A stretch of 34,659 bases of DNA, taken from the IMG/VR virus record IMGVR_UViG_3300013285_000040, positions 1-34,659 of that record; one strand, 5' to 3'. The stretch comes from a virus. The notes beneath the pieces are model-generated. The model was not told the DNA's origin and made no database searches. It saw only the letters and a list, made by a program, of their open reading frames with translations. This document shows, in pieces, positions 1 through 34,659 of the stretch. The position numbers were made by a program, and so were the translations under genes. Within the stretch, counting starts at the first letter, position 1, and each line of letters starts with the position of its first letter.

Positions 1-120
1 ACCACCGGCGTCAGCATCGGCTTCATCGCCGACGAACTCGGAGCGTCACTTCGGTTCAAGAGTTACACCGGCCTTGCCGAAGCGCCGAAGGCAAAGACGT
101 TCTCCGAGGAGCCGTTCTAA
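1..120 (+). CDS. C-terminal fragment, probably the end of the ERF recombinase
   Basis: Open from the first base in frame 1 and ending at TAA 118-120, this encodes the last 39 residues of a protein whose start lies outside the window. The fragment contains GVSIGFIADELG and ends AKTFSEEPF. The ERF-type gene at the other end of the window (34181 onward) lacks a C-terminus, and its last codons (TRLTAL) would lead naturally into this fragment if one base were inserted at the junction. The joined protein would be about 199 residues, a usual ERF length. That the two pieces are one gene of a circular or permuted genome is an inference. Alone, the fragment has no recognisable domain. Confidence 0.55.
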   Translation, partial: TTGVSIGFIADELGASLRFKSYTGLAEAPKAKTFSEEPF

Positions 121-419
121 TGAGTTGGCACCCGTCAGACGGATCGGTTGTCAACGAAGCCGAGCGCATCGTCGAGCGAAGCGAGGTGAAGATGTTTGAC
201 CGATTGAGATTCATGGACAAAGAGGCGCAGGCGATTCACTACCGAGATCGCTGGCGGTTCGTCGGGCTTATACTGGCGTTGGTCATCATGGGCGTCGGGC
301 TGGCAACAACCTCGGAGCGTTCGTTCTTGAATGTTCTGTGGCCGCTCGCATCGCTGGTGGTGTCGCTCGGATCTGTCATGATTGGTCGCTACGTCTACAT
401 AAAGAGGAGTCCTTGGTGA
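120..419 (+). CDS. Small two-helix membrane protein
   Basis: This encodes 99 residues. The ATG overlaps the stop of the preceding gene (taATGa), indicating translational coupling. Residues 1-45 are charged and probably cytoplasmic. Two hydrophobic segments follow: about 46-66 (starting FVGLILALVIMGVGL) and about 70-92 (LWPLASLVVSLGSVMIG), and the end is basic (YIKRSPW). The topology suggests a hairpin in the inner membrane. I do not recognise a family. Its place just after the recombinase and before a WhiB gene suggests an early host-interaction or membrane-associated role rather than lysis, but a holin-like protein cannot be excluded. Confidence 0.7.
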   Translation: MSWHPSDGSVVNEAERIVERSEVKMFDRLRFMDKEAQAIHYRDRWRFVGLILALVIMGVGLATTSERSFLNVLWPLASLVVSLGSVMIGRYVYIKRSPW

Positions 420-670
420 CCACAACAAAAACAGAGGGAGCAGTCGGTGGGGTCATTGACGAAGTAAGAGACTTCTATCTCTTACTCGTTGAGACCGCCG
501 ATCTGCCTGATGAGTTCTGGGACATCATGATCGGGCGACAGCCGACAAAACGTAAGCCGCTGACCGACGCCGAGATTATGGGGATTCTTTACATTGAACT
601 CCTCGACGAGCAGAAAGCGGCAATCGCTTACGGAGACAATCGAGCCAAGCGTCGAGCAAAGAAGAAATAA
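416..670 (+). CDS. Small hypothetical protein, charged
   Basis: This encodes 84 residues from a GTG at 416 that overlaps the previous stop (GTGA). A purine-rich AAAGAGGA lies at a suitable distance upstream. The frame is open further up, but the upstream ATG (338) lies inside the membrane-protein gene and lacks a ribosome site, so GTG 416 is preferred. The sequence has an acidic helical middle (IDEVRDFYLLLVE, LPDEFWDIMIG) and a strongly basic tail (RAKRRAKKK). The tail could contact nucleic acid. No family was recognised. It is co-transcribed with the flanking early genes. Confidence 0.65.
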   Translation: MTTTKTEGAVGGVIDEVRDFYLLLVETADLPDEFWDIMIGRQPTKRKPLTDAEIMGILYIELLDEQKAAIAYGDNRAKRRAKKK

Positions 671-676
671 TCCGAC

Positions 677-997
677 GTGCTTGAAACCGGCTGGCAAGAT
701 GACGCCGCTTGTCGAGGTGAGGACACAGCTGCGTTCTACCTGAAAGCCGACGACTACCAAGAGGAGATCGCGGCACTCAGAGATGTTTGTCTCAACGAGT
801 GTCCAGTCTTGAAAGAATGTCGCGCCCACGCGCTCACCTGGGAATCGTTTGGATTCTGGGGTGGCATGACGGTCTCTGAGAGACGTAGAGTGCGGAGGGA
901 GCAGGGAATCGCCAAGCGTTCAATCCGGACGGCACACATGGCACTAATCGAAGGAGACAAAGTTGAGATCAACACAGCAAGAAAAGCGACTCGCTAA
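677..997 (+). CDS. WhiB-family iron-sulfur transcription regulator
   Basis: This encodes 106 residues starting at GTG 677. It has the complete WhiB signature: four cysteines expected to hold a 4Fe-4S cluster (C12 in ACRG, then C38-x3-C42-x5-C48), the tryptophan/glycine turn GFWGGM (about 59-64), and a basic SERRRVRRE patch that contacts DNA. WhiB proteins occur only in Actinobacteria and their phages and bind the primary sigma factor to redirect transcription. Phage WhiB proteins have been reported to interfere with host WhiB control. Its position among early genes fits a regulator of host or phage promoters. Family assignment is secure; the targets are unknown. The 3' end overlaps the next gene by 35 nt. 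Confidence 0.93.
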   Translation: MLETGWQDDAACRGEDTAAFYLKADDYQEEIAALRDVCLNECPVLKECRAHALTWESFGFWGGMTVSERRRVRREQGIAKRSIRTAHMALIEGDKVEINTARKATR

Positions 998-1190
998 CGG
1001 AGTCAGGGAGTGTGACGGTTGCGGTCAAATCGCAATCAGCGAATCGTTCCCTCGTACTTGGCAGATGCTCGAAGTGAAGAAGCACACCGACGTCTCGACA
1101 GCACCGATTCATCGTGGCTCGGTCAAGATCTGTTCGATTGCTTGTGCCAAGAAAGCGCTCATGAAGTTCTGGGACAGAGAGATCGCATGA
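963..1190 (+). CDS. Small putative zinc-binding protein
   Basis: This encodes 75 residues. The start is TTG 963, chosen because AAGGAG lies six bases upstream and no ATG or GTG is better placed. Two cysteine pairs are visible, CDGCGQ near residue 18 and CSIACAKK near residue 58. They resemble a treble-clef or MYM-type zinc finger, such as those in small phage DNA-binding proteins. The gene overlaps the WhiB gene at its start and the replication gene at its end (ATGA), so all three are coupled. The function is not recognised; nucleic-acid or protein binding through zinc is an inference. Confidence 0.65.
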   Translation: MRSTQQEKRLANGVRECDGCGQIAISESFPRTWQMLEVKKHTDVSTAPIHRGSVKICSIACAKKALMKFWDREIA

Positions 1191-1960
1191 GCGACGAGTG
1201 CAGAACTTACGTCAAGCAGTTCAGTCCCTATCTGGGTCAAACATTCTGGCTTCACTATGTCCTCGGTGACATCGCCAACCAACAACACGACTACGAGCTC
1301 TGGGTTGGGGAAAAGGCTCTCATGGCCGAGTGGCCGTTCAATCGCTCAGCCATAGTCCGAGGCTACGCACAACTCGTCGAGGACGGATTCTTGGAGGTGA
1401 TTCAGAAGCCAGCACCAGGTCGGAAGGCGCGTCACCGATTCCTGTTCCTCGACGTCAAGAGCAACGATAGGAACGTGACGCGTAGTGAGTCACGATCAAC
1501 CAACGTGACGCGTGGTGAACACAACGTGACGCGTGACGCGAAACGTACACTACTTATTAGAACAGAAAAGAACTCAAACAATCGCGACGAAATCTTCGAC
1601 ACGCTCATTGAAGTCTGTGAGATCAGCGTCGAAGCGATTACCAAAACCGCCAGAGGGCCGATCAACCGAGCCGTGAAGGATCTCAGAGATGTTGAGGCAA
1701 CGCCGGACTCGATTCGCCAGGTAGCCAAGTCCTACCGGAAAAAATGGCCAGAGGCCCTAATCACGCCTGTGGCAATATCGAAGCAATATGCCACCTTCCT
1801 CACTACAGAATCTCTTACAGAGGCTCCTAGGCCCGTCTCACAGCAAGCCTGTTACTCCTGCGAAGGTACAGGTTGGGAGGAAGATGAGAAGTACCGAACT
1901 GTCCTCCGATGCCAGACCTGTGGGGGTAAGGGTGTTGTGACGTTCGCCGAGGCGCACTAG
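1187..1960 (+). CDS. Winged-helix replication-initiator-like protein with C-terminal zinc finger
   Basis: This encodes 257 residues from ATG 1187, overlapping the previous stop (ATGA). Residues about 15-90 look like a winged helix of the type found in phage replication initiators (EKALMAEWPFNRSAIVRGY, then DGFLEVIQK). The middle carries three NVTR peptides (96-99, 106-109, 113-116), each encoded by a 12-bp DNA repeat. The C-terminus has a DnaJ-like zinc-finger pair, CYSCEGTG and CQTCGGKG. Iterons inside an initiator gene followed by AT-rich DNA mirror the lambda O gene arrangement, so this is my best candidate for the initiator and origin. No helicase or helicase-loader gene was seen beside it. 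The initiator role is an inference from architecture. Confidence 0.7.
   Translation: MSDECRTYVKQFSPYLGQTFWLHYVLGDIANQQHDYELWVGEKALMAEWPFNRSAIVRGYAQLVEDGFLEVIQKPAPGRKARHRFLFLDVKSNDRNVTRSESRSTNVTRGEHNVTRDAKRTLLIRTEKNSNNRDEIFDTLIEVCEISVEAITKTARGPINRAVKDLRDVEATPDSIRQVAKSYRKKWPEALITPVAISKQYATFLTTESLTEAPRPVSQQACYSCEGTGWEEDEKYRTVLRCQTCGGKGVVTFAEAH
1472..1534 (+). repeat. Three 12-bp direct repeats (iteron-like)
   Basis: AACGTGACGCGT occurs exactly at 1472-1483, 1502-1513 and 1523-1534, with start-to-start spacings of 30 and 21 bp. The first two copies also share the following RGTGA. All lie in frame inside the winged-helix gene and each encodes Asn-Val-Thr-Arg. The repeat contains the self-complementary ACGCGT. 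An iteron role in initiator binding is inferred from the position and the AT-rich flank. Confidence 0.75.
1541..1582. other. AT-rich stretch, candidate DNA-unwinding element
   Basis: About 42 bp directly downstream of the three iterons contain only 12 G or C by my count, against roughly half in the surroundings. It includes TACTTATTAG followed by A-rich runs. In lambda-type origins an AT-rich unwinding element flanks the iterons inside the initiator gene, and the same order is seen here. Only the composition and order are observed; origin activity is an inference. Confidence 0.5.
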
Positions 1961-2129
1961 CGTTTCATTATTGCCAGCGAAGGAGAATCAGATTGACTCA
2001 CTAATCCGAAGGACATAAAACGCCTGCCAACCTCGAAGCGTCGCGAACGCTGGAGCAGTTACTAATCCGCGAGGCCCAACCAGCAACACCGGCCAAAGGT
2101 GTGTCCCCACAGAGACAAAGGAGTCAACC
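1961..2129 (+). promoter_or_regulatory. 169-nt leader before the Rpf gene, possibly structured
   Basis: No gene fits here. The repeat ACTAATCCG appears twice (about 2001 and 2063). Small hairpins are possible: AGCGT/ACGCT near 2037-2053 and ACACC/GGTGT near 2086-2102. CGTTTC at 1961 can pair with GAAGCG near 2035, closing an approximately 80-nt region that ends TGCCAACCTCGAAGCG. This weakly resembles the 3' end of c-di-AMP riboswitches, which control rpf genes in Actinobacteria, but the conserved core of that riboswitch is not seen. The gene start is served by AAAGGAG at about 2118. A regulatory role is speculative. Confidence 0.3.
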
Positions 2130-2639
2130 ATGCGCGCAAAAGCCGCACTCATCTCAACATTTATAATCAGTTCAATCTCACTTATTGCATTCGCCGTCTG
2201 GCCGGTATCGGTTGCCGCAGATCAGCAACACGCAATCCAACCGACCTCGACGATCAGCTCGTCGGCAGCTTGGCACTTCGGGCACGCGTTGCCAGATCCG
2301 ATTCCAGAGCCAATATCAAATGTCGCATCACCACCGACCACCACGTCCAGCGCGCCAGCCGTTGTTGCTCCGACTCCAATAGTTCAGAGCACCGAGGTCA
2401 CCGACGCAGATCGAGTGGCGTGGTCGAAAGTTGCAGTCTGCGAGACCGGCGGCAACTGGCAGATGACCGGCTCCTCTTTCTCAGGAGGGTTGGGATTCGC
2501 AAACAGTTCGTGGCTCGCGTACGGCGGCGCGGAGTTCGCTCCCAACGCAGGGCTGGCCACGATGGATCAGCAAATAATCGTTGCCAAAAGGATTCAGTCG
2601 AACCCGCCAGACCAGAACGGTTGCTCCGGTGGCTGGTAG
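2130..2639 (+). CDS. Secreted resuscitation-promoting-factor (Rpf) domain protein
   Basis: This encodes 169 residues. Residues 1-30 form a signal peptide (basic MRAK, hydrophobic core, cleavage probably after SVAA). A Pro/Thr/Ser-rich linker follows to about residue 92. The Rpf domain (about 95-169) has WSKVAVCETGGNW with the putative catalytic Glu105 next to Cys104, then SGGLGFANSSWLAYGG and a C-terminal Cys in NGCSGGW. Rpf proteins are lysozyme-like muralytic enzymes of Actinobacteria that cleave peptidoglycan and can wake dormant cells. The gene stands alone between the replication gene and the first promoter cassette, far from the endolysin, so it is probably not the main lysis enzyme. 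AAAGGAG lies upstream of the ATG. The family is clear; the role in infection is open. Confidence 0.9.
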   Translation: MRAKAALISTFIISSISLIAFAVWPVSVAADQQHAIQPTSTISSSAAWHFGHALPDPIPEPISNVASPPTTTSSAPAVVAPTPIVQSTEVTDADRVAWSKVAVCETGGNWQMTGSSFSGGLGFANSSWLAYGGAEFAPNAGLATMDQQIIVAKRIQSNPPDQNGCSGGW

Positions 2640-2674
2640 GCGAAACCCTAGTAATAGCAAGGGTTCTGAGGGGT
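2640..2674 (+). repeat. 35-bp element, copy 1 (inverted partner at 32825-32859)
   Basis: It begins directly after the Rpf stop and contains CTAGTAATAGCAAGGGTTCT. It matches the reverse complement of 32825-32859 at 31 of 35 positions by my alignment. Its 15-bp core GCAAGGGTTCTSAGG also recurs at 3966-3980. AACCCT and AGGGTT can form a 6-bp stem, but no T-run follows, so a terminator is unlikely. The core ends five bases before the -35 box, suggesting an operator or activator site. Confidence 0.6.
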
Positions 2675-2676
2675 AC

Positions 2677-2707
2677 TTGACAAGGGGCTAGACATCGTGT
2701 CTATAAT
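2677..2707 (+). promoter_or_regulatory. Sigma70-like promoter, cassette A
   Basis: TTGACA (2677-2682) and TATAAT (2702-2707) are perfect consensus hexamers separated by 19 bp. The expected start point coincides with the ATG at 2714. An inverted repeat AGACA-TCG-TGTCT (2690-2702) lies between the boxes and touches the -10, as a repressor operator would. Two related promoters are at 3987 and 32868. Confidence 0.75.
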
Positions 2708-2713
2708 GACACC

Positions 2714-2953
2714 ATGGAAACAACCACTATCAAAGGAGCCAAGAATATGAATAACTGCAGAATGTGTGAAAGAGCTGCCGAACAAGGAAACCACATGGGA
2801 TTTGTCGGAAAAGGAACCGATTACGAGTTCGGCAACACGACTCAAGTGTGTCAAGCGCCGATGCCAATGACGCTCTGCGAGATGCACTACTCAGAGTTCC
2901 TCGTCAAATACATTGACGGAAACTTTGGCGCTTACATCAGAGAGGTGGCGTAA
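2714..2953 (+). CDS. Small cysteine-containing protein of promoter cassette A
   Basis: This encodes 79 residues from ATG 2714, or 68 from the in-frame ATG 2747. The first ATG sits six bases after the -10 box, so a transcript starting there would be leaderless, a common start mode in Actinobacteria. The second has AAAGGAG eight bases upstream. The leader peptide METTTIKGAKNM is shared with the gene at 32903 and partly with that at 4021. The body has CRMC and LCEMH motifs that could bind zinc, without a recognised family. It is the first gene after a strong promoter and is followed by a structured RNA element. Confidence 0.75.
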   Translation: METTTIKGAKNMNNCRMCERAAEQGNHMGFVGKGTDYEFGNTTQVCQAPMPMTLCEMHYSEFLVKYIDGNFGAYIREVA

Positions 2954-2957
2954 CAGC

Positions 2958-3024
2958 CAGAGACCAACCGGTCTCTGAGATCGCCGAGATCCTACGCTCG
3001 ACGGTCTCAGAGGCAGATTGCCTC
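2958..3024 (+). promoter_or_regulatory. Three-hairpin RNA element, copy A
   Basis: This is a 67-nt structured stretch. Hairpin 1 pairs CAGAGACC with GGTCTCTG around an AACC loop (2958-2977). Hairpin 2 (2974-3011) is a stem of about 15 positions, with one mismatch and one G-U, around the loop ATCCTACG. Hairpin 3 pairs GAGGCA with TGCCTC (3010-3024). Hairpins 1 and 2 compete for TCTG at 2974-2977. Homologous copies of 67-68 nt are at 4485 and 33324. A ribosome site and ATG follow 23 nt later. Confidence 0.75.
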
Positions 3025-3046
3025 CACAAACATCGAAGGAGACACG

Positions 3047-3412
3047 ATGACAGAAACAAAGCAAACATCATTTCAGATAGGTGACGTGGTGAGCATCACC
3101 GACGCGCTTGATCGGACATACCAAGCCACAGTCGAGTTCCATAGGGGCACGTCGTTGCTGGTGAATCCTCTTGCGGGTGAGCAGGTGACGATCATTGTGC
3201 CAGCCGGAGATGTCACACGGATCATCATGCGGCCTTCTGTGGTGCGCTCATCTCTTGCCACAATGGTCACGGATTGGGACGACCTCACCGAGAGCAATCA
3301 GATGTTCTGGTGCATTGAAGCCGAGGAGTCGATCATCGAGACTGGTCACTTCGAGATCTCTGGACGTCACAACGGTTCAGGAGTTCCACAACACATTGAA
3401 GGTGGAGTATGA
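3047..3412 (+). CDS. Hypothetical protein with SH3-like N-terminus and DWD-TESN module
   Basis: This encodes 121 residues. Its ATG follows GAAGGAGACACG, which is identical to the start region at 4581. The N-terminal half (QIGDVVSITDALDRTYQATV) has the pattern of a small SH3-like beta barrel. The C-terminal half (TDWDDLTESN, then IIETGHFEI) is clearly paralogous to the gene at 33126 (MDWDELTESN, then IQETGHFEV). It lies directly after structured RNA copy A, so its translation is the most likely target of that element. No known function was recognised. It overlaps the next gene by four bases. Confidence 0.75.
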   Translation: MTETKQTSFQIGDVVSITDALDRTYQATVEFHRGTSLLVNPLAGEQVTIIVPAGDVTRIIMRPSVVRSSLATMVTDWDDLTESNQMFWCIEAEESIIETGHFEISGRHNGSGVPQHIEGGV

Positions 3413-3768
3413 ACGTCTCTTTGTTTGACCAAGCCGTTCAAGTGGTGAATGACGCCAACCAGATGCTCGCAAGGGTTGTCACAGAGCAGGCAATCTCACA
3501 GGTTGAGCGCAACGCCGACGAGGAATGGAAGCGCCAGGCTCGTCGAGCAATCAAGGAGGTGGCGCACGATCTCGGATTCTTTACGACAGACGACGTGTGG
3601 CTCTACCTGGAAACGCTCGGCATCGACGCACCGCACGAACCGCGTGCACTCGGAGCAATGATTCGAGAAGCAAAAACAAATCGAGTCATCGTTGCAACTG
3701 GCCGCTACAAGAAGTCAAGTCGAGTCGAGTGTCATTCTCGACCCGTGATGATCTGGGAGGCACGATGA
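3409..3768 (+). CDS. Winged-helix DNA-binding-like phage protein
   Basis: This encodes 119 residues, with the ATG overlapping the previous stop. The first 45 residues are helical. The second half, FTTDDVWLYLETLG, then RALGAMIREA, NRVIVATGRYKKSSR and SRPVMIWEA, matches the layout of a small family common in actinobacterial phages, often labelled helix-turn-helix DNA binding. There a helix pair is followed by a beta wing carrying conserved GRY, HSRP and W residues. A regulatory or DNA-metabolism role is likely. The pattern match is from memory and no specific target can be named. Confidence 0.65.
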   Translation: MNVSLFDQAVQVVNDANQMLARVVTEQAISQVERNADEEWKRQARRAIKEVAHDLGFFTTDDVWLYLETLGIDAPHEPRALGAMIREAKTNRVIVATGRYKKSSRVECHSRPVMIWEAR

Positions 3769-3941
3769 CTGAGCGCGTGGTTGGAGCGGTGTTCAAGGAG
3801 CGCACACCGGAAAGCGTCAGAGAGATTCTGCGGCTCGCCGCCGATCATCTCACCGCGTACATGGAGGAAGCGCGGATCGTGGACACCGGCACGATGAGCC
3901 TGATTCGAGAACTTGACGTCATGAGAGGAGAGGTGCTTTGA
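3765..3941 (+). CDS. Small helical hypothetical protein
   Basis: This encodes 58 residues from ATG 3765, which overlaps the previous stop (ATGA). The frame is open further upstream, but that part shadows the preceding gene. The product is predicted to be mostly helical (TPESVREILRLAADHLTAYMEEAR) with an acidic balance. No motif was recognised. It closes cassette A and ends 24 nt before the next repeated element. Confidence 0.6.
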   Translation: MTERVVGAVFKERTPESVREILRLAADHLTAYMEEARIVDTGTMSLIRELDVMRGEVL

Positions 3942-3965
3942 GGAAAGGCTCAAACACCAATAACC

Positions 3966-3980
3966 GCAAGGGTTCTCAGG
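3966..3980 (+). repeat. 15-bp promoter-proximal element, copy 3
   Basis: GCAAGGGTTCTCAGG matches the core at 2657-2671 with one change. It ends six bases before the TAGACA -35 box, nearly the same distance as in cassette A. AACC and GGTT around the GCAAG part can pair weakly. It is probably a protein-binding site linked to these promoters. Confidence 0.55.
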
Positions 3981-3986
3981 TATGGC

Positions 3987-4014
3987 TAGACAGGGTGGCT
4001 AGGTGTGGTATCTT
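3987..4014 (+). promoter_or_regulatory. Sigma70-like promoter, cassette B
   Basis: TAGACA (3987-3992) and TATCTT (4009-4014) are separated by 16 bp. The stretch TAGACAGGGTGGCTA is identical to that of the promoter at 32868. The -10 ends six bases before ATG 4021, the same distance as in the two sister promoters. Confidence 0.65.
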
Positions 4015-4020
4015 TGACAC

Positions 4021-4464
4021 ATGGAGACAAACGGCAAAGGAGCCAGCAAAATGGACACAACAACCAAAGTCCGAATCACAACGATAACGGGAGACTACCG
4101 ATCTTTGGGCGACGAGGGACTTCACATAACAGCATTGGGTGAACCGACGGCACATCGCGTCTTGGACAACAAGGGGAAACCAAGAATCGAACTTCGTGTT
4201 GACGGCAAGACGGTTCACTCAATCGGTGGAGAAAAGAAAATGCCCTGGGTGAGAAGTATTGTTGTGGAACCAACAGATCCTCGTATGAGCGTTATGGCTC
4301 CTCACACCGAATATGTGTGGGACATAGATTCAACAAGTGAGTCGGAAGAACGGGCGGCTCAAGTTGCTCGTCGGAAATCAAAGCCCAATCAAGATGGAAC
4401 CACTCATGACGTGCGCGCTCTTACGGTTCGGGACGAGACCAAGGCAAGTCGAGTGGAGTCATGA
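4021..4464 (+). CDS. Hypothetical protein of promoter cassette B
   Basis: This encodes 147 residues from ATG 4021, or 137 from the in-frame ATG 4051. As in the sister cassettes, the first ATG would be at the transcription start and the second has AAAGGAG upstream. The leader peptide METNGKGASKM resembles METTTIKGAKNM. The body is beta-rich (VRITTITGDY, HRVLDNKGKPRIELRV) with an acidic, serine-rich C-terminal part (DSTSESEERAAQ). No family was recognised. It is followed by structured RNA copy B. Because promoter and leader are shared but the bodies differ, this looks like a slot that carries different cargo genes. Confidence 0.75.
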   Translation: METNGKGASKMDTTTKVRITTITGDYRSLGDEGLHITALGEPTAHRVLDNKGKPRIELRVDGKTVHSIGGEKKMPWVRSIVVEPTDPRMSVMAPHTEYVWDIDSTSESEERAAQVARRKSKPNQDGTTHDVRALTVRDETKASRVES

Positions 4465-4484
4465 ACAACGTCGATTACTAGAGC

Positions 4485-4551
4485 CAGAGACCAACCGGTC
4501 TCTGTGAGTCTTGAGATCCTACGCTCAAGACTCACAGAGGTAGATTGCCTC
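4485..4551 (+). promoter_or_regulatory. Three-hairpin RNA element, copy B
   Basis: This is the best-formed copy, 67 nt. Hairpin 1 is the same 8-bp CAGAGACC stem with an AACC loop (4485-4504). Hairpin 2 is a perfect 15-bp stem around ATCCTACG (4501-4538). Hairpin 3 pairs GAGGTA with TGCCTC, with one G-U (4537-4551). The stem-2 bases differ from copy A while pairing and loop are kept. Hairpins 1 and 2 share TCTG at 4501-4504. Confidence 0.8.
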
Positions 4552-4580
4552 GAAGGAAAACAAACATCGAAGGAGACACG

Positions 4581-4796
4581 ATGCAAGTTACAGAATACAA
4601 AAACATGAAGGCCGGAGATCTGGTTCGGATCAAAGGTGAGCGCGGAACATTCAAGGTGATGTGGGTCGAGCAGTTTGAGACCAAGCGCCCAGACGAGATC
4701 ACCGTCGTCGGTGGTTCAAGTGGCCGCAACGCGTGGCGCACCTTCCTCGCAGAGCGAGTGACACGCCGACCCAAGCGTCAGCAGGTCACACGATGA
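4581..4796 (+). CDS. Small SH3-like beta-barrel protein
   Basis: This encodes 71 residues from ATG 4581. That start is chosen because GAAGGAGACACG precedes it exactly as at 3047; the frame is open 36 nt further up but without a ribosome site. The sequence MKAGDLVRIKGERGTFKVMWVEQFE has the spacing of a KOW- or SH3-like barrel, which often binds nucleic acid or protein. The C-terminal end is basic (RVTRRPKRQQ). It lies downstream of structured RNA copy B. The function is unknown. Confidence 0.7.
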   Translation: MQVTEYKNMKAGDLVRIKGERGTFKVMWVEQFETKRPDEITVVGGSSGRNAWRTFLAERVTRRPKRQQVTR

Positions 4797-4984
4797 CCGA
4801 GCGCCACCACAAGGGGGGAGATGGCCAGCCGTTGCCAAGCGTCGCCAAGATCCGAGAGAACTACATCAAAGGTCACTACGATGGCCCGTCCCAGGGAGCG
4901 GTGCTGGCTCTGCTTGCTGAAGTCGAGCGACTCAAGAACCTGACCGAGATGCTTCAGCAACTGAAAACAGGTGAGCAATCGTGA
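4793..4984 (+). CDS. Small hypothetical protein with C-terminal helix
   Basis: This encodes 63 residues, with the ATG overlapping the previous stop (ATGA). The N-terminus is polar and His/Gly-rich. The C-terminal part (AVLALLAEVERLKNLTEMLQQL) is a leucine-rich amphipathic helix with a heptad-like pattern, consistent with a short coiled coil and oligomerisation. No family was recognised. It is coupled to the cysteine-rich gene that follows. Confidence 0.6.
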   Translation: MTERHHKGGDGQPLPSVAKIRENYIKGHYDGPSQGAVLALLAEVERLKNLTEMLQQLKTGEQS

Positions 4985-5241
4985 GTCACTCGTGCGAGGA
5001 CTGTCAAGGCAACACGTCGAGCGGAAGCCCGTGCGCAGATGGTTGCGAGGATTGTCCATGCGAGTCAGAGAGCGAGCCCGAGTTGTTGGCGTCGTCGGAC
5101 GTAGTTTGTAATCATCACGGGTTGCCAAACGACATGCCGCCTTGTCATTGTGAGAAGTGTGACTGTGACTGCCACGCCGACAACGAACTCGACGTGCCGG
5201 ACTTTGACCGACGCGACGATGACAAAGGCGACTGGTTATGA
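4981..5241 (+). CDS. Cysteine-rich acidic protein
   Basis: This encodes 86 residues from GTG 4981, overlapping the previous stop (GTGA). About a dozen cysteines occur in close pairs (CEDC, CEDCPC, CHCEKCDCDCH), between acidic stretches. The density suggests binding of several metal ions, as in metallothionein-like or multi-zinc miniproteins. No known fold can be assigned. Its stop overlaps the start of the methyltransferase, so the two are translated together, and a partnership is possible but not shown. Confidence 0.65.
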   Translation: MSHSCEDCQGNTSSGSPCADGCEDCPCESESEPELLASSDVVCNHHGLPNDMPPCHCEKCDCDCHADNELDVPDFDRRDDDKGDWL

Positions 5242-5900
5242 AACTTCTTGACTTATTCTGTGGCGCTGGTGGTGCGGCGATGGGATATCATCGCGCTGGA
5301 TTCGAGGTAGTGGGAGTTGACAGCAAACGTCAACGAGATTATCCATTCGAGTTTCATCAGGCAGACGCTATGACATTCCCCTTAGAAGGGTTCGACGTTA
5401 TTCACGCTTCGCCTCCATGTCAGGCATACAGCATCACAAAGCATTCTCACAAAAAACAACACCCTGACTTATTAGGCCCAACTCGTGAGCGACTAGTGGC
5501 TAGTGGCTTGCCCTATGTCATCGAAAATGTTCCAGGGGCTTCAATGCCTGGTTCGGTTGTGATGTGTGGCGCTTCGTTCTTTCTGACAGCAAACGACATC
5601 AACGGTGACTTATTGGTTCTCAAACGACACCGACAGTTTGAATCAAACATGACGCTGGAAGAACGTAAGTGCATGTGTAAATGGTTCAAGGATCGACAAT
5701 ACAAAATCGGTGGTGTTTATGGTGGGGGGTCAACTGATCGCCATCACGCTGAGAAGGTGCGTCATGGGGGATACACTCCCGCCAAGGAAGTAAGAGAAGG
5801 ACTTATGGGTATTGACTGGATGAGTATGGCAGCTCTGAATCAAGCAATACCTCCTATTTACACAAAGTTCATCGGGCATCAAATACTGGAACAAATATGA
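5238..5900 (+). CDS. DNA (cytosine-5-)-methyltransferase
   Basis: This encodes 220 residues. Motif I is FCGAGGAAMGY (7-17), which binds S-adenosylmethionine. Motif IV is SPPCQAYS with the catalytic Cys61. Motif VI is ENV (96-98), and the C-terminal NQAIPPIYTKFIGHQI corresponds to motifs IX-X. At 220 residues it is short for the family (often over 300) because the target-recognition region is small, but all catalytic motifs seem intact. It would modify phage DNA, most likely to evade restriction; no cognate nuclease is adjacent, so it is probably an orphan. Leucine TTA codons and T-ending codons are much commoner than in the neighbours, which suggests recent acquisition. Confidence 0.92.
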   Translation: MKLLDLFCGAGGAAMGYHRAGFEVVGVDSKRQRDYPFEFHQADAMTFPLEGFDVIHASPPCQAYSITKHSHKKQHPDLLGPTRERLVASGLPYVIENVPGASMPGSVVMCGASFFLTANDINGDLLVLKRHRQFESNMTLEERKCMCKWFKDRQYKIGGVYGGGSTDRHHAEKVRHGGYTPAKEVREGLMGIDWMSMAALNQAIPPIYTKFIGHQILEQI

Positions 5901-6022
5901 ACGTACTGAGAAAGTGTCGAGCCTGTAAGAAGCGAACGCCGCACCGACAACTCGGCACCACCGGCTCGCTTGCTTGCGTTCTCTGTGAGCGCAGGACCAC
6001 CGACCACCTCAAGCAATCATGA
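5897..6022 (+). CDS. 41-residue zinc-ribbon miniprotein
   Basis: The ATG overlaps the methyltransferase stop (ATGA). CRAC near the start and CVLC near residue 30 form two CxxC knuckles spaced as in a zinc ribbon, with many basic residues between them (KKRTPHRQ). Such small ribbons are common in phage early regions and usually bind nucleic acid or a protein partner. It is coupled to the next small gene. Confidence 0.6.
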   Translation: MNVLRKCRACKKRTPHRQLGTTGSLACVLCERRTTDHLKQS

Positions 6023-6138
6023 CGGTCTGCAAGAACTGTGGACTGACCATCACGAAGAAAGGTCGTGAGTGGCGTCATAGCAAAACCGGATTCTGGAAAT
6101 GCCTAACAAAACACGCTGAACCAGGGGAGACAAAATGA
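6019..6138 (+). CDS. 39-residue zinc-finger-like miniprotein
   Basis: It starts at ATG 6019, overlapping the previous stop, and ends in an overlap with the nuclease gene. CKNC near the start and a later Cys/His pair (WKCLTKH) could form one zinc site. Half the residues are charged or polar. The tight ATGA overlaps on both sides are the main evidence that it is translated. The function is unknown. Confidence 0.55.
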   Translation: MTVCKNCGLTITKKGREWRHSKTGFWKCLTKHAEPGETK

Positions 6139-7064
6139 TTGAAGAAGCATCGGTAGTTGACGTAGACACAGCCGAGGACGACGACGAGCGTATGTATTCA
6201 GTTACAACGCTCATCGGTTGCTTGGACAAACCGGCGCTGATCCATTGGGCCGCAAGTGAAACGGCAAAACTGGCGGTGGCCGACCCTCAGCACGTTCAGT
6301 CAATGATCGACATTGACGGAGAGGAAGCGGCGATCAAGTATCTGTCCGGCGCTCGCAATCGTCGAGACGACGGCTCGCTCTCCGCCAGCGACCTCGGCAC
6401 CGCAGTTCACTCGGCGTTGGAGCAGTACGCAAAGACGGGGAGAATCATTCACGACGGCTCTGAGGTCGTCCCCTACGTTGAGCAGTTTGACAAGTGGAGC
6501 CAAGAGTTCCAACCGGATTGGATCGCAAACGAAGTCACGTTATTCTCGCCGACCTATCGCTACGCCGGCACCTGTGATGGCTACTTGAAGATCGACGGTG
6601 TGCCGCTCATCATGGACTTCAAGACGTCAAGGAAAGAATCAAAGGCCTATGCTGAGGTCTCACTCCAGCTCGCCGCCTACCGTTTCGCAGAGATGCAAGC
6701 GACCTGGCGAGCGCGACGAACCGAAGTAATGAAGCGCCGGTATTACCTGCTCAACGACACGGAGGTCTCACTTGCTGAGTCGCCACCGGAAGTCGAGGGA
6801 GGAATCGTCATCAAGATCTCGCCGGAATCCTGCAAGGCATATCCGGTGAAGTGTGACAAAGAAATGTTCAGATCTTTCCTCTATGTGACAGAGGCGGCAC
6901 GATGGTCATTCGATCTCTCAAAGATCGCCGTCGGTGCTGAACTAATCAAGGGAGAGGAGGTGGCGGAACGCGTCTCCACGTTTCTTCCTAAGAAACGTAC
7001 CAAGCGTTCTGCCGCCACCCTCCCTGCTACCAACGTCAAACTGTCAAGCGAGGAGCAATCATGA
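6135..7064 (+). CDS. RecB/Cas4-like PD-(D/E)XK exonuclease
   Basis: This encodes 309 residues. The RecB-type nuclease motifs are in order: GTAVHSALEQY (about 86-97), AGTCDGYL with the metal-binding Asp (about 144-151), IMDFKTS with the D-x-K pair (about 158-164), and QLAAY (about 178-182). The C-terminal tail is basic and low in complexity (KKRTKRSAATL). These nucleases resect double-stranded DNA and in phages commonly work with a single-strand annealing protein. Here the partner is probably the ERF protein encoded across the window ends, so the pair would form a recombination system, though the genes are not adjacent. Confidence 0.85.
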   Translation: MIEEASVVDVDTAEDDDERMYSVTTLIGCLDKPALIHWAASETAKLAVADPQHVQSMIDIDGEEAAIKYLSGARNRRDDGSLSASDLGTAVHSALEQYAKTGRIIHDGSEVVPYVEQFDKWSQEFQPDWIANEVTLFSPTYRYAGTCDGYLKIDGVPLIMDFKTSRKESKAYAEVSLQLAAYRFAEMQATWRARRTEVMKRRYYLLNDTEVSLAESPPEVEGGIVIKISPESCKAYPVKCDKEMFRSFLYVTEAARWSFDLSKIAVGAELIKGEEVAERVSTFLPKKRTKRSAATLPATNVKLSSEEQS

Positions 7065-7201
7065 GCAAGAGAACACCAGGGCCCAAGTGGGCGATGAAGC
7101 AGTCTAAAGAGAAGTACCAGGCTGAACGCCAGCGGCATCGTGATCGAGTAGCTCGACGTCAAACAACGGAACAAACAGTTGCTACGGAGGACAACAAATG
7201 A
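7061..7201 (+). CDS. Small highly basic protein
   Basis: This encodes 46 residues, with ATGA overlaps at both ends. The composition is dominated by Lys, Arg and Gln (YQAERQRHRDRVARRQ), forming a probable single basic helix. A nucleic-acid contact is possible. No family was recognised; the call rests on the translational coupling and the clean open frame. Confidence 0.55.
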   Translation: MSKRTPGPKWAMKQSKEKYQAERQRHRDRVARRQTTEQTVATEDNK

Positions 7202-7374
7202 GCAAACGTGACCTGATTGACCAACTCGAACGCCGGACGGCTGACTTGCAACGTCAGTTGGAGATCCTCAAAGTTGAGACAGAGAAGTTGGAGACCGGTG
7301 TTTGGGACGCTCTGGAGGCTCTGTTTGCTTCAATGGAACTCAAGTTGGTTCGGGTGCCACAGGAGGAAGAATGA
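7198..7374 (+). CDS. Small coiled-coil protein
   Basis: This encodes 58 residues. Leucines recur in heptads (LIDQLERRTADLQRQLEIL), indicating a coiled coil over residues 6-45. The C-terminus is acidic (VPQEEE). ATGA overlaps link it to both neighbours. It may be an oligomeric accessory factor; the function is unknown. Confidence 0.55.
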   Translation: MSKRDLIDQLERRTADLQRQLEILKVETEKLETGVWDALEALFASMELKLVRVPQEEE

Positions 7375-7448
7375 CTGAAGTTTGGTTGGCGCTGGTCACG
7401 GGTCTCTGTGTCGGGCTGGTGGTTGGCATTATTATCGGGACAGCATGA
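7371..7448 (+). CDS. 25-residue single-pass membrane peptide
   Basis: The whole peptide is one transmembrane segment, ALVTGLCVGLVVGIIIGTA, after a short polar start. ATGA overlaps at both ends argue that it is translated. Tiny membrane peptides are frequent in phage early operons. A membrane-targeting or membrane-modifying role is an inference. Confidence 0.5.
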   Translation: MTEVWLALVTGLCVGLVVGIIIGTA

Positions 7449-7747
7449 ACGACGAACCAACAATCAAGATAGCTCAGTCCGAATATCGGGCGCTCACAAA
7501 CATCGCAATCACGGCAGAGCAATACCTTCGCTCAGGCTCAACTGAACTCGCCGAGGAACTCCGAGACGCCGTGTTGGTCTCTCGAATCTACTCAGACGAT
7601 GACGTCAAGGACGAAGTGAAACTCACGCTCAGACAAGACCTGGTGGACTTCATGGACGAGGAGTTGATTCTTATTATTGAGAACTCAGACATCGCAGATG
7701 CGGGCCGAGCCTCAGAGATCCGTCGGGCTATCCAAGACCTCGGCTGA
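7445..7747 (+). CDS. Acidic helical hypothetical protein
   Basis: This encodes 100 residues from ATG 7445 (overlap with the previous stop). It is strongly acidic and helical (YRALTNIAITAEQYLRSG, ELAEELRDAVLV, DFMDEELILIIENS). The acidity would suit a DNA mimic or a protein-binding factor, but no family could be assigned. It ends 18 nt before the next gene. Confidence 0.6.
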   Translation: MNDEPTIKIAQSEYRALTNIAITAEQYLRSGSTELAEELRDAVLVSRIYSDDDVKDEVKLTLRQDLVDFMDEELILIIENSDIADAGRASEIRRAIQDLG

Positions 7748-7765
7748 CCACCTAGAATCGTCCGC

Positions 7766-8167
7766 ATGGGCGAGCATGACGAGATCACAAACCACACAAC
7801 CGGAGACTCTCGGTTCTTCGATCTGCTCCTCGAACTCGCCGGAATGCACTCGGCTAAGTCGAACGATTACGGACTGAATGACGATGAGGACGACATTGAA
7901 AGTTTCATAACCGCAGATCCTCTGTTCAACTTCAGAGGCTCGGTTCTGTTTGGTGTTGACCCCTGGGTCGGTTGCATGATTCGACTCGGCGACAAATACT
8001 CACGACTCCAAACTCTTGCGGCTGGCAACGAGTTGCAAAACGAGAACGCCAGAGACACCTTTCTCGACCTCGCAAGTTACGCGCTCATCGCACTTCTACT
8101 GTACGAGGATGACATGATCGAGGACGAAGAAGTTGACGCAGACCCCTTTGAGGAAGGCGACGAGTAG
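7766..8167 (+). CDS. DUF1599-like (nucleotide modification-associated) helical protein
   Basis: This encodes 133 residues. The pattern DYGLNDDEDD, then VGCMIRLGDKYSRLQTL, NARDTFLDLASYALIAL, resembles the small all-helical DUF1599/Nmad1 proteins of phages, distantly similar to MazG-type pyrophosphohydrolases. In that family conserved Asp/Glu/Lys residues lie on the same helices. The C-terminal 25 residues are almost entirely acidic. Suggested roles for the family are nucleotide hydrolysis or processing linked to modified DNA. The neighbouring methyltransferase is consistent with a DNA-modification theme. The family call is from pattern only. Confidence 0.6.
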   Translation: MGEHDEITNHTTGDSRFFDLLLELAGMHSAKSNDYGLNDDEDDIESFITADPLFNFRGSVLFGVDPWVGCMIRLGDKYSRLQTLAAGNELQNENARDTFLDLASYALIALLLYEDDMIEDEEVDADPFEEGDE

Positions 8168-8177
8168 CGTTCTAAGA

Positions 8178-8522
8178 ATGAACGTCAACACCTTAGAGAA
8201 AGACTTCCAAGCCCAGGTCATTGAACTTGCTCACATTCTCGGTTATCGGATCGCACACTTTCGACCAGCGCAAAACTCAAAAGGACAATGGCGCACGCCG
8301 GTCTCTGCCGACGGCAAAGGGTTCCCCGACCTCGTACTCGTGCGACCAGACTTCAATACGAAAGGCAGGCCGAAGCGCATGATCTTTGCAGAGTTGAAAA
8401 GTAACACCGGACGCCTCTCGAAAGAGCAAGGCGAGTGGCTGGAAGATCTTGCAGGTGCTGGCGTTGAGAGTTACCTGTGGAGGCCGAAGGACTGGGACGA
8501 CATTGTGGAGATTCTTCGCTAG
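8178..8522 (+). CDS. VRR-NUC domain nuclease
   Basis: This encodes 114 residues from ATG 8178. The motifs of this stand-alone PD-(D/E)XK fold are present: GFPDLVLVRP with Asp51, FAELKSNTG with Glu72 and Lys74, then SKEQGEWL with Gln84 and the closing VESYLWRPKDWDDI. Phage VRR-NUC proteins are thought to be structure-specific nucleases that process replication or recombination junctions. A Holliday-junction resolving role beside the RecB-like nuclease and ERF would fit, but is an inference. Confidence 0.85.
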   Translation: MNVNTLEKDFQAQVIELAHILGYRIAHFRPAQNSKGQWRTPVSADGKGFPDLVLVRPDFNTKGRPKRMIFAELKSNTGRLSKEQGEWLEDLAGAGVESYLWRPKDWDDIVEILR

Positions 8523-8545
8523 ACTCTCTGGCAAAGGGAGACCCG

Positions 8546-8725
8546 ATGACCACTTACTACTGTCCATCATGCAAAACCAAAACCGGCCACAAAGCCGCTG
8601 GCGAAGGACGTCTGCGTTGCGTTCCCTGCGGCAAACGTCACCTGCCGCTCAACCAATGCGAACATGACTGGGATACTGATTCCTATGGCCACGTCTCCTG
8701 TTCTACCTGTCGCAGGGTGCCATGA
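8546..8725 (+). CDS. Double zinc-ribbon miniprotein
   Basis: This encodes 59 residues from ATG 8546, preceded by AAAGGGAG. Three CxxC knuckles are visible: CPSC, CVPC and CSTC, with an additional Cys-x-His (CEHDW). This suggests two small zinc-binding sites. The stop overlaps the start of the HNH gene. Function is not recognised; binding of DNA or a terminase component is possible given the location. Confidence 0.6.
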   Translation: MTTYYCPSCKTKTGHKAAGEGRLRCVPCGKRHLPLNQCEHDWDTDSYGHVSCSTCRRVP

Positions 8726-9111
8726 AGCGCACGTCAATCCGTCGAGTCTCTCAAAAGCGTTGGGCTCAGATCCCAGAGCGCCAGGAACTCCGCCAGATCC
8801 AACTTGTCGGCGCTCCCGACTGCGAAGCCAAGATCGAAGGCGTCTGTGAGATCCACGCAACCGACGTTCACGAACTGATCAACCGCTCACAGATGAGGAA
8901 CTCGTGGCTGACGCCGGAACTGTTCGTGTCACTCTGCCGACCCTGCCATTCCTGGGCCACCACGCACCCTCTGTGGAGCCGTAAGCATGGACTCCAACTC
9001 AGAGCGCATGAGAACAATGAATCAAACATCTATCGCTCAAGAGAGATCCGAGGCCGGTGCAAGGATCGCAACTGCACCACCGATCACATGACGTGGATCA
9101 ACGGTGAGTGA
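8722..9111 (+). CDS. HNH endonuclease
   Basis: This encodes 129 residues. It has the HNH layout: a first cysteine pair (PDCEAK, GVCEIH), the catalytic DVHELI, an Asn region (NSWLTPELFV), then LCRPCHSWATTHP. A basic N-terminus (MKRTSIRRVSQKRW) and a second possible metal site (CKDRNC) near the end frame the domain. HNH nucleases often lie next to terminase genes in phages of Gram-positive hosts, where they assist genome packaging. This one is three genes upstream of the terminase small subunit, so it may be such a factor or a homing-type nuclease. Confidence 0.8.
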   Translation: MKRTSIRRVSQKRWAQIPERQELRQIQLVGAPDCEAKIEGVCEIHATDVHELINRSQMRNSWLTPELFVSLCRPCHSWATTHPLWSRKHGLQLRAHENNESNIYRSREIRGRCKDRNCTTDHMTWINGE

Positions 9112-9337
9112 CTACTTGCGAAAGCCGACTGATCCTGCGGCGACGCTGGCGGAATGTGAGATTATTCTTGACGCTTACAATCACGCCCTCGGAGCCTTGA
9201 ACGGCGCTCTCACGCTCATCAACGAAAGCAACAGCGAAACAGCGATGCTCTGTTTCAACGAACTCACCGAAGCTATGAGGCATCTTGGCCACGCGTACTC
9301 GGTCATGATCCAGGAACTATCAGAGGAGACGATGTGA
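9104..9337 (+). CDS. Small helical hypothetical protein
   Basis: This encodes 77 residues from GTG 9104, overlapping the HNH gene by eight bases and the ParB-like gene by four. It is all-helical by composition (ATLAECEIILDAYNHAL, AMLCFNELTEAMRHLG), with no transmembrane part. No family was recognised. The overlaps place it in one coupled unit with the HNH and ParB-like genes. Confidence 0.6.
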   Translation: MSDYLRKPTDPAATLAECEIILDAYNHALGALNGALTLINESNSETAMLCFNELTEAMRHLGHAYSVMIQELSEETM

Positions 9338-9825
9338 AGAAACTCACACGGCTTGAAGTTGAGGACGTAAACATCAAAGAACTTGAACTACACCCCGACA
9401 ACGTGCGACACGGTGACATCGGTGCAATCATGCAGTCACTTGAGGCTCATGGACAGTTCAGAGCAATCGTTGTTCAGAAGTCACGCATGAGAGTTTGTGC
9501 AGGCAATCACACAACACAAGCGGCTCGACTTCTCGGCTGGGACGCCATCGCCGCTCACGTCCTAGACGTTGACGATGACCAGGCACTCCGAATCCTTCTT
9601 GCCGATAATCAAACAAGCGACCTCGCAACAAACGATGAACAAGGTCTGATTGACATGCTGAAGGCGCTTGTCGAGTCAGAGATGGGTCTCGACGGCACCG
9701 GCTTTGACGAGGACGACCTTGACGCTCTCAACTTTGACTTCATGCCAGAAGAACCAAAACCAACACCATCAGAACCGATGGCTGAACTCATGTGTCCGGA
9801 GTGTGGCTTCGTCTGGGACGTTTGA
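9334..9825 (+). CDS. ParB-like N-terminal domain protein
   Basis: This encodes 163 residues from GTG 9334. The ParB/Srx-type fold is indicated by LHPDNVRHGDIGAIMQSL, then QFRAIVVQ, the nucleotide-binding-like RVCAGNHTTQAARLLGW, and ALRILLADNQTSDLA. The C-terminus adds a short knuckle (CPECGF). ParB-like proteins in phages are commonly stand-alone and sit beside terminase or methyltransferase genes. They may bind CTP or act as nucleases or DNA-binding adaptors. No ParA gene is seen, so plasmid-type partition is unlikely. Confidence 0.85.
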   Translation: MKKLTRLEVEDVNIKELELHPDNVRHGDIGAIMQSLEAHGQFRAIVVQKSRMRVCAGNHTTQAARLLGWDAIAAHVLDVDDDQALRILLADNQTSDLATNDEQGLIDMLKALVESEMGLDGTGFDEDDLDALNFDFMPEEPKPTPSEPMAELMCPECGFVWDV

Positions 9826-9845
9826 GTGCTACCGTCGGAAGCCCT

Positions 9846-10370
9846 ATGACCGTCGGAAAAACCATTCAACACAAAACCACCGGCAAGTTCGTGAGAACGC
9901 CGGATCAGATCGCCATAGACCGCAGAGCGGCAGACCTCCGATCCATTGGCTACACCTATCAAGCAATCGCCAATCAGTTTGACGTCTCAGTTGGCACCGC
10001 ACACGATATGGTTCGTCGAGCCGTTGCGGAGATCCCGACGGAGGGAGCAGAGGAAGTCAGGAAGATTGAACTAGAGAAGATCGACTCGTCTGAGCGTCAA
10101 CTACAAAGGATCATCAGGAATCCACCACCGAAAGTTTCAGCGTCAGGCAAAGTAGTCAAGGACGACAAAGGCGAAGTCATCATCGACGAAGGCGTTCGCA
10201 TGGAAGCAATCGACAAGATCCTGAAAGCGCAAGCGGCTCGCGCTCGACTCCTCGGACTGAACGCACCGACCAAGATCCAGGGAGAAGTGTTGATATACAA
10301 CGTCGATCCAGACAGGGAGCAGAGGATTCGTGACCTTATTGAACGAGAACTCGACGCAAAACGAGCCTGA
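9846..10370 (+). CDS. Terminase small subunit (putative)
   Basis: This encodes 174 residues. An N-terminal helix-turn-helix (GYTYQAIANQFDVSVGTAHD, about 36-55) is followed by helical segments and the closing KAQAARARLLGLNAP, a pattern typical of small terminase subunits of phages of Gram-positive hosts. The protein would recognise the packaging site and regulate the large subunit. The 3' end overlaps the large terminase gene by 41 nt. The family assignment rests on domain order and position rather than a diagnostic motif. Confidence 0.8.
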   Translation: MTVGKTIQHKTTGKFVRTPDQIAIDRRAADLRSIGYTYQAIANQFDVSVGTAHDMVRRAVAEIPTEGAEEVRKIELEKIDSSERQLQRIIRNPPPKVSASGKVVKDDKGEVIIDEGVRMEAIDKILKAQAARARLLGLNAPTKIQGEVLIYNVDPDREQRIRDLIERELDAKRA

Positions 10371-11688
10371 CTTTGATTACCTCGGCGGCACAAGAGTCGA
10401 GTGGATCAAGAACCTTGCAAGGCGAGAACAGTTAGAACCCGAAGGCGAATGGACAACGTGGCTTTACCTCGCAGGTCGAGGAGCCGGTAAGACTCGCTCC
10501 TGCGCTGAGTGGCTGGCGTGGAAGGTCTGTGAGAAGCCAAACGTGCGAGCAGGGATCATCGCTCGAACCTATGCCGATGCCAGGGACACTTGCGCAGAGG
10601 GTGAGTCGGGCATTCTCTCGGTGCTCCGGCAATACAAGATGCTCGACAACTACAACCGCTCCATCGGTGAGATCACGCTGAAAAACAAAAGCAGGATCAA
10701 ACTATTCAGCGCCGAGGAACCCGACAGGCTCAGAGGCCCACAACATGAGTTCATCTGGGCTGACGAGTTGGCAGCTTGGCAATACGAGGACACCTGGGAC
10801 ATGGCGCAGTTCGGACTTCGGCTTGGCCAGGCTCCACAGATTGCTATTGCCACAACACCTCGACCAACTCCCCTGCTTCGCAGGATCATCGCCGATGAGA
10901 ACACCGTCATCACGAGAGGCACAACCTACGACAATCTCAAGAACCTTGCTCCAACCGTTCAGACCGCAATCCTTGCTCGATACGAAGGCACTCGACTTGG
11001 CCGACAGGAGCTGTTCGGTGAGATGCTCGACGACGTACCTGGTGCGTTATGGACAATGAACACGATCGACGACAACCGAGTTGCTGAGGCTCCACAGATG
11101 ACACGCATCGTCGTAGCCATTGACCCTGCCGTGACCTCTGGTGAGAACGCGGACGAGACAGGCATTGTCGTTGTCGGGCGTGGAGAAGATGGTGACGCCT
11201 ACGTCCTCGCAGACCGCACGATCAGAGACACACCAAACGCTTGGGCGAATAAAGCGATTGCGGCGTTCAGAGAGTTTGGAGAGATCGGCACCATCGTCGG
11301 CGAAAAGAACCAGGGAGGCGACCTGATTGAGAACGTGTTGCGCTCAGTTGATCCTCACATTCCCTACAAAGGCGTCACGGCAAAGCAAGGCAAGAGACTC
11401 AGAGCCGAACCGATCTCGGCGCTCTACGAGCAGGGTCGAGTTCACCACGTCGGAGTTCTGACGGCACTTGAAGATCAACTGTGCGGCTGGGTGCCCGATA
11501 GCGGATTGTCACCGGACCGACTTGACGCGTTGGTTCACGGCATCGCTGAACTGAACTTGGCGAGAGGTTCGTCGGCAGACAGGTGGTTCGCTGAGATCGC
11601 TCCTCCGTGTATCGTATGCTCACACCCCATGAACCCATCAGAGGCGCTCTGCAACAACTGTGGCGCGCATAGGAAGGAACGTGCATGA
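10330..11688 (+). CDS. Terminase large subunit
   Basis: This encodes 452 residues from GTG 10330. Walker A is GRGAGKTRS (about 49-57). Walker B with catalytic Glu is FIWADELAAW (about 138-147). The RNase H-like nuclease domain shows AIDPAV (about 263), GEKNQGGD and DRLDALVHG. It is the ATP-driven packaging motor that cuts concatemeric DNA. An added zinc-ribbon-like tail (CIVC near 427, CNNC near 441) lies after the nuclease domain, which is not usual for the family. With apparent circular permutation of the window, headful packaging is a reasonable inference. Confidence 0.95.
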   Translation: MTLLNENSTQNEPDFDYLGGTRVEWIKNLARREQLEPEGEWTTWLYLAGRGAGKTRSCAEWLAWKVCEKPNVRAGIIARTYADARDTCAEGESGILSVLRQYKMLDNYNRSIGEITLKNKSRIKLFSAEEPDRLRGPQHEFIWADELAAWQYEDTWDMAQFGLRLGQAPQIAIATTPRPTPLLRRIIADENTVITRGTTYDNLKNLAPTVQTAILARYEGTRLGRQELFGEMLDDVPGALWTMNTIDDNRVAEAPQMTRIVVAIDPAVTSGENADETGIVVVGRGEDGDAYVLADRTIRDTPNAWANKAIAAFREFGEIGTIVGEKNQGGDLIENVLRSVDPHIPYKGVTAKQGKRLRAEPISALYEQGRVHHVGVLTALEDQLCGWVPDSGLSPDRLDALVHGIAELNLARGSSADRWFAEIAPPCIVCSHPMNPSEALCNNCGAHRKERA

Positions 11689-11966
11689 GTACACCAGAAG
11701 CAAGAATCCAAGAAGCCGCACCGTCAATCTTTCCTGCGTTGAAGATTATTCAGCACCCGAACACTTGGGTCGCCAACCTCACCACGCTCGCAACTGCCGT
11801 GACCGCCGCAGTCGCAATCTTCCACCCTGGCTTCACCGAGCCTGCATCGGTTCAAGCAAGTATTGCTTCGGTGTCAGTTCTCATGGCTAGTGGCTCACAG
11901 ATCGCTCACTTCGTCACTCGACGCAACGCACAGACCGCACTCAAGGTCGCAGGGATCACGAAGTAA
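11685..11966 (+). CDS. Small membrane-associated protein between terminase and portal
   Basis: This encodes 93 residues, with the ATG overlapping the terminase stop. Two moderately hydrophobic stretches (VANLTTLATAVTAAVAIF, about 29-46, and VQASIASVSVLMASGSQI, about 56-73) flank a short loop. The C-terminus is basic (VTRRNAQTALK). The size and hairpin topology resemble a class II holin, and phages in related groups sometimes place a holin-like gene here, but it is far from the endolysin. A virion or holin role is undecided. Confidence 0.6.
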   Translation: MSTPEARIQEAAPSIFPALKIIQHPNTWVANLTTLATAVTAAVAIFHPGFTEPASVQASIASVSVLMASGSQIAHFVTRRNAQTALKVAGITK

Positions 11967-11969
11967 CGC

Positions 11970-14417
11970 ATGGCAATCTGGAATCGCAAGTCAAAGACCT
12001 CAAACGAGGATCTCGCAAAACTGATCGCCGAAGAAGTATCAAAGGCCATGAACCCGTTTGCGGCGGCTGGTGGTTCTGTCGTCTCTACGATGCCAGGCTT
12101 CCAATCGGGCTACACCGGAGCCGGAGCGTCGGGTCTACTTCAGACTCCAGGAACTCCGGCGATGCCGCTTCCCCGACCAGGCGATTCGTTCGGCTCGCAA
12201 CTTGGGCCAGCGATGCCATACCTGCCAGCACCGCTCGATCCGGTATTCGACGATAGCGGCAGAGCCTTGCCACGTCGCTACCAATACGACGTAGCGCAGA
12301 ACCTCAACCTCAACGACAAACACGTTCCCTGGTCAACGCTTCGTGCGCTCGCCGAACAATGTGACGTCGTTCACCGTTGCATCGAGATCAAATGTTCAGA
12401 GATCGTTGGTCTCGAATGGGACTTCACCGTGTCCGACCACGCCATCTCAAAGATCATGCAAGAGCAGAGCGTCGGTCACGCAAAAGCAAACATGATAGCG
12501 AGAGACGAGTTCGGCGAGGAGATCGACAGGCTCAAGCAGTTCTGGGAGAACCCCTACGTCCACGGAGACCGAGGCTGGGCCGAATGGATCACCGAGGCTT
12601 GCTGGCAACACTTTGTGTACGACGCAATCCCTGTCTACCCGCGTTACAACTTGGGTGGAGACGTCATTGGCTTTGAGATCATTGACGCCGCAACGATCAA
12701 ACCGCTTCTTGACAACCGAGGTGACATACCGCATCCACCAGCTCCGGCCTACCAACAAATCCTCTGGGGATTCCCTCGTGGCGAATATCAAGCCAGCCCA
12801 ACAAACGACGGTGAGTTCTTTACCGACAAGGGACAGAACGGCGAATACGTCAGAGACCAACTTGCTTACTTTGTCAAGAACCGACGAACCTGGTCACCTT
12901 ACGGCTACAGCGCAACGGAGGAGTCAATCCCTGCGGCGTCGCTCTACCTGGAGCGTCAGATGTGGCTCAAGAGTGAGTTCACAGAAGGCACGATGCCGAC
13001 CACGTTCATGAAAACCGACAGCGAGGAACTTGACCACCTGAAACTCGCATCACTCGAACGGGTCATCAACGACACGCTCACCGGCTCAACTGCCGAGCGT
13101 CACCGAATCAAGATGCTTCCCAAGTCGTTCGACCCCGTGTTTGCTCCAACCATCGACGAGCGATACAAGGCCGACTACGACGAGTTCCTCATCAAGCGCA
13201 TATCGTCACCGTTTGGGATCACGCCAACGCAACTCGGAATCCTTCCTCGGAGCGGACTTGGCGGTAAGGGAATGGCCGAGGGAGAGCAGGATAACGCCGA
13301 GACGATGAGCAAGCGTCCGACTGAAGCGTTCTTAGTTGACATGGTGAACTCACTCTCACGTCGATTCCTTGAGACCAGCCGCTCTGTCACCTTTGTTCTT
13401 GCTGACCCTGGCACGATTCGAGAGAGCGTTGAGAAAGCAAAAGCATTTCAGACGTCGCTCTACTCCGGTCAGAAAACTCTGAACACCGTTCAGTCTGAAC
13501 TCGGACAACCGCTCTACGATATGCCCGAAGCCGACGAGCCGTTCATCGTCGCCGGTAACACCGTGACGTTCCTGCGAGGAATGTTAGAGACCTCAGCAAG
13601 CGGAGAGACTACAGCGCAGGTCGGAACCGCCGGAGCAGAAGAAACCACCGGCACGGTCGGAGACGCAACACCCGTCGAGCCTGCTGAGCCTGCCGAGCCT
13701 GTAATCAAAGCGGCAGACAACTCATTCACTCCACCGCAAGGCGTTCGTGAAGAAGCAAAGAGAGCACTTGCCTGGATCGCAGACGGCGAGGCCGGTCAAG
13801 GATTCACAGATGTCGGACGCAAGCGAGCAAGCGACCTAGCCGCCGGACGATCCGTGAGCATGGACACGATGAAGCGGATTGCCTCTTACCTTGCTCGACA
13901 CGAAGTTGACAAACAGGGAGAGGGCTGGAGTCCAGGAGACAAGGGTTATCCGAGCCCAGGTCGCGTTGCGTGGGCGGCGTGGGGCGGAGATCCGGCGAAG
14001 GCGTGGACGAACGGCATCGTGGATTCAGACAACAAAGTTGACGATCCCGAGTGGGAAGATCTCATCGGAGATCAAAAGGGAGAGCCGACCAACACCGAAC
14101 TTTACGAGCGCATCAAAGGCGAAGCGAGAGACAAGTTTGACGTCTACCCGTCCGCAGTTGCGAATGCTTGGCTCACTCAGGAATACAAACGACGTGGTGG
14201 CACCTATCGAAAGCCCGATACCAAATCAGCCGACGAGATCAAAGCGTTCAAGTCGTTCGTCTCAAAGCGCAAGAGCGCGGGCAGGTGGCGTGACTTTGTG
14301 TTTGAGACAGTTGACGCCGACGTAGCAAAGGTGTTGAACGAGCAGGCTGAGGCCGACGTAAAAAAAAAGACAAGAAGCGCAGGTCGCCGAGTGAGCTACC
14401 AGGAGCAGACCGACTAG
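11970..14417 (+). CDS. Portal protein with extra C-terminal domains
   Basis: This encodes 815 residues, much longer than a usual portal (450-550). Residues about 90-545 form the portal core (VHRCIEIKCSEIVGLEWDF; RISSPFGITPTQLGIL). A Pro/Glu-rich linker (about 548-590) follows. Residues about 592-683 hold a domain with SLARHEVDK-like and YPSPGRVAWAAWGGD motifs, and about 708-748 hold YPSAVANAWLTQEYKRRGG. Both are normally seen in other phage proteins and are added here. The end contains nine A residues and the slippery heptamer A_AAA_AAG at 14363; a -1 shift would continue into the MuF-like gene and give about 1059 residues. It forms the twelve-part DNA entry ring in the head. Confidence 0.9.
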   Translation: MAIWNRKSKTSNEDLAKLIAEEVSKAMNPFAAAGGSVVSTMPGFQSGYTGAGASGLLQTPGTPAMPLPRPGDSFGSQLGPAMPYLPAPLDPVFDDSGRALPRRYQYDVAQNLNLNDKHVPWSTLRALAEQCDVVHRCIEIKCSEIVGLEWDFTVSDHAISKIMQEQSVGHAKANMIARDEFGEEIDRLKQFWENPYVHGDRGWAEWITEACWQHFVYDAIPVYPRYNLGGDVIGFEIIDAATIKPLLDNRGDIPHPPAPAYQQILWGFPRGEYQASPTNDGEFFTDKGQNGEYVRDQLAYFVKNRRTWSPYGYSATEESIPAASLYLERQMWLKSEFTEGTMPTTFMKTDSEELDHLKLASLERVINDTLTGSTAERHRIKMLPKSFDPVFAPTIDERYKADYDEFLIKRISSPFGITPTQLGILPRSGLGGKGMAEGEQDNAETMSKRPTEAFLVDMVNSLSRRFLETSRSVTFVLADPGTIRESVEKAKAFQTSLYSGQKTLNTVQSELGQPLYDMPEADEPFIVAGNTVTFLRGMLETSASGETTAQVGTAGAEETTGTVGDATPVEPAEPAEPVIKAADNSFTPPQGVREEAKRALAWIADGEAGQGFTDVGRKRASDLAAGRSVSMDTMKRIASYLARHEVDKQGEGWSPGDKGYPSPGRVAWAAWGGDPAKAWTNGIVDSDNKVDDPEWEDLIGDQKGEPTNTELYERIKGEARDKFDVYPSAVANAWLTQEYKRRGGTYRKPDTKSADEIKAFKSFVSKRKSAGRWRDFVFETVDADVAKVLNEQAEADVKKKTRSAGRRVSYQEQTD
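14363..14369 (+). other. Predicted -1 frameshift site A_AAA_AAG (portal to MuF)
   Basis: In the portal frame the codons are GTA AAA AAA AAG. The last seven bases, A AAA AAG, are the canonical -1 slippery heptamer used in dnaX. After slipping, reading continues at GAC 14369 into a frame with no stop until 15148. The frame contains no ATG, GTG or TTG before 14567. The run of nine A could also allow transcriptional slippage. Confidence 0.65.
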
Positions 14418-15148
14418 ACAAGATCGTCGCTCACTACGCTCCGCTCATTTCAAAAGCACTCAGCGCCGGTTACAAGCAGACAGACTTTCTCTCGTCAATC
14501 CACCACGCTCAATCACCGAGCAAAGCGATAGCGGCGGTTCAGAACATCATCTATGACCCAGCGCCGATGCAATCGGTTCTGCGCTCAATCACCGCCGACG
14601 GTTACCTGTCGGGCATCAAGGCAGCTGGAGACTCACACCCTGACATCGGAATCCAACAGATCGGCCCGACCTCGACGCTCAGTTCTGGCATCGACTGGGA
14701 CACATGGAAACCAGGCGACACCGAAGCCGCACTCAAGACCGCAGACGGTGGACTCAAAGACCTACTCGATCAAGTGAACCTCACGATCAAAGGCATCGAC
14801 GACACCACCATGAATCGGCTTGGCAACATTCTCTCGGACGGTCTCGCCGAAGGTATTGGCCCAGACGACATCGCAAGAGACATGAGAGATTACATTGACG
14901 ACCCAGCGCGAGCCGAGATGATTGCCACCACCGAAGCCAACCGAGCACAAACAGACGCCACGTCGGATCAACTTCGAGAGATGGGATTCAATCAGTTTGA
15001 TTGGCTTGCTTACGACGGAGCGTGTGAAGAATGCTTAGACCTTGAGGACAACAACCCTTGGGACATGGACTCCGATCAACCACCCGATCACCCGAACTGC
15101 CGGTGCTCCATCGTTGGCTCAGGTGAAGCGACACAGAGCGGAGAGTAA
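14369..15148 (+). CDS. MuF-like head morphogenesis protein (frameshift extension of the portal)
   Basis: From GAC 14369 the -1 frame encodes 259 residues. The first ATG is only at 14567 (193 residues from there) and lacks a good ribosome site. The upstream part is coherent protein (LDKIVAHYAPLISKALSAG, then IAAVQNIIYDPAPM), so starting at 14567 would discard coding sequence. The C-terminal region TTEANRAQTDATSDQLREMG, then GACEECLDLE and DHPNCRCSI, is the Cys/His-rich part typical of MuF proteins. MuF proteins sit inside the head near the portal and help assembly or are injected. Fusion to the portal would fix the stoichiometry at the vertex. A sequencing error in the A-run would instead give a plain fusion. 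Confidence 0.8.
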   Translation, partial: DKKRRSPSELPGADRLDKIVAHYAPLISKALSAGYKQTDFLSSIHHAQSPSKAIAAVQNIIYDPAPMQSVLRSITADGYLSGIKAAGDSHPDIGIQQIGPTSTLSSGIDWDTWKPGDTEAALKTADGGLKDLLDQVNLTIKGIDDTTMNRLGNILSDGLAEGIGPDDIARDMRDYIDDPARAEMIATTEANRAQTDATSDQLREMGFNQFDWLAYDGACEECLDLEDNNPWDMDSDQPPDHPNCRCSIVGSGEATQSGE

Positions 15149-15239
15149 CTCCAACAACAATGACTTGACGACCTAGCGCCCAAGTCTCACGCGCAGACAC
15201 TACGCTTCTCACAGGTTCACTCAGGAGGACAGACAACAC

Positions 15240-16721
15240 ATGAGCAACAACATCACTTATGCCTACGCCGGAGACATCGTAAAGACGCAAGACGAAGATG
15301 GTTCGCTGATGGTCTATGGCAAAGCGACAGGCCCCGACCTTGACCTCGACGAGCAAGTCTGCGACGAGTCATGGCTCAAAACTGCCGTCCCTGAGTGGTT
15401 CAAGTTTGGCAACGTGCGAGAGATGCACCAGCCAATCGCCGCAGGCATTGGAGTAGAGTTGAACGCTGAAGGTGATGACTGGTTCTTGAAGTCACAGGTT
15501 GTTGACGACAACACGGCAAGGAAGATTGAAGCCGGTGCGCTCAAGGGTTACAGCATCGGGATCAAAGGTGCGAAAGTCGTTCACGATGACGTGGCAAAGG
15601 GTGGTCGAATCGTCGGTGGCACAATCGTCGAAGTCTCCTATGTTGACCGCCCGTGCAACCCAACCGCAATCGCCAACATAGCCAAGAGCGTGAATGGAAC
15701 CTGGAAGGCAGTTGAGTCCTCGGTTGACTCGACTGAGTTCATCACGAAGATTGACGACATCTCAAAAGACGCAATCACCGAATCGGGCGATGCCGTTGAA
15801 GCCGAGTGGGACGCCAGCGCTGGACAAACAAAAGATCCAGAGATGTACCCAGAGGACTACCAATGTTCTGTCTGCGACGGACTTGGGAAGTACCCTGAGA
15901 CCGGCGCTGAATGTCAGAACTGCGGAGGCACCGGACGCGTTGACGCCGAGCCTGCCGAGGCTGGCATCGCACCGAATGAGATCGTGGACTCTGAGAACAA
16001 AGACGCCGCAGCTGAAACAGCAAAGGCCGACGAGATCAGAGAGAGCCTTCCAACTCAGATCCTCGCACTAGTCCCTGAAGTCGAGAAGGTGGAGCACAAC
16101 GCCGCCGACCTCATGGCAGTCCGACGTTCACTCATCGCTCTCATCAAAGCCGAACTCGACGAGATTGACATGGGCATGGAGGACGAGGTGTGCGACGTTC
16201 GCGACCTCCTCATCTCGCTCAAGACATTCCTCGACTGGTGGACAGGCGAAGCCAGCGAAGGCGAAACAGAAGCGCCGTTCGTTGAGTGGGAAGAAGATTA
16301 CGACGACAAGGAGAATGAAATGGCTTACGTTGCTATGGGTGTTTCACCCGACACAATCAAAGCGGCCAAGACTGGCGACAAAGAATCAGTCACCGCACTC
16401 CGAGACGAGATCCGCAAAGCGTTAGGCTTTGAGGACTTCGCAGAATCCGTAACCGAGATCGCTAAGGCGGCTCAGCGAGAGGAAGTTGACTTCCTGAAGG
16501 CTGAACTGGAGCGCATCAAAGAGATGGCGGCACCTGGTGGGCCTGCAATCACCAGAACCCACGCTCAAAGTTCTAAGGCATTAGACGCTGAGCGAATGAC
16601 GGCAGAGGCAGAACGCCTCCGCCAGGTTGCCCGACAAGTTACAGACGCAGAGTTGAAGGTCAAGTACCTCAACAAAGCCGACAGTCTTGCCAAATCAGCC
16701 GCCGAAATCCTCGGCGCATAA
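15240..16721 (+). CDS. Prohead protease fused to a scaffold-like region
   Basis: This encodes 493 residues. The N-terminal about 160 residues resemble phage capsid-maturation (XkdF/HK97-type) serine proteases: candidate His63 in VREMHQPIA, Ser105 in ALKGYSIGI, and YVDRPCNPTA. A DnaJ-like zinc-finger pair follows at about 208-240 (CSVCDGLG, CQNCGGTG), similar to the one in the replication gene. The remainder is acidic and helical with a coiled-coil end (AERLRQVARQVTDAELK), as in scaffold proteins. The product would act as an internal scaffold that is cleaved during maturation. GGAGGAC lies upstream of the ATG, after a 91-nt gap. Confidence 0.85.
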   Translation: MSNNITYAYAGDIVKTQDEDGSLMVYGKATGPDLDLDEQVCDESWLKTAVPEWFKFGNVREMHQPIAAGIGVELNAEGDDWFLKSQVVDDNTARKIEAGALKGYSIGIKGAKVVHDDVAKGGRIVGGTIVEVSYVDRPCNPTAIANIAKSVNGTWKAVESSVDSTEFITKIDDISKDAITESGDAVEAEWDASAGQTKDPEMYPEDYQCSVCDGLGKYPETGAECQNCGGTGRVDAEPAEAGIAPNEIVDSENKDAAAETAKADEIRESLPTQILALVPEVEKVEHNAADLMAVRRSLIALIKAELDEIDMGMEDEVCDVRDLLISLKTFLDWWTGEASEGETEAPFVEWEEDYDDKENEMAYVAMGVSPDTIKAAKTGDKESVTALRDEIRKALGFEDFAESVTEIAKAAQREEVDFLKAELERIKEMAAPGGPAITRTHAQSSKALDAERMTAEAERLRQVARQVTDAELKVKYLNKADSLAKSAAEILGA

Positions 16722-16748
16722 CTACTCTCAAGAAAGAAGGACAATCAA

Positions 16749-18443
16749 ATGTCTATGCAAGCACCTCGCATTGACGAAATGTTCGGCGGACTTCCTGCCG
16801 ACCAACGTCTTGATCGCTTCGAGGCTTACAAAAGTGCACTCTCAGAGTGTCACTCAAAAGCCCTCGTCGCCGCATCACGCGGAGAAACTCAGTTCATTCG
16901 TGGAGAAGGCATCGTAAAAACTGCCGTCGCTCCTCAGGTGAACATCGAATCACTCCGTGCCGAAATGACAACCAAGGCTATGGGGCCTGACCAAGTTGCC
17001 GACGTACAGAACGCGCTTGATCGTCTCGCCGACATTCAGAAGGACTGGACGCTCACGAACCCGTTGAACAACAGCACTTCTGGCGTCACCGGACTTGTCC
17101 CCTACGACCTCGACCCTGCTCTCGCGCTTCTCGTACCACGCTCGTTCATCTTGCGTAACTCGATCAGCCGCATCGGTGGAATCGGTCAGGCCAAAGAGTT
17201 CCGTCGAATCACCGGTGTTTCTAACTCAGGTACCGGAGGAGTCTCGAACCAGAGCATCTTCTTCAACTCTGCGTCAGCAAACAACGGTCCGTTCGGTGGA
17301 ACCGGCTCAAGCACCTACCTGCAACGACCACCGAAGATCGCATATGCCGCCGACAAAAAAGTCGTCTCCTATGTGGAATCGGGTGTCAGCGATGAAGTCA
17401 ATATGTCCGCCCAGTTCGCTGGCCAGGGATACACCGACTTGCGTCAACTCAGCCACACCTCACTTCTCTTTGCTACAATGCTTGGCGAAGAAAGGAACTT
17501 GCTGAACGGACGAGGAACTGGAACCGGCTACCTCGGAGCGCTCGCCGCCCCGACAGTTGGTGACTACACTTCAGCTGCCGCGACGACCACAGGTGGAACC
17601 TTCGTTGGTGGAACCGATACGATGTACTACAAGATCACCGTGTCAACTTCATTCGGCGAGTCAATCGCATCAGCCCAAGGCTCACGAGCCGTTTCAGGAT
17701 CGAACAACTCGGTCACGATCACCGCGCCAACGGCACTTCCTGCCAGCGTGATCGCCTGGAACATCTACTCGGGAACCAGCACGGGTGTCTACACCAACAA
17801 AACAACTGTGGTCGGATCTTCCGCTACCGTTCTTATTCCTGGTGCGGGTACCTTCACGGCTCCTGTTGCAGATGGTTCAGCCAGCACAGTTGGTTACGAC
17901 GGCTTGATCGCCGCCTACACCGACGCATCGACAGCCGGATACACAAAGCGACTCAATGGTGCGCTTTCGACGTCCGAGCCTGGCGCTGAGTTTCAAGATG
18001 CCTTCGCGTCTTTGTTCTCAAGCGTGCTTGCCGACCCAGATGTCCTGCTCGTTTCTCCAAGCATCCGTAGGACGCTTGCGAAGAACATTCAGCAACAAGC
18101 ATCGGGAAGCCAGACTGGTTACCGTTTGAACCTTGAAGCCGGAGCAGATGGCGTGACCATCGGTTCTGTCGTCTCGGCGCTCGCCAACGAGACGACTGGG
18201 AAACTCGTCGACTTGATCGCACACCCTTACGCACCAGCCGGTGTCGCATTGGTGTGGAGCAAGACGCTTCCATTCCCAGACTCGGGCGTTGCGGAAACCA
18301 CGCAAGTTGCATCTGTCCAAGATTTGATGGTATTGGATTGGCCACAAATACAGATGAGTTATGATGCCTCCAGTTATATGCTGAACACGCTTCTTCACCG
18401 AGCGCCAGCATGGTCGGGAGCCATCACCGGAATCACCGGTTAG
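16749..18443 (+). CDS. Major capsid protein with inserted Ig-like domain
   Basis: This encodes 564 residues. The N-terminal about 90 residues are helical and may be cleaved (delta-domain-like). The HK97-fold signature is seen in LVPRSFILRNSISRIGGIG, then VVSYVESGVSDEVNMSAQF, and the C-terminal VLVSPSIRRTLA and LDWPQIQMSYDASSY. Between about residues 265 and 380 lies a Thr/Ser/Gly-rich stretch with fibronectin/Ig-like strands (YYKITVSTSFGESIAS; IAWNIYSGTSTG), which probably projects from the capsid surface. Such insertions can decorate heads and bind host glycans. A ribosome site AAAGAAGGA precedes the ATG. Confidence 0.92.
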   Translation: MSMQAPRIDEMFGGLPADQRLDRFEAYKSALSECHSKALVAASRGETQFIRGEGIVKTAVAPQVNIESLRAEMTTKAMGPDQVADVQNALDRLADIQKDWTLTNPLNNSTSGVTGLVPYDLDPALALLVPRSFILRNSISRIGGIGQAKEFRRITGVSNSGTGGVSNQSIFFNSASANNGPFGGTGSSTYLQRPPKIAYAADKKVVSYVESGVSDEVNMSAQFAGQGYTDLRQLSHTSLLFATMLGEERNLLNGRGTGTGYLGALAAPTVGDYTSAAATTTGGTFVGGTDTMYYKITVSTSFGESIASAQGSRAVSGSNNSVTITAPTALPASVIAWNIYSGTSTGVYTNKTTVVGSSATVLIPGAGTFTAPVADGSASTVGYDGLIAAYTDASTAGYTKRLNGALSTSEPGAEFQDAFASLFSSVLADPDVLLVSPSIRRTLAKNIQQQASGSQTGYRLNLEAGADGVTIGSVVSALANETTGKLVDLIAHPYAPAGVALVWSKTLPFPDSGVAETTQVASVQDLMVLDWPQIQMSYDASSYMLNTLLHRAPAWSGAITGITG

Positions 18444-18459
18444 GATTAGTTCGCTAGTC

Positions 18460-18524
18460 GGGGCAGAGAGAAGTCGCACCCGCGCTCCCTGCGGTTGTCT
18501 CCACACAACGCGACCCTCTGCTCC
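18460..18524 (+). promoter_or_regulatory. Branched RNA structure after the capsid gene
   Basis: In the 140-nt gap after the capsid gene, GGGGCAGAG (18460-18468) pairs with CTCTGCTCC (18516-18524), 9 bp with one G-U. GTCGC (18473-18477) pairs with GCGAC (18510-18514). Two internal hairpins, CCGC/GCGG (18480-18494) and TTGT/ACAA (18495-18508), complete a three-way junction. No T-run follows, so a simple terminator is unlikely. It may stabilise the capsid transcript or control the following genes. Confidence 0.6.
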
Positions 18525-18583
18525 GGCTGGCCTGCTATCTAAGAAACGAAACTACGAACACGACAAAAGGAGTCGCCGATCTC

Positions 18584-18838
18584 ATGCCTCGATTACTTGG
18601 CCCCACACAGGGAAACGTAGAGGTGGGGATCGGCGATTCCGTCGTTCGTCGCTCAGGTGACGGCACGTTCCACGTCGGAGCAAACACCGCCGCACTCATG
18701 CGAAAGTCAGGTGACTTCATAACCGTCGGCACTACGTTCAAGACGGCAAGAGGATACGAGTGCCAAGACTGCGGATTCATCGCACTCCTCTCAGACCATT
18801 GTGGTCGTTGTGACGGAACAGAAATGAAAGCACTATGA
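18584..18838 (+). CDS. Small head-region protein with zinc-ribbon C-terminus
   Basis: This encodes 84 residues from ATG 18584, which is preceded by AAAGGAG. The N-terminal part is beta-rich (NVEVGIGDSVVRRSGDGTF). The C-terminal third contains CQDC and CGRC knuckles, suggesting one bound zinc. It lies between the major capsid and connector genes, a common place for head decoration or head-tail joining proteins. The role is unknown, and it overlaps the next gene (ATGA). Confidence 0.65.
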   Translation: MPRLLGPTQGNVEVGIGDSVVRRSGDGTFHVGANTAALMRKSGDFITVGTTFKTARGYECQDCGFIALLSDHCGRCDGTEMKAL

Positions 18839-19755
18839 GTCCCTCGGTCAATCCAGCGAACATCACTTACGACAATCGAGTTCCCTATGTCACGATCAAC
18901 GAGGTCAAGAACTCACCCATCGCTTCAAGCGTTGATCTTTCCAACCTGATTCCAGGTGGCAACGCTGGCGCTCAAACAGCCGCCATTCAACAACTGATCT
19001 ACATGGCTTCAGCGCAGGCCGACAACATCTGTCTCGGCGCAACCGGAACTCTCTGCGCCACAATCAACACCGAGCAAGGACGTTACCGAGCAAACCGTCA
19101 AGGCTTTATCGTTGTTCACCCTGCTTACTGGCCGATCCTCGAAGTGGACTCATTCGCAATCGGTTCCCTCCCTGCGGCTCAAACTCCAATCACGGTCTCA
19201 TCGTCAAACTGTTGGGTCGAGTCACGTCAGTTCACCATCACGGCAAACGCTTCAACCACCACCACCGTCGGCCCGTTGGACTTCGGCCAGATAGGATTCT
19301 CCAACCAAGCGCAGTTCTGCACCTACACCTACGTCAACGGCTTCGCCAACACATTCCTCACAGCCTCCGCTTCGGCCTCAGCCACTTCTATCCAGGTCGC
19401 CAGCATCACGGGAGTCTACGCCGGACAACCTCTCACAATCTGGGACGGGTCAAGCACCGAGACAATCATTGTGGGCACATCATGGAACGGCACCTCAACA
19501 ACCTTGCCGACCTACTCGGCGCTCACCTACGCTCACGCATCAACCGTGAACGTCTCAGCATTACCGGCAACGGTCAAGCAGGCAGTCATTCACCTGATCG
19601 TTGCGGCAATCAAACAGCGTGGTGAGGGTGGGTTGGTCATCGCTGAAGTAGGAGCGCCAACGGCGGCAACCAGCAACGACATCACATCGTCGAGTGACCT
19701 CGCCAGAGCTCGTGATCTTCTCCACGCATTCCTCCAGGTCTGGGGTCGCACCTAA
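18835..19755 (+). CDS. Head-to-tail connector (adaptor) protein
   Basis: This encodes 306 residues. Early helices (AAIQQLIYMASAQADNIC) and late helices (VKQAVIHLIVAAIKQRG, ARDLLHAFLQVWG) match the layout of gp6/gp15-like adaptor proteins that dock on the portal. A Ser/Thr-rich beta insertion lies between them (about 110-245), including TSIQVASITGVYAGQPLTI, a repeat type also found in the tail proteins. Gene order after the capsid supports the call; there is no diagnostic motif. Confidence 0.65.
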   Translation: MSPSVNPANITYDNRVPYVTINEVKNSPIASSVDLSNLIPGGNAGAQTAAIQQLIYMASAQADNICLGATGTLCATINTEQGRYRANRQGFIVVHPAYWPILEVDSFAIGSLPAAQTPITVSSSNCWVESRQFTITANASTTTTVGPLDFGQIGFSNQAQFCTYTYVNGFANTFLTASASASATSIQVASITGVYAGQPLTIWDGSSTETIIVGTSWNGTSTTLPTYSALTYAHASTVNVSALPATVKQAVIHLIVAAIKQRGEGGLVIAEVGAPTAATSNDITSSSDLARARDLLHAFLQVWGRT

Positions 19756-19841
19756 TGAAACACTCCACGATCAACATAATCATCTTGAGCGTCGCCTGTG
19801 GCGTTTGTGTTCTCGGATTCCTGACCACTCGACGACCATGA
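19755..19841 (+). CDS. 28-residue membrane peptide
   Basis: The ATG overlaps the connector stop, and its stop overlaps the next start (ATGA). One hydrophobic segment (INIIILSVACGVCVLGFL) is followed by TTRRP. The double overlap is the main support for translation. The function is unknown; a very small membrane peptide within the head-tail operon is unusual. Confidence 0.45.
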   Translation: MKHSTINIIILSVACGVCVLGFLTTRRP

Positions 19842-20356
19842 GCAGAGCCACAGTCCGAGCGGCGGTGGCCTCCTACCTAGCGCCGACCACTTCACACATC
19901 TCATTCCTAAGCAACGTCTATTCGCACCCTGCAAAGTTCACGCCAGAAGGTGACTTCTTTGAGGGTCAAGATCCTGGTCACACAACCGGAGCGGTGTTGT
20001 TTCTTTACATTGGACGCCAGCACGAAACCCGTGCGGCATTGGGTGGGCCGCATCATGGTCGAAAGGTTATTGAATACGATCTCATGATGGACTGTTTCAT
20101 TCGGTCTATGGCACCTCAGTCTGAAACAGCCGGAGCCGATAGCGACACCTTCCTCGACGAAATGGTTGCCTACATTCGAGCAGATCGCAACGCTGGTAAC
20201 GCCTCGGTGATATTTCAATGGGGCGAAGGTTCGTTCCCTGGAAGCCCCGATATTGAAGTTGACGCTCTCTACCCACGAACGCTCAAGGGTAGCGGCCAAG
20301 TGTCGCAGGTCTACGCTACGATCAGAACGAAAGTCGTTGAGATAATCGACTCCTAG
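19838..20356 (+). CDS. Head-tail joining or tail terminator protein (putative)
   Basis: This encodes 172 residues from ATG 19838. The pattern TVRAAVASYLAP, then AVLFLYIGRQHETR, VIEYDLMMDCFIRSM and QVYATIRTKVVEII, with alternating strands ending in a long strand, resembles tail terminator or neck proteins. The order connector, this gene, tail tube supports that placement. No catalytic motif is present. Confidence 0.6.
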   Translation: MSRATVRAAVASYLAPTTSHISFLSNVYSHPAKFTPEGDFFEGQDPGHTTGAVLFLYIGRQHETRAALGGPHHGRKVIEYDLMMDCFIRSMAPQSETAGADSDTFLDEMVAYIRADRNAGNASVIFQWGEGSFPGSPDIEVDALYPRTLKGSGQVSQVYATIRTKVVEIIDS

Positions 20357-20365
20357 GAGAAACAC

Positions 20366-20590
20366 ATGGCAGACTTCAAGTTCACGGGTGACGAGCGAAC
20401 GGTGTTCCCTTCGTTGTCAGCCGCCGACGGTTCGACATTGGTTGTCAATCCAGGCGACGTCGTGACCCTTGACGTTGATCCGCAAGCCGCAACACTCGAA
20501 GCGAAGCAAGCAAAAGCCGATCCAGCACCAGTCGCAGAAGCCCCTCAGCCAGCCCCAGAAGCGCCCGTAGCTGCTTCACCGGTGGCATAG
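20366..20590 (+). CDS. Small Ala/Pro-rich protein before the tail tube gene
   Basis: This encodes 74 residues. Residues 1-45 form a short beta-rich domain (FKFTGDERTVFPSL, LVVNPGDVVTLDV). The remainder is a low-complexity tail of Ala, Pro and Glu (APQPAPEAPVAAS). GGAG precedes the ATG. Similar small proteins are often found just upstream of tail tube genes, with no assigned role. Confidence 0.6.
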   Translation: MADFKFTGDERTVFPSLSAADGSTLVVNPGDVVTLDVDPQAATLEAKQAKADPAPVAEAPQPAPEAPVAASPVA

Positions 20591-20623
20591 GTACCAGAAC
20601 ACTAGGAAACAGGAGAAGTCAAC

Positions 20624-21838
20624 ATGCCATTCATGAGCGTCAACAGTTATGTCGGACTCGGAATCCAGAGTGCACGTGGCACCGCGTCAAGCAACGTGAA
20701 GTTCATTCCCGTGATGACACCACAGATTACGCCGATGCAGAAGTTCCTTCGGGACGAAGCCTTCAGGGGATCTCCGGTCAAACTTTACAACGAAGTCCTC
20801 GGAGTTCGTCACGATGAATACTCAGTCAAGGGATACGCATTCGCCGACACCTTCCCTCTGATTGCGAAAGCCGCTCTCGGATTCGACAGCGTTTCGGGCT
20901 CGACGCTTTACACGCACGTCATCTCGCTCTACAACTCAGCCGCCAACTCGTCGCAACCGCCAGCCGTTACCGTTCAAGACTTTGACGGCAACGCACCATT
21001 CCAAATCCTTGACGCTCAACTCGGCGAACTCAAGTTGACGTTCGGTGCTGAAGCGGCGTTCGAGTACGACGCAAAGTTCATGGGACTTCCATTCACCACG
21101 ATTGCCGCACCGACTGCATCGTTCTCGACTGAAGCGTTCGTGCCAGGTTGGGACGTATCAGCAACCATCGGCGGAGTCGCAACGTCGGTTCTTATGTCGG
21201 GTGACATCACTCTCTCACGAGCCACCGCACCGATCTTTACAGCACAAGGAACGAACGCTCCTTATCGTTTGTTCGCTGGCCCGTTGGACGTCAAAGGCAC
21301 CATGAAGTTCGTTGTTGAAAACACCGACCAACTTATCTGGGCGACTTCTAACGCCACCACCGTCGGAGCATCACCAGCCGCATTGTCACAAACGACGTCG
21401 GCAACGCTTCCCGTCACCTCTGCTTCTGCATTCTCGGCTGGTGGTGGCACCGGAGTTATCCAGCACCTCGGAGTCTCCTACCCGTTTTCTTACGCGAGCA
21501 CCTCCGGTTCAACTCTCACCGGTGTTCTGTTGGTCAATGGCCCAGGGTTCACGCCAACTGCCACCACCGACACAGTCGCGGTTGGGTCGCTGGCACTTAG
21601 CGACGCTCCCAAGCCTGTGAGCCTTGTGTTCACCGACCCAATGAGCGGTCACACGATCACCGTTCAGATGTCCACTTGTCAGTTCAAGGACGCCAAGCGT
21701 GACCGGAGCAAAGCGTTTGTCGAAGTTGACGCATCGTTCGATGCTCAGGCCAACACAACCGACGCCGTATCCGGTGCCGGTGGTGGGTACTCGCCCATCA
21801 AGATCACGGCAACGAACCTGATATCTGCCGTCTACTAA
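20624..21838 (+). CDS. Major tail (tube) protein with inserted beta domain
   Basis: This encodes 404 residues. The N-terminal half (VGLGIQSARGTASSNVKFIP, then EYSVKGYAFADTFPLI) and the C-terminal ITVQMSTCQFKDAKRDRSKA resemble tail tube proteins of siphoviruses. At about residues 255-325 there is an inserted Ser/Thr/Gly-rich unit (LPVTSASAFSAGGGTGVI, then YASTSGSTLTGVLL) like those in the connector and tail-tip proteins. It would polymerise into the tail tube, with the insertion on the outside. Its place before the chaperone pair and the tape measure supports the call. Confidence 0.85.
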   Translation: MPFMSVNSYVGLGIQSARGTASSNVKFIPVMTPQITPMQKFLRDEAFRGSPVKLYNEVLGVRHDEYSVKGYAFADTFPLIAKAALGFDSVSGSTLYTHVISLYNSAANSSQPPAVTVQDFDGNAPFQILDAQLGELKLTFGAEAAFEYDAKFMGLPFTTIAAPTASFSTEAFVPGWDVSATIGGVATSVLMSGDITLSRATAPIFTAQGTNAPYRLFAGPLDVKGTMKFVVENTDQLIWATSNATTVGASPAALSQTTSATLPVTSASAFSAGGGTGVIQHLGVSYPFSYASTSGSTLTGVLLVNGPGFTPTATTDTVAVGSLALSDAPKPVSLVFTDPMSGHTITVQMSTCQFKDAKRDRSKAFVEVDASFDAQANTTDAVSGAGGGYSPIKITATNLISAVY

Positions 21839-21869
21839 ACAAAACAGACAACTAAATAAGGGAGAGAAG

Positions 21870-22364
21870 ATGCTTGTTGAGTTACCCAATAATCAAAGCG
21901 CAGTTCTGAGAAACTACGACGAACTCACCGAGCGACAGGCTCGAAGGATTCGTGGAGCTCTGCGAGGTTGGCTAGAGCAAGCCGGAATCATGAGCGCCTC
22001 AGGCTTTGACGAAGCCGATCCTGCGACGTGGGGAAACCTCAAGGATCTCGGCATCGACGAAACAGCCTACGAGCGATATGCGGACAGGTGCATCGTTGAG
22101 ATGGTCAAGTCGTGGACGTTTGGAGATCTCCCAACGATGGAAACCGTTGGCGACTTACTACCGGCGACCACCTATCAAAAGTTGAGTGAGAAGGCGATTG
22201 AACTTTCCAGAGGCGACGAGGCAAGCGGAGTGGAGGGTGCAACAGACCCAAAAGTGCTTACAGAAAACTCGAACGTCTCCGCGCTCATCTCCTCGGACGT
22301 GGCCTCGAACCAGTTGACCCCGACATCGCCGACCAATGGAGAGAGTACCGTTATCGCGCTTTGA
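21870..22364 (+). CDS. Tail assembly chaperone (G-type)
   Basis: This encodes 164 residues. The N-terminal region is helical (ELTERQARRIRGALRGWLEQ), ending in a low-complexity tail. Position between tail tube and tape measure, plus a slippery site near the 3' end, identifies it as the short chaperone of the G/GT pair that keeps tail proteins soluble during assembly. CCCAAAA at 22247 allows a -1 shift, giving a longer version. The short form simply reads on to TGA at 22362-22364. Confidence 0.85.
   Translation: MLVELPNNQSAVLRNYDELTERQARRIRGALRGWLEQAGIMSASGFDEADPATWGNLKDLGIDETAYERYADRCIVEMVKSWTFGDLPTMETVGDLLPATTYQKLSEKAIELSRGDEASGVEGATDPKVLTENSNVSALISSDVASNQLTPTSPTNGESTVIAL
22247..22253 (+). 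other. Predicted -1 frameshift site CCCAAAA (tail chaperones)
   Basis: In the G frame the codons are GAC CCA AAA GTG, so C_CCA_AAA is a canonical X_XXY_YYZ heptamer. The -1 frame is blocked by a TGA at 22199 and is open from 22202 to 22474, so the shift must occur between these points. This is the only good heptamer I found there. Confidence 0.85.
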
Positions 22365-22474
22365 TCCCGATGAGCCATGAGCAGTTCATGGACGAGCCGA
22401 CGAGCGTGATTGACTGGACGATAACTCTTGACGGACTAAGGATTGAGGTAGAAGAAGAATGGCAACAGAACTAA
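22253..22474 (+). CDS. Tail assembly chaperone T-extension (made by -1 frameshift)
   Basis: These 73 residues are read after slipping at CCCAAAA, giving a GT protein of about 201 residues. The sequence contains LLGRGLEPVDPDIAD, QWREYRYRALIPMSHEQFMD and VIDWTITLDGL, a pattern I recognise from frameshifted tail chaperones of actinobacterial phages. It has no start of its own and overlaps the next gene by 16 bases. In related phages a fixed small fraction of ribosomes shifts; the ratio here cannot be read from sequence. Confidence 0.85.
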   Translation, partial: SAYRKLERLRAHLLGRGLEPVDPDIADQWREYRYRALIPMSHEQFMDEPTSVIDWTITLDGLRIEVEEEWQQN

Positions 22475-22887
22475 TCTCCGGCGTCAAAGCGTTCAATGAG
22501 TCAATCAAGGTCATGAACCAAAAAATGCGAATGGCCGGACGCCAGATTGTCGTTGAAGGCGGCCAGGTCATCGCCAAGAACTCGCGTGAGATGTTCACCG
22601 AGCCAGGCAACGGACGAAAGGGACGACACGTTGGCCCCGAAGGTGGGCCGCCAAACGTCCGAACCGGTTATCTTGCTCGCTCTATTCAATCAAGCAGACC
22701 GGAGGAAATCGGAACCGGCAGATGGACAACTTCTACTGGCCCGAAAGCAATCTACGGGCGAAGGATAGAACTCGGATTCCCAGAGGGGAAGTATGATTAC
22801 CCATATCTCCGACCAGGATTCGAGAAGTCAATGCCCGAAATAAGAAAGATATCTGAGCGCGTGTGGGCAGGTGTTCTTCGTGGCTGA
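22459..22887 (+). CDS. HK97 gp10-like tail completion protein
   Basis: This encodes 142 residues. The pattern is that of the gp10-like family: helical start (VMNQKMRMAGRQIVVEGGQV), then RTGYLARSI, a GPKAIYGRRIELG strand-turn, YPYLRPGFEKSMPEI and a C-terminal helix. These proteins usually finish the tail end or the neck. The usual place is upstream of the tail tube; here it lies between the chaperones and the tape measure, a departure from common order. It overlaps both neighbours. Confidence 0.75.
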   Translation: MATELISGVKAFNESIKVMNQKMRMAGRQIVVEGGQVIAKNSREMFTEPGNGRKGRHVGPEGGPPNVRTGYLARSIQSSRPEEIGTGRWTTSTGPKAIYGRRIELGFPEGKYDYPYLRPGFEKSMPEIRKISERVWAGVLRG

Positions 22888-25000
22888 GTTCTTACCTCCC
22901 GTCGTTGCGACGCTTCTCGCCGACACAAAAGAGTTCACCGCAAAGATGGACGGCGCTATCGGCAAGATGGCCGAGGTCGATGCCGCATCAGCGACAGCTG
23001 GTGCCAGGATTCAACAGAACCTTGGCAAAATGGCACTCGCCACGATTGGCATCGGCGTTGGATTCGGTGCCGTCGGAGTGAAAATGGCGGTGGACTTCCA
23101 AGGCTCCATGACCAAGGTGCAAAACAGTAGCGGCATGGGTCAGCAACAAATCAAACAACTTGGGGACGCCTTCCTCGGAACCGCATTCAAGAGTGAGTTC
23201 AGTGCACAGGAACTCGCAACCGCATTCGCAGGTGTTGCCGGTCAGTTGACATTACTCAATGGTCACGTCTTGACGACAAAGCAGACAATGGACGTGATGC
23301 GAAGTGCCTCTGATCTTGCGGTGGCAAAGAACATAGATCTCGCCTCCTCGACGCAAGCCATCGTCTCTGTGATGAAGGTCTTTCAGACTCCGCTCAAGGA
23401 CGTCGCCGACGCTACCAATCAACTTTACGTTGCCTCCGACTTGAGTGGAACTTCAATCGGTGGGGTTGTCGGTCAATACACAAAACTCCACGCCGCTTTA
23501 GGCATCAGCATTCCTTCTATGAAGGATATGAACGTGCTCATGGCCGATATGAACAATCTCGGCGTCGGTCAGGGTCGAACGATGATGAAGGTGCAACAGG
23601 CAATCGGCGGAATGTTAGACCCAACAAAACAATGGACAGCCGCACAACACGATCTCACCGGCAACATCTACACACTCGACGGTCACTTCATTGGAATGTC
23701 TGCGCTCATTGACCAGATGAGTCCGAAGTTCAAGGGTATGACAGACGAGCAAGCGAAGGCGGCGGCACAGACGTTGGGTTGGGGCAAAGCCTCGGACGCC
23801 ATGATTGAGATTATGCGTGGCGGAAGTCCGGCCTACGACCAAGCGACGCAAGCGGTAGAACGTCACGTCACCGTTGTCAAAGCCGCACAGGAAGCGTCAA
23901 AGAACTTCAAGAACGAACTCTCTACACTTGAATCAGGAACGAAGGACGTGTTGACGCAGGTAGGACTCGCCTTATTGCCAGCCGCTCAAGACCTTATGAA
24001 CTGGGCGAAGAACGCAATCGACTTCTTCAAGGCTCACCCGTTGATCTCAGAGATTGCTTCTGACGCGGCGATTGGCGCATTCGCATTAGCCGTCGCGTTC
24101 AAGGTTGGCAAGACAATGGCATCGGTATGGGACACGGGCGTCAAAGCCTTCGACGCAATAAAGAATCTGTTCGTGGGTGGCGTCGCGAATACCCCCATTG
24201 AGTTGAACACTCTTGCCACGCAAGCAAATACCGACGCTCTGTTGGGTAACGCCGGTGCTGGTGCCGTAGGTGGAGCAGGAGGAGCAAGTAAAGATCTGGT
24301 CAAGGGTGCGCCGGTATTGTTTGGACTTGGTACTTTGCCAGAACTTATTGTTGGAGGAGTTGTTGCGGGCGTCGCTCTAGGACTTGCTAAGTATGTTGTG
24401 GGGCCAGCGACAAACGCCGCATTCAACGCAGTAAGCCCATCAGAGGTTGTTTCCTCAAGTCGAGTAACTCCACAAAAAAGCGGTGGCATCTGGGGAGGAA
24501 TAACAGACGTCGCAAGTTGGCTTACCGGAGCAAAGCCGGTGAGCGTATCCGCTCCGACTGGAGCGCAGATAGATCACGCTGGTCGTCAGGGTGGGAATGC
24601 CGGTGTGCCAAACGTGCCCCCTGCGCCATTGGCGTTACTGCCAGGGACAAAGGTTGGCATTCAAGGAATCGTTGGAACAGACCTAAACAGCGCCGGAGTT
24701 GCCGTCAAGTCGCAAGTCAAAGTTGACATTCCAAAGGGCGTAAGTATCTCAAACGCTCCTGGGGTTCATCTAATGGGGCCTGTTGTTTCTCACATTGCAA
24801 CTACAGCGACGAACTCCTCGCATCTCGCAGGCATTCAAGGTGTGCGAATCTCAACGGCGACCACAGCGCAACATGCCTACCACCTCGCCGGTATTCCTGG
24901 CATCAGAAACTCAACATCAAGCACAGCAGATAACACACGCAATATCCTAAGTGCCGTGAGCAAAGCAAACAAAGTGACTGTCACGGCGAGGTTCTCCTAA
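22871..25000 (+). CDS. Tape measure protein
   Basis: This encodes 709 residues from GTG 22871 (a second in-frame GTG is at 22880). It is helical at the start (ADTKEFTAKMDGAIGKMAEV) with a tape-measure core (VDFQGSMTKVQNSSGM; DVMRSASDLAVAKNIDLAS; FQTPLKDVADATNQLYVASD) and hydrophobic segments in the middle (AAIGAFALAVAF; LPELIVGGVVAGVALGLA). The C-terminus carries short repeats, with HLAGIQGVRISTATTAQ followed by HLAGIPGIRNSTSSTAD. It sets tail length during assembly and is ejected with the DNA. By the usual rule of about 1.5 angstrom per residue, the tail would be near 100 nm. Confidence 0.92.
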   Translation: MFFVAEFLPPVVATLLADTKEFTAKMDGAIGKMAEVDAASATAGARIQQNLGKMALATIGIGVGFGAVGVKMAVDFQGSMTKVQNSSGMGQQQIKQLGDAFLGTAFKSEFSAQELATAFAGVAGQLTLLNGHVLTTKQTMDVMRSASDLAVAKNIDLASSTQAIVSVMKVFQTPLKDVADATNQLYVASDLSGTSIGGVVGQYTKLHAALGISIPSMKDMNVLMADMNNLGVGQGRTMMKVQQAIGGMLDPTKQWTAAQHDLTGNIYTLDGHFIGMSALIDQMSPKFKGMTDEQAKAAAQTLGWGKASDAMIEIMRGGSPAYDQATQAVERHVTVVKAAQEASKNFKNELSTLESGTKDVLTQVGLALLPAAQDLMNWAKNAIDFFKAHPLISEIASDAAIGAFALAVAFKVGKTMASVWDTGVKAFDAIKNLFVGGVANTPIELNTLATQANTDALLGNAGAGAVGGAGGASKDLVKGAPVLFGLGTLPELIVGGVVAGVALGLAKYVVGPATNAAFNAVSPSEVVSSSRVTPQKSGGIWGGITDVASWLTGAKPVSVSAPTGAQIDHAGRQGGNAGVPNVPPAPLALLPGTKVGIQGIVGTDLNSAGVAVKSQVKVDIPKGVSISNAPGVHLMGPVVSHIATTATNSSHLAGIQGVRISTATTAQHAYHLAGIPGIRNSTSSTADNTRNILSAVSKANKVTVTARFS

Positions 25001-25254
25001 TGGCCGATGAGTACGAAGTAAACGTAGAGATCCCGATTGACGTTCTCGTTGGCAAACTTCTCAGCAACCGAGCATTCGTAAATGGGATCGCTGAAGCGGT
25101 GCGGAACAGTATGTTGAATAACTCGCGAGCGTGGGGTGACGTGCTCGGTGGTTACGCAGGAACCAAGTCACCAGCGTTTCAGAACCTTGTCAGTCAAGCA
25201 GCTCAGGGTCGTTGGCAGAATGTTGGTGGAAAGCAAACCTGGGTGAAGGGCTAA
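25000..25254 (+). CDS. Small tail-region protein
   Basis: This encodes 84 residues, with the ATG sharing a base with the tape measure stop (taATG). It has a hydrophobic N-terminal half (IPIDVLVGKLLSNRAFVNGI) and a Gly/Gln-rich end. Its stop overlaps the start of the tail-tip gene in the same way. It is probably a virion or assembly protein by location; no family was recognised. Confidence 0.65.
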   Translation: MADEYEVNVEIPIDVLVGKLLSNRAFVNGIAEAVRNSMLNNSRAWGDVLGGYAGTKSPAFQNLVSQAAQGRWQNVGGKQTWVKG

Positions 25255-28200
25255 TGGCACAGCCGAATCTCTCGCTCCCCTCCATCTCCGTTCAGTTCGC
25301 ATTCACGGATCTCCAAACCGGAGTCACACCAACGGCGTTCTCTCGACAGACCGTGAACGTCACAAACGTCGGTCAAATCGTTACTTTTATTGCAGGTTTC
25401 GGTGGACAGTTGGTGCTTGATTCGTTTGGAAGTATCACACCCCAAACGACGAGCGGCCAGGTGACGCTTCTGAAAGGCTCAACCCTTTACACGATTACCT
25501 ATTCCAGCGCGCTATTTGTAGGCGGTCAGTATGTTCTGTCTAGTCCCGTTATAACGTCTCCCCCCCTTGCATCGTTCACAACTGACGGCACCGAGATAAT
25601 CTTATTGTGGAACTGGTACGAAACAGGCTCTTATGTTCGCGACATATCAACTCGAATGGGTCGTCAACACGAACTAGACCGAACTGAATCCTCATCAGCA
25701 CAGTTCATTCTTGAAAGTCGTGATGGTCGTTGGCTTCCCTGGTCGACATCAGCATTCAGTTACACCTCAGTCACAACCGGAGCAACCGACTCGCTTGTGT
25801 CGTCAACGATTCTGAAAGTTGGAGTTCCCGTCAAGATCACAGCAACCTGGAACGGTACAACGTATCCGGTGTTCTTCGGGTTTGTAGACCAATGGGAACC
25901 GAGCGCACTTGACGAAGTTGAAGTTGACACGACGGTGATCTGCACCGACCTGCTCAAGAAACTTTCAGTCACTCGACTATCCAACTCATCGCTCTATTGG
26001 CAGACGGCACTAAACCCAATCAAGAACACCAGCATCACCCCTGACGTTCTTCGACTGAACGATCAACCTTCACTCGCAACGGGCAAAGTGTCTTTGCGAA
26101 ATAGTGGCGTGGGTGGATTCATCACAAGCGGCGTCGCTGGTTCGGGATTGACGCTCTCTGCGACAAGCAACGTGACAATCAACTTCTCCCGATATTCCAC
26201 CGCTACTTCACTTCCCCTCCAACCTTCTAACGGCACCTTCCAACTTTGGGCGAATGGTCGACAACTCACAGTCGCTTACACCACCGCCACTTCTTCTGGA
26301 ACGGCGTGGACTTTCACCGGTTGTCGATTGACACAACCTGGGCAAACTTACGTCACGAACTTAGGTGACTACATCATCGGTGGAGTTGCTACCGGCTCGG
26401 TTGGCATCGGCATGACTGCCGCAAACGCACCTGCCGCCGCCGCTCTTGTCACTTCTTCATTCAATCAAAATGGGCCACTACTCTATGACCCGACCTCTCA
26501 GGGAATCGACTTGACGAATGGCGGTGGGGTTACACACCCTGCACTTGGAATCACAATCTCAAACGGTTCGGCTTACTACAACTCTGTTGCGGCAATCACT
26601 AACGCTGGCACCGGCTACACGGGTGAAGCGTGGTTCAAGGGGACTCAGCCTGGCGACTCACTCATTCAGATCGTTGATGCGATTCGTTCGGCACCCAATA
26701 TCTATTCATACGTTCTTCAAGTCTCCACCGCGTCACAGTTGACCGTGTCAATACGAACAACGACCTCAGGTGGAACAACAACGACAACTCTTGGAACCTA
26801 CACATGGGGTCAACAGGTAACCGATGGGAACTGGCATCTCGTCACGTTCAACATTCAAGCAGAGCCAAATAGCGCAAACACTTTCAACTTCTATGCATAC
26901 GTTGACGGCATGAACTGCGGATTCTTTCAGAGCAATATCGCAACACTCGCACCGACATCCGTGAACTTCGGAACCTACACACTCGGAATCTATGCGATTG
27001 CCGCTTCGGTTCCTTACCAGGTTGCCAACTGTAACGCCACAATCTCGGAGGCTTCGTTCTGTTGGGACGATTCAACCTACGCTCCAGCATCGCTCAACAG
27101 AGCAAGGGTCGGTGCGTTCTTTCGAGCGAACGGAGCAATCTCACAGATCTCTCTTTCTGCGGCGATTACGAACACTTCAACAACGACGCTTCCGTTGGTA
27201 AACTCCAACGGCTTTCTTCCTGGCGGTGGATTAGCCGTGCTCGTGTCGTCTAACGGGAGCACCGGAGGAACCTTCAACGCTTATCCGATCTCCTACACCG
27301 GAGTCACGTCAGGAACATCACCAAGCCTTACCGGCGTCAAACTTTATCCACCCGTCTTGACGACCACGACAACCGTCAACGCTGGTCTAAGCGGCTCGGG
27401 TAGCGCGTACGAAACAGTCCTGCACTCGCAGGGAACTTCAACCGGATATCGAATGAAAGACGTTGCCGAGGTGGTTGGATTAGCACCTGCCGATGGTTCA
27501 ACCACATTGACAACAACACCTCTGAGTTACTCGGCAGGAGCGATTAGTCAACTAGCACTAGAGCAGGGTGCAGTCTATTCAACGAGCGCTCTCGACTATG
27601 GCTTTCAATACGAAGAAACCGAAAACGGGTTCTATTACCAATCGCCTGCCGGAGTTCTTACATTCCTTCCACGCTTTTATCCTCAGACGCACGCACAGAA
27701 CTCGACACAGTTCACCGACTCAGGAACCAGCACCTCGCAAGCTCACTATCTCCCAGCAATCGAGATGGTTCTTGACGACCTTGACACCTGGACAATCGCT
27801 CAAACCACAAACACCGTCGGACAGACTTCGACTACCGTCGATCCAACAGGAACCTACTTGGCTAAATACGGAGCAAGAACCTATTCACGCGGCCAAATGT
27901 GGGCGAATCGCCAGACCGACATTGACGCACTCGGTTCAATGATCGTGAACCGCTACAAACAGCCAATCGTGCGTCCTCGGAAAGTGATGATCGAAAGTAC
28001 TTATTCCGACGGCACGACGCAACCAAATCAAGCCGTACAACTCGGGGCAAACTTATGGGATCAGGTCGTGTTCAATAGAACGGCGTATGGGGCGTCCTAC
28101 GCGCAAACGGTTGTCATTGAATCCATCTCTCACGAATATCAAGCGGAGCCTGGTCGCTGGCGCACCATGTTTGTTCTGTCACCCTACGAAATGAACGGTT

Positions 28201-28832
28201 CGTCAACAGTCAACGCTGGTTCGTTCTTTCGACTTTCAACTTCTACCGGAGCAGCTGATTACTCTAAGTTCCAAACAGCAAAAGGCTCAGTCTCATTTGC
28301 CACAACTCTGTCGTCAAGTGCGTCATCGCTCCAACTGAGTCCAGGCTTTACTGCGATCAACAAACCTTTGGCGCTCTTGCAGTTTCCGACGAGCGGTAAC
28401 ATCTCAATCGCCAGCGCTGGTGGCACGATTCCAGCTTCCTATTCGGGCCGAGCCCAGCCGATCACCAACACCGTTACTGCCGCGACGCTCACAACTTCAT
28501 CGTCGGTGACTCTGACGCTGGGCTCGGTGTCGAACTTCCCAGTCAACGGGGGTCAGTTCTGGTATGTCGCTTCAGGCTCCAACTCGGTCGCGGGGCCTAC
28601 GTACTGGCCATGCTCGTACACCTCCGTTTCGGGATTGACGATTCTTGGGTGCAAGTTGACCAACACCTCGGCGGGTTCAAGCATCCTGACCTCCATTCCT
28701 AACTACGTCATAGGCCCCGCGACGCTAACCGGAGTTTCAACATCGGTTGGCTACACCGGCACCGGCGTAGTCATCGTGGGTGACACGGTGACATATACTA
28801 CCGGCACCGCTCAAGATTCGTTTGGAGGATAA
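25254..28832 (+). CDS. Large tail-tip / adhesion protein
   Basis: This encodes 1192 residues from ATG 25254, which follows directly on the previous stop; the frame is open 42 nt higher but only over the preceding gene. Early residues (about 110-260) resemble distal-tail/baseplate proteins (DISTRMGRQHELDRTESSSA). A concanavalin/LamG-like sandwich lies at about 455-560 (AWFKGTQPGDSLIQIVDAIR; DGNWHLVTFNIQ; FYAYVDG), a fold that often binds carbohydrate. Three copies of a Ser/Thr-rich beta repeat occur near residues 315-380, 635-710 and 1070-1160. The C-terminal half has baseplate-hub-like parts (VMIESTYSDGTTQPN). It probably recognises the host surface. Confidence 0.8.
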   Translation: MAQPNLSLPSISVQFAFTDLQTGVTPTAFSRQTVNVTNVGQIVTFIAGFGGQLVLDSFGSITPQTTSGQVTLLKGSTLYTITYSSALFVGGQYVLSSPVITSPPLASFTTDGTEIILLWNWYETGSYVRDISTRMGRQHELDRTESSSAQFILESRDGRWLPWSTSAFSYTSVTTGATDSLVSSTILKVGVPVKITATWNGTTYPVFFGFVDQWEPSALDEVEVDTTVICTDLLKKLSVTRLSNSSLYWQTALNPIKNTSITPDVLRLNDQPSLATGKVSLRNSGVGGFITSGVAGSGLTLSATSNVTINFSRYSTATSLPLQPSNGTFQLWANGRQLTVAYTTATSSGTAWTFTGCRLTQPGQTYVTNLGDYIIGGVATGSVGIGMTAANAPAAAALVTSSFNQNGPLLYDPTSQGIDLTNGGGVTHPALGITISNGSAYYNSVAAITNAGTGYTGEAWFKGTQPGDSLIQIVDAIRSAPNIYSYVLQVSTASQLTVSIRTTTSGGTTTTTLGTYTWGQQVTDGNWHLVTFNIQAEPNSANTFNFYAYVDGMNCGFFQSNIATLAPTSVNFGTYTLGIYAIAASVPYQVANCNATISEASFCWDDSTYAPASLNRARVGAFFRANGAISQISLSAAITNTSTTTLPLVNSNGFLPGGGLAVLVSSNGSTGGTFNAYPISYTGVTSGTSPSLTGVKLYPPVLTTTTTVNAGLSGSGSAYETVLHSQGTSTGYRMKDVAEVVGLAPADGSTTLTTTPLSYSAGAISQLALEQGAVYSTSALDYGFQYEETENGFYYQSPAGVLTFLPRFYPQTHAQNSTQFTDSGTSTSQAHYLPAIEMVLDDLDTWTIAQTTNTVGQTSTTVDPTGTYLAKYGARTYSRGQMWANRQTDIDALGSMIVNRYKQPIVRPRKVMIESTYSDGTTQPNQAVQLGANLWDQVVFNRTAYGASYAQTVVIESISHEYQAEPGRWRTMFVLSPYEMNGSSTVNAGSFFRLSTSTGAADYSKFQTAKGSVSFATTLSSSASSLQLSPGFTAINKPLALLQFPTSGNISIASAGGTIPASYSGRAQPITNTVTAATLTTSSSVTLTLGSVSNFPVNGGQFWYVASGSNSVAGPTYWPCSYTSVSGLTILGCKLTNTSAGSSILTSIPNYVIGPATLTGVSTSVGYTGTGVVIVGDTVTYTTGTAQDSFGG

Positions 28833-29257
28833 TGCCGTACACCTGGAACAGCATCAACACCCACACGGCTGGCGAAGTGCTACCGATAGCCGATTGGAAC
28901 CAAGCCGCAATCGCGATGAACGGCATGGTCGGAACGTGGACGACCACCGGCTTGATGCAGGGTGCGACTACAACGGCAAACGGCTCACCACCGTTCTACT
29001 GTTACTTCGGTTTTACAGCAGTTACCCTCAACTCTTCGAGTTATGGCACAATCACAATCCCCAACGGAGGATTCCCGAACGGCACCATCTTGGCGATGAC
29101 GCAGATCGGTTCAAGTTCTTATCCTGGGTACACAACATTCACTCTTGGGTCGTTTACAAACGCAACCACCGTTACGTTCCTGGTGTCAAACGCCGCAGGA
29201 ACAGCGCCAGGTGCAGTTACGATCTCACAACTACAGTTCTTCATCATCGGCTATTAG
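28832..29257 (+). CDS. Small tail-tip accessory protein
   Basis: This encodes 141 residues, with the ATG overlapping the tail-tip stop (taATG). The first 30 residues (TWNSINTHTAGEVLPIADWN) are a short motif often found at the N-terminus of phage tail-tip proteins. The remainder is beta-rich and Thr/Ser/Gly-rich (FTAVTLNSSSYGTITIPNGG), consistent with a fibre tip or receptor-binding piece. No family was identified. It precedes the endolysin. Confidence 0.65.
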   Translation: MPYTWNSINTHTAGEVLPIADWNQAAIAMNGMVGTWTTTGLMQGATTTANGSPPFYCYFGFTAVTLNSSSYGTITIPNGGFPNGTILAMTQIGSSSYPGYTTFTLGSFTNATTVTFLVSNAAGTAPGAVTISQLQFFIIGY

Positions 29258-29265
29258 GAGCAAAC

Positions 29266-30141
29266 ATGACAGACGTTCGAGATCAAATAGTGAAATGGGC
29301 AAGATGGGGCGTGGACAATCACGCTGGCTTCACCTACACCGAGGGCGGCAACCGCATGGAGGGCATCGGTCACCCTGGCGTTCCGTGCCATTGTGACTGC
29401 TCAGCGTTCGTGACGCTCTGTTACAACTGGGCCGGAGCGCCCGACCCCAACGGTCAGGGCTATGACGGACAGGGATACACCGGCACGCTTCTCTCACACG
29501 GCGTCGTGATCATGAAGAACCAAGCGGTGCCAGGCGACGTTGTTGTTTACGGAGCAGGGACGGGAGATCACACGGCGATGATCGTCGAAGCAGGCAACGA
29601 CCCTATGACAGTTTCAATGGGTGAGCAGGGCGACCCCAACTACATTCGAGTCTCGCAGGACGGGCGACAGCCACAGCGATTCCTTCGTTTCAGCACCACC
29701 GGCGGAGGACAGCCAGCACCGGCTCCAAAACCTCAACCGAGTCAACAGCACATCATTGTTCCTGGCGTGAGTGTCCAGCAGGTTCAAGCGAAGGTCGGAG
29801 TTGCTCAAGATGGAGCATGGGGGCCGATCACCCAAGGGGCCGTTCTTGCCTTCCAGCATTCTCACAACCTCACAGCCGACGGGATCGTTGGGCCGCAGAC
29901 TTGGGGCGCTATGAACGCTTCTCCCAAACCACCGTCACCGACCCCCACGAACCGACCTGCGTTGGCTCAGGGGGCCACAGGGGACGCCGTGAGGGTGCTT
30001 CAGCAACGCCTCGGAGCACTCGTAGTTGACGGTCAGTTCGGGCCAGCGACAGCCAACCGACTCCGCCAATGGCAAGGACAGCACGGTCTAGCCGCCGACG
30101 GCGTTTGTGGGCCGCTCACTTGGGCCGCTCTCGGGGGTTGA
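29266..30141 (+). CDS. Endolysin: NlpC/P60 peptidase with two peptidoglycan-binding repeats
   Basis: This encodes 291 residues from ATG 29266 after a GGAG. Residues about 1-140 form an NlpC/P60-type peptidase: CDCSAFVTLCYNW with probable nucleophile Cys45, then PGDVVVYGAGTGDHTAMIV with His102. A Pro-rich linker (APAPKPQPSQ) follows. Two PG_binding_1 repeats follow: VSVQQVQAKVGVAQDGAWGP to TWGAM, and GDAVRVLQQRLGALVVDGQFG to TWAAL. It cleaves peptidoglycan peptides at the end of infection. There is no signal peptide, so release depends on a holin, probably the next gene. Confidence 0.92.
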   Translation: MTDVRDQIVKWARWGVDNHAGFTYTEGGNRMEGIGHPGVPCHCDCSAFVTLCYNWAGAPDPNGQGYDGQGYTGTLLSHGVVIMKNQAVPGDVVVYGAGTGDHTAMIVEAGNDPMTVSMGEQGDPNYIRVSQDGRQPQRFLRFSTTGGGQPAPAPKPQPSQQHIIVPGVSVQQVQAKVGVAQDGAWGPITQGAVLAFQHSHNLTADGIVGPQTWGAMNASPKPPSPTPTNRPALAQGATGDAVRVLQQRLGALVVDGQFGPATANRLRQWQGQHGLAADGVCGPLTWAALGG

Positions 30142-30142
30142 G

Positions 30143-30451
30143 ATGTTGGCATTCACTCGGGGAGACTGGAACATCTGGTTGAGTATTCTGACGTCGGTTG
30201 GCTTCATCATCGGAATGATCTTTGGAACGTATCGTCACTTCCACAAAAAACTTCTGTCGTCAATCGTTGAGCAGATCAAACCAATGGCTCAAGCGGTTCA
30301 GCCAAACGGCGGATCAAGCATGGCCGATGGAGTGAATCGGATTGAGTGTGAGTTGAATCGCCAAGGCGTCGAACTGGATTCACTTACGATTCGACTTGAG
30401 AAGCACCTTTCGTATCATCAGGGTCGAGAGTCGGCGATGGCGGAGAAATGA
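30143..30451 (+). CDS. Putative holin (one membrane segment, cytoplasmic coiled coil)
   Basis: This encodes 102 residues. One transmembrane segment (WLSILTSVGFIIGMIFGTY, about 12-30) follows a short N-terminus. The remainder is polar with a helical end (VNRIECELNRQGVELDSLTI). Single-pass proteins of this size directly after the endolysin are commonly holins or holin partners in phages of Gram-positive hosts. It begins 1 nt after the endolysin stop and overlaps the next gene (ATGA). Confidence 0.65.
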   Translation: MLAFTRGDWNIWLSILTSVGFIIGMIFGTYRHFHKKLLSSIVEQIKPMAQAVQPNGGSSMADGVNRIECELNRQGVELDSLTIRLEKHLSYHQGRESAMAEK

Positions 30452-30579
30452 CCATCACGCTTCCTGACGTCACGTTCATTCCAGGCGTTCGCGAGGACGG
30501 CGGATTCTGCAACGGAATGTGCGAGGACTGCGACTGTCGACAGAAAGACGACCCTGACATTGAGATCGAAGAATGGTAA
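30448..30579 (+). CDS. 43-residue acidic cysteine-containing miniprotein
   Basis: The ATG overlaps the holin stop. Cysteines cluster as CNGMCEDCDC, and the rest is acidic (DDPDIEIEEW). It resembles the cysteine-rich protein at 4981 in style but not in alignable sequence. It is the last gene of the lysis unit. Function is unknown. Confidence 0.55.
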   Translation: MTITLPDVTFIPGVREDGGFCNGMCEDCDCRQKDDPDIEIEEW

Positions 30580-30597
30580 TCATCACCTCCTCGACGA

Positions 30598-30631
30598 TTG
30601 ACGCGCACTTGGGCTTCGGGTCTAGTAGTAT
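30598..30631 (+). promoter_or_regulatory. Possible sigma70-like promoter
   Basis: TTGACG (30598-30603) is followed by a TAG-rich -10 region (TCTAGTAGTAT, 30621-30631). The best spacing is 17-19 bp depending on which hexamer is used. It lies in the 88-nt gap between the lysis unit and the next pair of genes, where a new promoter would make sense. It lacks the repeated element of the other promoters. Confidence 0.35.
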
Positions 30632-30667
30632 TTCACCAGGCAACCCACAGGCGAACAGGGAGAACCA

Positions 30668-30919
30668 ATGGCACTTCGAGACGCTATGGAGCAATCCAAA
30701 ACTTCGTGCAAAACGACGCTCATAGTTGAGAGGCTTGACGCCGAGGACTTGGCAACGCTTGAAGAATGGATCAGTCGAGGCTTCTCAATCATGAGCATCG
30801 CAAGGGCGATCTCGACTGACAACCCCGAAAACAAAGTTGCCGACGACACGTTGCGAAAACACTTTATGGGTTCGTGTTCGTGCTCCCCCACATCAAAACT
30901 GTTTGGAGTTTTGTCATGA
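30668..30919 (+). CDS. Small helical protein preceding the phosphoesterase
   Basis: This encodes 83 residues after GGGAGAACC. The middle part (DLATLEEWISRGFSIMSIARAI, then ADDTLRKHFMGSC) has the layout of a helix-turn-helix ending in a Thr-Leu-Arg-x-His recognition helix and CSC. Small proteins of this kind often sit immediately before a calcineurin-like phosphoesterase in actinobacterial phages. It overlaps that gene (ATGA). DNA binding is an inference. Confidence 0.65.
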   Translation: MALRDAMEQSKTSCKTTLIVERLDAEDLATLEEWISRGFSIMSIARAISTDNPENKVADDTLRKHFMGSCSCSPTSKLFGVLS

Positions 30920-32085
30920 GCCTGAAGGATCGAAACATTGGGCCACCACAAAAACACCCGAAGGGCTGGGAGCCTGGAGTGACCTGGAACGGTGAGACCG
31001 GCGAAGTCTCATCGGGGCCGATGGAGGAAGCACCGAACGACGAACTGTGGAATGAGATTGTCAAAGACTTCGGCGTGACCAACTCGGTAAGCATCATTCC
31101 TGGTTCGATTCAGATTCGAGCCTGGGACACGTACGGCGGACGCATGAAGTACTACCGTGCGAGGCTTGAGCCGACCAGCATCGACGATGAATCACGCGCC
31201 GACATCGAGGCTTTGTGTAAGATCATTGAGCGCCGCCGACCACTCGCACAACTGGACGAGGTGAGTGGCGGCGAGCGCGCATTGGTAGTTGCTCTCGCAG
31301 ACTGGCAGGTTGGCAAGAGAGACGTGAACGGTGGGACGCCGGAGTTCCTTGAGCGATTGCTTCTCACCTTTGACCGGTTAGAACGGCACGCCAAAACCCT
31401 CAAGAAAACTCACGGGATCAACACGGTCTACATCGTCGGACTCGGAGACCTCATCGAGAACTGTGACGGACACTACGCCGCTCAGACCTTCTCGGTGGAT
31501 CTTGACAGGAGAGAACAATGCCGACTCGTTCGCCGAATGATCCTTGACCTAGTGGAAAGATTCGTCAAGATGAACTGGCGTGTGGTACTCGGAGCGGTGC
31601 CAGGGAATCACGGAGAGAACCGACGCAACGGCAAAGCCTTCACGAACGTCTTTACCGACAATGATGACCTCGCCGTGTTCGAGCAAGTGGCCGAGATCCT
31701 CGACCACAACGTCGAGCGTTACAGCAACGTCTCAGTCCCAAGCGGAGCTATAGCCGAGGATCACACGATGACCCTCGACGTCGCCGGCGTTGCCGTCGGC
31801 TTCGCTCACGGGCATCAAATCAAGGGTGGCGCTCCTCTGTGGTGGCAGAAGCAGGCGCACGGCAAACAGCCAGTCGGCTCGGCGGACATTCTGGTGACCG
31901 GACACTTCCATCACCTCTCGCTCAGCGAAGGATCAGGTCGAACGTGGATTCAAGCCCCAGCGATGGATGGTGGCTCAAGATGGTGGACAGCGCAGACCGG
32001 CTCCTCAGCGCCGTCAGGAATGCTCACCTTTGTCGCAGGCTCAGCTTGTGGTGAACGCGGCTGGAGTGACTTCGCGATTCTTTGA
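30916..32085 (+). CDS. Calcineurin-like metallophosphoesterase
   Basis: This encodes 389 residues. The phosphoesterase motifs appear in order: ADWQVGK (about 127), GLGDLIENCDGH (about 174-185), PGNHGENRR (about 228), FAHGHQIKG (about 295) and TGHFHHL (about 326). These coordinate two metal ions. The N-terminal about 100 residues are unlike a known domain. Related proteins in phages are annotated as Mre11/SbcD-like nucleases or phosphatases. It sits at the end of the rightward late region, so the role is uncertain; DNA processing is one possibility. Confidence 0.88.
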   Translation: MSLKDRNIGPPQKHPKGWEPGVTWNGETGEVSSGPMEEAPNDELWNEIVKDFGVTNSVSIIPGSIQIRAWDTYGGRMKYYRARLEPTSIDDESRADIEALCKIIERRRPLAQLDEVSGGERALVVALADWQVGKRDVNGGTPEFLERLLLTFDRLERHAKTLKKTHGINTVYIVGLGDLIENCDGHYAAQTFSVDLDRREQCRLVRRMILDLVERFVKMNWRVVLGAVPGNHGENRRNGKAFTNVFTDNDDLAVFEQVAEILDHNVERYSNVSVPSGAIAEDHTMTLDVAGVAVGFAHGHQIKGGAPLWWQKQAHGKQPVGSADILVTGHFHHLSLSEGSGRTWIQAPAMDGGSRWWTAQTGSSAPSGMLTFVAGSACGERGWSDFAIL

Positions 32086-32100
32086 GTACCAAACTACTCA
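32083..32100. terminator. Hairpin between converging genes
   Basis: TGAGTA-CCAAAC-TACTCA forms a 6-bp stem overlapping the phosphoesterase stop, in the 28-bp gap between two converging genes. A further CAAAACTACTCA lies just downstream (about 32108-32119). The stem is short, AT-rich and without a T-run, so termination is only weakly supported. Confidence 0.25.
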
Positions 32101-32113
32101 ATCGAGCACAAAA

Positions 32114-32629
32114 CTACTCAGCGAGCGCCTCGTAAAGTTGCGCCGGCGAAACCATGTAGACATCTCGCCAATCGTGAATCCAACCTCCGGCTCGAAGTGA
32201 CTCGCCAACTAGCGCCGAACAGATCCACGTTCCAGGCTTTCTGATTGTGAGGAACCAGGGAACGACGATGCTCACGGCAATCGAGAAGATCGTGACAAAA
32301 CCGTAAGAGTCTGAGACTTGCGCGTCGGCAAAGTCAACCGCTCGCAACACCGACGTCAAACTTGACGGTGGCTTCACGATAACGACCTCGCCGTTGGAAG
32401 TGATGTCACTTGGACTTGAGAACCACTTGCTCGTCACTCCTCGACTCTCGGCCTGAACAATGCGAACTCGACCAGGTTCAACGCCGACGATGATTGCCGC
32501 GTGGTTCCACCTGTGACCGCCACGCCACCGAAGCCACTCTCCAAACTGAATCGCTCGACCAATGAAGTCTCTGCGCGCGTGCGCAAAGATCACGTCACCG
32601 ACGCTCAACTGTGTTGGATCGCTGGACAT
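32114..32629 (-). CDS. Permuted papain-like (YiiX/NlpC-type) hydrolase, leftward
   Basis: This encodes 171 residues from ATG 32629; a TTG six bases upstream is an alternative. The order of motifs is that of permuted NlpC/P60-like enzymes: LSVGDVIFAHARR, then His43 in RWNHAAIIVG, IVQAESRGV, and the candidate nucleophile Cys137 in TWICSALVGESLRAGG. A hydrophobic segment (FVTIFSIAVSIVVPWFL, about 111-127) separates the two parts, so the protein may associate with membrane. Such enzymes act on peptides or lipids. With its small partner, this is the only leftward unit in the window and is separately controlled, as for a moron gene or a host-interaction function. Confidence 0.75.
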   Translation of the reverse strand: MSSDPTQLSVGDVIFAHARRDFIGRAIQFGEWLRWRGGHRWNHAAIIVGVEPGRVRIVQAESRGVTSKWFSSPSDITSNGEVVIVKPPSSLTSVLRAVDFADAQVSDSYGFVTIFSIAVSIVVPWFLTIRKPGTWICSALVGESLRAGGWIHDWRDVYMVSPAQLYEALAE

Positions 32630-32778
32630 TGACAACCTCGTTTCTCAAGTCGTTCAATCACTTCGGCTACCGCCAGGGGTAATCGTTGAAACGGAATCCC
32701 AATCACATCACCGGCGTACAGATTGTGGCGGCACCCGCACGGCAGCTTGAGGATTAGTTCGGCGTTGCGCATGGGCAT
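32605..32778 (-). CDS. Small leftward protein with cysteine pairs
   Basis: This encodes 57 residues from ATG 32778 (or 32772, same frame), ending inside the start of the papain-like gene with a 25-base overlap. CGCRH near residue 14 and CQCP near residue 49 could bind zinc, and between them lies a helix (LPLAVAEVIERLEKRG). The overlap and continuous leftward frame suggest an operon of two. No strong ribosome site is visible, so confidence is moderate. Confidence 0.5.
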   Translation of the reverse strand: MPMRNAELILKLPCGCRHNLYAGDVIGIPFQRLPLAVAEVIERLEKRGCQCPAIQHS

Positions 32779-32824
32779 CTGAACCTACACATTTTCTCCG
32801 TTAGGCGTCAGGTCAAAGATTATG

Positions 32825-32859
32825 AACCCTCAAAACCCTTGCTATTACTAGTGTTTCAC
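32825..32859 (-). repeat. 35-bp element, copy 2 (inverted relative to 2640-2674)
   Basis: On the minus strand it contains ACTAGTAATAGCAAGGGTT and matches 2640-2674 at 31 of 35 positions. It lies between the leftward operon and the rightward promoter at 32868. A CATAAT -10-like hexamer for the leftward operon follows at 32824-32819. It is therefore shared by two divergent units, as an operator would be. Confidence 0.6.
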
Positions 32860-32867
32860 GGTACGAC

Positions 32868-32896
32868 TAGACAGGGTGGCTAAGTGTGTATATACT
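32868..32896 (+). promoter_or_regulatory. Sigma70-like promoter, cassette C
   Basis: TAGACA (32868-32873) and TATACT (32891-32896) have a 17-bp spacer. TAGACAGGGTGGCTA is identical to the cassette B promoter. The -10 ends six bases before ATG 32903, as in the two sister promoters, so transcription should start at or next to the A of that ATG. Confidence 0.7.
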
Positions 32897-32902
32897 GAAC
32901 TC

Positions 32903-33097
32903 ATGGAAACAACCACTATCAAAGGAGCCAAGAACATGAACATCTGGACACAAGACATCTGCACCATTCTCGGGTGCGACGTATACCGAGCCCAACGAAT
33001 CCAAGACGAGATGGGTGCCCAAGGTTTTAGTTTTAGCAACTCATCAACGGAAGAGTTCAAGAAAGAAGTGTTCTCGGTTGCAACCGAGATTGCTTGA
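32903..33097 (+). CDS. Small protein of promoter cassette C
   Basis: This encodes 64 residues from ATG 32903, or 53 from in-frame ATG 32936, which has AAAGGAG upstream. The leader METTTIKGAKNMN is identical to that at 2714 through the second ATG, but the body differs (IWTQDICTILGCDVYRAQRI; FKKEVFSVATEIA). The body is helical and polar, with no known family. Sharing promoter and leader peptide with unrelated bodies indicates recombination at this junction. Confidence 0.7.
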   Translation: METTTIKGAKNMNIWTQDICTILGCDVYRAQRIQDEMGAQGFSFSNSSTEEFKKEVFSVATEIA

Positions 33098-33125
33098 CAC
33101 AACCACCAAAAAAGGAGACAACAAA

Positions 33126-33320
33126 ATGATAGTGACGAGAACACAAGAAAAAGAAATCGAACACCAACTAGCGGAGACCATCATGGACTGGGACGAACTC
33201 ACCGAAAGCAATCGTTGGGCGTGGGTTCAGTCGGCCATTGACGCCATCCAAGAGACCGGCCACTTCGAGGTTGCCGCTCACGCAAATATGTACGGACAAC
33301 TTCGGTACATCGAAGTTTGA
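33126..33320 (+). CDS. DWD-TESN module protein, paralogue of the gene at 3047
   Basis: This encodes 64 residues after AAAGGAGACAACAAA. Residues about 18-50 (IMDWDELTESN, then AIDAIQETGHFEV) align without gaps to the C-terminal half of the protein at 3047, so one was derived from the other. Here the module stands alone without the SH3-like part. It ends directly before structured RNA copy C, whereas the 3047 gene lies after copy A. Function is unknown. Confidence 0.7.
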   Translation: MIVTRTQEKEIEHQLAETIMDWDELTESNRWAWVQSAIDAIQETGHFEVAAHANMYGQLRYIEV

Positions 33321-33323
33321 TTA

Positions 33324-33391
33324 CCGAGACCAATAGGTCTCGGTGGTTGCCGAGCGCTCCCCGTTCAACAACCACCGAGGCAAGTTGCTTC
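33324..33391 (+). promoter_or_regulatory. Three-hairpin RNA element, copy C
   Basis: This is a 68-nt divergent copy. Hairpin 1 pairs CCGAGACC with GGTCTCGG around AATA (33324-33343), a compensatory A-T to C-G change from copies A and B. Hairpin 2 is a 10-bp stem, TCGGTGGTTG with CAACCACCGA (33340-33378), with a larger, changed loop. Hairpin 3 pairs GAGGCA with TGCTTC (33377-33391). Hairpins 1 and 2 share TCGG at 33340-33343, the same 4-nt overlap as in the other copies. Confidence 0.75.
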
Positions 33392-33424
33392 AAACAAAAA
33401 ATCTCTTGGAAGGGAGACGCAAAA

Positions 33425-33502
33425 ATCTGGGCCAACGAATACTCGGTGAGATTCCTAAACGGCGTTCGCCTGGTGAATGTTGTTTGGGAGAAAAACAAAT
33501 AG
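33425..33502 (+). pseudogene. Short frame without a standard start after RNA copy C
   Basis: A ribosome site (GGAAGGGAG) ends eight bases before ATC 33425, where the sister cassettes have ATG. The frame then runs 25 residues (IWANEYSVRFLNGVRLVNVV) to TAG. An in-frame GTG at 33446 has no ribosome site. Either the start codon was lost, or ATC is used, or the RNA element is the functional part. It is not clearly homologous to the gene at 4581. Confidence 0.3.
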
Positions 33503-33564
33503 ATTCGCAATAGCCAAGAAGTCCAACTAAGATCTCACAAGAGACAACCAACGAAAGGAGACGA

Positions 33565-33765
33565 ATGCCGGTCACATTGTTTGACCACATAAATGCCAAC
33601 CTTGACGGCGGCTTGAAGAAGTTGCTGGTCGAGTGGCACACGAAAGAAGGAGTCGGCTCACCGACAATCGCCAAGCGATTGACGGAGGCTGGCTACAACG
33701 TGGAGCAGAGAACTGTTCACCGTTGGCTCAAAAAAATGGAGATCAAACCGAAAGGGAGAAAATGA
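33565..33765 (+). CDS. Small helix-turn-helix protein
   Basis: This encodes 66 residues after AAAGGAGACGA. The sequence GSPTIAKRLTEAGYNVEQ followed by RTVHRWLKKM is a helix-turn-helix of the type in Cro-like or resolvase-like proteins, and the C-terminus is basic. A small stand-alone regulator just ahead of the recombination gene and downstream of the repeated promoters could bind the repeated elements, but nothing in the sequence proves this. It overlaps the next gene (ATGA). Confidence 0.7.
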   Translation: MPVTLFDHINANLDGGLKKLLVEWHTKEGVGSPTIAKRLTEAGYNVEQRTVHRWLKKMEIKPKGRK

Positions 33766-34184
33766 CAACTATTACCTTAGACAGAGAATCAGTAACCTGG
33801 TTGAGAAAAAATATCAAAGGAGGCATCCGTCGCAAAAATAGAACGCGGCGGAAACTTCTACTGAAACAACTGAACGAAACCACGTTGAGTTCAACCAAGT
33901 CCAATCAACCCAGGATCAGTCCACCGAAAAAAAATCATCTATTCGCTGGAACGTGCGGCTTCAAGGTTCTGGAAGTGTTTGAGATGTTTCCAGACGGCTT
34001 AGCCGCAAGCGAGGCGGCAGAACTTTCAGGACACCCAAACCCTCAGAGCGCACAATCGTCGGTCTCGGATCACAAGCGGCGCGGATTCGTTCGTGTGGTT
34101 GGAGTCAACGGCAATCGAAATATCTTGGCAATCACACAAAAAGGAAAAACGGCGCTCAACCTAGCGCGACGGGAGGCCAAATGA
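33762..34184 (+). CDS. Winged-helix DNA-binding-like protein
   Basis: This encodes 140 residues from ATG 33762. The N-terminal 60 residues are strongly basic (WLRKNIKGGIRRKNRTRRK). The C-terminal part (KVLEVFEMFPDGLAASEAAE, then SSVSDHKRRGFVRVVGVNG and LAITQKGKTALNLA) has the layout of a winged helix with a recognition helix and beta wing, as in small MarR-type or phage regulators. It lies between a helix-turn-helix protein and ERF with overlaps at both ends, so it probably regulates or supports the early region. Confidence 0.65.
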   Translation: MTTITLDRESVTWLRKNIKGGIRRKNRTRRKLLLKQLNETTLSSTKSNQPRISPPKKNHLFAGTCGFKVLEVFEMFPDGLAASEAAELSGHPNPQSAQSSVSDHKRRGFVRVVGVNGNRNILAITQKGKTALNLARREAK

Positions 34185-34659
34185 CAGAGCAACTGATATT
34201 CAAGAAGATGGCGCAGGTCATGGCCGATACGAAGTCGGTTCCTAAGGCAGGTCGAAACGCCAGTCAGGGATTCAACTTCAGAACGGTTGACGACACGGTG
34301 CAAAGTGTGAACTCAGCGATGACGAAGCACGGAGTCGTCATGATTCCAAACGTGTTGAGCGCAACCTACGACACGGAGACGTCGGCGAAGGGGTCAACGG
34401 TTACCACCTGTCACGTCCTCGTCGCTTACCAGTTCTTCGCAGAGGACGGTTCAATGGTGGAGATGACGATGGCAGGAGAGGGAAAGGATCACGGCGACAA
34501 GGCAACGTCTAAGAGCCTCAGTATGGCTCTGAAGTACGGACTGTTCCAAGCGTTCCTGATTCCAACCGGAGATCCCGACCCTGACAGCGAAGTTGTCGAA
34601 GTCATCACAAAACCTGGTGCGCTATCGACCTCAGACAAAACTCGACTCACGGCGCTCAG
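34181..34659 (+). CDS. ERF-family single-strand annealing protein, N-terminal part
   Basis: This encodes 159 residues before the window ends. The ATG overlaps the previous stop and has GGGAGG upstream. The ERF superfamily pattern is clear: FKKMAQVMADTKSVPKAG, then FNFRTVDDTVQSVNSAM, EMTMAGEGKDHGDKATSKS and ALKYGLFQAFLIPTGDPDPD. These ring-forming proteins anneal complementary single strands during phage recombination and can circularise terminally redundant genomes. The missing C-terminus is probably the 39-residue piece at 1-120. The RecB-like nuclease at 6135 is the likely partner exonuclease. Confidence 0.88.
   Translation, partial: MTEQLIFKKMAQVMADTKSVPKAGRNASQGFNFRTVDDTVQSVNSAMTKHGVVMIPNVLSATYDTETSAKGSTVTTCHVLVAYQFFAEDGSMVEMTMAGEGKDHGDKATSKSLSMALKYGLFQAFLIPTGDPDPDSEVVEVITKPGALSTSDKTRLTAL

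Follow-up and report, generated by a model that had tools for sequence, protein, structure and literature searches.

The window analysed here is the whole 34,659-nucleotide stretch of IMG/VR record IMGVR_UViG_3300013285_000040, an uncultured virus with siphophage-type genes for terminase, portal, tape measure, endolysin and exonuclease. The protein encoded at 16749-18443 matches the annotated major capsid protein of Arthrobacter phage Sonali, and because relatives of the exonuclease in phage records occur mostly in actinobacteriophages, an actinobacterial host is likely; a search of GTDB genomes with a major capsid protein profile gave no relative and hence no host. Between early genes of this phage and its relatives lies an element of about 70 letters, found three times in the window. 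Each copy can fold into three hairpins in series (H1, H2 and H3) or into an alternative rod. In the near relative G004 the window's end and start lie about 420 bp apart, and the three copies therefore fall in one early region:

2954-3024, + strand: copy A, with H1 at 2958-2977, H2 at 2977-3008 and H3 at 3010-3024
2971-3014, + strand: alternative (rod) helix of copy A, in which 2971-2976 pairs with 3009-3014
4481-4551, + strand: copy B, with H1 at 4485-4504, H2 at 4504-4535 and H3 at 4537-4551
4498-4503 paired with 4536-4541, + strand: rod helix of copy B
33320-33391, + strand: copy C, with H1 at 33325-33342, H2 at 33342-33376 and H3 at 33377-33391
33337-33342 paired with 33376-33381, + strand: rod helix of copy C

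The minimum free energy folds of A, B and C are three hairpins in series (-35.0, -37.8 and -35.0 kcal/mol), with + strand z-scores of -5.66, -5.62 and -6.10 and none of 200 shuffles equally good; the - strand folds are weaker (z -3.4 to -4.7). Scanning the window with the full model returned A, B and C as the sole matches, at 82-94 bits, and apart from the copies' own reverse strands the rest lay at or near 8 bits or below. These results bear out the original prediction of three copies with three hairpins in series. As it had stated, A and B share an identical loop, ATCCTACG, and a Shine-Dalgarno sequence (SD) plus ATG lies downstream of both. The sharing of bases between neighbouring stems is also real, although the prediction understated it, as complementarity between arm 1' and arm 3 is complete across six pairs.

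The original prediction had proposed a covariance model built from the three copies and a search of Rfam. The model (R1) recovered nine copies on seven other virus contigs: L039/G001 (two), L040/G002, G039 (two), G040, G041, G042 and G072. Those of G039a, G040 and G072 are apparently the same element sequence, leaving ten distinct sequences overall with the window copies included. A refined model (R2) found nothing further in 49 records, and a DNA search of INPHARED returned nothing. The family is narrow, since pattern scans of viral contigs add no believable member. Other H1-pattern matches in those contigs were chance H1 palindromes or coding sequence, with those in L091, L127, L097, L098, L128, L087, L093, L106 and L121 corresponding to part of the coding sequence, read in frame, of a single gene family, and the H3-only matches in L248 and L249 look coding. 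In GTDB genomes, a gap pattern gave three proteobacterial matches, which were rejected as a stretch common to them that lacks the H1 palindrome. No Rfam 15 covariance model reached its gathering score; the sub-threshold matches were mir-1421 to the L040 rod and a 16-bit match to S15. Judged by these searches, no described RNA family matches the element.

Across the nine aligned distinct copies, 95.8% of cells in the three-hairpin structure are paired, compared to 33-39% when it is slid by one to three columns. Double changes occur at ten pairs, nine of them among the eleven counted pairs of H2, and the sequence and loop length of H2 are free to vary; the conserved letters lie in H1, H3 and their loops. 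H1-H3 contain 20 G-U cells against 7 A-C cells, and as a structure on the other strand would give the reverse, it is the + strand RNA that is selected. The aligned sequences are few and related, and we regard the covariation support as good but not overwhelming. Covariation had originally been claimed from three copies alone, a weak basis with A and B 83% identical, and it is the homologues that now supply it; their compensatory changes, together with the empty Rfam search, uphold the proposal of a functional, undescribed structured RNA with competing stems.

The element can form three hairpins or one long rod, which are mutually exclusive and both conserved. Arm 1' (GGTCTCG) is complementary to arm 1 and also to arm 3 (CGAGRC), and arm 3' can likewise pair with arm 3 and, in part, with arm 1. 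In the rod, the helix between arm 1' and arm 3 stacks on H2, which forms the tip, and is extended by pairing between loops 1 and 3, which are partly complementary (CANU with ANUUG). Arm 1' is paired with arm 3 in 54 of 54 cells and H1 is paired in 63 of 63, so that two mutually exclusive pairings are conserved as in a bistable RNA. A double change at the base pair of the helix between arm 1' and arm 3 exchanges G-C for U-A and involves arm 1 too. Among the arms of H1 and H3, arm 1' is variable only where the position covaries with both partners, and the outer arms 1 and 3' vary mainly by changes that keep a G-U pair. RNAfold predicts the rod for L039a, L040, G039b and G041 and three hairpins for A, B, C, G039a and G042, with the hairpins beating the rod by 3.4-4.7 kcal/mol in A and B. 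When H1 and H3 are randomised for comparison, most copies prove to have an unusually good alternative fold (fractions 0.003-0.21), a modest excess of bistability per copy among copies that are not independent. Considered alone, the rod-specific pairs show little covariation relative to shuffles.

Every copy occupies the gap between the end of one gene and the start of the next. A predicted promoter-operon usually carries a single element, placed after its first or second gene. The stop-to-start gap is about 95-130 nt, and in copies that have a next start codon it lies 22-36 nt past the element. In seven of the ten distinct copies, covering four upstream gene contexts, 3-4 nt separate the upstream stop codon from H1; the exceptions are L039a (14 nt), L039b (10 nt) and L040 (24 nt). 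The 4 nt between stop and arm 1 differ in letters and keep their length. For copy B the nearest stop is the TAG of a six-codon mini-ORF, 3 nt before H1:

2951-2953, + strand: TAA stop of the upstream gene 2747-2953, 4 nt before H1 of copy A
4461-4481, + strand: mini-ORF MNNVDY, six codons, overlapping the stop of gene 4051-4464
33318-33320, + strand: TGA stop of the upstream gene 33126-33320, 3-4 nt before copy C
2677-2707, + strand: putative promoter of the copy A operon, TTGACA-N19-TATAAT, with an ATG 6 nt on
3987-4014, + strand: putative promoter of the copy B operon, TAGACA-N16-TATCTT
32868-32896, + strand: putative promoter of the copy C operon, TAGACA-N17-TATACT

Around these promoters we observed leaderless-looking start cassettes (2702-2747, 4009-4051 and 32891-32937) consisting of a -10 box, about 6 nt, and then ATGGAAACAACC...AAGGAGCCAA..ATG. 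In those copies that were examined, the two ATGs share a reading frame. Similar cassettes occur in G041, G042, G004, L039 and G039. Just upstream of the putative promoters an imperfect palindrome, AACCCTTGCTATTACTAGGGTT-like, is repeated at 2642-2672, 3952-3980 and 32827-32857, one copy being inverted, and is a candidate operator. In L039 (IMGVR_UViG_3300002092_001262), a pentapeptide-repeat-like gene at 255-605 lies between two elements.

Downstream of the element, the SD often sits in the loop of a further hairpin (H4), with the start codon paired in its arm:

3031-3049, + strand: H4 after copy A, CATCG-AAGGAGACA-CGATG, with the SD in the loop and the start codon of gene 3047-3412 in the 3' arm
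4565-4583, + strand: H4 after copy B, CATCG-AAGGAGACA-CGATG, with the start codon of gene 4581-4796 (phrog_1338)

The same hairpin follows L039b, and variants are found in L039a (ATCATC-AAGGAGAC-GATGAT), G004 (ATCGAC-AAGGAGAC-GTCGAT) and G020 (CGGG-AAGGAGAC-CCCG). Among the other starts examined in the window, none showed an SD loop of this compact form with its start codon located in an arm. Copy C has an SD-like GGAAGGGAGAC downstream and no ATG; the short open frame behind it (IWANEYSVRFLNGVRLVNVVWEKNK, 33391-33505) looks like a gene whose start has been lost. Directly behind a promoter of G004 comes an H3-like hairpin with no H1 or H2, and then the same linker and H4, the two hairpins alone forming the mRNA leader at the predicted 5' end.

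Our preferred reading, held tentatively and with somewhat less than even confidence, is that the element acts in cis as an intercistronic cut-and-cap processing site of early polycistronic messages. The uncut RNA would form the rod or a coaxial stack, and a nuclease that acts on double strands, for example host RNase III, would cut in or near H2. The halves would then refold: H1 would cap the 3' end of the upstream message immediately after the stop codon, and H3 the 5' end of the downstream message. Every outer arm would thus be needed for pairing both in the uncut RNA and again in the cut halves, a double demand that would account for the near invariance of arms 1' and 3 alongside an H2 whose sequence is free to change. 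The covariation of H2, the high fraction of paired cells, the invariant pairing of arm 1' with arm 3, the G-U excess, the copies for which RNAfold chooses the rod and the intercistronic position of every copy all point this way. Upon in silico refolding of the halves, H1 formed in eight of eight copies tested and H3 in six of eight, the exceptions being G039a, with a replacement hairpin, and L040, which lacks H3 after cutting. The lone H3-like leader of G004 looks like the proposed processed 5' end, and the freedom of H2 in sequence and loop is as expected for double-strand recognition. Cut-and-cap processing would account for the dual pairing, the free H2, the intercistronic place, the stand-alone leader and the refolding of halves. 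Against it, A and B prefer three hairpins, and their H2 alone has 11-12 bp, short for RNase III; the bistability excess is modest in non-independent copies, covariation specific to the rod is slight, and the 3-4 nt stop spacing is not specifically predicted. The original prediction had left a switch, a protein target or a processing site; the evidence favours a processing site or a switch, and stem 2, freely rewritten, shows no sign of a sequence-specific site.

The stop spacing is better explained by the main rival, a bistable switch set by the ribosome, which we nevertheless think unlikely overall. A terminating ribosome covers about 11 nt past the stop codon, which here corresponds to arm 1; with arm 1 covered, arm 1' would pair with arm 3, H3 would open, and downstream expression would change through translational coupling or attenuation. 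The 3-4 nt distance across four upstream contexts, including that set by the mini-ORF of copy B, and the kept length of the 4-nt gap despite its changing letters both fit such a switch. So does the contrast between the invariant pairing of arm 1' with arm 3 and that of arm 1 with arm 3', which the ribosome would block and which is poorly kept (pair 10-77 fails in six of nine). The standard H3 has been weakened or replaced in L040 and G039a, where arm 1' pairs more strongly with arm 3 (U.G to U-A), and the frequent placement of the SD in the H4 loop with a paired start codon counts in favour of the switch as well. However, with arm 1 masked the predicted fold changes in most of the copies whose free RNA prefers H1, but there is no consistent change at the SD, whose predicted accessibility falls in A, B and L039b, rises in G039a and is unchanged in C, L039a, G041 and G042; SD sequestration by switching was rejected as inconsistent across copies. 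The wider spacings in L039a, L039b and L040 also speak against the switch. Programmed read-through was discarded, as element lengths differ by non-multiples of three and keep no frame. Translational coupling via intercistronic RNA structure has been reviewed (PMC12548453), and the element resembles it in placing structure between a stop and the next start in a ribosome-sensitive geometry; it differs in its stop-start gap, its two-way fold and its lack of consistent predicted SD exposure.

A rather improbable combination would join these readings: a ribosome on the upstream stop may hide arm 1, tip the three hairpins into the rod and so decide downstream processing or translation, with the same element serving as a fixed joint for the exchange of early cassettes. 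A landing site for a phage or host RNA-binding protein, or a cis antiterminator like HK022 put, influencing polymerase or ribosomes over the remainder of the operon, is also improbable. The usual single element per operon and the conserved letters of H1, H3 and their loops would suit it, but those letters are just the ones that pair twice, H2 is freely rewritten, there is no consistent place relative to transcript starts and Rfam offers no match.

Less probable again is a boundary at the DNA level, kept mainly as shared homology for cassette exchange. G041 and G042 are about 98% identical around the element, yet their upstream genes differ: one is a homologue of the gene preceding A, the other of the gene preceding C. 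The swap is exact: its left breakpoint is the leader SD AAGGAG, its right breakpoint the first base of arm 1, and the element is identical in both. Element C and its flanking genes are likewise absent together from G004. Recombination homology leaves unexplained the rewritten yet paired stems and the one-strand G-U bias, however, and cassette exchange is better read as a consequence. Strong hairpins behind stops are common at operon ends, but chance hairpins or ordinary intrinsic terminators are very improbable, given that the fold z-scores and covarying homologues exclude chance, that the copies lack a G+C-rich stem followed by a T run, with no U-run after the element, and that a terminator scan finds none there.

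Among known systems, the T7 early region carries RNase III processing sites between its early genes. The cut-and-cap reading recalls these in placing several related hairpin elements between early phage genes, able to form a long irregular duplex, with a proposed cut leaving end hairpins. It differs in that three hairpins compete with the rod and both are kept, with the rod not favoured in A and B; cleavage is here a proposal. HK022 put RNAs, which act in cis to make polymerase resist terminators, resemble the present element in being compact adjacent hairpins in early phage transcripts, and differ in lying near the transcript start, the present element being behind the first or second gene. 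In Cluster K mycobacteriophages, SAS and ESAS are repeated intergenic sequences with inverted repeats just upstream of non-structural gene starts, ESAS containing SigA-like promoter hexamers and repeats that do not support RNA pairing (PMC3203893, PMC11373665). Our element shares with them its repetition between genes, inverted repeats before start codons and a probable actinobacterial phage setting, but it keeps RNA pairs through compensatory changes. The three copies contain no promoter-like SigA -35/-10 site, and the SAS consensus GGGATAGGAGCCC does not precede the start codons, the one two-mismatch site (- strand, 8762) being at chance level.

To our knowledge, structured RNAs between phage genes have rarely been described outside T7-like and lambdoid models. 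The compact family described here has genuine homologues and a dual fold kept in evolution, its spacing from the stop codon is strikingly constrained, and an exact gene swap is documented at its edge, so that a single short RNA makes both early-message processing and modular gene exchange testable in these probably actinobacterial phages.

Follow-up and report, generated by a model that had tools for sequence, protein, structure and literature searches.

Organisation of the portal and MuF locus

The window, by which we mean the whole stretch of DNA analysed here, is a virus record of 34,659 bases (IMGVR_UViG_3300013285_000040). Its portal gene is identified by a match to PHROG 2662 and by its position directly 3' of the terminase large subunit gene (10330-11688); the Pfam Phage_portal profile gives 21 bits, under its curated cut-off of 39.1. 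The MuF domain that follows is recognised by PF04233 at 40.5 bits, over a curated cut-off of 29.6, and also by PHROGs 595 and 115. The features of the locus are listed below.

11970..14417, + strand: portal gene, frame 0 product of 815 residues (PHROG 2662 portal, E 7e-30; PHROG 12; terminase upstream)
13713..14039, + strand: accessory domain of unknown function, portal residues 582-690 (PHROG 2859, E 4e-39)
14085..14240, + strand: DUF5872 segment, portal residues 706-757 (Pfam PF19197, E 2e-6, over cut-off)
14360..14368, + strand: run of nine A residues, of the same length in relatives L083, L088 and L094
14363..14369, + strand: slippery heptamer A_AAA_AAG, in phase with the portal frame, the sole in-phase one among the 24 window ORFs scanned
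14415..14417, + strand: frame 0 stop TAG, 15 codons past the heptamer
14369..15148, + strand: -1 frame extension encoding MuF, 259 residues plus stop (Pfam Phage_Mu_F, E 5e-10; AlphaFold2; codon-position pattern)
14567..14569, + strand: first ATG of the MuF frame, an unlikely start, as it would truncate the fold within a helix
14822..15112, + strand: Phage_Mu_F domain itself, in which CxxC and HPxCxC residues are conserved (Pfam; invariant columns in 26 sequences)

The PHROG 2859 domain sits between the portal core and the slippery site. In the portal frame the junction reads GTA AAA AAA AAG, the G at 14369 closing the A run, and a second in-phase heptamer, A_AAA_AAA, lies within the run at 14360. 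The MuF frame is at -1 relative to the portal and is open from 14351 to 15148, preceded by a stop at 14348-14350, with no ATG, GTG or TTG between 14351 and 14566. The window thus combines an in-phase heptamer of the X_XXY_YYZ form with a downstream frame at -1. An earlier note on this DNA had described A_AAA_AAG in the correct phase within nine A residues at the end of the portal gene, a MuF frame open without a start codon upstream of its first ATG at 14567, and a predicted fusion of 1059 residues beside the 815-residue portal. All three descriptions are accurate, the fusion length being made up of 800 codons in frame 0 and 259 codons in the -1 frame.

The MuF frame upstream of its first ATG

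The same note had called the MuF stretch before 14567 protein-like, and comparison with relatives bears this out. Between the window and L083, a locus on another contig whose portal core is 98% and whose MuF is 95% identical, the stretch from the portal stop to 14566 has 0, 1 and 6 differences at positions 1, 2 and 3 of the -1-frame codons. Against further relatives, the -1 frame is the only one conserved in 7 of 7 cases. These patterns indicate that the MuF frame is under purifying selection. An AlphaFold2 model of the whole extension, built from an alignment of 26 sequences, has a mean pLDDT of 93.3, and in this model the ATG at 14567 is residue 67 of the extension, within a predicted helix that begins at residue 65. 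Since the stretch before this ATG is coding and is needed by the predicted fold, translation must enter the MuF frame upstream of it, without the usual start codon. Among solved structures, the best sequence match for MuF is no better than E 0.33, and there is no fold match below E 0.001.

The junction in relatives

Two sets of relatives were assembled, which were classified by different search methods. The first came from IMG/VR searches with the window portal, portal core and MuF, as well as the L096 and L162 portal cores; the 166 loci that hold portal and MuF together were reduced to 89, window included, by dropping identical portal-core stretches, so that near-copies remain. The second comprises 23 distinct loci, drawn from an L258-based scan together with three GTDB loci. 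(L258 lies on a contig assigned to an archaeal metagenome bin, a label from which we draw no conclusion as to host.) Loci without a detectable MuF, often at contig ends, were excluded before counting. In 91 of the resulting 112 distinct relatives, again including the window, one of four heptamers (A_AAA_AAG, C_CCU_UUA, C_CCA_AAA or C_CCU_UUU) stands in phase at the junction; 22 of these, the window among them, have MuF at -1, and 69 are single-ORF portal-MuF genes.

Within the first set, MuF is in the portal frame at 58 loci and offset at 31, and all 31 offsets are -1, none +1. The overlap holds a heptamer in 19 of the 31 (A_AAA_AAG in 4, C_CCU_UUA in 6, C_CCA_AAA in 5 and C_CCU_UUU in 4), with the frame 0 stop 4 to 16 codons past it. 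The remaining 12 have an ATG at or shortly past the portal stop, so that MuF there looks like an ordinary separate gene; an in-phase TTTGGGG is also present in four of them (L007-L010). The second set contains 14 fused loci, 12 of which carry C_CCA_AAA in the linker with a -1 stop 1 to 48 codons on; four loci at -1, of which L258, L287 and L313 have a heptamer and L259 has an ATG; and five at +1, with their own start codons and no heptamer. Over both sets, an in-phase heptamer is found in 22 of the 35 loci with MuF at -1, although L162, L216 and L217, where an ATG overlaps the heptamer, are ambiguous because MuF might start there.

Relatives that lack the site mostly appear to have a separate MuF gene: 18 of the 112 (5 of these at +1) have a MuF with its own start and none of the four heptamers, and three more (L154, L321 and L322) are fusions without the heptamers. 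The earlier note had held that homologues with a MuF start codon and no slippery site would speak against a frameshift; such homologues do exist, in these 18 loci, but on other branches only. It had also asked whether homologues keep the A run and the frame offset. The nine A residues are kept in all four A-type loci: L083 has the same A run and frame offset as the window, and the more distant L088 and L094 also have the A run closed by G. More broadly, the -1 offset is retained with an in-phase heptamer at the same place, while the type of heptamer varies, a combination predicted by neither sequencing error nor plain gene overlap.

A mirror arrangement in single-ORF fusions

The same-frame fusions carry the site as well. 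In 57 of the 58 in the first set (the exception is L154), the junction has an in-phase C_CCA_AAA (54) or C_CCU_UUA (3), and a -1 shift there would meet a stop 4, 5 or 9 codons later. The proline of the slip site falls in one alignment column in 36 of 36 non-redundant fusions drawn from the 57. Where C_CCU_UUA stands instead, in L197, L201 and L202, the -1 stop is retained. To judge from this arrangement, frame 0 most likely gives the fusion at these loci and the slip gives a short portal, as in E. coli dnaX. The proposal of the earlier note, that a MuF fusion arises by a slip at the junction, is supported for the window; what it did not foresee is that most relatives have MuF in frame, with the slippery site in the opposite sense.

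Conservation beyond coding need

How readily would such heptamers arise by chance? In the portal cores of the 89 relatives, the four junction heptamers occur in phase at none of 39,755 codon positions, and any in-phase X_XXY_YYZ at 94 of the same positions; the four types were defined after inspection of the junctions, so that the broader count makes the fairer comparison. Within the overlaps at the 19 loci with a heptamer, X_XXY_YYZ is in phase at 23 of 605 positions, compared with 4 of 586 in each other phase. Elsewhere in the long ORFs of 50 fused-type loci, Pro-Lys is written C_CCA_AAA only once in 217 occurrences.

Scans for synonymous constraint show that site and phase are conserved across relatives beyond the need for coding. 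For the fused genes (36 sequences) the junction is the most strongly constrained part of the gene, with 10 changes against 76.4 expected (z -10.5), and for the -1 type (16 of the 19 sequences) it is again the strongest, with 6 changes against 21.8 expected (z -4.7). The constrained codons include ACT, the source of the -1 stop TAA. The ATA and GAT codons upstream of the junction are also constrained, for which we offer no explanation.

In a tree built from 54 portal cores, of which 32 are fused, 14 of the slippery -1 type and 8 separate, the labels are clustered yet interleaved, with at least five changes needed for the fused state. The heptamers A_AAA_AAG and C_CCU_UUA alternate between sisters, as in L088 (A_AAA_AAG) beside L091 (C_CCU_UUA) (100/95), and L162 and L216, of the -1 type, are sister to the fused L219 and L221 (100/99), with C_CCA_AAA in all four. 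That a site should outlast both a change of heptamer and a reversal of frame is what selection for two products predicts, and its survival through frame reversal leads us to expect an efficiency far from zero. The same survival suggests that the two forms are needed in not very different amounts, perhaps with an efficiency near 50%, as for dnaX.

RNA elements and cultured phages

Candidate stimulatory elements were seen in parts of the family. All 5 loci of the C_CCU_UUU clade have a 6-bp hairpin 7 nt 3' of the heptamer, in which L184 shows one paired change, and strong stems are present at L096, L162 and L201. Among the 29 loci folded, neither the window nor most fused relatives have downstream RNA structure above background, and RNAalifold gives one weak structure for 36 fused junctions. 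By eye, a weak GAGG can be seen upstream of the window heptamer.

The junction site is also present in cultured phages. In the Arthrobacter phages Sonali and Mufasa8, both annotated as single-ORF, C_CCA_AAA occurs in phase once per gene (codons 736 and 737), immediately ahead of MuF, and the -1 frame reaches a stop 9 codons past it; gene 3 of Sonali is annotated as a portal and MuF-like fusion. Their portal cores are about 22-23% identical to that of the window. They are two of eight cultured single-ORF portals examined, and the other six (Dismas, Didgeridoo, Polewnik, Strzyga, MMB025 and THSA-485A) have no such site at the junction, although for Dismas (Pfam finds the portal only), Didgeridoo and MMB025 the MuF is not separately confirmed. 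Three Microbacterium phages considered as portal-MuF fusions, Casey, Neferthena and Schubert, were set aside, as their records show a separate portal and a MuF fused to a protease. A query for wider relatives with the Sonali portal returned a single locus, with a portal 100% identical, and did not widen the group.

Proposed mechanism and alternatives

We conclude, from comparison of sequences, that a programmed -1 ribosomal frameshift at the junction very probably makes portals with and without MuF from one start, and give this reading a probability of roughly 0.87. In the window, part of the ribosomes would stay in frame 0 through A_AAA_AAG and terminate 15 codons on, giving the short portal, and others would slip one base back into MuF, giving the long form. 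Tandem tRNA slippage would thus produce two portal subunits, and in most relatives the arrangement would be reversed, frame 0 giving the fusion and the slip the short portal. We infer that short and long forms both enter the ring at the special vertex, in which case MuF would be incorporated in a fixed proportion and none of it would be free. Fusion of MuF to a share of the portal subunits would place it there without a separate targeting step, and the shift itself would fix the ratio of portal to MuF. The wider proposal is also probable: that a family of portal genes makes subunits with and without MuF by a -1 shift at one site that has outlived repeated frame reversals; that the portal is thus a mixed ring, in which no MuF exists unattached and translation determines its number of copies; and that some cultured "plain fusions" hide an unannotated short portal.

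Could the slip be made by RNA polymerase rather than by the ribosome? Polymerase slippage on the nine A residues, with the fusion translated from edited mRNAs that have a missing or extra A, would fit the retention of this run in all four A-type loci, and has a precedent in Thermus dnaX, whose short form arises by transcriptional slippage according to the available part of a review (PMC5009743). At the same place in relatives, however, stands C_CCU_UUA, C_CCA_AAA or C_CCU_UUU, and tandem -1 tRNA slippage accounts for all four types and for their phase. Runs as short as those in the three C-type heptamers are not expected to cause polymerase slippage, and we regard this alternative as unlikely. 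Still less likely is that, in the fused class, the conserved string round C_CCA_AAA marks the boundary at which portal and MuF modules recombine and is not a shift signal. The borders of phage modules can be marked by short shared strings, and the domains either side of the junction are highly variable; but what is constrained is the phase of the heptamer, together with a -1 stop that follows after a varying number of codons, other codons of the string vary synonymously, the change to C_CCU_UUA in L197, L201 and L202 keeps the -1 stop, and the -1 loci are left wholly unexplained. We reject it as the sole explanation, although the string may have a double role as boundary and shift signal.

Ordinary overlapping genes, with a separate MuF translated from an internal start such as the ATG at 14567 and an incidental heptamer, have parallels in the 18 relatives with a separate MuF gene and perhaps in L162, L216 and L217, with an ATG on the heptamer. 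For the window this is very improbable, and as the sole explanation it is rejected: the stretch upstream of 14567 is coding in the -1 frame and contains no start codon, initiation at 14567 would cut the predicted helix, and both the heptamers and the mirrored fused class would go unexplained. The least probable alternative of all is that the gene is properly a plain in-frame fusion, its offset coming from a sequencing or assembly indel in the homopolymer or from breakage of the gene. Homopolymers are error-prone and many relatives do have an in-frame fusion, but the A run and offset recur in L083 from another contig, the A run recurs in L088 and L094, 15 more loci have the same offset at non-homopolymer sites, and the MuF frame appears to be under purifying selection; an indel as the sole explanation is likewise rejected.

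Relation to known systems

Single-gene fusions of portal and MuF-like domains are known from Microbacterium and Arthrobacter phages, according to the part of PMC7302621 available. These, L261 and L262 among them, resemble the present family in having the same two domains in one gene, and PHROG 2662 matches both portal and MuF parts. They differ in being annotated as plain fusions; Sonali and Mufasa8 carry the unannotated site with its -1 stop, whereas Dismas and Didgeridoo do not. In the part of the PRFect paper available (PMC10885494), VIP2 and MuF-like genes are named among predictions that are perhaps real shifts, since they are fused elsewhere; this is a single sentence that, in that part, gives no site and no mirrored arrangement. 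The word "portal" is absent from the main text of PMC10885494 and from the opening 300,000 characters of review PMC5009743. We found no report of a portal-MuF frameshift in the literature searched, which was mostly without subscription journals and without preprints, so that a report we have not seen is possible. Frameshifts in phage structural genes and portal-MuF fusions are both known, but a portal frameshift was not found described and seems new.

A portal is regarded as a ring built of a single polypeptide. If our reading is correct, a large phage group builds its portal from two forms in a ratio set by the ribosome, and in every phage with the site gene callers will have overlooked one form. 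The available part of PMC6316719 describes the MuF protein of SPP1, gp7, as a portal-binding protein that is taken into the procapsid in few copies and increases infectivity; a frameshift would explain how a small number of MuF copies comes to be placed at one vertex, and would bear on MuF copy number. The family would also be a natural experiment in frameshift evolution, in which two products are retained despite changes of slippery sequence and reversals of frame. Sonali and Mufasa8, being cultured, make the proposal directly testable.

A close parallel is dnaX (tau/gamma), where one gene gives two products that differ in C-terminal domains, at A_AAA_AAG; in the part of PMC5009743 available, frame 0 is described as giving the long or the short form, the arrangement being reversed in some bacteria. 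In contrast, dnaX is a chromosomal polymerase gene, whereas here a phage structural gene carries four types of heptamer, with both arrangements within one family. Phages A2 (major head and tail proteins) and PSA (capsid and tail shaft), so far as the sources available describe them, place an extended structural protein in virions by frameshifting, but in capsid or tail shaft and not in the portal; the PSA shift is +1, and those sources mention no mirrored arrangement. Papers by Xu and by Garcia, both of 2004, reportedly deal with the tail chaperone and A2 frameshifts. According to the available part of PMC6950654, the A2-like major head protein of phage BH1 has CCCAAAA for its slippery sequence. 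The tail assembly chaperone G/GT is similar in that a conserved -1 slip adds a C-terminal extension to the product of a phage morphogenesis gene. Lambda gpG and gpGT are made at about 30:1 and are absent from the mature virion (PMC5009743, part available), whereas here the gene with the proposed frameshift encodes the portal, which forms a ring in the virion, and the part added is MuF. The window itself contains a tail-chaperone-like junction of the G/GT shape, and such junctions share the heptamers of the portal site, with C_CCA_AAA in the window and C_CCU_UUA in the record that holds L193.

A second candidate frameshift site

21870-22475, second candidate -1 frameshift region, with the heptamer C_CCA_AAA at 22247-22253
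15240-16721, gene following MuF, with matches to head maturation protease PHROGs

The heptamer C_CCA_AAA at 22247-22253 lies close to the 3' end of the ORF at 21870-22364, and the -1 frame at this point is open for 73 codons; it is likely to be a second site of -1 frameshifting in the window. The near relative L340 retains the heptamer, and another relative's locus, L341 (from the same record as L193), carries C_CCU_UUA at the corresponding site, with a -1 extension that resembles that of the window. The ORF is located two genes ahead of the tape measure gene (22871-25000), and with its -1 extension it has the look of a G/GT pair of tail assembly chaperones.

Sequence context of the portal-MuF junction

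In relatives with portal and MuF fused in one ORF (for example, L098:4106-4165), AGATAA and GATA, separated by two variable bases, are unusually conserved upstream of the heptamer, as is TTACTAA downstream, to a degree that exceeds coding need.

Between the portal core and the slippery site, the window has a PHROG 2859-like domain and DUF5872 (13713-14240), and the cultured Arthrobacter phages Sonali and Mufasa8 (L261, L262) have a NUDIX domain; this slot appears to be one in which cargo domains can be exchanged. Some records that carry the annotation major capsid or capsid maturation protease also contain the PHROG 2859-like stretch.

The gene following MuF contains, in its middle, a CxxC-rich, DnaJ-like zinc motif (a weak Pfam match, E 0.004).
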